Shown here: positions 1-64,000 of the stretch, piece by piece
Layout of the letters: the number at the start of each line of letters is the position of its first letter
Position numbering within the stretch: position 1 is the stretch's first letter
NCBI GenBank assembly: GCA_027603945.1
Contig: JADIIU010000032.1
Coordinates: 1-64,000, forward strand
Length of the DNA: 64,000 nt
From: Terramyces sp. JEL0728
Lineage: Eukaryota; Chytridiomycota; Chytridiomycetes; Rhizophydiales; Terramycetaceae
Reading direction: 5' to 3'
The notes under the pieces: generated by a model
What the model was told of the DNA's origin: nothing
Databases searched by the model: none
The model's input: the letters and a program-made list of their open reading frames with translations, nothing else
Translations under genes and position numbers: made by a program

Positions 1-1940
1 CGATCATCCCAGCCAGCATATACTCCATCCTTGTATGTAGTCAAGTCCAATTCAGTGGTTTCTGCAGGATCGTTAGTCAAATCATAGACTGAAACAGACC
101 CAGAGAGATCGACTGCCATTTTGAGACCATTTTCGCGGACTTGAATGGCAGATAGACCTGGATTGGCAAATCCAAATCGCGGCTTGATGACTTCTGGATG
201 CAGTAAGCTGTTTCCTTCGTATCCATAGTCAAATACTGTGTCATTGGTGAATTGGTCATTTAAAATATCCATGATTGTTGGGACTACATCGAGGTTGGTT
301 CTATCTCCTGTGATTTTAGTGTTTTTCAACAATGGTTTCCATTTTTCGTTTTCAGTCCACAACATCAACGGCACTTTGAAAGTCACATCCAATACATTTC
401 CTGCAGCAAAGATTCCCTTTTCGCCAAATGCAAACCCGTGATCGCCATTGATAATTAGCAAAGTTTCTTTTGCAATGTCCTTTTTCTTCAGGTATTCAAC
501 GAGATTTTGCAACACTGCATCTGTATGGGATACTGTATTGAGGTAGTGGTTAACTTGCGTGTATTCAGATGTAGTATAGTCTCTCATTTCCCAGTTATCC
601 GGCAGATTCCATGGATGGTGGTTTGTGTTGGTCATGGAAGCCATATAGAACGGTTTCTTTGCCTCAACCTGCTCATCCATCCATTTAAACATTCTTGGTA
701 GAATAACTTCATCATCATATCCAAAATAGTTGACTTGCTTGTATTCAGAGTATCCTCCACTTTCAATATCAATTTCCTCTTTGCCATATAGAGGCAATTC
801 CATCTTGGCAGTGATTTTATCCAAATTATCAAAGACAGAGCTTGGTTCCATCAACGTTGTGCTAAATCCATTCTGTTTTAGTCTTGTTGGCAGACATGTC
901 TTGTAAAAGCTTCGTTTGTGTTCAGAAATGAAATCAGAGGGATGAGGGTACATTGAGCATTGCATAGACAGAATTGATTTGATTGTATATGAAACTACGG
1001 TAGAGAATGTGGGGGCATACGCGCATTCGTTGACAAATGAATCTAGGAATGGTGTAATATTTCTTTCCTTCATTGTTTCTGCATTCAACATTTTTTTCGC
1101 CAAAGGTGAATTGTAATTGAACGGATACATATCACCCCTTCCAGATTCTATTGAATACAAGATGACATTCTTGATTTCAGAATCTTTGGTTCGTTTCAAG
1201 AATGAAAAGTCTTTTATCTGGCTTCCAGGTTCGGCCGCAATATTAAAGGTGAACGAGGATTTTGCGGTTTCGGTTATTCCAAGATTTGAAAGCGCATCAT
1301 TCCAAGGAGCAATAATGAATTTGAAAAATACATTCTTTGACATTCTTGGATATGGCCAAGAAGGTCGTACGTATAATGCAATCATGAGATACACCAGATA
1401 AAGCATAACCCAGGTCAAGGTTCTTTTCTTGACTTGAGGTTTTGTGTTCACTGGAGCGTAATCGATGGTTCGTTTCGATTTGAGATAATTTACATAGAAT
1501 ACCAGCGCAAATACCGCAAATAAGCACAGATACACAACACCCATTACAAACATTTCCTCCTTTGACGATGCCATCTTTGAGAAATCTTTCCAGTTTTCCA
1601 CTACCTTGTAAATGATTGAAACGTCAAATTCTACTCCAGATATAATGATGGCGGTGGTGCACGTTGCGAGTAAAAACACATACAACGTTTTGCATAAAAA
1701 GCTGACTGCATATGCGAAACTATAGATTATTCCAGACCGCTTCAACGTAAAGATATCCAAATAGTACATGCCGAATAGAAAGATTGCATCCTGATAGAGA
1801 ACAGAGAGAAACAGCAGAAACATGTCGATAAACGCATACCTTCCTCCTTCCACAAACGCCAGTAGCAGTTTATAATATATGGATATTATGATGAATGAAT
1901 GGAAATATGATTTGCTGAACAGACCCAAGAAGTGCTGCAT
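1..1940 (-). CDS. LTA-synthase/sulfatase-like membrane enzyme (3' end cut by window edge)
   Basis: The frame is open from an ATG at 1940 to the left edge, giving at least 646 residues without a stop. The first ~200 residues hold about five hydrophobic membrane segments, followed by a soluble domain of the alkaline-phosphatase superfamily (sulfatase PF00884). Visible motifs are IESGRGDMYPF (metal and nucleophile region), TNTNHHPW, and NGDHGFAFGEKG with the metal-binding Asp-His. The sulfatase CxPSR formylglycine signature was not seen, so a phosphotransferase or phosphodiesterase like lipoteichoic-acid synthase fits better than a true sulfatase. The layout (multi-pass N-terminus, exposed catalytic domain) matches LTA-synthase-type proteins. 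Substrate is unknown. No intron was needed. Confidence 0.75.
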   Translation of the reverse strand, partial: MQHFLGLFSKSYFHSFIIISIYYKLLLAFVEGGRYAFIDMFLLFLSVLYQDAIFLFGMYYLDIFTLKRSGIIYSFAYAVSFLCKTLYVFLLATCTTAIIISGVEFDVSIIYKVVENWKDFSKMASSKEEMFVMGVVYLCLFAVFALVFYVNYLKSKRTIDYAPVNTKPQVKKRTLTWVMLYLVYLMIALYVRPSWPYPRMSKNVFFKFIIAPWNDALSNLGITETAKSSFTFNIAAEPGSQIKDFSFLKRTKDSEIKNVILYSIESGRGDMYPFNYNSPLAKKMLNAETMKERNITPFLDSFVNECAYAPTFSTVVSYTIKSILSMQCSMYPHPSDFISEHKRSFYKTCLPTRLKQNGFSTTLMEPSSVFDNLDKITAKMELPLYGKEEIDIESGGYSEYKQVNYFGYDDEVILPRMFKWMDEQVEAKKPFYMASMTNTNHHPWNLPDNWEMRDYTTSEYTQVNHYLNTVSHTDAVLQNLVEYLKKKDIAKETLLIINGDHGFAFGEKGIFAAGNVLDVTFKVPLMLWTENEKWKPLLKNTKITGDRTNLDVVPTIMDILNDQFTNDTVFDYGYEGNSLLHPEVIKPRFGFANPGLSAIQVRENGLKMAVDLSGSVSVYDLTNDPAETTELDLTTYKDGVYAGWDD

Positions 1941-2498
1941 GCTGGATTTTTCCCTGTAGTTTTTTTGTTTTTAAATCAGTCACGGACGGATGTGACTTGA
2001 ATGGCTTTGGTGAAACTTAATGACTACGCCAAGAAGAATTCGGATGTGTATACCAAAGAATTATATTGGGACTGTAATCTCCCAAAGTTATCGGTTAGCA
2101 ATGCTTGCTCTGGCGACAGTCGCCGAGCTTATTGGAAAGTTTAAGATCGGGTGATTTGAATATTAGACGGCCGGGTTTCAGCGCCATCCCCATTAAGCCA
2201 GTCTAGTTGCAAACTACTGACCCCCATGACCAGCAAAATATCAGAGGATTTATCTTAGCCAACTGTATAGTCGAGTTGCTACTGATCTTGCATTTCAGTG
2301 TCTGGATGAGAACTGTCTGTTACAAGACAAGCTGCAGGTCAACTCTAATAAAACTTTGTGGGTTTTGCAGTGTATTTAATTACTCTCAAATCTGTAGACT
2401 GCCTCCTTGTCGATTGTAACCATCTGTTGAAAAGCCCTCATTTCCATTGCTAGTCCACGTATTTTAGAACGTAAAGTTTTTCGCGATATTTTGAATAA
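1941..2498. other. Intergenic region between divergent genes
   Basis: This 558-bp stretch separates the divergent starts of the sulfatase-like and F-BAR/RhoGAP genes and presumably holds both promoters. Short open frames in it show no recognisable protein. No RNA gene or repeat was seen. Confidence 0.5.
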
Positions 2499-4845
2499 AT
2501 GAAGGAAGAAGCAGAGGTACAAGAAACTAATAGAGACGCAAGTGGACATTTACGATTCGATAAAACAGTTTTTCAGCGGAGATGAAGCCCGATATAACAG
2601 AATCTGCAGCTATCTTTCCGACAGATTGACTATCGAATACAACTACTCCAAGGAAATGGAAAAAATGTCAAAGAAATACATGACCAGCGTAATTATTACT
2701 TATGAAAGGATGTCGGATTTGAAAAGACTATCGACAAAGTGATTACAAAATTTGCCGAGTACGATTCTATCGTTGGTTCAGAGCATGACAAATTCCGCTC
2801 GTATTTAAACTTGTCGCTGGAAGAATTAACGATACTCAAAAAGAATCAGGATATTGTGCTCAAACAGATAAAGGAAAATATAAAGCCAGTAGCGCGCTAC
2901 CATTTGGAACTGGCATCCACTGGTATTCCAAAAGTATCTCATACTAACAATAGAGTAAATCAAATTACATCAAAAAAGTTGAGCAGGAAAAGGAAAATAT
3001 AGATACCAAGAATAGCTCAAAGGTGAGCAGATACTTAATATAGATTTACAAGCTGGGTAAAGATGTTGCAGCAGCAGGTAGACAATCGCTAACAAAAGAA
3101 CATGCATATCGCGTCGGAATAACCCACTTGGAAGAAGCACGATTGCAATTATACTCCACACGAGATAGTACCAGACATCAATATGAAGTATTGGAAAAGG
3201 AAAGAAACACTCTTCTCCAAAAAGTGATTAAACAATATTCTAGGATGCAGCAGCGAATGATTACAAGATTTGACGAGGAATACAAGTCTGTATACGAAAT
3301 ATCCCAAAATATTAATCCGTTTGACGATACAAACACTGCGGTTAAATCGTTCATGCAGACGTGGAAGATTGCAGACAAAGTGTATTTTGAACATTATAAA
3401 AACAAATTGCCCGCCAAAGATATGGTGTTTGGAGTACCACTTTCAATTGCGTCCAGAGGGAGTCCAGATTACCTGCCACGAATCCTGCCAAGATGCTTTG
3501 ATGCAATTGAAAAACGAGGTTTTAGTCGATTAATCCAGGTATCAATTCGGAAGGGATCTATCGTATTGCAGCTAGAGTGTCCGATGTCACAGATTTAAAG
3601 ATTGCGTGCGAAACAAACTTGGATGAAGTAAACTTTATGGATGATACAATCGATATTAACGCAGTTGCTGGAGTAGTTAAAATGTATATAAGAGAACTAC
3701 CAGACCCACTCCTACTGTTTCCAGTGAAAGAACGAATTGAATATTCAGTCAATGTTGCAGCGACACCTCCAACGCCAATTCCTGCCGAAGAAAGACTGGC
3801 AAAACTCAAATACAAAATAAAGTCAATGACCAAGGAAAAGGAGGCTGTCTTGAGAGCATTACTCCAGCATTTGAACAGGTGAATAGAATTAATGCAGGAT
3901 TATTGCAAATTCCAGCGTCAACAAGATGCCAACAGGGAATATTGCAATGATATTCAGTGCAGTGATTTTCCATAGCCAACAAGACATTCCACAGGAAAAG
4001 GAAAACAAGTCTTGGTTTGGAAAGCACAACGCTGACCACCAAGATATAGCTTTCGGAATGATCAAGGCCGATTCAGTACTATTTAGTTGATTTAGGTTAT
4101 TGAAGATTTATTGACCAACTATGATGAAGTATTTTCCATTCCGCTGGACAAGAAGGCATTCAGCAACCCTGATATAACTGTTAAAAAGAATTCAATGAGA
4201 ATCGTGTACGATTTACCGCCAGAGCTACCAAAACGGATATACGCGTCCAACGATGATTTGTCCAGATTTAAAGACGAGCCAGTGCTTTCGCCTGAAGAAT
4301 CGATTGACAACACCAAACAATCTAAAGATGACGTTGGTACAATTAGGAAACACTCGAGAGAGGAAATTACTTCAAAAGGGAACTTGTTTGAAGATGACGA
4401 CGAACTGCCTGAATTACCAGAAGAAAATGCACCTCCTCCAATAGAAAAAGATGCTGAACCAATATTCACACCTTCCAACTTGGATTTACCCTCTCCCGCC
4501 AAGGTTTTAGCCCCGCTTGATGCCTCGAGTCCAATTTCAATTCCAGATTTAAGTACTAATTATGTGGTGGGGAAATCTGGTTCCATTCATACAGCATTGC
4601 CGCAAATACCTAGAGTTTCAAGTTACAGGCTGAAATCAGAGCTTAATGATAGCAATCCTCTTCTATCTGATATTATGCAATCGATGGATCCACAAGATTT
4701 GGGCCATAAACCACCCAGCGCGCACCAATCTGTAGACTGTCTCGCCTTCAATGCCTCTGAATATCCTGATATCGACAAGCTCAACTTGGTATCAATAGAA
4801 TCAACCGACGAAGTGGACGATCCCAACATCATAAGATTAGAATAA
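2499..4845 (+). CDS. F-BAR and RhoGAP domain protein (Rgd1-like)
   Basis: Eight exons encode 735 residues. Introns at 2517-2535, 2689-2708, 2934-2953, 3023-3043, 3519-3538, 3879-3897 and 4076-4095 are 19-21 nt, and their removal leaves 2208 nt, exactly 736 codons. Residues ~5-245 form an F-BAR-like coiled coil (YDSIKQFFSGDEARYNRI onwards). The RhoGAP domain follows at ~280-490: FGVPLS, the arginine finger in SEGIYRIAA (restored only after splicing), NKMPTGNIAMIF, and VIEDLLTNYDEVF across the last splice. The C-terminal 240 residues are acidic, Pro/Ser-rich and likely disordered. F-BAR proteins bind curved membrane and the GAP domain switches off Rho-family GTPases, so a role in polarity, septation or wall integrity is inferred from Rgd1. 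ATG 2499 is the first in frame. Confidence 0.9.
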
Positions 4846-4915
4846 AATCGTTTTGTATAAAATTGAAAATAATATGTGTTTGATCTTTTATATCACATTA
4901 AAAAAGATTTCGTAA

Positions 4916-5568
4916 TTAAAATCCAGATGCAGCGAGGGTAGCGTTAACTGCCTTTAATTCTCCAGCAGCCTTCTTTTCAGCGGCAGCACGAGCACGTAAG
5001 AGAGCCTTCTTCTTTTCGTAGAATGCCTTGGATTTAACCTTTCTCTTTTCTTCAAGAGTGGCAACAACATCGTTGTATTTCCATCCAAATTCGGCGGATA
5101 AACGTTTCAAAGTGGTGTATTTACGTCCTGGAGCAAGACGGAGGACACGAAGCGCTTGTGGGATAACAAGACGCTTTTGTTTGTCGTATGGTGGTGGAAC
5201 ACCTTCGAATACCTTAAGACGTTCCAAAGCAGCAGCCCCACGAGCAGTCTTGTGTGGGATCATACCACGGATGCATCTGTAAAAGATACGGGAAGGAGCT
5301 CTAAAGTGGAATGCACCTCTCTTTGGGTTTACGATACAACGTTTGCGCATGAAAGCCATGAACTTGACTATTATTAACATTTAATTCTTACGTTTGTTAC
5401 GGAAAAATGGTCCTGACATGTTGATTTCTTCGCAACGAACTAAGGTGACTTTTTGTCCGTTCAATAATTGTTTTGCAACAGTTGCAGCAAGACGTCCCAT
5501 AAGGTGACCTTTGGCGTCGACGACAATTTCCTGATATTAATCCAATGCTGTACCTTTTCAAATGCCAT
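4916..5568 (-). CDS. RPL16: 60S ribosomal protein uL13 (RPL16/RPL13A)
   Basis: Three exons encode 201 residues, close to yeast RPL16 (about 199). Introns at 5531-5553 (23 nt) and 5368-5391 (24 nt) are the longest simple introns in the window. The first exon encodes only MAFEK. Family landmarks are [41 protein letters not shown] (rebuilt across intron 2), [22 protein letters not shown] and [13 protein letters not shown]. The C-terminus is Lys/Ala-rich as in eukaryotic uL13. It is a structural protein of the large cytosolic ribosomal subunit. Its stop lies 70 bp from the stop of the converging RhoGAP gene. Confidence 0.95.
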
Positions 5569-5821
5569 AGGGTTTAAAAAAAGTGAAGAAGCCGACTTGG
5601 AAAAAAGAATCAAGAGGATTTTTTTTGGACACTGTGAGCCAATTAAAATCTCCGAAAGGTCACGTGAAAAATGGTAAATTATGCTTGGAGCTGTTTTAAA
5701 AATCTCCCCAGTAACTTTCATTCAGCGTTAGTGATTCTTCTCAGTCTATATTTCGCATGCCATTGATGATTATTCAAGATATAAAGTTAGAGAATTAGCG
5801 ATGGGCTGCTTTATGTGGTTT

Positions 5822-6559
5822 TTATTCTATGGAAAATTGAAAGACAAAGTACACTTGATCAGTGCTTTTGTTGCGCAGAGCCATTCGGAACGGTTGCCCG
5901 TCAAATACCTGACTCAAATCAAGGGCGAATCCGCCAGGAATTTTGGCCTCCCAATTATTAGCGTCAAAGTAAGGATTGTACAAATCAAATGCAACAGTTT
6001 GCCCAGCCTTCAACGTTGTTTCTTTTCTTGTTTGCAAACTTGAGAAAAACTTTCGTCTAAATTCTGCAGTGTTTTCGCACTCATTTTCGCCGCTGATCAT
6101 ATTGCTGATATCTTCCTGGATATTCACTTGAAATTTCTGTAATTTTTCCATGAATGTTTGAAACACGTTCGCGCTTGAAATTGCATAACTTTGAACGTAT
6201 GGCGAGTCTTCATTCAGCTTTACTGTTGACATTGGTGCTATGAATCCCCAAAATGCTGACAGTAAATAAGGGATGTTGATGGGCCGTTCCCACTCTGTCC
6301 TCCATACCAAATCTTCCAAAGCAATGTCCTCTGTAAATTGGCACTGCACTTGACAGCTTAAAAGCCGACTTCTGCCGTCGAAATAATTGATGATTGGTAT
6401 GCGCTGAGTTTTGTTTGGTGGTTGTCCACTGAAATCTTTGATACGCAGTAAAATGTACCCAGAGAAAATATCTGTCTGCAAATAGTACGGATGCTCTTCA
6501 TCATTTGGGTTGATGATAGTCATCGAATCATAATCTTGGCCTATTTGTATGGTTAGCAT
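5822..6559 (-). CDS. Duc1-like DUF1769 family protein
   Basis: A single exon of 245 residues. The sequence matches the fungal DUF1769 (PF08588) pattern: SGYILLRIKDFSG near the N-terminus, a YFDGRSRLLSCQVQCQF strand, a WERPINIPYLLSAFWGF segment, and a C-terminal DLYNPYFDANNWEAKIPGG motif. S. pombe Duc1 of this family binds PI(4,5)P2 and localises to the cell cortex near ER-plasma membrane contacts; the same job is inferred here. There is no signal peptide or membrane segment. ATG 6559 is the first in frame. Confidence 0.65.
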   Translation of the reverse strand: MLTIQIGQDYDSMTIINPNDEEHPYYLQTDIFSGYILLRIKDFSGQPPNKTQRIPIINYFDGRSRLLSCQVQCQFTEDIALEDLVWRTEWERPINIPYLLSAFWGFIAPMSTVKLNEDSPYVQSYAISSANVFQTFMEKLQKFQVNIQEDISNMISGENECENTAEFRRKFFSSLQTRKETTLKAGQTVAFDLYNPYFDANNWEAKIPGGFALDLSQVFDGQPFRMALRNKSTDQVYFVFQFSIE

Positions 6560-6905
6560 AATCGGGGTTTCAAAGTTCTACGCAAAAAATTGTACATTTT
6601 TGTTGTCATAAAGAAATAGTTGTTTGTTGAAAATGAATATAAATAAGTAAATAGCCTGCTACACACCCTAGATTAGTTTTCTCAATGTACGAAAACAAAA
6701 CGGTTAGGCAGAGATGGGAATTAGCAGTGAGAAGCAACAGGGAAACGCGCTGATACTACAAATGTGCATACAAAGTTGCCCTAATGATGCAGAAGCAGGA
6801 GTCATTTAGATGTGCAAGGTAGAACAAGAGTTGCGATTGTTGGGATCTGCATAGTGTTCAAAAAGATAGATATAATGAGTTGTGGTATTGAAAGCACATT
6901 TATTA
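6560..6905. other. Intergenic region
   Basis: A 346-bp stretch between two minus-strand genes. It holds the 5' flank of the Duc1-like gene and no recognisable coding or RNA feature. Confidence 0.5.
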
Positions 6906-8343
6906 TTAATAAATTATTGTTCCGTTGCAGGTAAATTTCAATTTACCAGCGTATAATAGCCTGTCCCCCATGTCGTATAGATCCTTGACAAACCTATTTC
7001 GCACAGTCTCGTTAAACGTGATTCTATAGTCTCTGATAATATTAACGGCCCCATACTGATCCCAATCGTAAGATTGCTCTTCCTTCATTTCCTCGAACCA
7101 AACAGCCGCTTGAAGCTTGGGTAGTTTAACTTTTTGCTTGTCCAGGATAGAAGTCCAAAATATAGCCCTACAATTAACTAAAAGCACCTCCACCAACTTT
7201 CTTTAATCTGTGCTTCTTGGTCGACCAGCGGTGTCGATAAGTCATCCTTGATCAGCGGACGTGAATTTGGTGCATTGTACGCAAATGCTGACCCAGTTTC
7301 GGAAAGAATAAACGGTTTGCCTTTTTTCAAAACAAACCTGTCGTAGAAATTCAAGTATTCTTTATCTGACCTGAGAGTAGCTACAGCTTTTGGGTCATAG
7401 AAAACTAAATCTGGCACGACAGCGGTTTGATGGGTGGTGTGTGAATGACGGTAGTAATTGTAAATTGATATTCCTACCCAGTCAACCCATTCATCGCCAG
7501 GATAAAAGGGAAGGTACGGATCATCTAGTACCGTTATTCTCCCGTCATTGTTCGTATCCAGCATTTTAAACCCTTCCGAATCTTTTGGTGGGAACCCAGA
7601 GACGCCAAATGGATACCCAAACCCAGAGTTTGGACTCCATACCATTGCAGTCATATTGGTCTGTTCTCTAATCAATTTAGTCAAGGTGATCCAAGTCTTT
7701 TTCTGTTCTACAGGCTGGAACCCATACGGCATCCAATTACCTGAGTTAATGCGTATTACCATTCATTTCATGCATAAATCTTAATAGGACAGGCACGCCG
7801 TATTTGGAATTAACTTTACGCATGAAAATTGCAAATTGTTGGAGGATGTCTGTTCCAAGCTCGTCTGCTCTTATCGTTGGTTGAAGAGTGACTTCCAGCA
7901 TCCCGCCTTGTTCCTGCATTAACTGTGCCTGCCATTCAATAATATTTTCTTCGTAACCAGTATTGTTGATTTTCACAAAAGTGCTGAATTAGAAAGACTT
8001 ACTTCATTAGTGGGACTGCTGGTCCACCTAAGCGATCTCTGAGTGCTTGTGGATGGTCAATAGCCCAGTCCAAACTGAATCCAAAAATAAATTTATCTGG
8101 CGGTGGTTCCAATCTTGCCCTTGTTGTCTCATGGTAGCATATATGACTATCTTTTGAACCTACAGGCGGCATATATACAGAGTCTGATGGCCGAATTGCT
8201 AAATTTTAGTTGTATTTACGTGGAATGAATCTGATGTGAACCATGTATACTTGATATGCCATTGCGAATATACTAAGCATGAATGCAAAGGTTGCTTTGA
8301 AATAGAATACTACATTGCAGCATCGTCTGTACGCTTTTCCCAT
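6906..8343 (-). CDS. GH26 family glycoside hydrolase, type II membrane-anchored
   Basis: Five exons encode 452 residues. Introns lie at 8199-8219 (21), 7984-8002 (19), 7741-7759 (19) and 7168-7187 (20), and the exons sum to 453 codons. A short basic N-terminus is followed by a hydrophobic helix (FAFMLSIFAMAYQVYMV), so the enzyme is probably membrane-tethered. The GH26 acid/base region RFMHEMNGNWMPYG (~residue 180) is restored by splicing, and the nucleophile region is LSETGSAF (~328). MVWSPN and DWVGISIYNYY also fit. GH26 enzymes are mainly beta-mannanases or beta-1,3-xylanases; which one applies is unknown. An in-frame stop just upstream supports ATG 8343. Attack on algal or plant mannan would fit a parasitic or saprotrophic zoosporic fungus, but that is inference. 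Confidence 0.8.
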
Positions 8344-8483
8344 TGCAAGGTAAACTTAGTGGGCTTCTGTGAATGGATGGACCCAATCAATCAAACCCAA
8401 ATTATTTTTGAATATGAAAACACTACTTGGCATTGAAGAATATCGGTAAAGGATAATACGCTAATAATTGACTTGTATGTTTA

Positions 8484-8996
8484 TTATAAAATGTTGGCGA
8501 GGACAGTCAAGCAAATGATTTCACCAAATACCATAGCAGTGCTCAACATTGAAGCATGAGCACTATTACTGTTGAAATTAGCGCCGGTAGTAGTGGTGGA
8601 ATGAGCTGCTTGGGTAGCAACATTGCCTCCAGGAGCAACAGTCAGCGCCGGGAGTCCAGTTGCTGCAGAACCAGAAACAGCGGCAGTCGGTTTATTCTGA
8701 ATATCAGATGCTGCACTGCAGTATTGACTTTGGGCTTGCTGGTACACGATAGCTTGACTGCTTGAAGGACATAGCTGTGCAAAGCATCCTGAAACTCCTT
8801 GGGATTTTTGACATAAGCAAGAATAGTACTGGGCGTTTTGGTCTTTCAAGGATTGGCAAGCGCTTTGCGGGTCGTTACCAGTCTGCATGTAGTTTGAAAT
8901 ACATAAACTGAATGTGGTAGCAGCTGTCCCTGTTGCTCCTGTGCAGGTAATTTGTGCTGACGCAGATGCAATTAGTTGTAATCCAAGTATGAACAT
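8484..8996 (-). CDS. CFEM-like eight-cysteine GPI-type surface protein, paralogue 1
   Basis: About 170 residues in one exon. I chose ATG 8996 because it opens a signal peptide (MFILGLQLIASASAQ); the open frame extends further upstream but shows nothing secretory there. The mature part has eight cysteines with the spacing C-x-C, x8, C-x4-C, x16, C in the second half, close to CFEM domains. A Ser/Thr/Ala-rich stalk and a C-terminal hydrophobic tail suggest a GPI anchor. CFEM proteins act at the fungal cell surface, some in haem or iron uptake. It is one of three related genes in a row. The first half lacks the usual CFEM aspartate, so haem binding is uncertain. Confidence 0.7.
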   Translation of the reverse strand: MFILGLQLIASASAQITCTGATGTAATTFSLCISNYMQTGNDPQSACQSLKDQNAQYYSCLCQKSQGVSGCFAQLCPSSSQAIVYQQAQSQYCSAASDIQNKPTAAVSGSAATGLPALTVAPGGNVATQAAHSTTTTGANFNSNSAHASMLSTAMVFGEIICLTVLANIL

Positions 8997-9298
8997 TCCT
9001 TTTTTCCTTATTTCCAGTCCTTTATATGTGGGTCCGAAACAGGTGGCTTGTTCACCGTTTTGGTTTATCCAATGCCTCATGTTGATTAAAAAATATATTA
9101 AATCACGAATATAGAAAAGAGATGTCTGCGTATCGATCATTATTAATTTCGATGTTTGTTCTCCCCAAATAAGGTGTGTTGGCGGAAGGTGTTTTGGATG
9201 GATATTAAATATCGATCCGTGAGATTGATAGTGCCAGCGATCTGAAAGATAAATAATCAAAAAATGGGCATTCTACCGGTACTCACCTTTCAAATTTG
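8997..9298. other. Intergenic region between divergent CFEM-like genes
   Basis: A 302-bp shared 5' flank. The upstream extension of the minus-strand frame to about 9260 is open but has no domain and precedes the signal peptide, so I treat it as untranslated. Confidence 0.4.
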
Positions 9299-9816
9299 AT
9301 GGCTGCACTTTTTCTACAAAAAAGTTTAATGTCGCAAATAACCTGCAGTATTGGCTTTCTGGACAAATTCAATACCTGTATAGCTGGTATCATGGTAACT
9401 GGATCAGGAGCCCCCGTACCTCCATCCCAACAATCAGCAGAAACAGTATGTAAAAGCCAGAATCTAAATCAAATACAGTACTGGGCTTGTCTATGCTCTA
9501 CCAGAACCGCAATTGTCCAATGGTACGATATTTTTATTCTAGTTTTTCTCACTATTGTTCAGACTTGGACTCGCCAATCAGTTCGTTTATTTCAGCTCAG
9601 GACAAAGCTTGCGGTGCAGCACAATCTAGCACTGTTAATGGAACCGCAACTACTACTGGACTGCCACCATTAACTATTATCCAAGATGTGCCTTTACCAA
9701 CCACTAAACCTAGTGGAGTGATACAAGGAAATGGCACCACATTCATCCCGCTAAACTCTGCTAATTCCAAACTTGGCTATTTATGTATTTTGGCGCTAAT
9801 TGTTGCTGTGGTATAA
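9299..9816 (+). CDS. CFEM-like eight-cysteine GPI-type surface protein, paralogue 2
   Basis: Two exons encode 165 residues, with a 20-nt intron at 9523-9542. Splicing creates a cysteine codon from TG and T, giving VQCFSHYC, which matches the C-x3/4-C step in both neighbours. Eight cysteines are present in the same order as paralogues 1 and 3. The C-terminus is Thr/Pro-rich with NGT glycosylation sequons and ends in a hydrophobic GPI-type tail. The N-terminus (MAALFLQKSL) is a weaker signal peptide than in the paralogues, so the true start could involve an exon I did not find. The stop runs straight into an AATAAA signal. Confidence 0.65.
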
Positions 9817-9834
9817 TAAATAATCCTTTTTTAT

Positions 9835-10364
9835 TTAAAATAGTACAGCGAGCATTGCCAAGACAAGCGCGGACCATCTAGAGATAGATTCTGCATCTGA
9901 AGCAGTGGTGGTTCCTGCTTTAGTAGCCGCATTGATAGCCGCATTGGCAGTGGTAGTAGTGGTTGGAGATGCAGTAACAGCTGGAAGCGTAAGCGGCGGC
10001 AATTGTGCACCAGTTTGAGTAGTGGCAGGAGGGGCAAATTGGGCAGCAGCGCTACAGTACTGAGTAGTCAATTGTTGGTTTGTGCCAATGATAGGGTCAT
10101 TAGGACAAAAAGCATAACTCGATTAGCGCGATTTTACCAGTTCATTCCATAAGTCATAAGATTACAAAGACATTTAAAGTATAACGCTTGGCTTTGCAAT
10201 TGATATCCAGCGCAGGCACTAGTTACATCAGAGAACCCGCCCAAGTTGGTGATTGGGCTTACAAGCACGTTGCTGACACATTGGTTAAATGTTGGCATCT
10301 GAACAGCCTGGATACATGAGAATTGAGCAGAGGCTCCCAAGATGAGCAAAGCAGTAGCAATCAT
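9835..10364 (-). CDS. CFEM-like eight-cysteine GPI-type surface protein, paralogue 3
   Basis: Two exons encode 169 residues, with a 20-nt intron at 10118-10137. The protein has a signal peptide (MIATALLILGASA), then eight cysteines in the family order, including YFKCLC and the splice-restored NCYAFC. A long Thr/Ala-rich stalk and a hydrophobic C-terminus fit a GPI-anchored wall protein. The intron sits at the same place as in paralogue 2, between CxC and C-x3/4-C, while paralogue 1 has none there. That supports a common origin with intron loss in one copy. Confidence 0.7.
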
Positions 10365-10531
10365 TACCTTGCTATGGCTTGCAGCTTATTTATACTCTTT
10401 TATTTGTTTGGAGGGGCAGTAAACAAAGATCGTGGAAATGATAACAATTTGTACAGGATATTCAAAGGTGGGAAAGGTAAGATTACTGAAAGAAATATCG
10501 CCATCGTGGAAAGCACTCGTTATCCGGCTGA

Positions 10532-10666
10532 CTATACCTCATACTTGGTGCTCTTGAGTTGTCTCGACCAGTAATATTGAATTTGTTGGGGACGCCATTC
10601 TTGGCAGGCGCGCATGTCTTTTTCGCCCTTAAGTGTTTGCCAAGTTTCTAAATCGGTACGTTCCAT
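10532..10666 (-). CDS. Possible small protein, unrecognised
   Basis: A short frame from ATG 10666 encodes METDLETW-like, Gln/Trp-rich sequence (ERTDLETWQTLKGEKDMRAC, then EWRPQQIQYYW). The frame stays open further upstream to about 10790 without a clear start. A 22-nt GTA...AG segment at 10516-10537 could be an intron that moves the stop to 10483. The composition looks coding and the size suits a small mitochondrial protein, but no family was recognised. Confidence 0.25.
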   Translation of the reverse strand: MERTDLETWQTLKGEKDMRACQEWRPQQIQYYWSRQLKSTKYEV

Positions 10667-11224
10667 GATTTTTGATCTTATTTCCCTATTTCGTAATACA
10701 GGAGAAAGACTTTCGCCGCACAAGCCTCGAGTTGGTTCCTTTGAGTTTTTTTGTGTTACTTGGACCAGTTGACAAACTCACCAGAGAGATTGATTTACAT
10801 CTAAAACGAAACTGCAGGCTGGATAATTAATTTAATATCGAATTCCACATCTGCTATTAGCTCATCCATCGTGAAACGCTTGATTGGTTTCAGCTGAAGA
10901 GATTCATTTTAGCCACACCGTCTTTTTACTCGCCTAATTGGGCAAGAAAGTCGAGCCCCGCACAGCCGACTCTTCGATGCATTAGTTCAATAAAATATAA
11001 AAGAAACTGCCTGCGCTCGCTTACAGGATGACGAAAATCCAAAAACTACAATCTGTTCCAAGCTGGTCGGCAGGTTGAATTGGTTTCCGTATCTCCAAAA
11101 CAAAGGCCTGTCACACTCCCTGGTTATTAGGGGGTCTTGTCATACACTACCGTTTCACCTTGAAAATTATATAAATGGAAAGACTGCTGTCTTCCTAAAA
11201 CAGTCATTCGCCAAAATCTTTAAT
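10667..11224. other. Intergenic region upstream of MCM1
   Basis: About 560 bp holding the 5' flank of the MCM1-type gene and possibly upstream exons of the small minus-strand frame. No RNA gene or repeat was seen. Confidence 0.4.
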
Positions 11225-12135
11225 ATGAATCAACAAATGAATTTAACCGGCTACGGAGAACAGTACTCTGGTAATCTAGTAGCTAATCCATAGTGCGAGA
11301 CGATTTGCTCAAGACCGAAGAATTTAAACGAACTGGCACTCCAGGTTTAGACATGGAGTCGTATGGCGGTGAAGAAGAGGACGAAGATGATGAAAAGCCA
11401 ACTAAAAAAGCTGGCCGTAGAAAGATTAAAATTGAATACATTGAAGACAAATCTCGTCGTCACATTACTTTTTCTAAAAGAAAGGCTGGTATTATGAAGA
11501 AAGCCTATGAATTGTCTACTCTCACTGGAACTCAAGTGTTGTTATTAGTCGCATCCGAGACTGGTCATGTCTACACTTTTGCTACCCCAAAATTACAACC
11601 ATTGATTACCAAGCCAGAAGGAAAGAACATGATCCAAACTTGTTTGAATGCTACCGATGCGCAGGCTTCTACTACATTGCCAAACTCTATGCCAAATTAC
11701 GGCGCAACTTACCAACCTACTCCGATTCACTCCCCAGCACCTCGCCCGATGTCTGCAATGTCAATGCCTTACTCTGAAAATATGGGCTCGCCAAACCAAA
11801 GGCAAAATATGCCAGAACCTGAAGATTCCTTGTTGCTGCCAAGTTATAACCAAATGCCTACAAATAACAACTACCAAGGCAGCTACAACTCTGCAGGTTT
11901 GCCATTGTCCCCGCCAACCGGATATATGTACCCAACCAACAACAGCTACAATATCTCTCAAAACCCTCAGTATAACCATCTAGTTCAAAACAATGGCCGT
12001 CAATCACCACAGTTACCGCAAACTGGCATGCAGAACGATATTATGAGAACTGCTTCACCTGCTCAAATGATGATGCGTACATCCACTCCCTTGAACGATG
12101 ACATTTACGATTTGAAAGCGGAAAATAGACAGTAA
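11225..12135 (+). CDS. MCM1: MADS-box transcription factor (MCM1/SRF type)
   Basis: Two exons encode 295 residues; the 23-nt intron at 11271-11293 follows codon 15. The acidic stretch EEEDEDDEKPTKK leads into an SRF-type MADS box at ~54-112: GRRKIKIEYIEDKSRRHITF, then SKRKAGIMKKAYELSTLTGT and VLLLVASETGHVYTF, followed by the SAM extension PLITKPEGKNMIQTCL. The remaining 180 residues are Asn/Gln/Pro/Ser-rich and probably form a disordered activation region. Such factors bind CArG-like boxes as dimers and, in yeast, control mating, cell-cycle and metabolic genes with partner proteins. The acidic block before the MADS box is also typical of SRF and MCM1. Confidence 0.92.
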
Positions 12136-12451
12136 TTCATGATGGTTTTAATTTAATAATAAAAATCCTTATTTAAAGTTAATCTGTTCCATGGGCTATT
12201 TCATCTGCCAAATTATTGACATTGGCTTTATTTGGAAGGTTTCATAGATAAGGCTCACTTGGGATGAAATGAACGTGCTGCGCTTCTTAAAGAATGAAAC
12301 AAGCGAGAAAGGAAACGATGGTATCAAAAGGTTATCAAAGCTCTGCCATTCAGTGGCAATCTCGAGATTAATCCCACCTGAATGATCGAATGCATACCAA
12401 TGCAATACCAACGCTGGTGAAATGTAAAATAATATTCCAATTTATTCGCAC
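12136..12451. other. Intergenic region between converging genes
   Basis: A 316-bp 3' flank shared by MCM1 and the mitochondrial uL6 gene. An AATAAA-like sequence follows the MCM1 stop closely. No gene was recognised. Confidence 0.5.
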
Positions 12452-13078
12452 TTAGCGCTTCTTTCCTTCCTTCTTCTTTATGGTTTCTTCGCCAACAAAA
12501 ATACCTTTTTGATTATACGGTTCAGGCTTTCTCCATTTCCTAACATTTGCTGCGAACTGAGTTACAATATTCAAATCCGGTCCTTGTAATAGTATTCTCT
12601 GTGGGTTTGGAATTAATACTTTGACACCTGCTGGTATATCCATCAAGATTGGATGACTTACTCCAACTTTGAGCGATAACTTTCCTTCTTCGATAAGCGC
12701 TCTGTAGCCGACACCAACCATCTTGATTGGAATTGTGAATCCTTCAGTTACACCTGTCACCATATTTTCAATTAACGCTCTTGTTGTTCCCCACATTGCC
12801 TTCTGCGTCTTGTTTTCTGCGTCTTGTACTTTGATTGACAATGAATTCTTTCCTTCCGCTTCCAATTTTTCAAGTGAAATTTCAATAAAATCTTTAACAG
12901 GCATCGATAATGTTCCGTTTTCACCAGTTACTACTACTTGGCTGGCGTATTTCTGGGAAGGGTCAGTTGGGACATAGTCCTTGATTTCTATTTTGACATC
13001 GAGTGGATATTTTAGTACTTTTCTGCCAATCATTGAATGGCATTTTATTGAACTGCTGAACAGTCTTTTGAGGATCAT
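12452..13078 (-). CDS. MRPL6: Mitochondrial large-subunit ribosomal protein uL6m
   Basis: One exon, 208 residues. The N-terminus MILKRLFSSSIKCHSM is a plausible mitochondrial presequence. It is followed by the two L6 beta-domains with KAMWGTTRALIENMVTGVTEGF, VGVGYRA, SHPILMDIPAGVKV and the C-terminal RKWRKPEPYNQKGI motif that is diagnostic of bacterial-type L6. The protein belongs to the mitochondrial 54S subunit near the sarcin-ricin loop. A short Lys-rich tail follows. Confidence 0.92.
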   Translation of the reverse strand: MILKRLFSSSIKCHSMIGRKVLKYPLDVKIEIKDYVPTDPSQKYASQVVVTGENGTLSMPVKDFIEISLEKLEAEGKNSLSIKVQDAENKTQKAMWGTTRALIENMVTGVTEGFTIPIKMVGVGYRALIEEGKLSLKVGVSHPILMDIPAGVKVLIPNPQRILLQGPDLNIVTQFAANVRKWRKPEPYNQKGIFVGEETIKKKEGKKR

Positions 13079-13331
13079 ATTTTTTGCAGAAAAAATATTT
13101 TCAAACAGTTGGGATTTATTTGTCTGGGATTAATATCTGTGAGCTTGGAGATGACTAATTAGTCTCTGTCGCAGCCCCTTATAATCACCTTGGGTTTACA
13201 GGGAAGTTTATCTTGATCTGGTCGCTAGAACTCTTTCATTAAACATCTATTGTCTTCGATACCCACTGCAGTAATGATTATTTATCACAATCTGTCTTTG
13301 ATGAAGAGTAATTCATCTCCAATTGTTTTTC

Positions 13332-14239
13332 ATGGCAGAAAAGAAAAAATCAATACCAGCAGGAATATCTCTAGCAGCGGGGATTACAGCAGGAGCGGTA
13401 GAAGGAACAATCACATATCCAACTGAATATATCAAGACGCAATTGCAAATCCAAAAAGATGTAAATATTTCTAAATTTAGAATAAATTCCTTGGACCTAT
13501 AGATTGCCTAATTAAAACTGTAAGAGAAAAAGGAGTGCTAGGTTTATATCGTGGATTATCAGCGCTTGTTATAGGAAACGCAGCAAAAGCTGGGGTTCGA
13601 TTTCTTACTTTTGACCAAATTAAAGGTTTGTTTGCCGACAAAAATGGAAAGGTGTCTGCAGTAGGAATGGTATTATCAGGACTATCAGCTGGTGTTGCCG
13701 AAGCAGTTCTAGTAGTAACTCCTTCAGAAACAATCAAAACCAAATTAATCCACGACCAGAATAGTCCAAACCCTCGATTTAGAGGTTTAGTCCATGGCGT
13801 CAGGACTATAGTTGCAGAAGAAGGAATGGCTGGTGCTTATAAAGGAGTCTCGGCAGTAGTTGCTCGTCAGGGGGCAAATTCCGCTGTTAGAATGTCTTCA
13901 TATGGTCTAATCAAGGATAAATTGGCCACTCACTACCCAGTGGATTGCAAAGGCAAACCTATAGTGCCATGGTATACAACATTCTTTACGGGTGCAATTG
14001 CTGGTGTGATTACTGTATACACCACTATGCCATTTGATGTCGTCAAAACCAGACTACAGTCCTTGAATGCAAGCCAGTATAATTCCTTTGCTGATTGCTT
14101 TACCAAAGTATTAAGAAATGAAGGAGTGAGTGCACTATGGAAAGGGGCAACACCGCGATTAGGAAGACTAATATTCTCTGGCGGGATCGTATTTACAGTG
14201 TACGAAGGCTTTATCAAAGTATACGAAGGCTTCAGCTAA
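13332..14239 (+). CDS. CTP1: Mitochondrial citrate/tricarboxylate carrier
   Basis: Two exons encode 295 residues, with a 20-nt intron at 13461-13480. Three mitochondrial-carrier repeats are visible, with the motifs PTEYIKTQLQ, PSETIKTKLI and PFDVVKTRLQ, each starting a two-helix unit. The first and second motifs (PTEYIKTQLQ, PSETIKTKL) are characteristic of the citrate transporter subgroup. It exchanges citrate or isocitrate for malate across the inner membrane, supplying cytosolic acetyl-CoA. The length matches yeast Ctp1 (299). The stop codon overlaps an AATAAA-like signal. Confidence 0.9.
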
Positions 14240-15557
14240 TAAATCCATTCATTTTAGTTCTTGGGTATGCCAGCTTGGACCAATTGGTACCCATACTATC
14301 AAAGCAATTTCTAATTGGCTCCTGCAATTGTGAAAAGCCAAATATCCCCCAAGCTTCCTCGCAAGAGCCCAACAAAAAGTCGAAAAACAAGAACAGCAAA
14401 CCAACTCCACTATTAACATTTATTATTCATTATAAGCCTGGTATATATATTAACTTATTGTCCTCTATTTTGAAGTGTTCTTCTCAGCAGGGAAGATCTG
14501 AAGTTATACACAGGTGCCTGGCTAATTTCTTGAGCGTATACTTGGATAAAATGCGACTTCCATTGTTGTTTAATCGAATCAGTTTGAAAAGACATTTTGG
14601 TATGTGAAACTAGGTTGCTTGGCTTTTTATATGAAAAATCTGGGATTGACATCATAATTCCAGGGACCGTTACCAATTTTTAAGGGGGCACGGCAATCCC
14701 CCCAACATTCCGAGAAAATGAAAAACAATGAGGTAAGGTTTTAGTTTTCATTTGTCAAAAATCAAGAGTCCCCAGGCTTTAGCACCTCCAAAGTAAACCC
14801 AAATAAACATCGCTAGACTGTCCATAAACGGACCTTGTTTTGGCGGTAGCACACGGAATAAGCTACTTTTGATTACAAACTCAATCAACCTTACCGCCTG
14901 TGACTGTCTGCGTAGAAATAACGCAATTTATGATGAATTTCCTAATTAAGGAATGACGTCATTACTGAAATATTCATTGCTTTGAAAATGTTTGCACGTC
15001 ATATCCATTTGTGTACAATTGCAATCACACACTGCCCGTTCAACAGGGTAGTAAAGGAATCCCAAAGTGGTGGATCTTTTTTGTACCTGCCATTGAATAT
15101 TCTCAAAACTTGCTTAAACATTTTGGCGACGGTAAGACAGTCAGTTGATGTTTGATTAGCTGATGAATGACCTAATTGATCAAGTGAGGTAGTAACAGTC
15201 AAATCAAGATGAGCTCATCGAACTGTATGAGCAATGCTTTTTCAAAAATGTTGTCATTCAACACATGAATCGGGGGTTGATGCTGATACATTGCAGCAAA
15301 CAAAACAAGCGATATTCTGAGTATAACAAGAAGGTCTTGGTGCTTCAAGTGCTGGTCGACTGCAACCAAACTTTTAGTAATCAATTTTAACTGATTAAAT
15401 AAACTGGAGAATAATCCCGCCAACTACAAAGATATAGATAAAAGTTGCACCGCATGAGCTTGGCGAATGCAGTCTCACAGCGGAACGAATATCGAAATAA
15501 TTTGAGCACCCAATCAACAATTAATTTTCCTGTAAAAAGCACTCGGAATCTCATAGA
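14240..15557. other. Long gene-poor stretch with unresolved open frames
   Basis: This 1.3-kb stretch has no gene I can complete. On the minus strand, 14455-14595 opens at an ATG with MSFQTDSIKQQWKSHF and ends RTLQNRGQ (46 residues). Minus-strand frames at 15199-15423 (Leu/Ile-rich, helical) and 14999-15202 look coding but lack an ATG and a clean splice between them. They may be exons of one gene whose introns I could not place. The right end is the promoter of the DUF2817 gene. Confidence 0.3.
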
Positions 15558-16757
15558 ATGACTTTACACAACTCTAAAGCAGTTCAGATATCTGCTATTG
15601 GCCTTGTAATCCTTCTCTCAGCATTGCTATTCAAAAAGAAGCAGGTTTCGCCTCATGAAGAGTACTACTCTCCTGATTACCAGTCAGCAAGAGACAAGTT
15701 TAGAGCTGCTTCGAACGGAAAGGGGGAAACATACCAATTGCAAGTAACGGAAAAGCACACTACTGATGTTCTAGTTGTACCAGGATCAAAGTCCAAATTG
15801 CTGATTATTATTTCTGGGGTATCGTTAGACTAATTACAGACACACGGAGTTGAAGGATTTGCAGGCTCTGCAATCCAATTAGCTATACTGAAAAAGTTTC
15901 TTTTCAAAAGTGAACATCCAACCGTTGTATTTGTCCACGCCTTGAATCCGTTTGGAATGGCTGAATTGAGACGATGGAACGAAAACGGAGTAGATTTAAA
16001 CAGAAATTACTTGTCAAAGGATGAATTTGCCAAATTAAGAGCAAGCGATCCTAATGTCAATGGGTATGTTGACATGTACGATATTCTCAATCCTAAAACT
16101 GTACCTGGTAGGTGGACGGACCTTTTTTACATCAAATCTCTCTATTACATTCTCAAATTTGGTTATTTGGCTGCTAAAAGAGCAATTGTCTGTGGAAACT
16201 ACCATTTCGAAAATTCATTATTCTTTGGTGGATTTGAGCTGCAAAAAAGCCATCTTTTGCTTACAGAGTTCTTGAACAAGCATATTGACGTTGATGCGGT
16301 ACAGAAATTGGGAATGATCGATATTCATACTGGCTTGGGACCATCGGGACATGATACATTGATGATTGAACCACGAGGAACGGATATTATGAAATCAAAA
16401 TCAGTAGATAAAGAATTCTTGTCACATGCTGTTTCCGCTGGCGATGCCAATGATGATGCTTCTTCCGGATATGATGCAGTTAATGGTACAATCATTTCTG
16501 GAGTTCCAAAGCTATTCAAAAACGCCCAATATAATGCTCTTGTAACTCAAGAATTTGGAACTGTCTCGAATCTAACTGTTCTTAAAGCACTCCGTGCGGA
16601 AGCAGCTGCATACAGACTGTCAAAAGAAGACAGCAGAGGGCACGACAAGGTTGTGCGGGATGTATTCTATTCCAGGAACGATCCAAAGTGGAAAACTTCT
16701 GTCGTCGATAGAGGGATAAGGGTTTTTGAACAAGTATACAACAGTTTGAATGAATGA
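15558..16757 (+). CDS. DUF2817 family (M14-like) peptidase, membrane-anchored
   Basis: Two exons encode 392 residues, with a 21-nt intron at 15819-15839 inside the catalytic core. Residues ~9-25 form a signal anchor (ISAIGLVILLSALLF). The DUF2817 landmarks appear after splicing: ISGTHGVEGFAGSAIQ with the zinc-binding H..E, NPFGMAELRRWNENGVDLNRN, and IDIHTGLGPSG with the third zinc histidine. This group resembles zinc carboxypeptidases and is thought to be hydrolytic; the substrate is unknown. No C-terminal anchor is visible. Confidence 0.78.
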
Positions 16758-17235
16758 TTCAGTGCAAGAATAAACTGTTGGATAGACAAACGCGATTAAA
16801 AGTATCGAATAACATTTCTTGTTCATTTTTGCTATTCTCACGGTATCGCCCACAGTTATCCGGCTCGTACTGGTATATTTTTATGCACTCTACCAACAAA
16901 CTTTGACGGACGCGTCTTGTTTAAATAAATCCAGTGCTCCAGCATACATCTGATAACTATACTCTTAAAGTCCAAGATCAAGAAGAGCCCTTTCAAGCAA
17001 TCGGATGTCTGTTATTACAAAATCGTGTTTCACTGCATATTTAGCAATTCATACTAGGCCACCACATGCATCTGTTGAACAGCGACTGCCAATAGCTTCA
17101 TACCTCTTTCCATTGTTACTAAGCTATTTCCTCTTGTTTACAGCACGGGGACACGCTTTATGACGTTTCGCCAAACTGGCCCGCCATCTGTTTATCTCTC
17201 CTTATAAATAAATCAAATTGAAATCAGATTCACTA
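16758..17235. other. Intergenic region
   Basis: A 478-bp stretch before an unrecognised gene. No coding or RNA feature could be supported. Confidence 0.5.
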
Positions 17236-17937
17236 ATGATAGATTTAAATATAAATTGCTCCAACAGAATAAAAGCAGATATCAGAGAAATTGAATACCT
17301 AGGAGAGCTGGTTACGCAGCTAAATTTACCTTTGGATGTCAATACGATGGAGATTTTTCAGAGATTAGTCGAGGTTGCAGGGACAAAAGAGTTTATACCA
17401 TTATTATCTAGCATTCAGCATTATGTATTGAAATTAAAGTGGGCAAGAGAAGGCACCTGGAACACTGGATATATTGTGCCTTGGATGTCATTATATTCTT
17501 GCTTGGGCGGTGCCAGCCAGTTAGTTTCTATAGCAACACATTACACAGAATCCATAACGCTGTCTAACGTTGGGTTCCAAGACCCAGATTTATGTTCAAC
17601 AATGGGATTCAAAAGTCCATTAATCAAAGCACCGGTAAATGTTTACGGCGGGGGAGCGAGACCAGTAGAGATAAATAGAGAAGAATGGAGCGAGCTGTTA
17701 ATAAATGGACTGACTTCGACAAAGAAAGATCTGGTATTTCCAATCAAAAAACGATTCAAGACAAACTTGCCTCCTCCGCAATTAGCAGAAAAGAAAATTG
17801 AAAAGAAAAGGGATAGAAAACGAGCTACCCCTTATTCCAAATCAAAGATTATTAATGCGATGATGGATTTGGAGAAAATCGAAAGGGTTGTTAACCCTAT
17901 AAGTTCACCACATTTTGCGGCAGCAGCTGGACCTTGA
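17236..17937 (+). CDS. Conserved-looking hypothetical protein
   Basis: A 233-residue single-exon frame; ATG 17236 is the first ATG. I do not recognise the family. The N-terminal half is helical (EIEYLGELVTQLNLPLDVNT). The middle has a glycine-rich VNVYGGGARPVEINREEW segment and aromatic-rich WNTGYIVPWMSLYSC. The C-terminal part is strongly basic (EKKRDRKRATPYSKSK) and could be a nuclear localisation signal. It converges on the ZIP3-like gene with 21 bp between stops, and the stop overlaps AATAAA. Confidence 0.6.
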   Translation: MIDLNINCSNRIKADIREIEYLGELVTQLNLPLDVNTMEIFQRLVEVAGTKEFIPLLSSIQHYVLKLKWAREGTWNTGYIVPWMSLYSCLGGASQLVSIATHYTESITLSNVGFQDPDLCSTMGFKSPLIKAPVNVYGGGARPVEINREEWSELLINGLTSTKKDLVFPIKKRFKTNLPPPQLAEKKIEKKRDRKRATPYSKSKIINAMMDLEKIERVVNPISSPHFAAAAGP

Positions 17938-17958
17938 AATAAATAGAGTAGATATTTA

Positions 17959-18925
17959 TTACATAAATAGGTTTATGTTGTCGAACTGGTTTCTAGACAT
18001 TTGCCGTGATTGTAGAGGTACTCTTGGTTGCGGTCTTTGTATAATTCTCGATGAAGGACGATTGCTTTGTATTTGTGATATTCTTGATGGGGGTCGGTCT
18101 CTCGATTGCAGAGTCAGTCGGGATTGATAAGATCTAACAGGAGACGGCGCTGCTCGTGATGCTATTGATGGTCCATTATTCGACAGCCCTGATTTGGAGT
18201 TGTGCAAATATCGAGATTGGATCGACATTGCAGGCGATTGAGGTAAACCATAAGATTCTGTTGGCGAGTGCATTCTCAGCGATTGCTTCTCTTCAAAATC
18301 CGGTGAACGTTTTCTCTGTATTCTATCCGAAAGTAATGTTCTAGGTTGTTTTTGGTTATCACTAGATTAATTACTACTTACGTGCTAAACTGTCTGCTAA
18401 AGAAATGGCTTTTATTGCTAGTATGATTATTTGTAGCATTCTCATCATCACGATTTTTATCGATATTCCTTTGATATCCCCCCGATTGTATTCTTTCCAA
18501 TTGCTGCCTCAAATCTTGATTTTCCCTTTTCAATCTTTGATTCTCTTCATACGCTTGACTCAACAACAGTTTTGAATGAGTGTAATTTGATTCATTCTTT
18601 TTCGACAGCAAACAATAATTCAAACAAGAGTTTTTCAAATATGAAATCAAGTCGTTGCTCTGGCTCGTTTGGTAATTCAAAAGAGAATTCAAGTCTTGCA
18701 AGTGAGCATTTACAGGCGTCAACACTTGATTCAACCTGTTTGAATCGAAAGGAGCGAAACAGGATTGCGTATGGCACACTGGACATTCGTCAGATTTTTT
18801 GCAGTTTTTGCAAATACTGAATTAGAATTAGTTTACCAGTGAGAGCAGTCGCCTACAAACAAGGTGTTGTCAGATTGCTTGTAGTAGTAGCAGATATTAC
18901 AATGGAGCCATTCTGGAATTTGCAT
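17959..18925 (-). CDS. ZIP3/RNF212/HEI10-type RING protein (meiotic SUMO/ubiquitin E3-like)
   Basis: Three exons encode 308 residues; introns at 18817-18836 and 18362-18381 are both 20 nt. The N-terminus carries a compact RING: HCNICYYYKQSDNTLFVGDC, then SHCICKNC (restored by splicing) and CPVC. A coiled coil follows (SQAYEENQRLKRENQDLRQQ). The tail is Ser/Arg/Pro/Gln-rich. RING at the N-terminus, coiled coil, then a serine-rich tail is the layout of ZIP3, RNF212 and ZHP proteins, which mark crossover sites on meiotic chromosomes. The assignment rests on layout and cysteine spacing; another RING-coiled-coil protein is possible. Confidence 0.68.
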
Positions 18926-18990
18926 CTCTTGGAAACTTTTCTTGCATAATTTAAAGTTTAATTTTACCCATCAACTTAAAACGCGTCGAT

Positions 18991-19771
18991 ATGAAGACTT
19001 CAAGAGAATTGATTCTCTCTGGATCTACAAATAGAAAGCAGGCAACAACAGCTGAGCTGGGAGGGTTGAAGATTGATGGATTGAATGAATTTGAACACTT
19101 TCCGCATCTGCAGCACTTGTATCTCTACGAAAATAGTTTGAAATCAATGAACGGCTTGCAGCCTCTAATTCAGCTGAAAACGCTTTACTTGCAATCAAAC
19201 CAACTCCAAGGAATATCAGGAATTGAATCCCTTATAAATTTGACATTCTTAAACTTGCGAATGAATAATATTTCCAAACTACAAAACTTGCCTTTGAATC
19301 TGGAAGTACTACTCTTGGATAAACAGCAGTCACCAATAGAAATAATTGAGATTAATGAAAATCTAAAATCGCTTTCGTTGAACCAAAATGAAATTCTAAA
19401 CCTGGCTGAATTGGAGGGTAATTTGGAATCTCTGTTTATTTCCGACTGCGGTCTAAAAGACTCTACAGTACTTTTGCTTAACCAAGGTAATCACAAAAAT
19501 CAGCAAGAACTTGAAAGAAATAAACTACACAAACAATCCGCTCAAAGATAGGAGGCTAAGACAGCGACTGGCAGTATTAGGCTTGGAAATAATCAACGAC
19601 AAACCGGTTTGTGAAAAAGAACGCGACTTTGCTATTGGGATGTCTCGATTCAAGAAAATTGAAAAGATTGTGTTGAAGAGTGAAGCTGTGAAGCAGAATG
19701 TTATTCCGCATTTGCCGCCTTATGCTACACAGTACCGTGATTTGATTTTACAAAAGATGCACTCGAATTAG
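18991..19771 (+). CDS. SDS22-like leucine-rich repeat protein
   Basis: Two exons encode 253 residues; a 19-nt intron at 19468-19486 restores the last repeat (KNLKEINYTNNPLKD). About six short repeats of the form LxxLYLxxNxLxxxxGL are seen from residue ~35 to ~175, the 22-residue SDS22 type. The C-terminal cap reads RRLRQRLAVLGLEIIND, followed by a helical region. Such proteins are binding scaffolds, with SDS22 itself binding protein phosphatase 1. The partner here is unknown. Confidence 0.72.
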
Positions 19772-19945
19772 AGTGTTTAGCGAATACAATCTTGTTTCCA
19801 TTGTGTTTCTTTTGCATGTGAGCGGAGTTTTGCAAGTTTCTTCATATGGTGATTGATGCGGAGTTGCCAACTTATTTAGGGTGTCGACATCAATGGACAG
19901 CAAATAAAACACCGCTCCGATTGGTAAAAACATTAAATTATATAT

Positions 19946-20841
19946 TTACATTAGCCATGGATGAGTTTTCACCTGCGCAATAGTAAGGCGCCTTTTCGGG
20001 TCTAATTCAAGCATACTAGATAGCAGATCCATCAGCTCTTCTGATCGATTCACATCTGGTATTTGGTATTTTCCTTGAATGATATCCTCCATGCTTTTGA
20101 ACGGTATTGTGGAAAAAGAAAGGGTAAATAGTAGAATGCCAAGGCACCATACATCGACGCTGAATCCATCGTGTCTGTAATTTGGATCTTTAACTAACTC
20201 TGGAGGCGTATAATGTTTCGTACCTCTGAATCCAACAATTGTGCCCGTATCACTGCTTCCAAAATCAACCAGTTTCGCATTGAATTCAGAATCAATCACA
20301 ATCTGCCATTAATATAAACTTACATTTTCGTCCTTGATATCGCCATGTATGATTTCCTTTTCATGAAGATACGACACGCTATCAACAACTTGCTTGAAAA
20401 TATGTCTGACTCTGGTTTCAATAAAATTTGAATGTGAAATCAACTCGAATAAATCAAAGCTACTTCTCCTCTTATTTTCAGTTCCAACGAATTCCATCAC
20501 AAGGTAAAAGTAATTCAAATCTTCAAGAAATTCAATGAATTTTACTATTCCGGGATAGTCGAGCCGTTTGAGAATGAATACTTCCATTGGTACCGTGGTT
20601 CCTAAAGATCTGTCGTATTTCCAGCGATAAATTGTGCCAGAATTCTACGTTAGTGGTATAATACTTTTGGGATGATTTTTATCGCTGTAGCCAAATTATC
20701 GCTTAGTCTGTAGGATTTGTAGACAGTGCCAGAGATACCTTGGCCAAGTACTCTCTCCAAATTATATTTCTGTAGTAGTATATTCTGCGCAGTATCTGGG
20801 ATTTCAAACAGGTGTTGTTTCGGCATTCGAGCAGTTTTCAT
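19946..20841 (-). CDS. Ser/Thr protein kinase, PASK/PIM-like, with HGD in place of HRD
   Basis: Three exons encode 284 residues; introns at 20644-20663 (20) and 20303-20323 (21). The kinase core is nearly the whole protein: glycine loop LGQGISGTVYK, VAIK-type lysine in ATAIKIIPK, catalytic loop IIHGDIKDENIVID, DFGSS, and GTKHYTPPELV as the activation segment. The DIKDEN sequence and PPE motif resemble PASK and PIM kinases. The catalytic-loop arginine is glycine (HGD), so it is a non-RD kinase and probably does not need activation-loop phosphorylation. There is no PAS or other regulatory domain, so it is a minimal kinase. Confidence 0.82.
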
Positions 20842-20996
20842 TTTGGAAACGTTTCTTTGTGAAAATCACTTGCTCGTTTTTTTATATCAGTCAGGTCAGG
20901 TGGTGTTGCAAAAGCCATACGACATGTTTCAAAAATACAAGACTCACAATGGAATACACAACTAGAAAAAAAGACGGAGCGGATTAGCGAGTAAGG

Positions 20997-21284
20997 TTGT
21001 TATACTCTGCTGGCGTCTTTTTTCTTTTTTCTTTTCCTCCAGCTGCTGCATTTGGATATATGTATCATCTGACTTGGTCACTCAAAAGGAGATTGGACGA
21101 GGATCATTTTGTAAGCGTTTCCCACAGCGATTTCTGGTATGGTCTTGTAATTGTCGTACTAGCGATGCTCACACTACTTCTGGGGGTAATAATTGTCTAT
21201 GGTGGGCTTACTTTTGGGGTTTGTGGAATGGTAGCAGCCCTGCCAGCAGCACAATCTTTTCAATCAGAACCGTGCTTTACATAA
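20997..21284 (+). CDS. Possible small two-segment membrane protein
   Basis: An open frame with two hydrophobic stretches (SAGVFFLFSFPPAAAFGYMY and LVIVVLAMLTLLLGVIIVYG) separated by a basic-acidic loop (WSLKRRLDEDHF). There is no ATG before the first hydrophobic segment; the earliest is at 21060. In-frame ATG 20950 is blocked by a TAG. The start or a splice site is therefore unresolved, and the frame could be spurious. Confidence 0.25.
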   Translation: MLYSAGVFFLFSFPPAAAFGYMYHLTWSLKRRLDEDHFVSVSHSDFWYGLVIVVLAMLTLLLGVIIVYGGLTFGVCGMVAALPAAQSFQSEPCFT

Positions 21285-21747
21285 ATATACCATCGCTAAA
21301 CCGCACATCTGCCATCATCCAACCATTCACATTTGTTTATCGTAGCTGTTTTTCTTGGAGGCGCACCTTGGCATGCGAGGAACTCCCAAACAGGGCAAGT
21401 CCGGGAACCGTGTCAAGGACAGTTTCAGAGGATAATGCCAAAATGTTTCTAAACTGCGAGAATTAAGTGCTGGCGGTTGAACTGGGATGGCAATTGAAAT
21501 TAAATGATTGGCGGTGTTGATCGTTGGTGGAATTGGATAGATTGAGCATTGAGATTATGTATGAACTCATTTAATTCGGCTATTACAAGTAATTTGAACT
21601 GCAATATAGACGCTTTTCGTGTACAAGAATCAATGGATAGCTATTGTACTGGATCACTAACTCTACCCCCTTGATCAGGTTTGATTGATATTTACTCGAT
21701 GCTGAGCTCACAAAAATTGAACTGTCTGAAAAAATTGTCCAGACAAA
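21285..21747. other. Intergenic region upstream of RTEL1
   Basis: A 463-bp stretch containing the promoter side of the helicase gene. No further feature was recognised. Confidence 0.5.
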
Positions 21748-24700
21748 ATGAATCTGGAAAATATTAATGTTGAGTTTCCATTTCAGCCGTATCCACAGCA
21801 GCACCTTTTAATGAAAACCTTGATCCAGAGTCTCCAAAATGTAATCAAATCTAATCCAAGAGTAAAAACGCAATCATTGAATCTCCAACCGGGACTGGAA
21901 AAACTCTATGCTTATTGTGTGCAATCTTGGCTTGGAAATCAGCATATAATGACTGGAAATTTCACAAGAAAACTATAGATCTGAGAAAAGTACACCAAGC
22001 AGTATTTGGTTCGCTGCCATTTGATGAAAACCGAGAATCACAATTACTCTCACCAAAAATTTACTATGCTTCTGTAATTCTCGTTAATACAGCGGACACA
22101 CTCACAATTATCGCAAGCTGTTAATGAAATCAAGAATACAAAGTATACCCCTTTAGTGACAGTGCTTGGGAGTCGAGATCAAATGTGTATAAATCCGTTA
22201 GTGCAGAATGCACCAGCTGCTGCAAAAACAGGAATGTGCAAGTCAATGACCAAGCAACACAAATGCCAATATTTTAATAACGTGCACAAAAACAAGGCAA
22301 AGGAAGTCATTATGGATATCGAAGATTTGATTAAAACAGGAAAAGAAAACACGTTTGTTTACTTAATACTAGCATATGTCCATTTTATACTTCAAAAGAG
22401 AATCAGAATGCAGCCGATATCATCTTTCTGCCCTACAATTACCTCATTGACCCGCAAACCAGAGAAGCACAGTCCATTAATTTGTCAAACGCAATTTTAA
22501 TATTTGACGAAGCGCATAACCTTGAATCTTACTGCGAAGAAGCATATTCATTTGAACTTACATTGTCAGATATCAAGCAAGCGATAACCGAAATGGAACA
22601 TTGCTTGAACCGCTCAAGGATAGATACCAATGCAGAATTCAATATTTCAGAGTTCAACAGACTTAAATGTACTTTGTGCTTGATCTAGTAAAGCTGGAAA
22701 TATTTAAAACCAAATTATCTGACTGCCGCGGAGTGCAAATACAGCCTGGCAGATACATGTATGAATTATTTCAAATTGTTGAAATCAATTTTGACAATGC
22801 CGCCAGTCTGATGATGCTGATCGAAAGCGCTACCAATCTGTTATCCAGTTCTGGGTACAAATCAAAGAACATCAGTAGATACGGCCTTGCATTGTTTAAT
22901 GATGCCCTCAAAATTGTTTTTAGAGTACTAGAAAAAGATTCTAAAGATATCGAAAATTACAAGGTTCACATTGAATGCAAAGAAACGATAACTGCAGAGA
23001 AATTTGCTCCAGTTAAAAAGAATGAAACTGTACTTTCGTTTTGGTGTTTCAGCGCTCAAGTTGCAATGAAGGCAATTGAAGGACTAGGAACAAGGAGCAT
23101 CATTCTGGCATCTGGAACTTTGGTAATCAAAATTAACCATAGAGTCCTCTCTCCAGTATACCAAACGAAATGGGAATGTATTTGGCTGCTAAACTAGATT
23201 GTTTCCTTACAAAGTTGAAAACTCTCATGTCATCAAGCATACTCAGATCTTGGTAAACGTACTCCAAAAAGGGCCATCAGGGGTTGCTTTGAACTCGTCA
23301 TTCACCAAACGCGATTCCAAGGATTATATTAACGATTTGGGAATGTCGATTCTGAACATATCCAAGGTGACTCCAAAAGGAATATTAGTGTTCTTTACTT
23401 CCTATTTAATTCTAAAGAAAACTATAGAAATATGGGAAAGAGTAAATTTCATTGACACAGATAAACAGGAGCGGTCGATCTTCAATTATCAGGCAACTCG
23501 AAGAACATAAGAAAGTGTATGTAGAACCAAAATCCAAGTCTGATTTTGTAAAACTAATTGAAAAATACAACCAATCGGTCAAGGAATCTGGAGCAATTTT
23601 ATTTGCAGTATGTAGAGGAAAGGCCAGTGAAGGTATTGATTTCAGCGATGATCATTGTCGTGCAGTGTTAATTTGTGGAATACCATTTCCAGCACTGAAA
23701 GATCCAAAAGTTGAATTGAAGAAAAAAATACTAGCTAGTAAAAACTCGAAAAGTGGAGATAGTTGGTATGCGCAACAAGCGTATCGGGCTGTGAATCAAG
23801 CAATCGGTAGAGTGATCCGACATCGAAATGATTATGGAGCCATTATACTGCTAGACAACAGATTTTCCAGTTCGTGGGTGCAAAATAATCTACCGATTTG
23901 GATCAGACATCACATCAACGTTGCCCAAGAGTACGGGCAGATGAACTTGAATCTTGTTCAATTTTTCAAGAAGATTAAAGAGCACGGGTTTGACTATGCT
24001 CCTTCGCAAAGTGGTGGAAGCCATAACTCAAAAAATCCCTTATATTTTGACACTGATGCAGGTGGTAACGACCCAATGTCGTACACTGCAAATGATCGAC
24101 GTACAAGCGTAGCTGATAAATGGAAAGCAAATTACGAGGCTGATCCAAATGATCCGCTCTCAATATCTACTAATCCAAGTTATCGTTCTCGTTTGGAAGT
24201 AGACAAAAATGATCCAATGTATATATCACCAAAAAAACAATATCAAAAAGTAGAAATAGATGCCAATAACCCACTATATGTCGCATCAAAAAGGTCGATT
24301 CACTCGTCACTAGATACTGGCGAGCCCATGTATGTTGATCCAAACAGTATACCCACTCACCAAAACGATCTATTACGAGCGGCTTTCCACGATCCATTAT
24401 CAATAAAACCACACCAATTGTCCTTGAACTATAATCATATGCCACGAAAGAAGCATGTGATGATAGAATATCAAAGGGATGATCCATTGGCAGTGCCTAA
24501 AGAGCATCTGCAAATAAAATTGGAATCAATGCAGGAAAACAAAGATCCATCAGGAAAATGGGATCGTGAAAGTCCTTGGGCAAGCAATAATGTCGGGATG
24601 GCGCATGAACCTATTCAACTGTCTGCAAATATACCCACACAAGGATCAAAAACGAAAAATCCTGCTGTAGCAATCAACTTTAATGAAAAGGTAAACAGTG

Positions 24701-24976
24701 CTAACACAGATGAAATCATCGCTAGGGAGAGAAATTTACAAGGAATTTCAAACTCTTTTGAAGAAATGTAAAGTAAAAAAAGAGCTAGAGTTGGTAGAAT
24801 TCGTTAAGCGTACCTGCAATTTGCTAACGGCCGTCCAGCAACCAATCCTTGCTGAAGATATCTCGAATCGAATCCAGCTGTTGGAAGAGTTTCAAAAGTT
24901 TGCTGGTGAGCACAAGAAATTGGTCAAGTTGGAATTGGTAACTTTTCGTGAAAGATATAGCCATAAATTAAAGTAA
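21748..24976 (+). CDS. RTEL1: RTEL1-type iron-sulfur DNA helicase with C-terminal harmonin-like domain
   Basis: Nine exons encode 1023 residues. Introns: 21841-21860, 22074-22092, 22353-22372, 22669-22688, 23123-23142, 23178-23197, 23442-23460 and 24691-24709, all 19-20 nt. This is an XPD-superfamily helicase: Walker A ESPTGTGKT (~39-46), motif Ia YASRTHSQLSQ, iron-sulfur cysteines near 134, 151, 160 and 191, DEAH box (~233), ASGTLSPL, and motif VI QAIGRVIRHRNDYG. A long linker (~716-872) carries eight short DPL/DPM-type repeats. The last exon encodes a helical domain like the harmonin-N domains of RTEL1. RTEL1 dismantles D-loops and G-quadruplexes in recombination and telomere upkeep. FANCJ and DDX11 are relatives, but the C-terminal domain favours RTEL1. 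Confidence 0.85.
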
Positions 24977-25022
24977 ATATGTATTTTTTACTAGTTTCCA
25001 AATTCTTTTAGTGGAATCACAA

Positions 25023-25343
25023 ATGGAACTCGTCAAACAACCGCACTACATGGAAAAGATAATAGTGGAATTGGAAATAATTTCAAGACAGTTAACAGCG
25101 CAAACGTATTTCGACCTGCGGTGTTCCTTCAAGAACTCACTGCCAATTATACCACAAGTGACCTTTGAAGCTTACAAAGAATCAACCGTTAAAGCATTTC
25201 ATAATCATAGAGTTAGAGATGGCATCGGATTATACGCCATAGAAGGCAACAACTGCACAAAAACAGGAATCAAGCTACTAACAGGACATGTCTGTGAAAA
25301 ATCATTTATTTATGCGGTTTCCAACTATCCGGGTGGAAATTAG
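25023..25343 (+). pseudogene. Solo N-terminal fragment of the ankyrin-like protein family
   Basis: A 106-residue frame that matches only the N-terminus of the ~600-residue paralogues at 34-40 kb. YMEKIIVELEIISRQL then YFDLRCSFKNSLPIIP correspond to MLEKLKVELEVIGSHL and YLELQCSFHNNLSKIP of the first tandem copy. Similarity continues through AYKEST to about KSFIYAV, after which a stop ends it, with a further in-frame stop soon after. No downstream ankyrin-like region exists before the FIGNL1 3' end. It is probably a truncated, dispersed duplicate; a short functional protein cannot be excluded. Confidence 0.65.
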
Positions 25344-25515
25344 ATTTATATCGCAAAGTGAAATCTTCCCTTGGATTCCAAGTTGCCCCGCTGGAACCAC
25401 AGCAAGATGCAATAGTCGAGACGAATTAATAAATTAGAAACACTTTCAATCTCTTTATGTTGCGAATGGCAATACCAGCATTGCGAGATTCTGAATTGGA
25501 ATTCACTTGGATTTA

Positions 25516-27154
25516 TTATGTACGGTTGACACTTCCAAACTCTTTTTCAAACTTTCTGTACAAATCCAAGTCCCTGTCAGAGACACTTGCACGTACCTGA
25601 GTCAAGGCGTCAAGAAAGTCTTGCTTGGTGATAGGTCGCACATCTTCAACACAAACGCTAGAGATGTCTACAATGTCTCTTATTGGGCCGAGAGCGGCTT
25701 CCCTTATCAATCCATCCATGTCAGAACCGCTATAACCAGGCGTTTTTGCAATGATTTCCTGAATGTCCTGTTGGTCCAAGCTGTGATGCTGTTTTGATAA
25801 TAATGAAATGATGATTGATGACCGAGCCTCAGGTTCTGGCAGTGGTACATAGAGCTTTTTCCTAAATCTTCTTCTAGCAGCTTCGTCAATTTCATGAGGT
25901 CTATTCTTAATAATACTTGCCTGTTTGTAGCACCAATCATCAAAATACGATCTTCACTGTTTGTCCCACATCCATCAAATTGAACGAGAAACTCAGTTTT
26001 GATTCTTCGACTTGCTTCTTGTTCGCCATCCGTTCTTTGGGTTAAGAGAGAATCAATTTCGTCCACAAATATAACTGATGGCTGCTTTGCTCTGGCTACT
26101 GCAAACAATGCCCGCACCATCTTTTCCCCGTCACCTATCCACTTGGAGGTTAAAGACGAGGAAGATATAGAAAAGAATGTAGCATTGCATTGACTGGCTA
26201 TACACTTGCCTATCATGGTCTTCCCGGTACCTTCTTATACATCAATTACCTGGCGGTCCAAATAGCAATAGTCCTTTCGGCGGCCCGCGAATTCCATTGA
26301 ATATATCTGGTCGAAGCTATATTAACGATAACCCACCATTGGCCACACTACAATTTCCTTTATTGACGCCTTTGCGTGTTCCAGCCCGGCTATAGTTAAA
26401 AACACCAACCTAATATTTAGATACAAATACCTATATCATCCCAACTTACTTGAGTTACATTAGAGACAATTTCGTTCATTATAGTTTCAACCATCACTGG
26501 ATCAATGTTTTTCAGCCTGTCATCATTTACAGGTTCCGGTTTAGGATCGCCAGAATCCTTCCTTACCAATGGCGAAACGAATCCTCTATTTCCCAAACGC
26601 TTTTTGGGCTGCTCATTCTTTTTCCTGTTGTCTAGCATCAATTTGTCACTAGCAGACATGAAATCTGGGTGTTCTATAGATCGCTTTTGGGGTATTAGCA
26701 GGTCTGGCTCTTTTGAAGTCGGTCCTTTGCTTGATGACTCTACTGAACGTGCACTGGCCCAGCCGTTTTCTTTGTTGATGGGTATATTTTGCAGCACCGA
26801 ATTGGTATTACCAGTGGATTCCTTTGGTTTAGATGTATTTTCATTCATCAGATTGCACTGTACTCCAATGGACTTGCGTAAAGCCCGTACAGTAAAACAT
26901 GATCCATCGTCTAAATCCGAGCCACCAAGGTCATCTTCCACACAATACTCCTTCAATTCATCAGCACTGATACTCGAACTAATTGAAAATCTGGTAAAGT
27001 TTCGTTTCTTTTTCTTTTCCATAATCATCTGCACCTGCTGCTGCGTATCATCCTCCTTGATCGTAAAGTTGGTCCCATCAACGTAATTCAAGTACATTAA
27101 AGCTAATTTATTTGCTTTTTCTTGTCGAATGTCCATCAAGTTAAAACCCTGCAT
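25516..27154 (-). CDS. FIGNL1: Fidgetin-like 1 AAA ATPase
   Basis: Five exons encode 512 residues. Introns: 26390-26430 (41 nt, see findings), 26317-26336 (20), 26231-26249 (19) and 25901-25920 (20, GC donor). The first half is polar and likely disordered. From ~230 the FIGNL1 signature appears: [49 protein letters not shown], Walker A GPPGTGKT (split by an intron, ~279-286), [18 protein letters not shown], Walker B VIFVDEID, and [16 protein letters not shown]. The C-terminal helix FEKEFGSVN follows. FIGNL1 removes RAD51/DMC1 from DNA in homologous recombination; spastin and katanin are relatives that sever microtubules. Its start is 32 bp from the divergent STIMATE gene. Confidence 0.9.
25901..25920 (-). 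other. 20-nt GC-AG intron in FIGNL1
   Basis: The donor reads AACAG followed by GCAAGT, the classic GC-donor context, and the intron ends AATAG. Splicing yields [16 protein letters not shown], a conserved AAA motif. The nearest GT donor (16 nt) puts a stop in frame. Confidence 0.85.
26390..26430 (-). other. 41-nt intron made of two abutting intron-like units
   Basis: On the minus strand the unit 26430-26410 (21 nt) begins GTATTTG, has CTAAAT and ends TTAG. The unit 26409-26390 (20 nt) begins GTTGG, has TTAACT and ends ATAG. Removing only one unit leaves an in-frame stop. Removing both restores [11 protein letters not shown] of FIGNL1. Confidence 0.8.
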
Positions 27155-27186
27155 TTTTGCGATGTCCAGAAAAAGTTTCCAAACTT

Positions 27187-27975
27187 ATGGACGACAAAAA
27201 GTGTGAACTGGTTGACTCATTTGCAATTCTGGTACAGGTACTAATGGCTTCGCTGGCTCTAGCATCGCTATTATACAAGAGATCTTTAGAGACGCCTCAG
27301 AGACCGATACTGATTTGGGGGATGGATACTGCTAAACAAGCGATAGCAGCTTCTCTCATCCACTTTGCAAATATACTGTTATCGTACATTACTTCGGTAT
27401 TGCCGCAACAGCCGACAAATCCGTGTGTTTGGTATTTTTTAAATCTCGCACTTGATACAACGATAGGGGTCTATATTTTATACGTATTTCTCGGCGGGAT
27501 CCATTCTATCGCTGATTATTTCCACATTAAAGATACTCAGATGGGTAACTATGGGCATCCGCCGCGGGTAGCTAATTTTAACCTAGTTTACGCCATGGAT
27601 CAAGCAATTAATACTATTTCTGACCGCCTGGTTCTTTGTAAAAGTGATAGTTACAGTAACATTGGTTTTGGTACCAATATTTGGAATAATTGCTGCCTGG
27701 ATCTTATCCCCGTTGAAAGATGAGCGGTACCAAGTCATATTTGTGATGTTCATCTTTCCATTGATCATGAACATTATTCAAGGTATTAACTATCTGAAGT
27801 AGCATGGCTCATTGATAGAGTGATTAAAGGAAAAGCAGGATACATTCAGGTGGAAATTCACGAAGAAAATTTGCCAGATAGTCCAGATAGTGAATCCCCG
27901 CTACCAGAAGCATCGCCTCCAGTGTCACTAACAATTCGGATTGCTAGATTATTTGGAAGAGCACATGTACCATAA
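27187..27975 (+). CDS. STIMATE/TMEM110 family membrane protein
   Basis: Three exons encode 249 residues; introns at 27568-27586 (19) and 27783-27802 (20). Family signs (PF12400) are ALASLLYKRSLETPQRPILI, FANILLSYI, NPCVWYFLNLALDTTIGVYI, YGHPPR and a splice-restored TPWIKQLILF. Four to five membrane helices are visible. STIMATE in animals works at ER-plasma membrane junctions in calcium entry, and the yeast relative (YPL162C) is vacuolar. The cytosolic tail is acidic and Pro/Ser-rich. SARAF, another calcium-entry family, is the next gene. Confidence 0.85.
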
Positions 27976-28099
27976 ATAATATATCTTTTGAAATTTACCG
28001 GATTTCTGGACTTTTAATATCTAGTCTCAATTCCACTACTCGAGTGTAACGTCGAATTATCATAGAAAGCTCTTACTGAACCCAAATTGATGGTGTATT

Positions 28100-28774
28100 C
28101 TATTTCCTTTTATTTAATCCAGCCCTGTCTTCCTTTTCCCTTACCGCATAACTTTCTTGCATTAATCCAACTGATTCTTTCTTTGTTTTTCCAGTAAAGT
28201 ATTTGAAAAGATATACTAGCGGTCCGGTTCGTTCGATTTCACGAGGTTCTGCGAATCTAGGCGTAGTGGAGGGAGCTAGAGTTAATAAAGCGTACTAAGA
28301 GGCTCTTGTTCTTCAGGGAATCCAAAGTTTTCTATCCCAAAGAATCTAGATAAGACAAAGTTGGCAATTACCACCACAACAACAAAAATTAATAATCCTA
28401 CTGACATGTATGCCAATGGCTGGATAAATTTATCAATATTACTACGTTAATATTACTTACACTTCGCTCTTGTATTTATCACTGTAGTGTAATTCATAAG
28501 TAGCATGACAACTTTCATCCACCTGCTTCCCATCCTCATATTCACATAATACATGGATATTTTTGACATCAGCCTTTCCAAATCCGGTAGATTTAGGCTC
28601 ACAGTCCCATCCAGAATCTAATTTTGCGCAAGTGAGCTTCCCAGGGTGACATCCGTATATATGTTTTGCATCTCCACCATTGCATCTTAATCTACTCGTT
28701 CCAGATAGGGTAAGTTCTTTTTCTGAAAATATTAGAGTGTTTGCTGCCGCAAGGGAAATGAGCAGTAGCTTCAT
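28100..28774 (-). CDS. SARAF/TMEM66-like protein
   Basis: Three exons encode 211 residues; introns at 28442-28460 (19) and 28276-28295 (20). A signal peptide (MKLLLISLAAANTLIF) leads into the cysteine-rich lumenal domain: KELTLSGTSRLRCNGGDAKH, YGCHPGKLTCAKL, GWDCEP, NIHVLCEYEDGK and VDESCHATYELHY, which follow the SARAF pattern (PF06682). One membrane helix follows (MSVGLLIFVVVVVIANFVL), then a basic cytosolic tail found only after the second intron is removed. SARAF slows store-operated calcium entry from the ER membrane; the role here is inferred from family. Confidence 0.85.
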
Positions 28775-28834
28775 TTAATTTTTTCAAAGAATTTTCCAAC
28801 GCCTTTCACGAGCCATCAGTCAATCATTGTTTAT

Positions 28835-30179
28835 TTAGAACACCCCGGGAACAAAAGTATATGGTACCTTTTTGCAGTAAGCATCCCAATCCCTTCCGTA
28901 TTTCTTGCTGCACAGTTCGTCGTCTCTGTGCGCACGATGGACAAGCAGAACCAAAAAGTAAATGGCATAAAAATACGGAATGATTGAATCGAAGCCGCAA
29001 GGCAAGCACCATGAAACCGCCATCAACCAATCCCCTACAATGAATAAAGATTACCAGTATAGTTGATCTTGCGCGCCATTCCCCACCATCCAGATGTTAG
29101 CAACTTTGTTCCTCTTGCAGTATCCAGATATTTTAAATGTGCCACCAGAGAATGATTTGGGTCTGTTCTGAATTGGTTCTTTTCAGAGTTTGAGCTTCGG
29201 AATACGTACAGCCCAAAGAGATTAAGTGCAAATACGAGTACTAGGAACTGCAACGATAGATCTACTGGAAAGAGGGATAAATATCTTGCTTGTAAGCTGT
29301 ACGTGAATGGAACCCACACCAAATCTAGCATTAGAAAGGTAAACCTCCAAATACAAGCATGAAACCAAATCCATCCGTAGTGATGTCCATGGTAGTCAAG
29401 ATTGCACCTTCATTCCATAGTGCATCGACAACATAATATCCCTGTCCAAGGAGCACAAGGATCATTGAGTTGGTTAAAGTATTATGTGATTCGTATTGAC
29501 GCGCTGCAAGGGCTAGATTCAATACAAGCCATCCAATTAATCCAGGCCGCAATTCGCATACATATTTCAAATCAATTCCAAATATCCTTGGGTTTAACTC
29601 TCTTCCCATCCAAAAATCGTAAACTGGATAGCCAGAATTTCCACAGACTGACACGACTACTTGATTTGATCTGAATGAGCGCAGATATAAGGCTAATGAT
29701 AGTGTAAATGCAAACAAAATCCCTGCAATTGCTAATTGAATGTAATGATCTGCGACCCAAAGTAGCGGGTGTAATCCATGCTTGTAAACTAGCGCTGCCA
29801 ATACAGACATGGTAACCAAGAAAGAATTAAATCCATTAATCTTGTATTGCAGCCTCTTTCCATCTGGAGTAACAGTCCCCTCTACGGTTTTGCCTGGAAC
29901 GCATATTGAAAGCGCCAAATGGAAGGCAATCCATCCAACATAAGCCCTGACAGCTGCTCGATCATAAATTAAACCGGATAGATCAATTGAATCGAACCGT
30001 AGAGAATAAATCGAGGATGGAGGGCATCCATCTGCCGAACAAGCAACATAGAGTGATAGGACAGTTAGAGGGAGTAGCAATATGGTAAAGACAGATCCAT
30101 GCGGTCCAAGAAATTCAAAGTTTGTTGTTTTCGGTTGGTGGTAGTCATTTTTTAAAGTTTTGGCTGCAAATCGTCCCAT
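28835..30179 (-). CDS. ERG24: Delta(14)-sterol reductase (ERG24 type)
   Basis: Three exons encode 434 residues; introns at 29325-29344 and 29035-29054, both 20 nt. The N-terminus FEFLGPHGSVFTILLLPLTVL and the reductase signatures GRELNPRIFGIDLKYVCELR and FGDLVWVPFTYSLQARYL (splice-restored) are clear. The C-terminus has LLTSGWWGMARKINYTGDWL and AHRDDELCSKKYGRDWDAYC, ending YTFVPGVF. About eight to nine membrane helices are present. The enzyme reduces the C14-15 double bond of sterols after CYP51 in the ER. ERG4 and DHCR7 are relatives. The frame continues upstream of ATG 30179 without another ATG. Confidence 0.88.
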
Positions 30180-30302
30180 TGGAGTTGAAATTAAATTTAC
30201 TGCGCGGTCATTTAACCTCAATAAAACAGACGCATGTTCAATGACCACAGACGATTGAACAATAACCTCGCATGTCAATTCGAGAATATCAGCTTTATGA
30301 AT

Positions 30303-31133
30303 TTATTTATGCTTGACGTACAATTTGTAAGTCCCTAATATAGCAGCAGTGAAACCAGATACATGTTGGTAGCCTTCAGAAATGCGGTCGCCCATTTCAA
30401 ACACATCAATAGTACAAAATACAAAGTCAGCCAGCAGCTTTAAAAGGGACACTCGCTGCATGAAAATCTTTTGCTGTAGTTTCTGTCTGCTTTCTGGATC
30501 TTTGGAGTTTGCCAGTTTCTGGAACAATTCGTTAGTATCGCAAATATTAGAGTGAACGTCAATAAAGATTCCAGAATACCATAATCTATCAGAGTAAGGG
30601 GTCATTGTTTTTATCCACGATTTGTCCATGATTCCCAATTTTGCTAAGCAAATAATATCGTCCGAAATATCGTTGCAGATTCCAATTACTACATTTAATG
30701 GGGCCAGCTTTTGCTGCAGTGTACCAAATTGCTTTTCCTTGGCAATTTCCAGTCCGTCATTGAACGGTTCCAAAAAGTGGGCTAAACGAATTGCTTTGCG
30801 CACCAGGGAGAAATGCGAAGCTAGCTGTTTCGCTCTGGTCTGGTTAATTCCCTTTTCTACAAGTATTAACCATAGCAGGATCTTTGAAGAATACTGCGCG
30901 ACCTTCATAATCTTGTCCCTGCCGTCATTCAGCAATAAAAGCTTTCTAAATATTAGTATTTGGACGATAAAATTATTCAAAAGTGAGACTTTTGGCGATG
31001 AGGAGCGGTTTGCAGGAATTGCTTCTGGGACAACTATGCTAGGCTTGCGTGCAGGTACTGGAAGCGATGAAGATGGAGTTTTGGGGGCATTTGCAGGCAT
31101 TTTCTGTTTTTCTTCAATTTCACTAATTAACAT
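30303..31133 (-). CDS. PEX11: Peroxisome proliferation protein PEX11
   Basis: One exon, 276 residues; a start at the second ATG (31100) would also be possible. After a Pro/Ser-rich N-terminus comes the PEX11 domain: LLNDGRDKIMKVAQYSSKIL, RKAIRLAHFLEPFNDGLEIAK and DDIICLAKLGIMDKSWIK. The C-terminal end has a hydrophobic GFTAAILGTYKLY segment. PEX11 bends and elongates peroxisomal membranes before fission, so the cell has peroxisomes. Confidence 0.85.
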   Translation of the reverse strand: MLISEIEEKQKMPANAPKTPSSSLPVPARKPSIVVPEAIPANRSSSPKVSLLNNFIVQILIFRKLLLLNDGRDKIMKVAQYSSKILLWLILVEKGINQTRAKQLASHFSLVRKAIRLAHFLEPFNDGLEIAKEKQFGTLQQKLAPLNVVIGICNDISDDIICLAKLGIMDKSWIKTMTPYSDRLWYSGIFIDVHSNICDTNELFQKLANSKDPESRQKLQQKIFMQRVSLLKLLADFVFCTIDVFEMGDRISEGYQHVSGFTAAILGTYKLYVKHK

Positions 31134-31330
31134 ACAAAAGGAAAAGATCTCCAGCCACTTTGAAGGTGGATAGACGTCACAGTTGAGATGCCTAATAAGA
31201 ACGAGACTTTATTGTAGATGCGGTGGTTTTAAATTCATATGTTGATTAGAAACTCGTGTTTGGCCGACAATTTCCAACTGGCAGTCATGCCACCACATTA
31301 TCATCTGCATCGGCCGTGAAATGTTTCCAA

Positions 31331-32505
31331 ATGTCCAGCAAAGCTCCAACTGATGGTATTCGATATATTAAGAATAGGACAAAGCACTGAAGGTCTGAGA
31401 GAGGGGGTAACCATTGATCTTGAGCTGCTGGGCAACTACATCAGCTCAAAACTTTCAAATTTCAAAGCTCCGTTCACTGTTAAACAATTCAAGCTTGGCC
31501 AGTCCAACCCTACATTTTTGCTGATTGACAGCAATAATAAAAAGGTTGTTATTCGCAAGAAGCCTCCTGGAGCACTGCTCTCAAAAACTGCTCATCAAAT
31601 CGAAAGAGAATTCGCAATCTTGAAAGCGCTGAAATCTAATACAACTGTCCCAGTTCCTCAAGTATATTTATTCTGTGAAAATCTAGAGATATTGGGGACT
31701 CCGTTTTATGCCATGGAATTCCTTCAAGGAAAGATTTATCCAGAGAATACGCTTCACGATGTTCATCCAGATCAAAGAATCAATTATTTCGAATCCATGA
31801 TTGATGCTGCAGCCAAACTACACTCTGTGGATTATGCAAAGATTGGATTAAAGAATTTTGGAAAGGAAGGCGGATATTATGCCAGACAAGTGAAATCGCT
31901 CTATAAAGTGTCGCAAGCCCAAGCTGCTGTTACTGATGCTAGCGGAAACCAAGTCGGTGAATTATACAGATTGCCAGATTTAATGCGATATTTGCTGAGC
32001 AATCAAGTTGAAGATATCGTAACTTTGGTTCACGGAGACTTTAAGATCGACAATGTTGTATTTAATCCAAAAACTCAAAAAGTGATCGGGATGCTTGACT
32101 GGGAGTTGTAAATATACTTGACGTTAGATCTACCATTGGACATCCATATGCAGATTTAGCAAACATGTTGCTTTGCTGGTACGTTCCAGTCCAAATGAAA
32201 GGGCCTATGGAAGCATTCTTGGGTGCTCCAAGACCTTTGCCGGTGCCTGAAGCCGATACACTGCTGAAATTGTACTGTGAAAAAAGAGGACTTCAATATC
32301 CAATCAAGAACTGGGATTTCTGCGTAGCATTTGCATTTTTCAGAGTAATTTGTTTCTAACATAGCTTGCGGTCATTACTCAAGGTATTGCTGCGCGTGTT
32401 GCGAGAAACCAAGCATCCTCTGGATTCGCATCAGAGGTTGCCAAGCTATTCCAACCATGTGCCATGAGAGTGTACCAAATTGGATACACTGATGCCAAAT
32501 TATAA
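31331..32505 (+). CDS. APH-fold kinase-like protein (ACAD10/11-type)
   Basis: Four exons encode 370 residues; introns at 31356-31377 (22), 32108-32127 (20) and 32345-32364 (20). Motifs of the aminoglycoside-phosphotransferase fold are VVIRKKPPG (ATP lysine), REFAILKAL, catalytic VHGDFKIDNVVF, and MLDWELSTIGHPYADLANM with the metal-binding Asp, joined across intron 2. This subgroup matches the kinase half of ACAD10/ACAD11, which phosphorylates 4-hydroxyacyl-CoAs for beta-oxidation. Here it stands alone. ATG 31331 was chosen because it yields a clean splice into GQSTEG. Confidence 0.82.
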
Positions 32506-32620
32506 AAATTCTTTTTTCCAGCGCAAAATACATCTTGCTATTATTTGCAACTCCTTCAGAGATGATCTTTCGGATCAAGTATTTATATTCAAATGTATTT
32601 TATTTCACATGTTAAATTCA

Positions 32621-33829
32621 CTAGTTTGGATGGACTGCTTGAGCGAAACCAACTCGCTTGTTTCCTTTGTCAAAGATGGTATAAACAGATCTGATAAAGA
32701 CATCGCCAAACAATACTGGAGTGCTGCCATCAGCACCACCAACAATACCAGAAATACACTGCTGTTGTCCATTGCTGTCGGTACCAGCATTTACTACATA
32801 CACGGAAGCTGGGATAGAGAAGGAGCTGCTGCCCAAATTGAATGTAAGGGGCTGTCCGCTCTGTGCTGCAGAACAGTCAATGATATAGACCTGTTGCTGG
32901 CTGTCATACTGTGCACCTAGATCACTGTTGATTGAATCAGCAACAGATTGTTCCACCATCAAGAGAGAAGTGCCAGTGTCAGGGATGGCTTGGCTAACCG
33001 ACTGCGATGCACTCTGAGGCTGGTTATTTCCAACAGCATATGTCAATCCATCGATGCTGAATGCCCATTCTTTAGAAGAAACAAGAGGAAAGTATGAAAT
33101 TGATCCAGTGAACTTGGAGTTATCAACACCGCCCAAAGTTACTTGGCCAAAATCGCCATCTGCATTGTTTGAGAGGTAGAATGAAAACAAGTTTTGGCTC
33201 TTTGGCAATTTCAACAAATCGAAAAAGTTTGCAGATTGCTTGCCGCGCAGAGCAGCTGAGATTTGCGATTCCCCGTTGAAGCCCATGCCAAAGAGACCAT
33301 CAGTATCACTCCCGCTGTTGAATTTAGACAATGCAGTTGCTGCACCAAAAGGAACATTGACAGTTAGTCCAGCAAGGGTAACTGGCCCGCTATAGATATC
33401 GCAATCGGCCTCTGACAGATCGACATACTTAATCTTGAACTGCTTGTTCAAAGGGGTAAAAGTAGAATCAGAAGTATCAATCTTCTTTCCAAATTGGCAA
33501 GAATTGTCAGTAGATGAACAGTGGGAAGATTTGAACCAAATATCCGACGACCCAGTGTCCAAATCAGCAGTGAGGGTTTGGCCATTTCCAAGGGTAGTTT
33601 GAGCACTGTACAACATATTTCCAGCGAGATTGGTCAATTGGGAGTTGGCTCGTTTGTGGTGTTTTCCCTTTGAAACTTTGTTGACAGTGTGGTGAAGACC
33701 AGTAAGATGGTTTTCAAGAGTGGTTTTGGCACTGTCGTAGACTCTGAAAATTGGAAGAGTGCTGGCTTGGTGCTGAGCAGGAGCTGCAGAGACTGCCAAT
33801 GCGAATGAAAGTTGGATAAAGTTTACCAT
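32621..33829 (-). CDS. Secreted pepsin-like aspartic protease (A1 family)
   Basis: One exon, 402 residues. A signal peptide (MVNFIQLSFALAVSAAPA) and a propeptide ending near a dibasic KR (~residue 60) precede the enzyme. The catalytic motifs are LDTGSSDIWF and IPDTGTSLLMVE, with the flap-region Tyr-containing stretch between. GLFGMGF and FGDVFIRSVYTIFDKGNKRVGFA are typical of fungal pepsins. The protein is released into the medium or vacuole and digests protein at acid pH. No GPI or membrane tail is present. Confidence 0.95.
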   Translation of the reverse strand: MVNFIQLSFALAVSAAPAQHQASTLPIFRVYDSAKTTLENHLTGLHHTVNKVSKGKHHKRANSQLTNLAGNMLYSAQTTLGNGQTLTADLDTGSSDIWFKSSHCSSTDNSCQFGKKIDTSDSTFTPLNKQFKIKYVDLSEADCDIYSGPVTLAGLTVNVPFGAATALSKFNSGSDTDGLFGMGFNGESQISAALRGKQSANFFDLLKLPKSQNLFSFYLSNNADGDFGQVTLGGVDNSKFTGSISYFPLVSSKEWAFSIDGLTYAVGNNQPQSASQSVSQAIPDTGTSLLMVEQSVADSINSDLGAQYDSQQQVYIIDCSAAQSGQPLTFNLGSSSFSIPASVYVVNAGTDSNGQQQCISGIVGGADGSTPVLFGDVFIRSVYTIFDKGNKRVGFAQAVHPN

Positions 33830-34051
33830 TTATTGTATGATAAATACGCTGATATCTGCATCTATTTATACGACAATTCCCTTGTGAAACCACGCTATCA
33901 TTCATGTGGTGACCGCATGGTTTGAAAGACTCGTCCGCAGCTTGTCTTTTGGATCGTGTTGTGTGGGTGAAAACGGCATAAAGTGCCATGTGTAGCACCA
34001 TGCGACGAGCCAAATTCGGAAATAGGAAATTACCAAGTGCGACAAATAAAG

Positions 34052-34408
34052 CTATTGAAATGAGATTATAAAAGAAAAATTTGGCTTCAGATCAACTGAA
34101 TAAAGGTAATCGCTATTTGGGTTAAAACTGTTGAATTGGCTTTGGTTGGTCAAGCAACACCGAAATTGGAGAGGTTCGGGGCAGCTGCATGGCGGGTCCG
34201 GAAATTTGTTTGGTGATGGAAGGAAACTTGGCAACTCCTTCACGAACGCACTGACTATCATGTGCGAGGAATGCTCTCCATCAAAGAAATCTGAATTTAA
34301 ACTGATGTGACAATGTTTGGGCAACTGACTTGGATCCAGGCCGTTGAATGCTTTGAATCTCGAGTCACCACGAATCCAATCCGACAAGTTATTAGCAGGG
34401 TTTGGCAT
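34052..34408 (-). CDS. Possible small protein, unrecognised
   Basis: A 118-residue frame opening at ATG 34408 (MPNPANNLSDWIRGDSRFKA). It is rich in Pro, Ser, Phe and Asn with a Cys cluster (PPCSCPEPLQFRCC). No domain was recognised. It lies between the aspartic protease promoter and the ankyrin-like array. Length and composition are borderline, so it may be chance. Confidence 0.3.
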   Translation of the reverse strand: MPNPANNLSDWIRGDSRFKAFNGLDPSQLPKHCHISLNSDFFDGEHSSHMIVSAFVKELPSFLPSPNKFPDPPCSCPEPLQFRCCLTNQSQFNSFNPNSDYLYSVDLKPNFSFIISFQ

Positions 34409-34475
34409 TCATCCAAGATATCCTTGTTTCTAGATTCAAGGATTTATCATTTCAAAACTCTGGATAGATAAATTA

Positions 34476-36308
34476 TTATATTTCAGCCCTTTTCACAATG
34501 TCCTTGCAGCTATTCAAAATCTTAGTATTCACTTTGAATTTTCCAAGTTCCAGCAGATGCGACATATCTTTATCTTTTCTAGACAACAAATTTACAACTG
34601 CCTGATAGTTCAAGTCGGCTGGATCGATTCCATCAACATTAAGTAGGAATTTGATAAAGTATTGGCTGGAATATTTGCAAGCATTTCGAAATAGCAAGTT
34701 TCTTTTCTCTGCTGGATCATATTTGACACTTTCCAGCATGAATTTCATAATTTCCGCATTACTATTTTTCACTAGGGCCATGAATGGAGCATCTTCGTTC
34801 TTATATCTGAAATTTGGATGTTGGACAATCTTTTTCACTGCCGAGAGCATATTATTCTCGCAAGCATGCCTTAACAGTTGATTCTTCTTGTACGAAGGAG
34901 CAAATCCTGGGCAGTCCAAGATGGCTTCGACTAATTTCCATTTGTTTGTTTGAGCTGCTTTTAGGGAGCACTTTTCCCAAATAGGATGGTCAGTAATTTC
35001 GCCATACTTTAACATATCCACAACTCCGTCAAGTTTGCCAGCAACCACTGCGCTATAGATAACAGCCTCTAGGCTTTTTGTAAGTTCAATTGGCCCAATC
35101 TTCAACAGTTTTGGTAGGATCTGGCCTTGTTCTTTGGATATACTATACGATGCCAACACACTTCTGATTCCACTATTACTAAGATCAGCAAGGCTATTGT
35201 CAGTAATATACTGCATAATTACGAATGCGTTAGAGTGCATTGCCCAATAAATAGTGTTTTCATTAACATTAGCCCTTGGATCTTTTACCAGATATTCAAA
35301 TGTTTCCAAATTTCGCGATTGGCATGGGTATGTGAGTATATCCGGGAATGGATTACAACTGGTATTTGCAAATAGGTATTCGAGGATATTTATATGGCCG
35401 TGATAAGCAGCATTATTTGCTGCAAAATTGAATTCGGTGTTGCGATCAAAGTCTTCACGAGCAAATATCCTTTGTATGGCGTTCAGATTTCCGCTGCTGC
35501 ATAAACAGTTTATAGGTCCATTATTGGTTTCGTTCCAATTTGGTCTATTATCTGCCATCAATAAATCAAGCGTTTCTTCATATTTTGGTTCATTCAGCCA
35601 ACCACTGACAGCATAAGTCAAATCGCCGTTATTAAGTATAACAGGAAGATTAAGCAAATGTTTAATCACATCCACATTTCCCTTTAAAATGGCATACGTA
35701 AACCCAGTCAGTTCATCTTGATCCAGATAATTGACATTTACCACAGGCAGATCAATCAACAGTCTGACCATTTGTAAACTCCCAAATTTACAAGCCTCGA
35801 CAAAGATCTCGTTTTGGGAATGAACTACATCTGCAGTAGGATGATGCATCAACTCTAAAAAAATATCCAAATGGCCAAATCTTGCAGACTGGCAATACAA
35901 AATACTGCTGTAGAAATCATTGATGAGAGTGTTATGGTGAGACTGCAGATAGTTTGTAATTTCCCATCCGATTTTTGGCTTTTGAACATTAGCATCGATA
36001 AATGTTTGGATTGTCTTTTCCAAAACTGATTTTGATATGCAGTGTGATTTTAGGATGTTGCGCACTGTTTCCAAATCTTCAATTTCAATAGCATAGTTAA
36101 AAGAGTCTTCTCCAAAATAATCGCTCGATAGTTTTACTGGGTATGTATGTTCACTGCTAAATGCTACTGTGCTATCTTTGAACGCACGCAGAGCCAGGAC
36201 TGGAATCTTGGAAAGGTTGTTGTGAAATGAACACTGCAGCTCCAAGTAGTCAGAAGCAACTAGATGGCTCCCGATCACTTCTAATTCCACTTTTAACTTT
36301 TCGAGCAT
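34476..36308 (-). CDS. Ankyrin-like repeat protein, tandem copy 1
   Basis: One exon, 610 residues; ATG 36308 is the first ATG and matches the MLE[KR]L start of the other copies. The N-terminal ~35 residues (MLEKLKVELEVIGSHL, YLELQCSF) are the most conserved part of the family and loosely resemble an F-box. The rest consists of diverged ankyrin-type helix pairs, such as AAYHGHINILEYLFAN and AILKGNVDVIKHLLNL. A conserved C-terminal end reads DLNYQAVVNLLSRKD. There is no signal peptide. A substrate-adaptor or binding role is inferred only from the repeats. Confidence 0.75.
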   Translation of the reverse strand: MLEKLKVELEVIGSHLVASDYLELQCSFHNNLSKIPVLALRAFKDSTVAFSSEHTYPVKLSSDYFGEDSFNYAIEIEDLETVRNILKSHCISKSVLEKTIQTFIDANVQKPKIGWEITNYLQSHHNTLINDFYSSILYCQSARFGHLDIFLELMHHPTADVVHSQNEIFVEACKFGSLQMVRLLIDLPVVNVNYLDQDELTGFTYAILKGNVDVIKHLLNLPVILNNGDLTYAVSGWLNEPKYEETLDLLMADNRPNWNETNNGPINCLCSSGNLNAIQRIFAREDFDRNTEFNFAANNAAYHGHINILEYLFANTSCNPFPDILTYPCQSRNLETFEYLVKDPRANVNENTIYWAMHSNAFVIMQYITDNSLADLSNSGIRSVLASYSISKEQGQILPKLLKIGPIELTKSLEAVIYSAVVAGKLDGVVDMLKYGEITDHPIWEKCSLKAAQTNKWKLVEAILDCPGFAPSYKKNQLLRHACENNMLSAVKKIVQHPNFRYKNEDAPFMALVKNSNAEIMKFMLESVKYDPAEKRNLLFRNACKYSSQYFIKFLLNVDGIDPADLNYQAVVNLLSRKDKDMSHLLELGKFKVNTKILNSCKDIVKRAEI

Positions 36309-36551
36309 CTGATATAATGTTTGCACTTTCCGTTTTTATTTGCCAAAGTGAGTAATCCACCTCATCAGCAAAGGACTGTGCCACACTTTATGCAACAAAG
36401 TGCAAATGCTGAGCATATTTTAATTGCAACATAAATTGAAAGTTTGGCGAATTGATTCAAACTGAACTACCTGCACTTATGCCAAGTTCTACAAACAGAG
36501 TAGCAAGAACAAGAATATATATTAATGATACAGTTAATTGTAGACAATCGA

Positions 36552-38354
36552 TTAATGAGAATGCTCGAATTTCCTGTGTTTGAGTAAATGCAAAAGCTTT
36601 TTATCGTTCCTCTGTAAAAGATTGGAAGCAGCTTCATGGCTAATATCAGTCGCATCCACCTTTTCCACCGTGAGTAGATATTTAATATACTTTTTGTTGG
36701 AGTATTTGCACGCACTTTTAAAAAGTAGATTTCGTCTTTGACTTGGATCAAAATCTAATCGCTCGATCAAGTATTTCGTGATTTTAAAGTTGCTGTTATA
36801 CATAAGAGCCATAAATGGAGCGTATTCCTGGCGGTATTTGAATGATGGGTGGTTGACGATTTTTTCTACAAAGAAAAGATGATTCTGCCCGCATGCCGAT
36901 GTTAGCAACAGATTCTTTTTGTAAGAGGGGTGAAAGCGAGGATTGTCAAGCAATCGGTAGACAAGGGTCCAGTCGTTTCTTTTTGCACGCTTCACACAGC
37001 ATTTTTCCCAAAACATCTTTTTGTAATTTTGCAGTTCATCAAACAATAAGAGTGCCAAATTTACAGTTCTGGTAGCCACTGCATTGACAATAGCTGTTTC
37101 GATTTTTGCAGTTATTACTACAGGTCCGATTTTCAATAGCCTTGTAAGAACATCACTTTTGTTAAAGTTAATACAGTAGAGTACCAACACCGCCCGGATA
37201 TCAATGTTGCTCAGGTCGGCAAAGTTCTGCATCAATATGCGTTCAATGATTTCATGGTGATGTAGTCTAATTGCTTCGCCGAGTGCTCCAGCTTCTATGT
37301 GGGCTTTTGGATCCATCATTAATATTTCCAATATTTTTGTATTGTTGCATCTACAAGGATAAACAAAAATTGCTGGGAATGGATTTACCTTGGGATGCTG
37401 AAGGAGCAATTTTAGCACATCATTTTTTCCATTCCACGCAGCCATCATTGCAGCTCGATTGCTATCGGCGGAAGGATCGATATCATCTCTTTTCAGTATG
37501 ATTTCTACTGCCTTGGTCATACCAGATCCCGCCAGCGTTCTAATAGGACCATTATTTTGTTCGTTCCAAATACATCGACTATCGCTCATTAGCATGTAGA
37601 ATATTTCCATGCTTTCGTCAGTGTAAGATTGGCAATTAAATATTTCAGTTAAATCACCCTCAAATAAGATTAAATCTGGCTGAGCAAACAATAATCTAGC
37701 AACTTGGACGTATTCTTCTGCTGCTGCGTTTACAAATCCAGTACGACCGAATTCTCCGCCTTGGTAATTGATATCTACAAACGGTTGTTCCAGCAGTAGC
37801 TCCACGACTTCAATTTGATTCGCCTGGCAGGCTTCAACAAACACTTCGCTGTGCGGTCTAATTATTTGGACTAGTGGATGGCTCATCAAATCTTTTACTA
37901 TTTCTATATACCCCATCGTAGCTGCTTGGAAATACAACGTACCAATATAAAAGTCATTCGCCACTACAATGTTGATTGATTTCAAGTATTTGTATATTTC
38001 CCAACCAATCATTGGTTTCTCGGTTTCTTGGTCAATAAAGTCCTGGATGATTTCCTGTAGATTACTAGCAGGGACAGAGTGCGAATCCAGCATGTCCCTC
38101 CAAGTATAAAAGTCGGATATGCTTAAAAGGTACTTGAATGCTTCATATCCGTAATATTCCTTGAGCAACTGTACAGGGTAAGGGGTATATACAGTATTGG
38201 TATTGAAATCTTTGGTTGAAGATTTGTAAGCAGTAAAAGTCAACTTTGGTATTTTGGGAAGTCTGCATGAAATTGCAAATCGCAACTGATGATAGTGGAG
38301 ATAGTGCAGTTCGCTGGCAACCGTCTGCAATTCTAATATCAACTTTTCCAACAT
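36552..38354 (-). CDS. Ankyrin-like repeat protein, tandem copy 2
   Basis: One exon, 600 residues, starting MLEKLILELQTVASEL at ATG 38354. The layout is that of copies 1 and 3, including IGWEIYKYLKS, EVFVEACQANQIEVVELLLE, a WNEQNNGPIRTLAGSG block and the end ATDISHEAASNLLQRND. Overall identity to the other copies is clearly partial, so the duplications are not recent. The same strand and order as its neighbours support tandem duplication. Confidence 0.75.
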   Translation of the reverse strand: MLEKLILELQTVASELHYLHYHQLRFAISCRLPKIPKLTFTAYKSSTKDFNTNTVYTPYPVQLLKEYYGYEAFKYLLSISDFYTWRDMLDSHSVPASNLQEIIQDFIDQETEKPMIGWEIYKYLKSINIVVANDFYIGTLYFQAATMGYIEIVKDLMSHPLVQIIRPHSEVFVEACQANQIEVVELLLEQPFVDINYQGGEFGRTGFVNAAAEEYVQVARLLFAQPDLILFEGDLTEIFNCQSYTDESMEIFYMLMSDSRCIWNEQNNGPIRTLAGSGMTKAVEIILKRDDIDPSADSNRAAMMAAWNGKNDVLKLLLQHPKVNPFPAIFVYPCRCNNTKILEILMMDPKAHIEAGALGEAIRLHHHEIIERILMQNFADLSNIDIRAVLVLYCINFNKSDVLTRLLKIGPVVITAKIETAIVNAVATRTVNLALLLFDELQNYKKMFWEKCCVKRAKRNDWTLVYRLLDNPRFHPSYKKNLLLTSACGQNHLFFVEKIVNHPSFKYRQEYAPFMALMYNSNFKITKYLIERLDFDPSQRRNLLFKSACKYSNKKYIKYLLTVEKVDATDISHEAASNLLQRNDKKLLHLLKHRKFEHSH

Positions 38355-38526
38355 TCCGCTTTGCCAATTTTTAGCTAAATATATAACCACATGTGAGTCA
38401 TAACATTTCAGCAAGGAACTTGCAAACGTGACTCATCGAGTTTGTTTGCAGGTAGAAAATAACGCTACTCCAGTTGAATATCTAATGAAAAGACAGCTGC
38501 ATACATAAAAGATAATTGGGTCCAAT

Positions 38527-38688
38527 TTATTTGGCGTCCTTGTAAAAATTCAAGATATTCATGTCAACTCCAAGTTTACCACTATTCACCAATTCCATCA
38601 AGTCGGGCTCTTGATCTTTTCTAGAAACAATACTTGAAATCGCCTGGTAGTTGACGTCTGTTGGATCTACTTTACCCAGCGTTAACCG
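38527..38688 (-). pseudogene. C-terminal remnant of a fourth ankyrin-like copy
   Basis: About 50 residues, VDPTDVNYQAISSIVSRKDQ, then LMELVNSGKLGVDMNILNFY and KDAK with a stop, align with the C-terminus of copy 1 (IDPADLNYQAVVNLLSRKD then KILNSCKD). Copy 3, immediately upstream, has its own complete C-terminus (LTLDSVNPQALGS onward) ending at 38705, so this is an extra end without a body. It is probably what remains of a deleted tandem copy. Confidence 0.7.
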
Positions 38689-38704
38689 CGGATGGCACAA
38701 GCAA

Positions 38705-40537
38705 TCACGCTTTATTAAACAAGATATGTATATGATCAATGGTCCAAAATTTGGGGTGCGTGAGTAATCCCACCAGCGATTCCTCTCCTCTGGAAACAAG
38801 ATTTTGCGCACCAATCGATCCCAATGCTTGTGGATTGACTGAATCCAATGTCAAGAGATACTGGATAAAACGCTCGTTGGAATACCGGCAAGCGTTCCTA
38901 AACAGCAGGTTTGCTTTCTGACCAGGATCGTAATCCAACTTTGCCATCAAAAACTTTGTAGTCTTTACATCACTTTTCCGCATCAATAGTTGGAATACTG
39001 AATCGTCATTGTTGTACTTGAAATTCGGATGGTTGATTATTAAATCCAGCAATTGTGTATTTGAATAATCAGCGGCAAGTTTTAATAGACTGTTGTATTT
39101 GTATGAAGGATTGAAATATGGATAGCACAGACACATTCTTGCAAATTTCCAATGGTTTTGTTTGGCTACTTTCAATGCCATCTTTTCCCAGACTTGATGC
39201 TCCCATAGATTGTCCTGCAGAAGGAGTACTTGCAACGTAGTCAACTTGTTTGCCATTGCCGCTTCATATGTGTACGCAAGCAATCGATTATCTACCACAA
39301 GCGGTTGGGTTTGCAATATTTTGAAAAGCAAGTCGATGGTATCTGTTCTGATTGCATAGCAAGCAAAAAGGTTTCGATAGTGGCCATCGGTTACACTGAG
39401 CATGTTGTTTTCCAGTATATATCTAATGATTGAATTAGACTTCATACGAATCAGTTCCACTATAACATCATAAATGGACGGTGCTCTTGGATCTTTTAAT
39501 AAATCTAGGAAAAAGATCAAATTGTCGAATTGGCAGGCGATTTGCATAACTTGCGGGAACGGGTTATGCTTATAGTTTTGCAACAAATAGGCTAAAAGAT
39601 CCATGTTCTTTCGTTTAGCTGCTGCTCGAATTGCATTGACGGTAACTTGGACTCTAGGTTTCTTCAACAATAACTCGACCCCTTTTGTTAACCCAATTTT
39701 GCATAATAGTTCGATTGGCCGATTGTCCATTTCGTCCCACATACATCTCCCTTCGTTCAATAATAACAAGAACAATTCAAAATAAAGATCGTGGTCCGTC
39801 CAATAAGTCATCATATGAGACAAATCGCCGTTTAATATTTGTGTTTCTGGGATGTTCAATAGCAACTCGACTATTTCTTTGTTTGCATTCATCCCAGCGC
39901 AAAGTAACCCAGTGCAAAGGCTCTCTGGATCTCTGTAATTCACATTCACCAGCCGATTGTCCAACAGCACTTTTACAATCTCTGTTGTTCCACTTTCGCA
40001 CACCGAAATGAAACCATCGTTAAAAGTGTGGATTGACTGTACCAAAGGTAAATTCATTGTGCCTAATATAATATCCGGAAATCCATACATCACTGCTCTA
40101 AATGCTAACAGACTGTTATACATTTGGTTGTAATCTCCATTAAAATGTTGAATCATGAATTTTACAATCTCCCATCCAATTTGGGGTTTTGTGTAGTTTT
40201 CGTCCAGATAAGTCTGGATAATCGCTTTCAGAGTTTCTTTGGATACTTTACGACTGTCCAGAATCTTTTTCACAATATCATAGTGTGATTTGCTTACCGC
40301 GAAATCAAATGTGGTATCAGAGTAATGGTCAGGATGTAGGCTGATGGGATATCTCTTACTTTCGTGGCTGTATACGTCATAATATTGCAATTCGTAGAGT
40401 TCCGATTTGTATGCATACGCAGAAAGGACAGGTACGACTGGTAAATTTTGATAGAATGAACACCGCAAATCCAGGTAGCTTGCGCAGTCCAGGTGCATCG
40501 CTATAGTGTCAAGTTCTATAATCAATCTTTCAAGCAT
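38705..40537 (-). CDS. Ankyrin-like repeat protein, tandem copy 3
   Basis: One exon, 610 residues; ATG 40537 gives the family start MLERLIIELDTIAMHL. The frame is open further upstream to another ATG at 40612, but the extension has no match in the paralogues. Shared blocks include YLDLRCSFYQNLPVVPVL, IGWEIVKFMIQ, WDEMDNRPIELLCKIGLTKG and FRNACRYSNERFIQYLLTLD. The gene runs toward the C-terminal remnant and is divergent from the carboxypeptidase pair. Confidence 0.75.
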   Translation of the reverse strand: MLERLIIELDTIAMHLDCASYLDLRCSFYQNLPVVPVLSAYAYKSELYELQYYDVYSHESKRYPISLHPDHYSDTTFDFAVSKSHYDIVKKILDSRKVSKETLKAIIQTYLDENYTKPQIGWEIVKFMIQHFNGDYNQMYNSLLAFRAVMYGFPDIILGTMNLPLVQSIHTFNDGFISVCESGTTEIVKVLLDNRLVNVNYRDPESLCTGLLCAGMNANKEIVELLLNIPETQILNGDLSHMMTYWTDHDLYFELFLLLLNEGRCMWDEMDNRPIELLCKIGLTKGVELLLKKPRVQVTVNAIRAAAKRKNMDLLAYLLQNYKHNPFPQVMQIACQFDNLIFFLDLLKDPRAPSIYDVIVELIRMKSNSIIRYILENNMLSVTDGHYRNLFACYAIRTDTIDLLFKILQTQPLVVDNRLLAYTYEAAMANKLTTLQVLLLQDNLWEHQVWEKMALKVAKQNHWKFARMCLCYPYFNPSYKYNSLLKLAADYSNTQLLDLIINHPNFKYNNDDSVFQLLMRKSDVKTTKFLMAKLDYDPGQKANLLFRNACRYSNERFIQYLLTLDSVNPQALGSIGAQNLVSRGEESLVGLLTHPKFWTIDHIHILFNKA

Positions 40538-40811
40538 TTTGGAAGAATTTGGAAGATACAAATATTTATGCAGAGTGGCAACTGACTCACACCAGTCATA
40601 ACGAAACTGCATGTTGACACCTTAAAATGATTGAATGTTACACACTCTATTGCAGAGATCTATTTGCAGTCTACCTGCTTCTTTGAGCGGAACAGGTCCA
40701 TACCAAACTGCATGCCGAAGTATGCTTGACATTCCCATTCTCTCGCCAGGATTTAAAGGCTTTGATTCCCACAAGGGTATCGCTTGTCACTGATCTTTTG
40801 ATTCCTGTTGT

Positions 40812-42215
40812 ATGGGAGTGGGCTCATCCAACTGCGGTTTCCATCTTTGCAAAAAACTAATGATATGGAGCTTTCTCTGTACTCCACTTCTAGCGGTCAG
40901 CTATGAAGGCTATCAAGTGTACCGATTTGATATTTCCTCTCAACAAGAAATGGATGCATTAATTAGCACATCCAGCCAGCAAGAGTTTGAACTTGACTTT
41001 TGGAGCAGTCCGAAAATTGGAAGTGTAGACATTCGATTGCCAGACTCTTCATTGCAGTATATCACTCCTATTGTGAGCACATACAAAGTTTTGATACCGG
41101 ATGTGCAGAAATTGATTCACCAGGAACAGATACCTTACAACCCAACTCCAAACAAACTCCAAGTCAACCAATCAATTAGCAGCCTCATTATTTCTCATCC
41201 ATTCTTCTATTCCTACCAGAATTCTTCAGCTATATTTCAGTTCATGGATGGTCTAGGAGCCAAAAAAGACTTTATTGGAAATACATACAAACAGCAGCGG
41301 ATATATGGATACTATTTTGGCACAGGAAACAAAACTGCTATTGTGCAAGGTGGACTTCATGCTCGCGAATGGATATCTCCTGCCTTTGTTGCATATTTAG
41401 GTGCCTTCCTTGCTGGCCCAAGTGATGACGCTAAAAACCTCCTGTCTGAATTCACCATTTTGCTTATCCCGCTCGTTAATATCGATGGCTACGACTATAC
41501 ACGAAGGAGCGATGGTGCTCGATTGTGGAGAAAGAATATGCAAATCAACAACGATTCTACAGTCGGAATCGATCTGAATAGAAATTACAATTTCAAATGG
41601 GATACACCTGGCGGCGCTTCACTTGACTCACTTAACGAAACTTATCGAGGACCATATCCTAACGCTGCTCCAGAAACAAAGGCTCTTTCGGAATACTTGG
41701 CAAAAGTTCCAAACAAGGTTTCCTTTATTGATATCCATTCATACGGCCAAGCGTTCTTGTATCCTTGGGGCTATACTTGCTCCTCTGTCAATCCTGACGA
41801 GTCCGATTTGCGAGGAGCGTCGTTACAAGGAGCGCTAGCACTCGCCCGTGTTTACGATACGTTCTACACTGTTGGAACTAGCTGCGAAAGCCTTTATCAA
41901 ACTAGTGGTGCCTCCGATGATTATGCATATGGTGTATTGAATGTCAAGTACGCAATGACGATCGAACTGCGCGATTTCGGTGATTATGGGTTTTTATTAC
42001 CTCCAGATCAAATTATACCAGTGGGGACTGAATCTGTTGCTGCGCTATTGGGGGTTTGGCAGTATATATCCACTGACAAGAACTTGACTTCAAAATATGC
42101 ACCACAGCCGGTTACCACTGCAACTCCAACCGCCAAAGCATCTCAATCGGGTGGGTTCATACTCTCGGGGGTTCCTTTATGGATCCTGCTCATTTTCTCT
42201 ATTTTTACAATATAA
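40812..42215 (+). CDS. M14 zinc carboxypeptidase, paralogue 1 (GPI-type tail)
   Basis: One exon, 467 residues. The first ATG leaves a 16-residue lead before a signal peptide (MIWSFLCTPLLAVS), so ATG 40860 is an alternative start. A propeptide (~30-125) precedes the catalytic domain. Zinc ligands are H183 and E186 (GLHAREW) and H308 (IDIHSYGQ); the catalytic glutamate is E384 (TIELRDFG). The substrate-binding block GIDLNRNYNFKWD is intact. A Thr/Ser/Pro linker and a hydrophobic C-terminus suggest GPI anchoring. It trims C-terminal residues from peptides at the cell surface. Confidence 0.92.
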   Translation: MGVGSSNCGFHLCKKLMIWSFLCTPLLAVSYEGYQVYRFDISSQQEMDALISTSSQQEFELDFWSSPKIGSVDIRLPDSSLQYITPIVSTYKVLIPDVQKLIHQEQIPYNPTPNKLQVNQSISSLIISHPFFYSYQNSSAIFQFMDGLGAKKDFIGNTYKQQRIYGYYFGTGNKTAIVQGGLHAREWISPAFVAYLGAFLAGPSDDAKNLLSEFTILLIPLVNIDGYDYTRRSDGARLWRKNMQINNDSTVGIDLNRNYNFKWDTPGGASLDSLNETYRGPYPNAAPETKALSEYLAKVPNKVSFIDIHSYGQAFLYPWGYTCSSVNPDESDLRGASLQGALALARVYDTFYTVGTSCESLYQTSGASDDYAYGVLNVKYAMTIELRDFGDYGFLLPPDQIIPVGTESVAALLGVWQYISTDKNLTSKYAPQPVTTATPTAKASQSGGFILSGVPLWILLIFSIFTI

Positions 42216-42337
42216 ACCGATAGATATCTTTTTGAATATCGTGATTGACTCTCGGGCTGGTTGTCTTTCCTTTTCAGTTGACTTTGTACTCCTTGGCTGT
42301 GCTTTGACAAATATCGTCACCAGTTAAATTTCTTTGA

Positions 42338-43674
42338 ATGCTTTCACTGCTAATTGCAGCAGTAGCCGCCAAGCAATACGCTGGAGACAGAGTATACAGA
42401 ATCAATGTCGATTCAGAATACAAAGTCTCAGCATTGGAAAATCTTGTACAAAACTCATCTTTACAATTGCAATTCTGGGATGGTGGGGCTAGATATGGAC
42501 AAGCAGATTTGCATGTTCCATTTGAATCATTACCTTATACGTCTATATTACAAGAAATTGGCCAAGTGTGGATTAATGATGTACAAGAACTAATAAACAA
42601 TGAATCCAACCAGAACTCCAAATTTGCGACAAAAGTAGGTACAGCGAATGGAACAGCAACCAACCATACACTGGCAAACGGAACCGGCAATTTCTATTCT
42701 TCCTACCACGACTATTCTGAAATTCTTGCATATTTTGATAATGTGGGTACAAACAAAACAGTAGTAGGTACATCCTACCAAAAAAATCCAATCTACGGCT
42801 ACTTTATTGGTTCTGGACCGCAAACGTTTATTATTCAAGGTGGAATTCATGCTCGCGAGTGGATATCTCCAGCGACAGTAATTTACTTGTCTCAATTCTT
42901 ACGAAACGCCAACTTCACTTCTAAATTTACATTTTTAATAGTTCCAGTAGTCAACATTGATGGCTACAATTATACACGTACAATCGATAGGCTATGGAGA
43001 AAAAATAGACAGCCAAATTCCGATGGGACGGTTGGCACTGACTGTAATAGAAATTTCGACATCAAGTGGGATTTAGCGAACGGTGCTTCTACTGATACCA
43101 TGGCTGCCGATTATAAAGGCACTGCCCCAAATTCCACTCCAGAAGTAGCTTCAATTACTTCTTTTTATCAAACTTTAAAGAACGTAGTTGGATTTGCAGA
43201 TTTCCATTCGTACTCACAGTTATGGATGTATCCGTTAGGTACCTATCCTTAAATATAGGTTACGACTGCAGTTCCTTGACACCAGACAATACTGACCTTC
43301 AAGCAGCCAGCAAATTGGCAGTCACTGCCATTGAAACCGACAGCACTAAAGTCTACCAATACGGACGTAATTATCAGTTAATATTAGCAATCTGCAAGAC
43401 AATTTACCCAGCAACTGGAAGTTCCACCGATTGGGCCTATGCTACATTGAAAGCCAAGTATTCGTTGGCTATTGAACTAAGAGATACCGGATTGCATGGA
43501 TTCATTCTGCCTCCCGACCAAATCATCCCAACTGGCAACGAAATTGTATCTGCATTCACTTCATTCTTGAACTATGTCGCGAACGATCCAAACCCAAATA
43601 GGTCGGCTCAAACTGGTAGCGCATACAAAGCCCTGCCTTTTCTATCATTGATCTTTATCATGAATATAATTTAG
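42338..43674 (+). CDS. M14 zinc carboxypeptidase, paralogue 2 (GPI-type tail)
   Basis: Three exons encode 431 residues; introns at 43239-43258 (20) and 43367-43387 (21). The zinc and active-site motifs are GIHAREW, FADFHSYSQ and AIELRDTG, the last lying after the second intron. TDCNRNFDIKWD is the substrate-binding block, with Cys in place of the paralogue's Leu. N-glycosylation sequons are dense in the propeptide linker (NGTATNHT, ANGT). A hydrophobic tail (LPFLSLIFIMNII) suggests a GPI anchor. It is a tandem duplicate of the upstream gene, which has no introns, so introns were lost or gained after duplication. Confidence 0.92.
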
Positions 43675-43713
43675 AAATTACCTGTGGTTATTTTTTGTCT
43701 TTTTCTTGGTAAA

Positions 43714-44151
43714 ATGGAGGAGTTTAGGGAATTTACACAAACATATTATCCAGGTTCAAAGGTTAATATCACCATCGCTGCATCCGATGCCTTCTATTGC
43801 AATTTGGAGTTCAATGGAATCATGTTTGATTCAGGGCCGCAACCAGATGAACCATCGGCAATTAACGAATCATCAAATATGGCATTGATGTATAATAGAC
43901 TATTACGAGATGAACCTGTCCCAGAAGCAAAGCCAGAAAGGGAATACGTCTCGCTGTTGCATAATCACTGCGAACATCACAAGTTAAAGTATGAATACAA
44001 CCTGGTGCAAGATTCTAGGACTGATGGCTTTGTTTACCAACTTGTTATTGATGGCAAGGGGTTTACCGGCAAGCATGGCAAAAAGAAACAAGCAAAGCAA
44101 GTCGCTGCTCAAGTAATCTTTGTTAACCAAGCGCGCATTAACGTATTTTGA
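43714..44151 (+). CDS. Small double-stranded RNA-binding domain protein
   Basis: One exon, 145 residues; ATG 43714 has a good context (AAAATGG). The C-terminal 60 residues form a dsRBD: EYVSLLHNHCEHHKLKYEYN, DGFVYQLVIDGKGFTGKHGK and KKQAKQVAAQVIF with the lysine cluster that contacts RNA. The N-terminal part (SKVNITIAASDAFYCNLEFN) may be a second degenerate domain. No nuclease domain is attached. Whether it serves RNA interference or another RNA process cannot be told. Confidence 0.72.
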   Translation: MEEFREFTQTYYPGSKVNITIAASDAFYCNLEFNGIMFDSGPQPDEPSAINESSNMALMYNRLLRDEPVPEAKPEREYVSLLHNHCEHHKLKYEYNLVQDSRTDGFVYQLVIDGKGFTGKHGKKKQAKQVAAQVIFVNQARINVF

Positions 44152-44331
44152 AAAACAGTAACTGCTTTGCTTTGTTAGTTACTGGCAATATCTCACCACA
44201 TATCTTTGTATCGTATAATCATGAATGATTTCAGACAATATCAATCGTTACACCATATCCGGCACTGTAGGACAAGTTGGATTTAATCGCTGGTACTAAT
44301 CCAAATTTCACCATTCGCGATTTCTTTCGCG

Positions 44332-44856
44332 ATGAAAAAACTACCAAAGCTCAAAGAATCAATAGTAGAGTACCTCCAAGACCCTGAAAACAGATATCTA
44401 TACAATCTAATATCCCCCAAAATTTATCAGCTGGAAAATCTAAAAGAACAATTGGACTACAAGAAAATAAACCAGAGACTGAAGCCATTTACATTCACAA
44501 ATAATTTACAATTAATAGAAGAAAGAATCAAATATGAAATAGATACTATTGAAGGCGCATTACAACCAGAAACGATTGAACCATTTAAAATTGACCTGTG
44601 GATTGGATCCGATTTAGAATCAGAGTTTAACGATCTGCTGAAGCCATTGCAGATGCCATCCAACATAAAAGAAGAATTGAAACCAGTAGAAATTAAAAGG
44701 GGACTGAAACCAGTTGTAAACCCAATACTTGAATGCAGCATTAAGGAATTGGAAGGGTTTGGCAAAGAAATGGGATTAGAAACAATGAAGCCAGTGATAC
44801 CAAGCATTCCAATGAAAAATACTTTTAAGAGACGGTACAAAATACAGGGAATATAA
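44332..44856 (+). CDS. Hypothetical protein
   Basis: A 174-residue single-exon frame. It is rich in Lys, Glu, Leu, Ile and Pro, with a helical N-terminus (KLPKLKESIVEYLQD) and repeated LKP steps (RLKPFTF, LLKPLQM, ELKPVEI, GLKPVV). No family was recognised. It converges on the RbfA-like gene with one base between the two stop codons, which supports it being real. Confidence 0.6.
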   Translation: MKKLPKLKESIVEYLQDPENRYLYNLISPKIYQLENLKEQLDYKKINQRLKPFTFTNNLQLIEERIKYEIDTIEGALQPETIEPFKIDLWIGSDLESEFNDLLKPLQMPSNIKEELKPVEIKRGLKPVVNPILECSIKELEGFGKEMGLETMKPVIPSIPMKNTFKRRYKIQGI

Positions 44857-44857
44857 T

Positions 44858-45460
44858 CTATTTAATCTTTTCAAATATAATATCAAGTTTTTGTTTGTTG
44901 TGTTCTTCTCTGTCCCATCTAAAATGTACTTTTGGAGAGTATTTGGTAGGCAGGTGGCCGCCATTGTATCCCTTCACTTGGTCCGTAAGTATTTTTTGAA
45001 TTACCGGCTCGTATTGTTCCAATATCTTTGTAATGGAATTGCGCTCCTTTAATTCATCAATATACTCCAAATTATCAACTAGCTTCCAATACACATAGAG
45101 TTTCTTTTCATTTACGGACAACCGAGTGCGACTAATATCCCATTTCTGTTTATCCAATGGGTTGTACAAGTCGTTAATGATTTCGTCGACCAATGTCAAC
45201 ACCCGCTTGATTTTCTTGCCTTGGGATTTATGTTCCTTTGTATCAAATATCTTTGGCTCTTTGGAATTTATCCGAAGTAAATGGTTTGGCTTTGTTTCCC
45301 GTTTGAATTCTTTTGTTTCCCTTTGGTTGAAGAGTGGTTGATACTGGCCCGGGATGAAGTGGGTTTGTGTGACTGGGTTTGGTTCTAATTTATAATCTGG
45401 TAGTTTGATTTCTGGTCTTGTTGCTCTGAGTAATCGGCCAAATTCTGCAAACTTATTCAT
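44858..45460 (-). CDS. Mitochondrial ribosome-binding factor A-like protein
   Basis: One exon, 200 residues. After a basic N-terminal half, the region from ~85 fits RbfA: RVLTLVDEIINDLYN, then WDISRTRLSVNEKKLYVYWK (the central strands), a helix KILEQYEPVIQKILTDQV, and the C-terminal strand YSPKVHFRWDREEHNKQKLD followed by a helix. RbfA assists small-subunit rRNA maturation. The match is by pattern, so it remains tentative. Confidence 0.5.
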   Translation of the reverse strand: MNKFAEFGRLLRATRPEIKLPDYKLEPNPVTQTHFIPGQYQPLFNQRETKEFKRETKPNHLLRINSKEPKIFDTKEHKSQGKKIKRVLTLVDEIINDLYNPLDKQKWDISRTRLSVNEKKLYVYWKLVDNLEYIDELKERNSITKILEQYEPVIQKILTDQVKGYNGGHLPTKYSPKVHFRWDREEHNKQKLDIIFEKIK

Positions 45461-45668
45461 ATTTTTTTAAAAGTCAAAAACTGAAAACACAAATTAATCT
45501 GCCGAGCTGATTCCTGGTATCTGAGCTACAGAGGTGCTGCAAGTTATTATGGTCGCACAACATTGACTTTCAAGCGCCTGATAGTAATTATTCCGTCAAC
45601 GGAAATTAATCTCCACTTCTTTGTACCTATTATTATGGTGTGCACTGACACGAAATGGGAATGAATAT

Positions 45669-47354
45669 TCATTTATTGACAATTTCGGCAAGAATCTTTT
45701 CTTTAATTGCAAAGTAGTGGTTTAGATCGCAGTACCGCAGAACCAAATTAGTAAACCCACCATAGTTGCCGTTATCCAGTACATCTGCTCTCCATCCAAA
45801 ACACTTCCACACATGGTACAAGTGTTTGTCTCTTATGGAAGGATTCCCATAGATATTTTGTACTTTGACAGCCCTCTTGTTTTTTTGGCAGTAGCTACTT
45901 ATCATGGCCAATACCGTCTGTAATTCTACATGTTTAGGTATATAATAGAGTGGCTTTGGTACATTCTCCATTTGATATTTAGCTGTTTGCTTTATAATTT
46001 GAAAATGATTCCAATTCTTTATCCATGGCAGTAACTTTGAACTCCATTTCTGTGTCAAACAATACTGGTATAAATTATTGAATCTAAATTGAATATTCAT
46101 TTGGATCATCCGTGTAATTAGTGGATCAACATCCCTATGCAGGAAGCAGTTGTTTTTAAACATTTCATTGTAGATATAGGAGCTTGGATGCTGATTTGAA
46201 TGAATTGCAAACAACTTTTGGAAAATAGTGTCCAATCTTTTTAATTCATCATGCGTCTCCAAAAGTTTAGGTATTTCCGCGGTAGGGCTTGCTTGCCTTG
46301 ACTCTGCGACTATGTGAAATACCTGTTTGTTGATTCCCATCATGATCATATTGATCACATTTGCCTCTATTTCGTATTCATTCTGCAAAAGATATTCCGC
46401 AAGTGTCAAATAATCCATTTCATTCATGATCAAATACTGCACAATCATACTGTATATTTTTGAATTTGGCTCGATATTACACCGTTTCATCTTGTCCAGA
46501 TAGTACTGGAATTTGTCATTTTTCAATTGCTGATAGACAGAGAGATATTTTCCAAGTACAATTTCAAACGTTTCTGTGTTTGGTTTCATTTCACTAAACA
46601 GGTTAGGGATATCTTCTGGCTTTGTTTTTGCCAGGAGTATATTGTACATTCTGGTTGAAGGGTTTAGTTTCAAATACTCTATCGCCTCCTTGTAATTTAT
46701 CTTTGACAATTTCTGCATCACAGTTTCATCAAGAATATTCAATTCCGATACATCACCGGTATAAGACAACCGTAACTTTTGCGATTCCTGCAAGATAAAA
46801 GGGATCATTTCGGTTTCTTCCATATTTGCTGCTCTGGCTTCCAGGTACAGCGCTTCCGTTTCTAAATTCCTTTCTTTTACCAGCGAATATATATATTCTG
46901 CTTTCCCCAGATCATTTAATTTTAGGAAAGCTCGGATGATTGAGTTGTACAATACCGTGCTTTTCGTTTCGATTTTTTGTAAATAATTCAAAACAGATTC
47001 TAAATCTGATACACTTGCAAATATTCTGACCATCTTTGCATGAATATCATCGTCTGGTTTGTGATTAATCAGCAGCAATTTCGAATACAAGAGCGTTGCT
47101 GTGTTCACATCCTGCCTCTCTATACACGCATCCAGTATTTGCTTGTACAGCGACAGCGATGGCCGTTTTATCTCTACCAGTGTGTTGTAGTGGTTTATCA
47201 ACTTTACCAAATTCTTTGTTTTGATTGTATCCTGCTGCGATTCAAGCTTTACGGTCTTTAGAGGATTTGCCCTAGTGGGAATGCCGCTAGAAAAAGCTTC
47301 AGTATCAGTTTGAATCAATCTTTTAACTATTTGTTTTGGAAATCGAATTTTCAT
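45669..47354 (-). CDS. Pentatricopeptide repeat protein, probably mitochondrial
   Basis: One exon, 561 residues from ATG 47354. I preferred this start because MKIRFPKQIVKRLIQ looks like a mitochondrial presequence, and the longer frame would overlap the WW gene. PPR-type helix pairs run from ~75 to ~330, such as SLYKQILDACIERQDVNTAT, LYSKLLLINHKPDD, VLYNSIIRAFLKLNDLGKAE and KIYSMIVQYLIMNEMD. Fungal PPR proteins bind mitochondrial transcripts. Only 16 bp separate its start from the divergent WW gene. Confidence 0.78.
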   Translation of the reverse strand: MKIRFPKQIVKRLIQTDTEAFSSGIPTRANPLKTVKLESQQDTIKTKNLVKLINHYNTLVEIKRPSLSLYKQILDACIERQDVNTATLLYSKLLLINHKPDDDIHAKMVRIFASVSDLESVLNYLQKIETKSTVLYNSIIRAFLKLNDLGKAEYIYSLVKERNLETEALYLEARAANMEETEMIPFILQESQKLRLSYTGDVSELNILDETVMQKLSKINYKEAIEYLKLNPSTRMYNILLAKTKPEDIPNLFSEMKPNTETFEIVLGKYLSVYQQLKNDKFQYYLDKMKRCNIEPNSKIYSMIVQYLIMNEMDYLTLAEYLLQNEYEIEANVINMIMMGINKQVFHIVAESRQASPTAEIPKLLETHDELKRLDTIFQKLFAIHSNQHPSSYIYNEMFKNNCFLHRDVDPLITRMIQMNIQFRFNNLYQYCLTQKWSSKLLPWIKNWNHFQIIKQTAKYQMENVPKPLYYIPKHVELQTVLAMISSYCQKNKRAVKVQNIYGNPSIRDKHLYHVWKCFGWRADVLDNGNYGGFTNLVLRYCDLNHYFAIKEKILAEIVNK

Positions 47355-47370
47355 TTTTTTCAAAAAACTA

Positions 47371-47896
47371 ATGAGCGAATGGCAATCAATATGGGACAAG
47401 GAAGCGAAAGCATATTACTTTTGGAATCCTAAAACAAATGAAACAACGTGGGATAATCCGCTGAAAAAAGAAACCGACGCAAAGGAAGCAAAGGAGAGTG
47501 AGCCAGATCAAAAGGAGGAAAAGAAAACTGGCGATGATTATTATTCTTCAAAGGAATATTACGATTGGTATATGGAAAATATGGCGCAAATGCAATCAGC
47601 TCAAGCAACAGCCTCGTTTTCAAAGAAACAAACAAATTACGCTGAGCTTTCAATGAACCCAAGGTAAACTAATATTAACCAGATATGACACGACGAGTCA
47701 AGCGCAGCATTCGAATGCGATGAAGCAAATGAACTTTTATTTTGATGTAGAGAAATACCAGCGTGAAATGGCAATTGAACGAGCGAAACCCAAGGAAAAA
47801 GTTCACTATACAAAGAAGCAGATTGAAACATTCAAGAAAAAGAAAAAGGAGAAAAAGATACAGTCGTTGATACAGCGAATGGGACCGGATATCTAA
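47371..47896 (+). CDS. WW domain protein
   Basis: Two exons encode 168 residues, with a 19-nt intron at 47664-47682. The N-terminal WW domain is complete: WQSIWDKEAKAYYFWNPKTN and ETTWDNPL contain both signature tryptophans. An acidic-basic linker follows, then YYSSKEYYDWYMENM. The C-terminal end is strongly basic (FKKKKKEKKIQSLIQRMGPD). The layout resembles small splicing-associated WW proteins; the partner is unknown. Its stop runs into AATAAA. Confidence 0.8.
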
Positions 47897-47926
47897 TAAA
47901 TATAATTGATTTTAATGCTGATTGGT

Positions 47927-48643
47927 TTATTGCGGCTTGTAATCAATTCCACATTCCAAGTTTGCAGGTACAGCTACATCAATCTTTTTCGGATAAGCTA
48001 ATCCCAGGTTCTTCATGAAATCAATAAACTCTGGTCTAGTTTTAGTGAACCTTGGGTTGGATTTCTTTTCCTCTCCGATCGAAGAAGCAGTTTGCCCTTT
48101 GTAATCGTGAGCTGGGTAAATAGTCGTGTCCTCAGGTAGCGTAAAGATCTTTTGCCATACATTGTCGTACAATTTACCTGCATCTCCTTGCTGGAAATCT
48201 GTTCTTCCGCAACCCCTGATTAGAATTGTGTCTCCAGTGAACAGCAAACTTTCCTTTTCCAAGTAGAAACACATGCAACCGCTAGTATGTCCAGGAGTAG
48301 CAATTGCCTTGATTTCCAAAGCGCCAACGCTGATTTTGTCTCCATCTGCAAGATGGATATCAGCCTTTGCCCCGCTGGCTTTAGCAATGATTGATTTAAC
48401 CCCAGGCAATCTAGATTTAATGGTTCCAGTTGATGTGACATGGTCAGCATGGCAATGTGTGTTGACTGCGTATTTGAGATTAACATCCAGCTCCTTGATA
48501 AGTTTCAAATCCCTATCTACTTGTTCATAAACTGGGTCAATCAAAATCGCTTCCTTGTTTGAAGCAAGTAGATAAGTGTAAGTTGAAGATTCGGCATCGA
48601 ACAGTTGACGGATGATTAGTTTGGACATTCTTGCTAGCGACAT
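47927..48643 (-). CDS. ETHE1: Persulfide dioxygenase ETHE1
   Basis: One exon, 238 residues. This is a metallo-beta-lactamase fold with the metal motif THCHADHV, then [32 protein letters not shown] and [10 protein letters not shown]. The RGCGRTDFQ block separates ETHE1 from glyoxalase II. It oxidises glutathione persulfide to sulfite in mitochondria. A presequence is not obvious: the start is [16 protein letters not shown]. Confidence 0.93.
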
Positions 48644-48863
48644 AAATTGGGCGAATGGTTTGCTTTTTGTTGAAACTAATTAGATTGAGAAATAAACACC
48701 AGACAAATCAAGCGGAAAGTCTGGCCATAATTGCTAATCATTACACCGCTTATCATCCCAAGGCACCGCACTGTAAACCTTAGATCTCCCATGATAGATT
48801 ATCTGGTCAGTTAATATCATTTTCAAGTCATTGAGACTAAATTTTACACTATAGCTTGCTTTA

Positions 48864-49570
48864 TTACCACCACCAGAACCGGATGTAGAATACCAACGTA
48901 ACAACAGACAATACTATAATTGGCGGGCCATACTTTTGATACAATGCCTGCCAGTTCAAAGTCTTTGTGTCTTGCAAGTATTTCTTTGATTCAAACGACA
49001 AATTCTGAGAGTTTTGTTGCATGCCTACATTAATGAATATTACGCTCCAACGTCTCTCCTCTCCCCAACACTTCCTGGATATTCTTTGTCATTATCCTTG
49101 TAACGTCATTCAAATCTTCATTTAACTTGTTTAGATTCTGTTGCGAACGACTATCCTTGTACTGCTTCTTTGTTTTTTGAATAAAATTGTCTCGTTAGTT
49201 GATAGTTACCAAACTTTACGAATGCGTACGGCCGAGCAACTCGTTGCATTTCTTGTCCGTATAGCGACTGGAATTCCTTTTGCAGTTCTTCCAAGTATCC
49301 AAATGCAAGTTTCTTTGGGTATGATCGTTCGCATAAACACAAATAGCACACTCCGTATTCAATTAGATAGCTAGGAATTAATTGGTATTACTGGAATACG
49401 AGCTGGTTCGAATCGATTGAGCATCTCTGTTCTGAATTTGAAGAAAGTTTTTTAAACAGCTGTCTGGCTTGATTTTTGTATTCTGTTAAATCTAGGGTTT
49501 CTTCGTCGTCCATGCTCGCTGCTAATGGAAGTCCATCCGCTACTCTTGCAATAATTGTAGATTTAACCAT
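48864..49570 (-). CDS. SEC22: R-SNARE Sec22
   Basis: Four exons encode 215 residues, the usual Sec22 length; introns at 49371-49391 (21), 49191-49209 (19) and 49025-49043 (19). The longin domain starts [20 protein letters not shown] and runs through splice-restored [20 protein letters not shown] and [13 protein letters not shown]. The SNARE helix reads [20 protein letters not shown] with the zero-layer arginine in DVTRIM, then [13 protein letters not shown]. It ends in a membrane anchor ([20 protein letters not shown]). It works in ER-Golgi traffic. Its start is 38 bp from the divergent RING gene. Confidence 0.95.
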
Positions 49571-49608
49571 TATGAAATTTTGTAAAAAATTGCTTTGAAC
49601 GTGGCAAG

Positions 49609-50486
49609 ATGGACTTGTTTGTTCCTGATAAATACAGCTTACCAACTGAAGATTTGTTTTCCTCGACGGATTTATTTGACGCTGTAGATCATGAAACTGT
49701 GGATTTCTCTATTGATTCCCCAAAAGATACGAGCGAAATCTACTCGCAGTATTTCACCAATTCAGCCCCTACAGTCGAAAATTATCATCAGAATGTTAAA
49801 TTGCAAGATCGGAATGAAACGGGTGAAATGGGGGTGAACAGTGAAATGAATCTTGTGTTCAAATTCAATGATAAATTCTTGGTATTTCCAAAGCATGAAA
49901 TAACAGAAATCAAAATCAAGGATTTGGATTTGAATTACTTTAATCTATATTTGGGTCAGACTGCAATTACATTTGAATTTGCTGATTTGCAAGACGCCAA
50001 GACGATCAAGCGGTTCTTCATAGATGACAACGTTACTCTAAAAGAGTTGCCAATTGGTATTTTGGTTTAATATAGACTCCAACGACAGTGGACCGAAAAA
50101 AGATACCAGTGTTGATGAAGCTACTCTTGCTTGTCCGGAAGCAGACACTGAATCCCTGCAAGAATTGGCAATTCAGATGGATGAGCTGGATACCGAATTG
50201 CAATCGATAATCAAAGACCAATTGACTGGGGAGATAATCGCACGGATAAATCAGGCGTATCGGGACAAACAAGAAGCAGTCAATCGAGCAAATGCAAGTT
50301 ACTTGGAAACAATAAAGTCTCTGCTTGCGAAAACGTGCTCACTGTGCTGCGATGAAAGCGCAACCAAAAGTAACTCTGATTAACCAAGGATTCATCCCGT
50401 GCAATCATGAAATCTGCTTAACGTGCAGCGATAAAATCGACTCTTTTTGCCCATGGTGCAGGACTGAAATAAAAAAAGTAATTTAA
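49609..50486 (+). CDS. C-terminal RING finger protein
   Basis: Three exons encode 279 residues; introns at 50057-50075 and 50370-50388, both 19 nt. The last exon completes a C3HC4 RING: CSLCCDES, then RFIPCNHEICLTC and CPWCRTEI. Upstream, residues ~75-150 look like a folded beta domain (NLVFKFNDKFLVFP, AITFEFADLQDAK). A helical segment follows (ELAIQMDELDTELQSIIKDQ). It is a likely E3 ubiquitin ligase with an unknown substrate. Confidence 0.8.
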
Positions 50487-50606
50487 CCTCTTACTTTATG
50501 GGTCAGAATCAATTGAACCCAATCACACCCTGACTTTGGTTTTATCAACCTTATCCCCTTTTCACGTGATTTCCAGTATAAATGCTGATAAGCTTCACGA
50601 TTAATA

Positions 50607-50958
50607 ATGCTTAGAAGTGCACAGGTCGACTATTTTCAACATGAATTCACCATGGTTGATTTGCATCAAACATGGAAACAAGCTACAAAAGCACAAATCT
50701 GTACAAACAAACTTCAGTCTACAAGGTAAATTCTCGTTAATCAGACTTGAGAATTATGCTTGGCGAAAGTTTTTCCAAAACCATTTCCATCTAAACAAAA
50801 TTCAAGCTTGCAACCAAGATGAAAACTACTTGTATGGACCCGTTATTTGTGAATCTGTGATGAAACGAAACAGTTCGGCTACTTTGGAGAGATTACCCAG
50901 TGATACTCTACTGAAGCGTACCAAAAAGTATGTCTGTTTATCAAAGTTGCTTAAATGA
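50607..50958 (+). CDS. AreA-type GATA-associated domain protein (PF08550-like)
   Basis: Two exons encode 110 residues; a 19-nt intron at 50726-50744 joins KLQST to RLENYAWRKFFQNHFHL. The result VDYFQHEFTMVDLHQTWKQA followed by RLENYAWRKFF matches the fungal PF08550 pattern (VDYLSHDW, LWxSW, RLENASWR), and LYGP follows. The domain occurs in nitrogen regulators of the AreA type and in stand-alone proteins; here there is no GATA finger. A possible further 19-nt intron at 50934-50952 would extend the protein to a stop at 51070. Confidence 0.6.
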
Positions 50959-51070
50959 TTGTTTTCGTCCATTCGGGTTGATAAGTAGGGATCTTGAATT
51001 TTTGGGTTTACTTTTTTACAATAAACCAAGAGAAACATCCCTTTCCTGCTCTTATAGACTTGCTGAATGA

Positions 51071-51470
51071 TTGCAATGCGGCAGTATTCTTGTGGCACTT
51101 TTAGTCCATTATACAGCAGTCTTTGCTTTCCTAAAATGAGGCTGGCAACATGCCATGTCAGATGAGCGATATTGGTCCAATAATGGAAACTTTGGGTGGT
51201 GGATATAAAACAGAAAATCTTGTGACAACGTTCTAGAAATGATTAAAATTCCTAATTATGGGTCTGTTTCAGAGTAAACCATTGTACAAGCGGTCTGCAT
51301 TTTTGGTTTTCTGTCGCCTTTGACGAATCACACTGCAGCAGCAAATTAGCAAACGGAAAGAGTTGCTCATTTACTAAATATCGGACATCTGGCTCCGTGT
51401 ATAGCTGTTTCCACGCATAATACAAAAGATTAGAATAACACTGGTTGCACAACACGAAACATAATTACAT
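51071..51470. other. Region downstream of the bZIP gene
   Basis: A 400-bp stretch. On the minus strand 51252-51455 is an open frame of 67 codons without an ATG, containing four cysteines (LCNQCYSN, LLQCDSS, KCRPL). It could be an extra 3' exon of the bZIP gene, but no short intron makes the join cleanly. Otherwise nothing was recognised. Confidence 0.35.
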
Positions 51471-52406
51471 TTATTGCTTTGTTGGTAAAAAAACATTAGA
51501 AAGCTCAAACAGCTGTTCCGGCGGAATAGTAGGTAGTTTGGATTCAAAAGGGATATGGTGACAAAGTGGTGCCATTGACAAAGTAGCAGGCAAAAACGGA
51601 TTAAATTCTGGTATGGGATCAAATAAAAACTGTGTTAGTGTGCTATGTGCTAAAGGCGTATCTGTATATGAAAAAGACAGATGGTAATCACTCTTGGTAT
51701 TTGCATCTCGTAAATCTGTCGTAGGTGTCCAGGTTGGAAACCCAGGGTAATTATTTGAATCACTGAATACTTTGGACTCCTTTGTCCCTGTGGTAGTCCC
51801 AGTTCCAGAAGATTTCGACTTGTTTTCCGAGATATTTGATCCAAGTTCAGATAGTGCATCCGAACTATTTGCGTTGAACTCTTTCTTTCCAACAAATGTA
51901 TACGAATGCGAGGTCCACTGTGGTAATATTCTTTTTTCCATGCTGGGATTTACCAAAGGTGGTCTGGTAATTGCACCAAAGTTACCTACCCCACCTTTGA
52001 CACCAAAAGTCATAACTGGCGGCTGAATATTGCCGTAATTCTGATGTGTCTGGGTAGTCTGTTTGACAATCTGTTTGCGCAGCCTTGAATTTTCTGACGA
52101 AAGGATTGTATTGTCGGACCTCAGTTTATCCATAATATGTATCATACGCTCTCGCTCCTGCAGTAAATTATTGTTTGTATGTTTAACCTCTTCGATTTTC
52201 GCTAGCAACTGATTGTTTTCTTGAATCAAATTGATGAATCCTGTCCTTTCTAGCTCTAAAATTTTTATCCTTTCTTCACATTGCTTCATGTATTCCCCCT
52301 TCCTTTGTCTGAATGCTTTCTGAGCTGTTCGGTTTTGTTCGGCCCTCTTGGAAGACTGCTTTCTCTTTTGAGGATTCCTTTCTGGTTCTTCTTTTCCATC
52401 TTCCAT
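51471..52406 (-). CDS. bZIP transcription factor, Yap/Pap1 type
   Basis: One exon, 311 residues. The basic region KRAEQNRTAQKAFRQRKGEY has the NRxAQxAFRxRK signature of the fungal Yap/Pap1 group. A leucine zipper follows with heptads through LELERTGFINLIQENNQLLA and later coiled-coil turns. The rest is Ser/Thr/Pro-rich. Yap factors respond to oxidative and metal stress through C-terminal cysteine-rich domains. Only one cysteine is visible in the C-terminal part here, so the usual redox switch seems absent unless a missing exon supplies it. Confidence 0.88.
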   Translation of the reverse strand: MEDGKEEPERNPQKRKQSSKRAEQNRTAQKAFRQRKGEYMKQCEERIKILELERTGFINLIQENNQLLAKIEEVKHTNNNLLQERERMIHIMDKLRSDNTILSSENSRLRKQIVKQTTQTHQNYGNIQPPVMTFGVKGGVGNFGAITRPPLVNPSMEKRILPQWTSHSYTFVGKKEFNANSSDALSELGSNISENKSKSSGTGTTTGTKESKVFSDSNNYPGFPTWTPTTDLRDANTKSDYHLSFSYTDTPLAHSTLTQFLFDPIPEFNPFLPATLSMAPLCHHIPFESKLPTIPPEQLFELSNVFLPTKQ

Positions 52407-52487
52407 TTGCGGTGAAACTGAGGCAAGAAAAAAATTTTAACTTTCAGACACTGCAGGAAACAAGATATTTCAATAAATAGAATTTTA

Positions 52488-53977
52488 TTAGACCAATAAT
52501 TTGATTTTATGAGGTGAAGATTTGGCATTCTTTTTACCCATAATCCGTTTGAAAAAATTGAGTTTCTTTTCGTCATCTTGTCCAGGAGTCACAATTACAG
52601 ATACTCGCTTTCCGTCAGAGACTATAACAGATAGATGGCTGTCTATCTTTTTCGGTTTAGCGGCTGGCACTGGCAGTGGTTTGTCGATAGCAAACTTGGA
52701 TTTGTTTGTAGTTTTCCCAACTGTGTTGCTCCTGCTGATAATTTGGTTCTTGTCCAGGGAATAAGTTACTTTTTGAGCAATAATCTCTGCAGATTCGTTA
52801 GGGTTTGCGTTTTTGGGGTGTCGCAAGTAATGAATAGATGTTTCCGATTTCTTTTGCGGAAGTGGTTGCGATTGCGTTTTGGTTGGAGCAGTGGTATTCT
52901 GGGGCTTCTTTACCTTTTGCTTCTGGGTTTCCTTACCCAATTGTGCAAAAGATTGCATGGCCTTCTTTGGCGGATATACAAGAACAGACTGATTATACAC
53001 GAATTCATTTGATAGCGCAGAGTTCAAGGATTTTTCCACAGATAAAACTACTATGGAGTCTGTATCTGAAAAAGACGGGTTAGAATCTTTCCTCTCCAAT
53101 CGCAGACGGTCAAATTCAGATAGAAATTCTGCTACCCAAGTCTGTCGGATTTCGCTTTGTTTGTATATATCTGGTATATCCAATTTCTGGAAGCTCGGCA
53201 GCCTTTGCAGTTGCTCGTCATATTCAGTATCATCCGAAGAGTAGTCAATTTCAGTTGGTGCTGACTCTTCAATTGCTGGTTCTGCTAGCTTTTGCGTGTC
53301 AAAGGAGAACTTGCGAGAAGTATTGGGAGAATTGCTTCCAAGTGTTTCTGCTTCTGAATCGTTCGTTAGAGATGGCTTTCGAGTTTGGTTGACATTTGGA
53401 ACTGGACGCGGCATGCCTTTGTGGCGAATAGTTGGATAAGTCTGCATTTGTTCCGGTCTGAAAGTTAAGGCATTGACTTGCATGTCAAGTATATCCAGTT
53501 TTCTCTGATTGAAAGCCGACAAATCGTTCATCGTTGGTATCTGAGTTTCCCGTTTTGTAATTTGCTTTGGCTGAAAGGTTGGCAATTCTTTAGCCTTGAG
53601 AAACTCATGTGACTTTGCACTCATCTTTGGATTTGAGTTCTTTTTCCGAATTCTGGCATTTTGCGGTTTTACAAGTAGATCGCGCTCTCTTCTACTATAC
53701 AAATTGGGGATTGACTTTGAAGATAAAGAAACTCGGTTTGCCCTTCTTTGTTGGGAATAATCGTGTGGGGCGACAATCCTCCTTGGTTCTGGCGGAACAG
53801 GAATTGATAGGTTATGGAACGACTTTTGCTTTGCTAGCGATACGGTTGAAAGTTCTGAATCAGATACTGTTATATGAGAATAGAGGGAACCGAATGATAC
53901 CTGTGATAGCACTGAATTAAACATCGAGTACCTTCATGAGGATAGAGGCCGTCGTCTGCGTTCTTTCGTCTGTACAT
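52488..53977 (-). CDS. Large disordered basic protein, unrecognised
   Basis: Two exons encode 489 residues; a 20-nt intron at 53912-53931 follows the 15-codon start MYRRKNADDGLYPHE. The protein is rich in Ser, Lys, Pro, Gln and Asn with low-complexity stretches. One possibly folded helical part is IYKQSEIRQTWVAEFLSEFD then RLRLERKD. The C-terminal end has a strand-like SHLSVIVSDGKRVSVIVTPG and a basic FFKRIMGKKNAKSSPHKIK, reminiscent of membrane- or septin-associated fungal proteins. No family was recognised. Confidence 0.75.
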
Positions 53978-54308
53978 TTTGGCTACTGTTATGGAAATTA
54001 TCTAATTATTTATAGCCTCTAATTAGGATGCGACTTTCATCAATCAAAACATCAAAATCCAACCACTTTCGCGATTTTTCAGTATAATAGCTGCGGTAAA
54101 ATACCAGGGCTGATTCCCGCTCTTCCGGTGCAGATTTAGACCTGCAATAAGTTATTTGAGTCGTATATCCCCAGAATGTTTGGTTTTCTATGTGTGTATT
54201 TTCGCTGGGCTTGATTGCGGCAACCTGGTTGGCTTAAATCAAAGTCCCCAGTGAACAAACAGGGGGCCAAACTAAATCTGGCAACACATTTATTAGATTT
54301 ACCATTGA
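53978..54308. other. Intergenic region
   Basis: A 331-bp stretch between two minus-strand genes, holding the 5' flank of the disordered-protein gene. Nothing else was recognised. Confidence 0.5.
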
Positions 54309-54992
54309 TTAATCCCAATCGTCATCGCTTTCTTCCACCTTTGGTTCCTCGGCTTTAAAAAAGCGATCTTCATCGTCGTCATCCTTTTTGTCACCACTGA
54401 TTGCGCCGATACCCCGTAATACCATTTCAATATTCTCTGCATTCTTTCCCCCAAACATGTCCAATCCAACGATTTGTTTACGGAGATCTCCTTCGCCATA
54501 AATCAACAAAGTAGGAACATTCTTGTCCGGATAATTTGGAATGCACATATCAGCTACAATCTTTAAAAACTTGGTAGCTTTATATTTGGCGGCCAGTCTA
54601 TCCAATACCGCTCCCATAAATTTGGAATCTGGAACTGAATGTTGAAACAAGTGAACCTAAATCAATAACAATAGTACAACCACCCAGCTCTGTTTGGATG
54701 CTTCTGTTACTTCTACTGGATAATCAGTTTTTGATATCTGAGTCACTGTTCCGTATTTTTCCTTTGAAAGTTGGTCTTTAATTGCTTGTATTCTCATTCT
54801 GCGGTAGCTCTCCAGAACTCTGTCATCTTCTTCGTCCTCCAGTTCATCCAACTCATCCAAGTCTCTCTTTTCAAGCGGTTTAAAATTTCGTTCTTGTATT
54901 ACTTGGTCAACCAGTTCTTCCAGCTCTTCTTGCTTGATTTCTGGTATGATTCCTTTTTCCCTCAAGACATCGTTCCATTCTGTGTCCTCCAT
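54309..54992 (-). CDS. PLP2: Phosducin-like protein PLP2
   Basis: Two exons encode 220 residues, with a 21-nt intron at 54657-54677. The N-terminus MEDTEWNDVLREKGIIP is diagnostic. An acidic helical region (ELDELEDEEDDRVLESYRRM) follows, then a thioredoxin-like domain with VVVHLFQHSVPDSKFM (splice-restored) and VPTLLIYGEGDLRKQIVGLD. The tail is acidic and ends SDDDWD. PLP2 is a co-chaperone of the CCT chaperonin in actin and tubulin folding. Confidence 0.93.
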
Positions 54993-55115
54993 TTTCAAGA
55001 TCTGAAAGTAAAAATGAAACTTTCAACATTGGCAATCTGAGTTGGAACTTTCAGTAACTCAATGTCATGACCTTATACTGACCAATTTAAATGCAAAACT
55101 TTTGACACACAAGAT

Positions 55116-56776
55116 TTATACGAGCAACACAACTAACACGGATAGCAACATACCGGCGGAAGCAGCACTATTTGCAGTACCAGTTGGTGGAGAAGATAAA
55201 CCATTTGACGCTCCAGGGGCACTGGCTGAGCTGGATGCAGTACCGTTGCCGCTTGAAGATCCATTACCAGATGATGTATTGTTTGCACCACTCGCACCAA
55301 CTGCAATATTGCCCTTAAGACCGTTTGCAGAAGGGTTGGCTGGAGTGCCGATCCATTTATCCCATACAGCCAGGATACTGTTATGGGCAGCGACAACATC
55401 AGACGTGCTACTTGAATCAGGTAGTTTCAAGTCAGTGCAGTGATGTCCATTAGGGATTGAAATAAACTTGTTGTTGCCATTAGGAACTCCAGTCACGCCC
55501 AAATACCTCCATGGATCAATAGCGCCTACTGTTAATATACAAGCTACCTTGAACAAACAAGATATTGGTTGCTTGATTTACAATATCAAGCCCCTTGTAT
55601 TTGCTGTTTGTAGTGCCAACGTCTGCAGCCGGAATAGAAGGTCCAAAAGTGCCTTGACACTCTTGAGCACGTCTAGCCAGGGTAAAATACGAAGAAAAGG
55701 AGGTTTGTTGCTCAGCAGTAAAGAAAAATCCAAATTCAGTACATACTTGATATTGCCAAGAGTTGGCAGCATTTCCACTGGGAACTCCTCCAGTTGTTAC
55801 TGATTGAGTTTGCAGTGCCTTTACCAAGCTGTTATAGTCACCCAGCGCATCAGCATCGGACGCTTGCGGGTTGGTAAACGAAGGGAATAGTTGGCCTCCA
55901 CAAACAGCATCCAACAAAGTGGTAGTCTGCCCATTATAGGTGAAAGGACTAATACTTTTTTTGTATTGTACAGAAAAACTGAGTGATATTGAATACTGGG
56001 CTTTGGTCCTAGCTTCTCTAATATCAGAGTCTGGGGTCATAGAGGCAGCATCAGATAGTGCAACTGCTCTTCTCCAGCCGGTAGCGCAAGCATCCGAACC
56101 GCCCGACCTTGCAATGCCTTGGTCTACACCATATCCGTATTGCCAAAAGTCAGCCTGAGCTAAAACTGGGGCCGAAGATGAATGAGCTGCGAAAATTAAA
56201 TCAGGGTGCAGCATTCTTGCCCAAGCAGCCAGAGAACCTAAAGTTAAGTAAGCGAATACCTGCATAACTGCCTCCGGTAGCAATCCATTTGGTTCCTGCT
56301 GGAGCATTGTAACTACGAATGAAATTTGCAACATCTTCAATCGCTTGTTCTGAGCTTAGCCATTGATAATTTGACAGAGTAAACCCAGGATTATTGACTG
56401 GTGCTGAATTTCCATAGTATCTGTGTTCCAAAATAATGTGCTTGCCATTGTAACGTTGCGCAAGGTTGGTTTCCAATTGGATTGGCAAGTAGGTAGTATC
56501 TATTGCTGCTTCACCTCCAATTTGCAAAAAGATTGGTCCGCCTTTTTGATAGTAGTCGTCATTGACAAAATAGTTTTGCATCCAAGTAGTCGTGTCTGAA
56601 GGGTTGAAATGATCCCGAAGTTGGGTAAATTGTGAGCTACTATGTGCTTTGCTGACAACTTTAGAGATTTTAGAGCCCTTCATAGTATTGCGGAAGTGCA
56701 ATTGTCGAACTTGGGCTGGAGTGAGTTCGTCTAATCCCGCAGCGTATGCAACTGCAGCTAGAATGTAAATATGCAT
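55116..56776 (-). CDS. S28 serine peptidase, paralogue 1 (GPI-type tail)
   Basis: Three exons encode 539 residues; introns at 56238-56259 (22) and 55529-55547 (19). A signal peptide (MHIYILAAVAYAAG) precedes the S28 fold: LRDHFNPSDTTTWMQNYF, GGPIFLQIGGE, LEHRYYG, nucleophile Ser in GGSYAGSLAAWAR (splice-restored), HSSSAPVLAQADFWQY, then VGAIDPWRYLG with the Asp and NGHHCTDL with the His. The C-terminus is Gly/Ser/Ala-rich with a hydrophobic end, fitting a GPI anchor. S28 enzymes cut after proline (Pro-X carboxypeptidase or dipeptidyl peptidase type). Confidence 0.92.
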
Positions 56777-57045
56777 TCCAAGTCTATTTAATTGGGAAAC
56801 TTGTTTCGGTCCTTTTAAAGACGGTCACTTTTAATCATTCGTGACCAATTTCCTTTTGGACGGAAAGCCAATCAGGGAATGAGCCCACCTTTCCGTTGGT
56901 TAAGTTAATTCGTGAAATTAGAATAGCCAAAGAATTTGGCATATACCGCGCATACCTTGATGATCTGTTGGGCCAGTGACTTTAAGCAAATCGCGCAACC
57001 AACATATGTCGAGCCAAAACCAAATGTACATTAAGGGTATTTATT

Positions 57046-58146
57046 CTATTTAAAATGAGGATGTATTTTCCGTACTCTCATACAATTATCTACAATTTGC
57101 TGGACTCCAAACTTTGTCTTGTGAAACCCGCCAGGAATAAACCCCAGACTCTTTGGATCCAACAATATCGAATGCATCAGATTTCGTTCTTTAGCAGTCC
57201 ACATGTGTGAATATTGCTCTAGCACCATCCAGAGGATTTCGTTTGGCAAATTTAGGATAGCAAGCGATCGCACAGTATTGATGATTTGCTTACTATTTTC
57301 CAATTTCTTTCTGTTCCTCGCTAACAGCAACTTGATTTCATCCTCGAGTCTCTTTGATATTCCGCAATCTTTTAGCGACAAATTCATGATCGTTTGGTTC
57401 TTTTCCAATGCTGCCAAAATCAATTTCGCACCTGCATCGCTTATTTCGTTTCCGCCTAAATCAAGTTTAAGGAGAGTAGTATTGTACTTTAGCATGTTTG
57501 CGATATAACTTGCTCCAACATCTGTTATCAAAGCAGTCTTCAGATTAAGTTCACAGAGAATCTTGTTTTCCATCAACGCTTCGGAAAACAATCTAGTTCC
57601 AACATCCCCAAAGATATTGGCTTCAAGGTTTAACGATTGCAACTTTTTGTTTCCTATCAAAGACTTGGCAAGAGCCTTGGCACCGTAGGTACAGATTGAA
57701 TTGTTTTCCAAGTTTAGCTGTTCTACAGGTGGGTTCCAAGTGAGTGCGTTTGCAATCGAGATCGCGCCTCGAGACCGGATATTATTATATCCCAAGTTGA
57801 CAGTAACAAGATTTCCCTTGCGAGCCAAGTCAGATACGAGCTCCGCACCACGATGACCCAACAAGTTTTGAGAAAGATCAAGAATTTCGAGTTTTGAAAT
57901 AGGTATTTTTTCACTTTCAAATGAATTTGCTACCGGTTGGACAGGAAGCAAGGCTTGCATAAGATATCCAGTTCCCAATTCAGTGATATTGTTATCACTA
58001 AGGTCGATTTTAGTCAAGTTGCCGTCCTTGATTAACTTTGATAAGATTTCAACATCATCGTCGGTGATTTTCTTGCGAAATAGAGAGAGCTTGTTGCATT
58101 TACGCTTGAGCATCTTGATTGCTTTTGCCATTGGTCGAGAGTACAT
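57046..58146 (-). CDS. RNI-type leucine-rich repeat protein
   Basis: One exon, 366 residues; ATG 58146 is the first ATG in the frame. Eight or so 28-residue repeats of the ribonuclease-inhibitor/NLR type run from ~30 to ~250, for example LEILDLSQNLLGHRGAELVS, VTVNLGYNNIRSRGAISIAN and LLKLDLGGNEISDAGAKLIL. A helical C-terminal part (LNLPNEILWMVLEQYSHMWT) resembles an F-box-like helix. There is no signal peptide. It is probably an intracellular scaffold; the function is unknown. Confidence 0.75.
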   Translation of the reverse strand: MYSRPMAKAIKMLKRKCNKLSLFRKKITDDDVEILSKLIKDGNLTKIDLSDNNITELGTGYLMQALLPVQPVANSFESEKIPISKLEILDLSQNLLGHRGAELVSDLARKGNLVTVNLGYNNIRSRGAISIANALTWNPPVEQLNLENNSICTYGAKALAKSLIGNKKLQSLNLEANIFGDVGTRLFSEALMENKILCELNLKTALITDVGASYIANMLKYNTTLLKLDLGGNEISDAGAKLILAALEKNQTIMNLSLKDCGISKRLEDEIKLLLARNRKKLENSKQIINTVRSLAILNLPNEILWMVLEQYSHMWTAKERNLMHSILLDPKSLGFIPGGFHKTKFGVQQIVDNCMRVRKIHPHFK

Positions 58147-58642
58147 TTTGAAATTGTTCAAGATTGGATTAGGTGGCTCTCGTTCTTATTGCAATGGTCA
58201 CACACGCTGGTCTTGTGATGAAGCTTAATTCAAGATAAATTGAAATGAAAACGCCTAAAAAGCCCTGGTTTTCCATACCTGGACAGTCTTGGGCAATTCC
58301 AATTACTTCCAATCCTTGCGGACGATTTATTATACTTTTGTTGCAATTAGTTAACAATGAATCATCAATTTCGTTAACAGCCACAAGATGGAGCACTGAC
58401 AATCCCGCCATTTTCATGCAAAATATTCATTGTTTAGACCAAATAGAGTGGTGGCGAGTCACTTGAATGAGTGATTTGAATGCATAATTTCGATCCACTG
58501 ATGACTCTGTACGGAATTTCCTCCGCAAACCCCAGCTATCTGCAAGCAAAATTCCAGCAACTGGATTTCCACAAATCAAGCCCAATGATTGATTCCGACC
58601 TGTCGGTAATAACATAGTAAAGTTGCAAACCAGAATATTCTG
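58147..58642. other. Intergenic region with an unresolved small frame
   Basis: On the minus strand a frame from ATG 58417 reads MKMAGLSVLHLVAVNEIDDS. If a 29-nt GT...AG segment is removed (58225-58253), it continues into HHKTSVCDHCNKNESH and stops. The sense is plausible but the intron is longer than the local norm, and no family was recognised. Confidence 0.25.
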
Positions 58643-60172
58643 TTACCAAACAGAAGGTTTGTAGTCCTTCAAGAATACCCCAGAGTAGAGTTCTCCCTGG
58701 TAACCTGTAATTACTGGATGCAATACACGCATCGCTCCATCCCATTCATCAATCGGCTGTATCCAGTCCGAATCCTGCTTCGGTATTGGATTTTCATTCG
58801 TAACCCAGCCAGTATCCACTGCAGTCATGTAAATCTGCTTGCTCTTCAAATCTTCGGCGCACGTACGAGTGAGCATATTCAATGATGCTTTAGCCATATT
58901 CGTATGTGGATGGTCTGCAGTCTTATTCCTATAAAACTGTCCTTCCTTTGCCGACACATTTACGATAAACTTTTCGTTTAAAGTATTCTCAAGTAGCGGT
59001 AGCAGTTCTGAGATTAATGTCCACGGGGCAAAGGTGTTAATTAAGTGGCATTCTACCATTTCAACGGTAGATATGGAACCTAATTTTGATACCCAGGAAT
59101 TAAATATACGAAGGTCGACTTGCTGTCCATCTGCATCAAGCTTTGTTGGTGGAAATAGCCTGTCATCAGTATCCAGCTCTGATGCAAGTAGGGAAACTTG
59201 GGATAATTGAGCAGACTTGTGAATTTTCAGGGTTGCTACTGTGGTTGCATCCAGAGGACTGTGCTGGATAAACTGTCCCCGATTTGAGTCCATTGTAAAT
59301 ACAGCGAGACGTTTGTTTGCAGCAGAGAGCGGCAATGATTCGTTTTTAAGCAAGTGCTGATAAAACTGTGGTGGTTTGCGGACGGTCTGTGCAGCATTGT
59401 TAATCAGTACATGTAATTCCTTGAATCTGGATTTAATTTCCAAGCAGAATTGCGATACCATCTTCATATCGCGAAAATCCAATCCATAAATGTGCAGTCG
59501 CTTTTCATATTGGAGAAAATCCTTTTCCTTTGAGTATCGCAAAGCAGCGTCGTTGGGAAATCTGGTAGTTATAATTACAGTAGCCCCCATTCTTAGGAGT
59601 TTTAATGCGATGCAGAATCCAATCTTTATACGCGCGCCAGTTACAATACATATTTTGCCATTCATGTCGGTACTGTCTTGGCGCTTTTGCCAATTGAAAT
59701 CTGCACATCCAGGACATAATCGAGAGTAAAACTGGTGTAATACGTTGTAGTTTGATTGGCACACGTAGCACTTTTGGTAATAATGAAGTTTGGCAGCTAT
59801 ATCAGGCAAACTGTAGTCTTCAGTATAAAGCATTTTGTATATTTCTTTGCTGTCAAATTCCTTGTTGGTTACATCCTTTCGTTGTCGATACCTCTTTGCC
59901 AAAATAGTATTATTCATCTTTACTTTGTCCTTTTGTAGTTTCTTTTGATTGTCATTCTTCCTTTTTTGTGCTCTAGCGGTCTTATCCAAAGGATTCAGCA
60001 CGATATTTGCAATACTGAACAGCGCTTTCACTTTGGCATTTTTTGCTGCATGGTTCTTATCTTTGCGATTTGACAGGTAGTGTTGAAAGACTTTAATGGC
60101 AGAATCTAAATCATGTTCGGCATACGTGGGCGGCAGTGAACCGGAAGTATCAGCGTCTGAAACAGTGTCCAT
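58643..60172 (-). CDS. Short-chain dehydrogenase-like protein with zinc-ribbon N-terminus
   Basis: One exon, 509 residues. The N-terminal ~165 residues are basic and helical and include a CYVCQSNYNVLHQFYSRLCP-GC pair of CxxC motifs, likely a zinc ribbon. The SDR domain follows: cofactor loop CIVTGARIKIGFCIA, VLINNAAQTVR, VNVSAKEG, then HPHTNMAKASLNMLTRTCAE, and VDTGWVTNENP. The catalytic YxxxK of classical SDRs reads NMAK, so the tyrosine is replaced by asparagine. It may bind nucleotide without normal dehydrogenase chemistry. A long insert sits between the cofactor and substrate halves. Confidence 0.8.
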   Translation of the reverse strand: MDTVSDADTSGSLPPTYAEHDLDSAIKVFQHYLSNRKDKNHAAKNAKVKALFSIANIVLNPLDKTARAQKRKNDNQKKLQKDKVKMNNTILAKRYRQRKDVTNKEFDSKEIYKMLYTEDYSLPDIAAKLHYYQKCYVCQSNYNVLHQFYSRLCPGCADFNWQKRQDSTDMNGKICIVTGARIKIGFCIALKLLRMGATVIITTRFPNDAALRYSKEKDFLQYEKRLHIYGLDFRDMKMVSQFCLEIKSRFKELHVLINNAAQTVRKPPQFYQHLLKNESLPLSAANKRLAVFTMDSNRGQFIQHSPLDATTVATLKIHKSAQLSQVSLLASELDTDDRLFPPTKLDADGQQVDLRIFNSWVSKLGSISTVEMVECHLINTFAPWTLISELLPLLENTLNEKFIVNVSAKEGQFYRNKTADHPHTNMAKASLNMLTRTCAEDLKSKQIYMTAVDTGWVTNENPIPKQDSDWIQPIDEWDGAMRVLHPVITGYQGELYSGVFLKDYKPSVW

Positions 60173-60496
60173 CTCTTTTCTTTCCTCTTTGTGGTGTTTT
60201 ATACCACGCTACACCAAAGTAATATGACTCACACAAATCACACTGCAAAGAACCAAATTCATGAATTGAAGCAAGAGTCATTTATATTAAGAAAGCCAGT
60301 TTCGGCAATAAAGTAGATCCGTAAATTGCGTTTAATTTTTTGATAAATTACAGGCAGGGACAAGATACCCACAGACAAGCATTCGAATAGCTTAAATCAA
60401 TAGACTGATCTATAGTTATTCAATTTTTTATCCCTTTGAGATTCCTCGGCTCGTTCTCTTTGATCCAAGCTTTTTCCAAAAACAGTGCAGAATTGA
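60173..60496. other. Intergenic region between divergent genes
   Basis: A 324-bp shared 5' flank of the SDR-like and second S28 genes. No other feature was recognised. Confidence 0.5.
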
Positions 60497-62391
60497 ATGC
60501 TTATTGTATTCACCTTACTATGCTGGTGCTATGGGCATGTTCCATACCAAGCAAGCAGAAATCACAACTTTAGAATAAAGAACACTGCGACTCCAATTGC
60601 CAACATCCAGTATCAGTTCTTCAAACAACAAAGAGACCATTTCAACCCCAGCGATTCAAACACTTGGCAACAGGCGTACTATGAATACAACACTTATTAC
60701 CAGAATGGCGGACCAGTGTTTTTATCAATCTCTGGAGAATCGCAAATGAATTCGTCATACATTGGTTATGGACTTGAAGCAATTCTAGCCAAAAAGTACA
60801 ATGGATTGGTAATCAACTTGGAGCATCGATATTACGATATCATGAATCAATTCCCTCAGGATTACCCTGCAGACTTTGCTTGGTTAACCACTTCACAAGC
60901 ACTTCAAGATATTGCAAGTTTTATCAAATTCAGACAGACATCGCTACCAGCAGACACAATATGGGTTGCAATGGGGGGATCATATCCTGGAAATCTTGCT
61001 GCTTGGGCTAGATTGAAATTTCCAGACTTGATTTACGCAGCCCATTCTTCAAGTGCTCCTGTACTATCTACTACAGACTTTTACCAATACGGTGTCGCAG
61101 TAGAAGCAGGTATACAATACTCTGGTGGATCCCCCACATGTGCAACTAACTGGCAAAGAGCAGTAAAGTTGTACGATAAATACATGGTCCAGCAAAGCTA
61201 TTCTGACGACCAGAAATTCAAGTATTCGTCATATTCTACGCTACTTTCTTCTGCAGTGCAATATGGAAGAGATATTACCAGTCCTCCAAAAATGGGAATG
61301 ATCTGTGGTGGTCTGATGTTTCCTGCGTTCGTCGATTCTGCAGCTTCCGATGATACATTGCTGGCTGAATATAAAAAGGTGATTTCAAACTTTAGCGCAG
61401 ATGCTTCTTCTTCTCCTATAGCTAAGCTAATTGATGCTTCTTCAACTGGCGATGCCCAAAGAAACAATATTGCCTGGATCTTCCAAAGTTGCTATGAATT
61501 TGGCTATTTGCAGGATTATACGAGCCAAGAAAGTACTGCATATTCACAGTTCCGCACTATTGATGGATTCCTCAACAATGTATGCCAGAGCATATTTGGA
61601 GTTAAGCCATCATCTGACTTGGTTAATAATGCATATATGGGGTTGAATATCACCAGTGCGATCACTAGGGTTGTGTATGTCCATGGTACTGTAGATCCAG
61701 TAAGAAAATGCTAATTTTAGTGGCATACTATTGGTATCAGTGATGTTGGATCCACTGACAACGTGTTTATAAAAAACGAAATGGGACATCACTGGTAGTT
61801 GATTATTAATTTAGTGACGACATGTCTGGCAGCTTTGGAGTATCCCCAACCATTCTGACTCAAATCTTGACGGCATGGGATGTGTATCTTGGAAATAACC
61901 CAAAAAATACCTTTACTGGCACAAATACTAACTATAATGTAAACTTTGTTGGTCTTCCTCCAATCCCGAGCGGCAGTCGTATTGGTGGTGGATATGCAAT
62001 TGATACAAAGAAACTGGGGTCTTTAATCGCTTTGGTGGTTATTATTGCAGCTGCCGTTGCTGGATTCACTTGCTATCGAAGAAGGAAAAGAAACCAGATT
62101 GGTTCAAAGCTTGCACTTGCCCAGGGACATGTTGTTGCACCTCCAGCCCAGGCTTACTATCAACCACCTCAATATGCGAACCAGCCAGTGTATCCACAGC
62201 AATACCCTTCAAACCAACCAGCGCCATACGTTAATTCTCAATCGTCCGTCCCTTCTTTTCCACAATCTTCAACAGGGTATCCTGGCCAAGCGTATCAGCC
62301 AAATGCACAAACAGGCTATCCTGCTCAACCATATCAACAGCCTGCGACCAACTACCTTAGTCCTACGTATCCACAGGTTTATCCTCAATAG
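60497..62391 (+). CDS. S28 serine peptidase, paralogue 2 (transmembrane, PY-motif tail)
   Basis: Three exons encode 617 residues; introns at 61700-61720 (21) and 61795-61814 (20). A signal peptide (MLIVFTLLCWCYG) leads into QRDHFNPSDSNTWQQAYY, GGPVFLSISGES, LEHRYYD, the nucleophile in GGSYPGNLAAWAR, splice-restored VDPWHTIGI with the Asp and GHHCDDM with the His. Unlike paralogue 1 it continues into a true membrane helix (LGSLIALVVIIAAAVAGFTC) with a stop-transfer CYRRRKRNQ, then a ~100-residue Pro/Tyr/Gln-rich cytosolic tail. The tail includes a PPQY motif (PPxY), a ligand type for WW-domain ubiquitin ligases, hinting at endocytic control. Confidence 0.92.
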
Positions 62392-62525
62392 AATTCATGC
62401 CAAACGGATATTTGTAGCAAAAAGAATAAAATTAGATTATACATATCATATTTATGGGAAGGTCCGTTTATTGTATGCATTTTGGAATCCTTTGTCACAA
62501 TCTAAGCCGAGAGAGGATTACCCGT

Positions 62526-63329
62526 TCATTTAACATCGCTTTTAATATCCTCTGACGAAATGTTTTGCGTATCGTACATCTTTGTGGTAGCTGATCCTAC
62601 CGACATTTTCCTTTCCGGAACTCTACATACAAAAGTGCTGGCGGTTATTCCAAAATAGTTTTCAATTGTAAATTGAATGAAAAATCTACTTCCCCATACA
62701 TTGGTAAACGAAAATGTGATGGATACCAATAATGCAATCACCACCAACACCACTCGTAAAGACCCAAAAATAAATGCAGTTCGCGCTTTAGAGTGTGTTT
62801 GTATTCGTTTCCTGACAGCTGCAATGAATACTATGCAGATAATTAGATATATCAGGAACAAAGTCATCTTTCCTATCAAATTCGTTGTCGTATTTACTGT
62901 CGATGCACAATAGTCGTTATATTCAAATGTTGTGCCTTGAAACGGAGATGTTTCGATAAATCCCATTGCTATCACTAACAGTGCTACTAATGGATATTTA
63001 TAAATTGGTTGATGCTTTTCTTCTAAAATTCCCGAAGACCGATGTATTAAAACCCACATTGACAGCACTTGGTACAGGAAATAACAAACATTACTGAAAA
63101 CCCACAAGATCAGGCAATTGGTGACAGAATGGAAAAATTTAGAAATTGTTAATATATACATGGAGGTAAATGCTATCTGATTAATTACTTGAAAAATTGA
63201 AGCGAGAAGCTGTAATGCCAACAATACTGTTGGATTATTGTCGTGCTGGACAAAATTCAAATACACATTGTGTAACCCAAGTAATATTGAGATGGCGAGG
63301 ATTCCATTTCCCACAGTATCAGAGATCAT
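62526..63329 (-). CDS. Multi-pass (about seven-helix) membrane protein
   Basis: One exon, 267 residues. Around seven hydrophobic helices are visible, among them GILAISILLGLHNVYL, VLLALQLLASIFQVI, LILWVFSNVCYFLYQVLSMW, PLVALLVIAMGFIE, MTLFLIYLIICIVFIAAV and SLRVVLVVIALLVSITFSFT. One loop carries an NTTT sequon and a Cys. The C-terminal tail is Ser/Lys/Asp-rich. The layout resembles a receptor-like 7TM protein, but I recognise no family. Confidence 0.65.
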   Translation of the reverse strand: MISDTVGNGILAISILLGLHNVYLNFVQHDNNPTVLLALQLLASIFQVINQIAFTSMYILTISKFFHSVTNCLILWVFSNVCYFLYQVLSMWVLIHRSSGILEEKHQPIYKYPLVALLVIAMGFIETSPFQGTTFEYNDYCASTVNTTTNLIGKMTLFLIYLIICIVFIAAVRKRIQTHSKARTAFIFGSLRVVLVVIALLVSITFSFTNVWGSRFFIQFTIENYFGITASTFVCRVPERKMSVGSATTKMYDTQNISSEDIKSDVK

Positions 63330-63387
63330 TTAATGAAAATTTACTACGTCATCTGTATAACTATAACAATGCAACGGGAAAATATAT

Positions 63388-64000
63388 TCATATATCGAAT
63401 TGCTCATGAAAATCTCTAATCACTTCAGCTTGTTCTTCTTCACTTCCGCCGAAATCGTCAACCATCATCCTGGTAAATAATTTGAAAAACTCTTCAAATG
63501 ATTCCGCTACTTTGTTGATTTTTCTTGCTTCATTTACTATACACACTTTTCCATAGTTTTTGCTTTCAGTATCCACACATATCGCAAATTTCAAATCCCC
63601 GCTGTACAGCTCTTCATCAAAATCCAACTCAATATCCGTCCAAGCTACCTTATTGCTGGCATGGGAATTTGTTAGTGGAAACGTAGGAATTCCAAAATTA
63701 GCAGTGGAGCTTGGTTCTGTATTGAATGTCTGCCAAATATATTCGAATACACCGAGAGGAAATTTGATGTTGCTATCTGGGAATACTCCCTGCAGTTCCT
63801 CTAACGCTGCTTCGATATCATCTGCATCCTGGATGGAATGGATAGTGAATTCTTTTCTAAATTTTTGTTGTAATTCATCAATTAAGGTTTTTAAATGCCC
63901 TCCAACTTGGTTTCTTGTGTTATAATTCATATACCTTTGGCTGGCAACGAATTGCATCCTCTGCATTTTCGGCACTTGCTCTATTCCTTCAAATTTGATC
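63388..64000 (-). CDS. SMI1/KNR4-like (SUKH) protein, 5' end cut by window edge
   Basis: The frame is open to the right edge, giving at least 204 residues; the first ATGs inside (63966, 63957) may be internal. The region IWQTFNTEPSSTANFGIPTF, WTDIELDFDEELYSGDL, KFAICVDTE, YGKVCIVNEARKINKVAESF and EEFFKLF follows the SMI1/KNR4 pattern of a beta sheet ending in an SFEEF helix. In yeast KNR4/SMI1 tunes cell-wall synthesis signalling. The assignment is by pattern only. Confidence 0.45.
   Translation of the reverse strand, partial: IKFEGIEQVPKMQRMQFVASQRYMNYNTRNQVGGHLKTLIDELQQKFRKEFTIHSIQDADDIEAALEELQGVFPDSNIKFPLGVFEYIWQTFNTEPSSTANFGIPTFPLTNSHASNKVAWTDIELDFDEELYSGDLKFAICVDTESKNYGKVCIVNEARKINKVAESFEEFFKLFTRMMVDDFGGSEEEQAEVIRDFHEQFDI

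Follow-up and report, generated by a model that had tools for sequence, protein, structure and literature searches.

Are the short interruptions in the reading frames of a 64,000-nt stretch of DNA from Terramyces sp. JEL0728 (contig JADIIU010000032.1; hereafter the window) spliceosomal introns of about 20 nt, and how would they be recognised? A preliminary description had counted 59 introns in 26 genes, 58 of them 19–24 nt long (18, 27, 8, 2, 2 and 1 in order of length). Using exon joins that restore the frame, we curated 54 introns in 23 genes (Table 1), with 15 of 19 nt, 25 of 20 nt, 8 of 21 nt, 2 of 22 nt, 2 of 23 nt, 1 of 24 nt and 1 of 41 nt; 53 of the 54 fall within 19–24 nt. The two counts agree closely, length class by length class rather than intron by intron, as the earlier one came without intron coordinates. 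None of the 23 genes is open unspliced and all 23 are open once spliced, which is partly by construction, since an open frame was a condition in building the gene models. The termini are GT-AG in 53 introns and GC-AG in one, and they were imposed by the parser, so the fair test of them is the comparison with control dinucleotide pairs below. One further candidate, at 24973-24994 in RTEL1, was dropped, since the gene simply ends there at a TAA. Nearly all checkable gene interruptions in the window look like spliceosomal introns of 19–24 nt, and at the level of sequence the observation of ultra-short introns is confirmed.

In order to compare with chance, we analysed 21 sequences (259,466 bp), that is, the window and 20 stretches from 16 other contigs. 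The term genome-wide therefore stands here for 1.7% of a 15.0-Mb assembly, with stretches partly picked near kinase hits. When the parser favoured no particular intron length, a peak at 19–21 nt appeared for GT-AG and for none of five control dinucleotide pairs. With the loosest penalty, GT-AG gave 93 gaps of 19–24 nt against 17, 14, 14, 16 and 3 for the controls, while gaps of 61–200 nt showed no GT-AG excess (187 against 183–224). A second parse, trained on predicted introns of all lengths, placed 304 of 368 predictions of 14–70 nt in the 19–24 nt class, and the narrow class below about 30 nt is dominant there as in the curated set. When up to 200 nt was allowed, 243 of 489 predictions were 19–24 nt and 196 were 61–200 nt, and we read the latter as bridges between neighbouring genes. 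The parser erred in FIGNL1, in SEC22 and at the end of RTEL1, so all predicted counts include some false introns.

The third test measured the spacing between GTA donors and branch adenines in the 259 kb without any gene model, and it sees only introns with a strict branch pattern and a spacing below 60. The branch A lies at position 14 in 110 cases, 15 in 66 and 16 in 22, against a background of about 7 per spacing and 2 each at positions 13 and 17. In 20 Markov-resampled controls, whose site numbers were not matched, counts stayed at 9 or below for every spacing of 8–23. With these three tests (length-free parse, trained parse and spacing), a chance origin of the short-intron set is excluded. 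They also bear on whether the genome holds, besides the short class, a sizeable number of longer introns of the ordinary fungal kind that our methods overlooked. The parses were limited to 200, 70, 45 or 30 nt, and some longer predictions are possibly real, for example one of 25 nt in a gene we take to be eS10-like (L040) and one of 43 nt in a gene we take to be stress-protein-like (L005). Against such a population, spacings of 22–59 average 7.0 where 7.1 are expected from the GTA frequency, with no peak (strict-branch introns only), and the curated set has a single member outside 19–24 nt; we consider it unlikely.

The predicted introns have a common anatomy. The donor consensus is GTAATT (6 nt), usually followed by a spacer of 2–4 nt, a branch region YTRAY, and usually 3–4 bases before the terminal AG. 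Counted from the donor, the branch A occupies position 14–16; counted back from the intron end, it is usually at -6 or -7, so that a length of 19–22 nt results. At donor position +5, T accounts for 51% and G for 17%, unlike usual U1-matched donors. A branch score of at least 6 is reached by 299 of 304 predicted introns and by 4977 of 20000 random 20-mers; at the same branch score, 5–6 of 6 pairs with GUAGUA of U2 are formed in 190 of the 299 introns and in 1444 of the 4977 20-mers. Since the branch weights were trained on our own predictions and the branch was chosen by its YTRAY score, the procedure itself favours the -6/-7 placement and accounts for part of the U2 pairing, while the 14–16 spacing of the gene-model-free test is not built in by branch scoring. 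In-frame stops occur in 55 of 57 predicted 21-nt introns, compared with 42 of 72 (19 nt) and 81 of 135 (20 nt), an excess that the intron finder itself favours.

Protein comparison allows the joins to be checked residue by residue. RTEL1, RhoGAP and FIGNL1 match proteins of Terramyces sp. JEL0728 (Chytridiomycota, Rhizophydiales), in line with the earlier reading of the host as a fungus. With its eight introns removed, RTEL1 is open to 24976; seven of eight joins are ungapped on both sides against Boothiomyces P0001, and the eighth lies at the edge of P0001 and is ungapped in P0006. In RhoGAP, six of seven joins are ungapped against Boothiomyces P0122, and six of seven introns are in the deposited model P0121 of the same contig. 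The exception in P0122 is 3519..3538, adjoining what we take to be the arginine-finger region, where P0122 has a gap and P0123 an insert; a public B. macroporosus model carries seven extra residues at the exact join. All four FIGNL1 joins are ungapped against P0125, P0136 and P0132, which include a Boothiomyces model. The restoration of the arginine-finger region and of the FIGNL1 Walker A, put forward earlier, holds against relatives' proteins. The restorations named for SEC22, with joins at the Longin and Synaptobrevin matches of the spliced protein, and for PLP2 (phosducin-like) and GH26 HEMNG hold as well, the latter two with joins inside Pfam matches, the HEMNG one at residue 181 by arithmetic. 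Both introns of an M14 carboxypeptidase lie in an ungapped alignment to a neighbouring copy that has no predicted introns. The sole 41-nt intron, in FIGNL1, can also be read as an abutting pair of 21 nt (26410-26430) and 20 nt (26390-26409).

Of the 19 introns in RTEL1, RhoGAP and FIGNL1 together, 7 are matched by public models of this contig. P0002 joins only one of eight RTEL1 introns identically (22669..22688), and at 24691..24709 its protein is as expected from read-through; P0003 has gaps at two RTEL1 joins. For FIGNL1, P0124 of the same contig has gaps at three of four joins and a three-residue insert at the fourth (25901..25920), and P0126 has gaps at two of four. This disagreement among public models, together with the indels that draft assemblies contain, could suggest that the segments are indels introduced during sequencing or assembly into otherwise ordinary genes. 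Indels give no reason for the constant spacing between GTA and a branch motif, nor for a length peak that the control dinucleotides lack, and the joins agree with relatives residue by residue, so the probability of this explanation is close to nil. We infer that the deposited models disagreeing with the proposed joins contain annotation errors.

Table 1. Curated introns of the window (positions in the window; P numbers are compared proteins)
Gene	Position	Strand	Length (nt)	Evidence at the join
RhoGAP (2499-4845)	2517..2535	+	19	ungapped vs Boothiomyces P0122, P0123; also in public P0121
RhoGAP	2689..2708	+	20	ungapped vs P0121, P0122, P0123
RhoGAP	2934..2953	+	20	ungapped vs P0121, P0122, P0123
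RhoGAP	3023..3043	+	21	ungapped vs P0121, P0122, P0123
RhoGAP	3519..3538	+	20	adjoins presumed arginine-finger region; also in public P0121
RhoGAP	3879..3897	+	19	ungapped vs P0122; only one of seven missing from public P0121
RhoGAP	4076..4095	+	20	ungapped vs P0121, P0122
uL13 ribosomal protein	5531..5553	-	23	curated spliced model
uL13 ribosomal protein	5368..5391	-	24	curated spliced model
GH26 (6906-8343)	8199..8219	-	21	outside Pfam match
GH26	7984..8002	-	19	outside Pfam match
GH26	7741..7759	-	19	within HEMNG codons; inside Pfam match
GH26	7168..7187	-	20	outside Pfam match
SRF-type MADS-box	11271..11293	+	23	Pfam-named gene; outside match
Mitochondrial carrier	13461..13480	+	20	Pfam-named gene
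DUF2817	15819..15839	+	21	inside Pfam match
Presumably RING-like	18817..18836	-	20	curated spliced model
Presumably RING-like	18362..18381	-	20	curated spliced model
Presumably leucine-rich-repeat-like	19468..19486	+	19	curated spliced model
Protein kinase	20645..20664	-	20	inside Pfam match
Protein kinase	20303..20323	-	21	inside Pfam match
RTEL1 (21748-24976)	21841..21860	+	20	ungapped vs Globomyces P0006; extreme edge of Boothiomyces P0001
RTEL1	22074..22092	+	19	ungapped vs P0001, P0006
RTEL1	22353..22372	+	20	ungapped vs P0001, P0003, P0006
RTEL1	22669..22688	+	20	ungapped vs P0001; gap in P0003, near join in P0006
RTEL1	23123..23142	+	20	ungapped vs P0001, P0003, P0006
RTEL1	23178..23197	+	20	ungapped vs P0001, P0003, P0006
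RTEL1	23442..23460	+	19	ungapped vs P0001, P0003; one-residue gap nearby in P0006
RTEL1	24691..24709	+	19	ungapped vs P0001; gap in P0003
FIGNL1 (25516-27136)	26390..26430	-	41	ungapped vs P0125, P0136, P0132; gapped in P0124, P0126
FIGNL1	26317..26336	-	20	ungapped vs P0125, P0136, P0132; gapped in P0124, P0126
FIGNL1	26231..26249	-	19	within Walker A codons; ungapped vs P0125, P0126, P0136, P0132; P0124 gapped
FIGNL1	25901..25920	-	20	GC-AG; ungapped vs P0125, P0126, P0136, P0132
STIMATE-family (27187-27975)	27568..27586	+	19	inside Pfam match
STIMATE-family	27783..27802	+	20	inside Pfam match
Unnamed (28100-28774)	28442..28460	-	19	curated spliced model
Unnamed (28100-28774)	28276..28295	-	20	curated spliced model
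ERG4/ERG24 sterol reductase (5' end undefined)	29325..29344	-	20	inside Pfam match
ERG4/ERG24 sterol reductase	29035..29054	-	20	inside Pfam match
Phosphotransferase-family (Pfam APH)	32108..32127	+	20	inside Pfam match
Phosphotransferase-family (Pfam APH)	32345..32364	+	20	curated spliced model
M14 carboxypeptidase (42338-43674)	43239..43258	+	20	absent at aligned place in neighbour 40950-42215
M14 carboxypeptidase	43367..43387	+	21	absent in neighbour 40950-42215
Presumably WW-domain-like (47371-47896)	47664..47682	+	19	curated spliced model
SEC22 (48864-49570)	49371..49391	-	21	inside Longin match
SEC22	49191..49209	-	19	edge of Longin match; placed by eye
SEC22	49025..49043	-	19	inside Synaptobrevin match
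Unnamed (49609-50383)	50057..50075	+	19	curated spliced model
Unnamed (52488-53977)	53912..53931	-	20	curated model; short first exon
Phosducin-like	54657..54677	-	21	inside Pfam match
S28 peptidase (55116-56776)	56238..56259	-	22	ungapped vs paralogue 60497-62391
S28 peptidase (55116-56776)	55526..55547	-	22	ungapped vs paralogue 60497-62391
S28 peptidase (60497-62391)	61700..61720	+	21	ungapped vs paralogue 55116-56776
S28 peptidase (60497-62391)	61795..61814	+	20	two-residue gap few residues downstream in paralogue alignment

Searching the assembly, we found a U2 snRNA (140.2 bits) that carries the GUAGUA branch-pairing site. All three 3'-splice-site factors that could be tested are present: U2AF1, SLU7 in two stretches (139.2 and 104.2 bits), and U2AF2, which unspliced scores 251.7 bits with four internal stops, below the 310.3 cut-off, and for which a spliced model was built. 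The predicted models of the U2AF and SLU7 protein genes themselves carry such short introns. Rfam U1 gave no match in the assembly, Rfam U6 gave two sub-threshold hits only, read as coding DNA, and sequence-pattern searches located no U6. The RED_N profile had no match in a search in which no control matched either. The spliceosome parts found look ordinary. The segments might instead be kept in the mRNA and bypassed in translation, or removed from the DNA in another life stage; however, a spliceosomal origin is marked by the GT-AG ends together with a regularly spaced branch motif complementary to U2, the U2, U2AF and SLU7 genes are present, and the protein-gene models among these carry such introns, all of which makes bypass or DNA removal very improbable.

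From the above, we infer that the short segments are excised from RNA. With a probability of about 0.95, they would be U2-type spliceosomal introns of Terramyces sp. JEL0728 that have shrunk to roughly the smallest size compatible with recognition. The overall interpretation of the preliminary description is supported, and its assignment to the spliceosome agrees with the GT-AG ends, the U2-complementary branch, the restored frames and motifs, and the U2 snRNA, U2AF and SLU7 genes, as far as sequence can tell. Its proposal of a spliceosome adapted to extreme geometry remains a conjecture: the parts found look ordinary, and the searches located neither U1 nor U6. In such introns, the donor would probably be bound by U1 and then by U6, nearly adjacent to the pairing of U2 with the branch site; there would be no room for a polypyrimidine tract, and the AG that closely follows the branch would serve as acceptor. 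In human B complexes the U6/donor and U2/branch helices are both extended, for which 14 nt is too short, so assembly would probably be sequential or use a more compact arrangement.

Closest in length are the nucleomorph introns of Bigelowiella natans (18–21 nt), which belong to a relic algal nucleus, whereas Terramyces has an autonomous fungal nucleus. Bigelowiella and Stentor, named earlier as precedents, both stand, but the list was incomplete, and mikrocytids, Paramecium, Nyctotherus and Trichomonas type B belong to it too. For Bigelowiella natans nucleomorph introns, 18 nt is mentioned (PMC12316389). Stentor coeruleus has similarly near-uniform, A+U rich GU-AG introns, of 15–16 nt, with the branch A at position 10–11, which by arithmetic is -6 in the 15-nt class, as is common here; its factor table gives SLU7 and PRPF18 as N/A, and 18% of its genes have introns (PMC9505925), compared with 83 of 118 better-scoring predicted genes in Terramyces (some cut by stretch ends). 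Terramyces is a fungus, not a ciliate, and its introns are 19–24 nt; with the branch A mostly at 14–16 and SLU7 present, a Stentor or heterotrich type is rejected. Mikrocytos mackini, which lives as a parasite inside cells and whose spliceosome is strongly reduced, shares the tight size limits and conserved sequence and has 224 introns of 16–17 nt in 179 genes (PMC10245619), whereas Terramyces keeps the three tested factors and would have 17,600–20,300 introns, extrapolated from the 1.7% sample. Paramecium introns (mode 25 nt, with 3n introns enriched in in-frame stops) are also short but longer than those of Terramyces, and in a ciliate; Nyctotherus introns are about 25 nt (PMC5014332). Type B introns of Trichomonas (about 25 nt, shortest 23; 24 in intron-poor T. 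vaginalis) are likewise ultra-short with a conserved branch site (PMC12316389). Human splicing needs about 50 nt from donor to branch, against 13–15 in Terramyces, and faces the same short-distance problem in Smu1/RED short-intron splicing (PMC6692369); the Terramyces introns are far shorter than the human machinery tolerates.

Ultra-short introns are thus already known from ciliates, a nucleomorph, mikrocytids and Trichomonas, and none from any fungus were met in the open-access literature searched. What would be new is the fungal lineage, and a donor-to-branch ruler of 14–16 nt together with standard 3'-splice-site factors.

A gene parser that allowed GT-AG gaps of 10–200 nt and favoured no length was run on 21 sequences (259,466 bases), which comprise the window and, from 16 further contigs, 20 stretches that were partly picked near kinase matches. 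The whole assembly has 15,016,339 bases in 231 contigs, and the window is bases 1–64,000 of contig 32. At the loosest setting (penalty 4), 93 GT-AG gaps of 19–24 nt were found, while the control pairs gave 17 (GA-TG), 14 (TG-GA), 14 (CT-AC), 16 (GT-AC) and 3 (CT-AG). Gaps of 61–200 nt showed no excess in the same parse of 21 sequences (187 for GT-AG versus 183–224 for the controls) and were therefore not counted as real introns. These counts bear out the ultra-short intron class proposed in the preliminary description: the GT-AG peak at 19–24 nt has no counterpart in the five control pairs.

Splice-site weights were trained on predicted introns of all lengths, and the post-training run covered 24 sequences of 268,870 bases, as three loci from the snRNA search joined the sample. 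The predictions at 19, 20, 21, 22, 23 and 24 nt numbered 60, 109, 42, 23, 7 and 2, with 0–3 at each length from 25 to 31 nt. About half of all predictions (243 of 489) are 19–24 nt long, the others being 14–18 nt (7), 25–60 nt (43) and 61–200 nt (196), and we read the last group as mostly bridges between genes. When gaps were restricted to 14–70 nt, 304 of 368 predictions in the 259-kb sample fell at 19–24 nt, which carries the length distribution beyond the window as had been suggested; under other parser settings the fractions were 350 of 396 and 330 of 442. Scaled from 304–350, the whole assembly would contain roughly 17,600–20,300 introns, provided that the sample is representative; this estimate includes some false predictions and a partly kinase-biased sample. 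Near-duplicate stretches were also seen, between L022 and L023 (sampled stretches of contigs 199 and 111) and within contig 18 (about 53–61 kb and 115–123 kb), which may represent two separately assembled haplotypes or recent duplication events.

A strict-donor motif-distance approach returned too few matches. When start and stop were left out, a codon-only parse put 7 of 15 gaps at 19–24 nt, which is a weak peak. For in-frame 21-nt introns hidden in coding sequence, a looser score counted 14 sense versus 5 antisense cases, whereas the strict donor-to-branch ruler counted 8 versus 10; the two scores disagree and we make no firm claim.

The hand-checked set in the window contains 54 introns in 23 genes, and 53 of the 54 are 19–24 nt long. 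None of the 23 genes reads open when unspliced, while all 23 do so after intron removal, in agreement with the whole-codon frames described before, though partly by construction. We adjusted the FIGNL1 and SEC22 models manually by reference to conserved motifs; the ERG4/ERG24 model was trimmed at a frame boundary and therefore has no defined 5' end. In the spliced proteins, Pfam identifies RhoGAP, GH26, MADS, mitochondrial carrier, DUF2817, kinase, APH, M14, phosducin, S28 (55116–56776), STIMATE, ERG4/ERG24 and AAA, as well as Longin plus Synaptobrevin in SEC22; the RhoGAP, GH26, phosducin-like (PLP2) and SEC22 domains reported earlier are thus all recovered. The uL13 protein matches solved ribosomes across most of its length, and S28b (60497–62391) was compared with its paralogue only. 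Six of the 23 genes lay outside the Pfam comparison and carry no assigned family; we take three of them to be RING-like, LRR-like and WW-like, the others being 28100–28774, 49609–50383 and 52488–53977.

Several candidate introns were dropped: 10118–10137 and 27638–27656; 44113–44131, because the frame is open without it; 26431–26449, which encodes the conserved SWDDIA; the parser's SEC22 intron 49138–49162; and unsupported calls of 16 nt and 25–30 nt. The ninth RTEL1 intron (24973–24994) was also dropped, as RTEL1 ends at an in-frame TAA (24974–24976) that starts on the second base of this candidate. Sequence past this stop resembles neighbouring ankyrin-like genes. Three consecutive similar long genes of about 600 residues each, presumably ankyrin-like, occupy 34476–40537 (−), and the stretch 24995–25343 (+), just past RTEL1, looks like the beginning of one such gene.

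Unusual arrangements are listed in the table below. Each abutting pair could be a genuine tandem or one intron of about 40 nt. GC-AG introns are not enriched as a class (GC, GA and GG donors gave 1, 1 and 1 gaps of 19–24 nt), and a single candidate, in FIGNL1, was kept.

Unusual intron arrangements in the window (FIGNL1) and in L005, a sampled stretch outside it
Feature	Position	Strand	Description
Abutting introns, FIGNL1	26390–26430	−	AG/GT head to tail, 21 + 20 nt, no exon between
Abutting introns, L005	6426–6464	+	AG/GT head to tail, 20 + 19 nt, no exon between
GC-AG intron (candidate), FIGNL1	25901–25920	−	20 nt, kept on homology

The spliced window proteins match public proteins of Terramyces sp. 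JEL0728 (Chytridiomycota, Rhizophydiales, Terramycetaceae), namely RTEL1 (P0002), RhoGAP (P0121) and FIGNL1 (P0124), and the next-nearest relatives in the match lists are two Boothiomyces, which we take to belong to the same family. Against the partial protein P0001 of Boothiomyces sp. JEL0866, seven of eight RTEL1 joins have no gap on either side. The first join falls at the edge of P0001 and aligns without a gap in Globomyces (P0006), where gaps occur near two joins and the eighth is not covered; B. macroporosus (P0003) has gaps at two joins with two more not reached. All four FIGNL1 joins, including the GC-AG intron, are ungapped against B. macroporosus (P0125), Globomyces (P0136) and Cladochytrium (P0132), and the Walker A motif is rebuilt by splicing as previously described; Boothiomyces JEL0866 (P0126) has gaps at two of the four. 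For RhoGAP, six of seven joins are ungapped against Boothiomyces P0122. At the join 3519–3538, residues are missing in P0122, and seven extra residues (GLDRINQ) stand exactly there in B. macroporosus (P0123). Back-translated, GLDRINQ would fit a retained 21-nt intron built alike, opening with GT, carrying ATT AAT close to its end and closing with AG. In the M14 gene (42338–43674), both introns lie within an ungapped alignment to its neighbour 40950–42215, which has no predicted intron.

Deposited models of the same contig contain 6 of 7 RhoGAP, 1 of 8 RTEL1 and 0 of 4 FIGNL1 introns as placed here (7 of 19 in total). Annotation thus captures the phenomenon in part and handles it inconsistently. 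No Walker A GTGKT is present in the public FIGNL1 (P0124), whose model appears to replace the GC-AG intron by an 11-nt GT-AG intron; in our reading, removing the 11 nt GTATTATTAAG reproduces the extra residues near NRPHEID. Damaged gene models, such as FIGNL1 without Walker A and Boothiomyces RhoGAP with seven added residues, would distort gene-content surveys in such chytrids.

The donor-to-branch spacing was analyzed without gene models by tallying upstream GTA positions at 514 places that resemble a branch site plus acceptor, on both strands. Counted from GTA, the branch A occupies position 14, 15 and 16 in 110, 66 and 22 cases, versus a background of 7.0 per spacing (22–59) and 7.1 expected by GTA frequency alone, and spacings 13 and 17 have 2 each. 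The maximum over spacings 8–23 was 9 in 20 first-order Markov resamplings, in which site numbers were unmatched. GTT (20, 14 and 5 at 14–16; background 8.3; also 22 at spacing 8) and GTG (10, 15 and 6; background 4.8) rise slightly, as weaker donors would, and no rise at 14–16 was seen for TGA, GAT, CTA or GCA in this test.

A good branch motif exists in 299 of 304 predicted introns of 19–24 nt, with the branch A at position 14 (135), 15 (114) or 16 (32), or at −6 (143) and −7 (124) counted from the 3' end, and in 281 of 299 the donor hexamer and branch heptamer are 2–4 nt apart. The donor consensus is GTA (A 89%) followed by A (54%), T (51%) and T (60%), with G at +5 in 17%; G+C content is 30% and the phases are 138/94/72. 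Pairing with U2 GUAGUA at 5–6 of 6 positions is found in 190 of 299 introns, compared with 1444 of the 4977 random 20-mers (from 20,000) that reach the same branch score.

Searches for the splicing apparatus found one U2 snRNA match (140.2 bits) with the GUAGUA branch-pairing site, four matching stretches for U2AF1 and two for SLU7 (139.2 and 104.2 bits). The best U2AF2 stretch (251.7 bits, under the 310.3-bit cut-off) has four internal stops, and removal of four 19–20 nt introns gives a 440-residue predicted protein with RRMs. The RED search gave no match, its control likewise being silent. Profile and pattern searches recognised no copy of U1 or U6 snRNA genes in the own genome, where the 12-mer ATACTTACCTGG had no match and ATA[AGT]TTACCTGG had 25. 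The U1 pattern occurs at 25 places, all of which lack the canonical C at position 4, and its reverse at 7; U1 was absent from the 12 of 25 places retrieved and scanned, and many of the 25 are probably reversed donors. U6 may have diverged, carry an interruption of its own or be lacking from the assembly.

According to one study of human splicing (PMC6692369), donor and branch have to be about 50 nt apart in extract, and the U6/donor and U2/branch helices of B complexes are separated by 15 nm, which takes about 52 nt. In Terramyces the donor-to-branch separation appears to be 13–15 nt, and a concrete geometric limit is thereby set in a chytrid. The need for U2AF and SLU7 where there is no tract and hardly any room between branch and acceptor becomes testable. 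As 14 nt cannot span 15 nm, the two helices would form one after the other or within a more compact complex. Mostly 4–5 nt separate the branch A from the terminal G, which leaves no polypyrimidine tract, and U2AF2 may serve in protein contacts instead of tract binding. Functionally, these introns resemble the ultra-short ones known from Stentor, mikrocytids, Paramecium, Trichomonas and the Bigelowiella nucleomorph. They are not of the heterotrich type, from which length, branch position and SLU7 set them apart. Searches of an open-access library that lacks the strain's genome paper turned up no fungal example, though surveys of fungi may mention one in their supplements.

It is possible, at a probability of roughly one in three, that all Terramycetaceae share one intron design, with a 14–16 nt ruler, U1 and perhaps U6 altered to fit GTAATT donors, and U2AF and SLU7 kept despite the missing polypyrimidine tract and hardly any branch-to-acceptor distance. 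If this is true, branching in this family would take place on two helices that almost touch, in a spliceosome that has escaped the reduction of parasites and ciliates.
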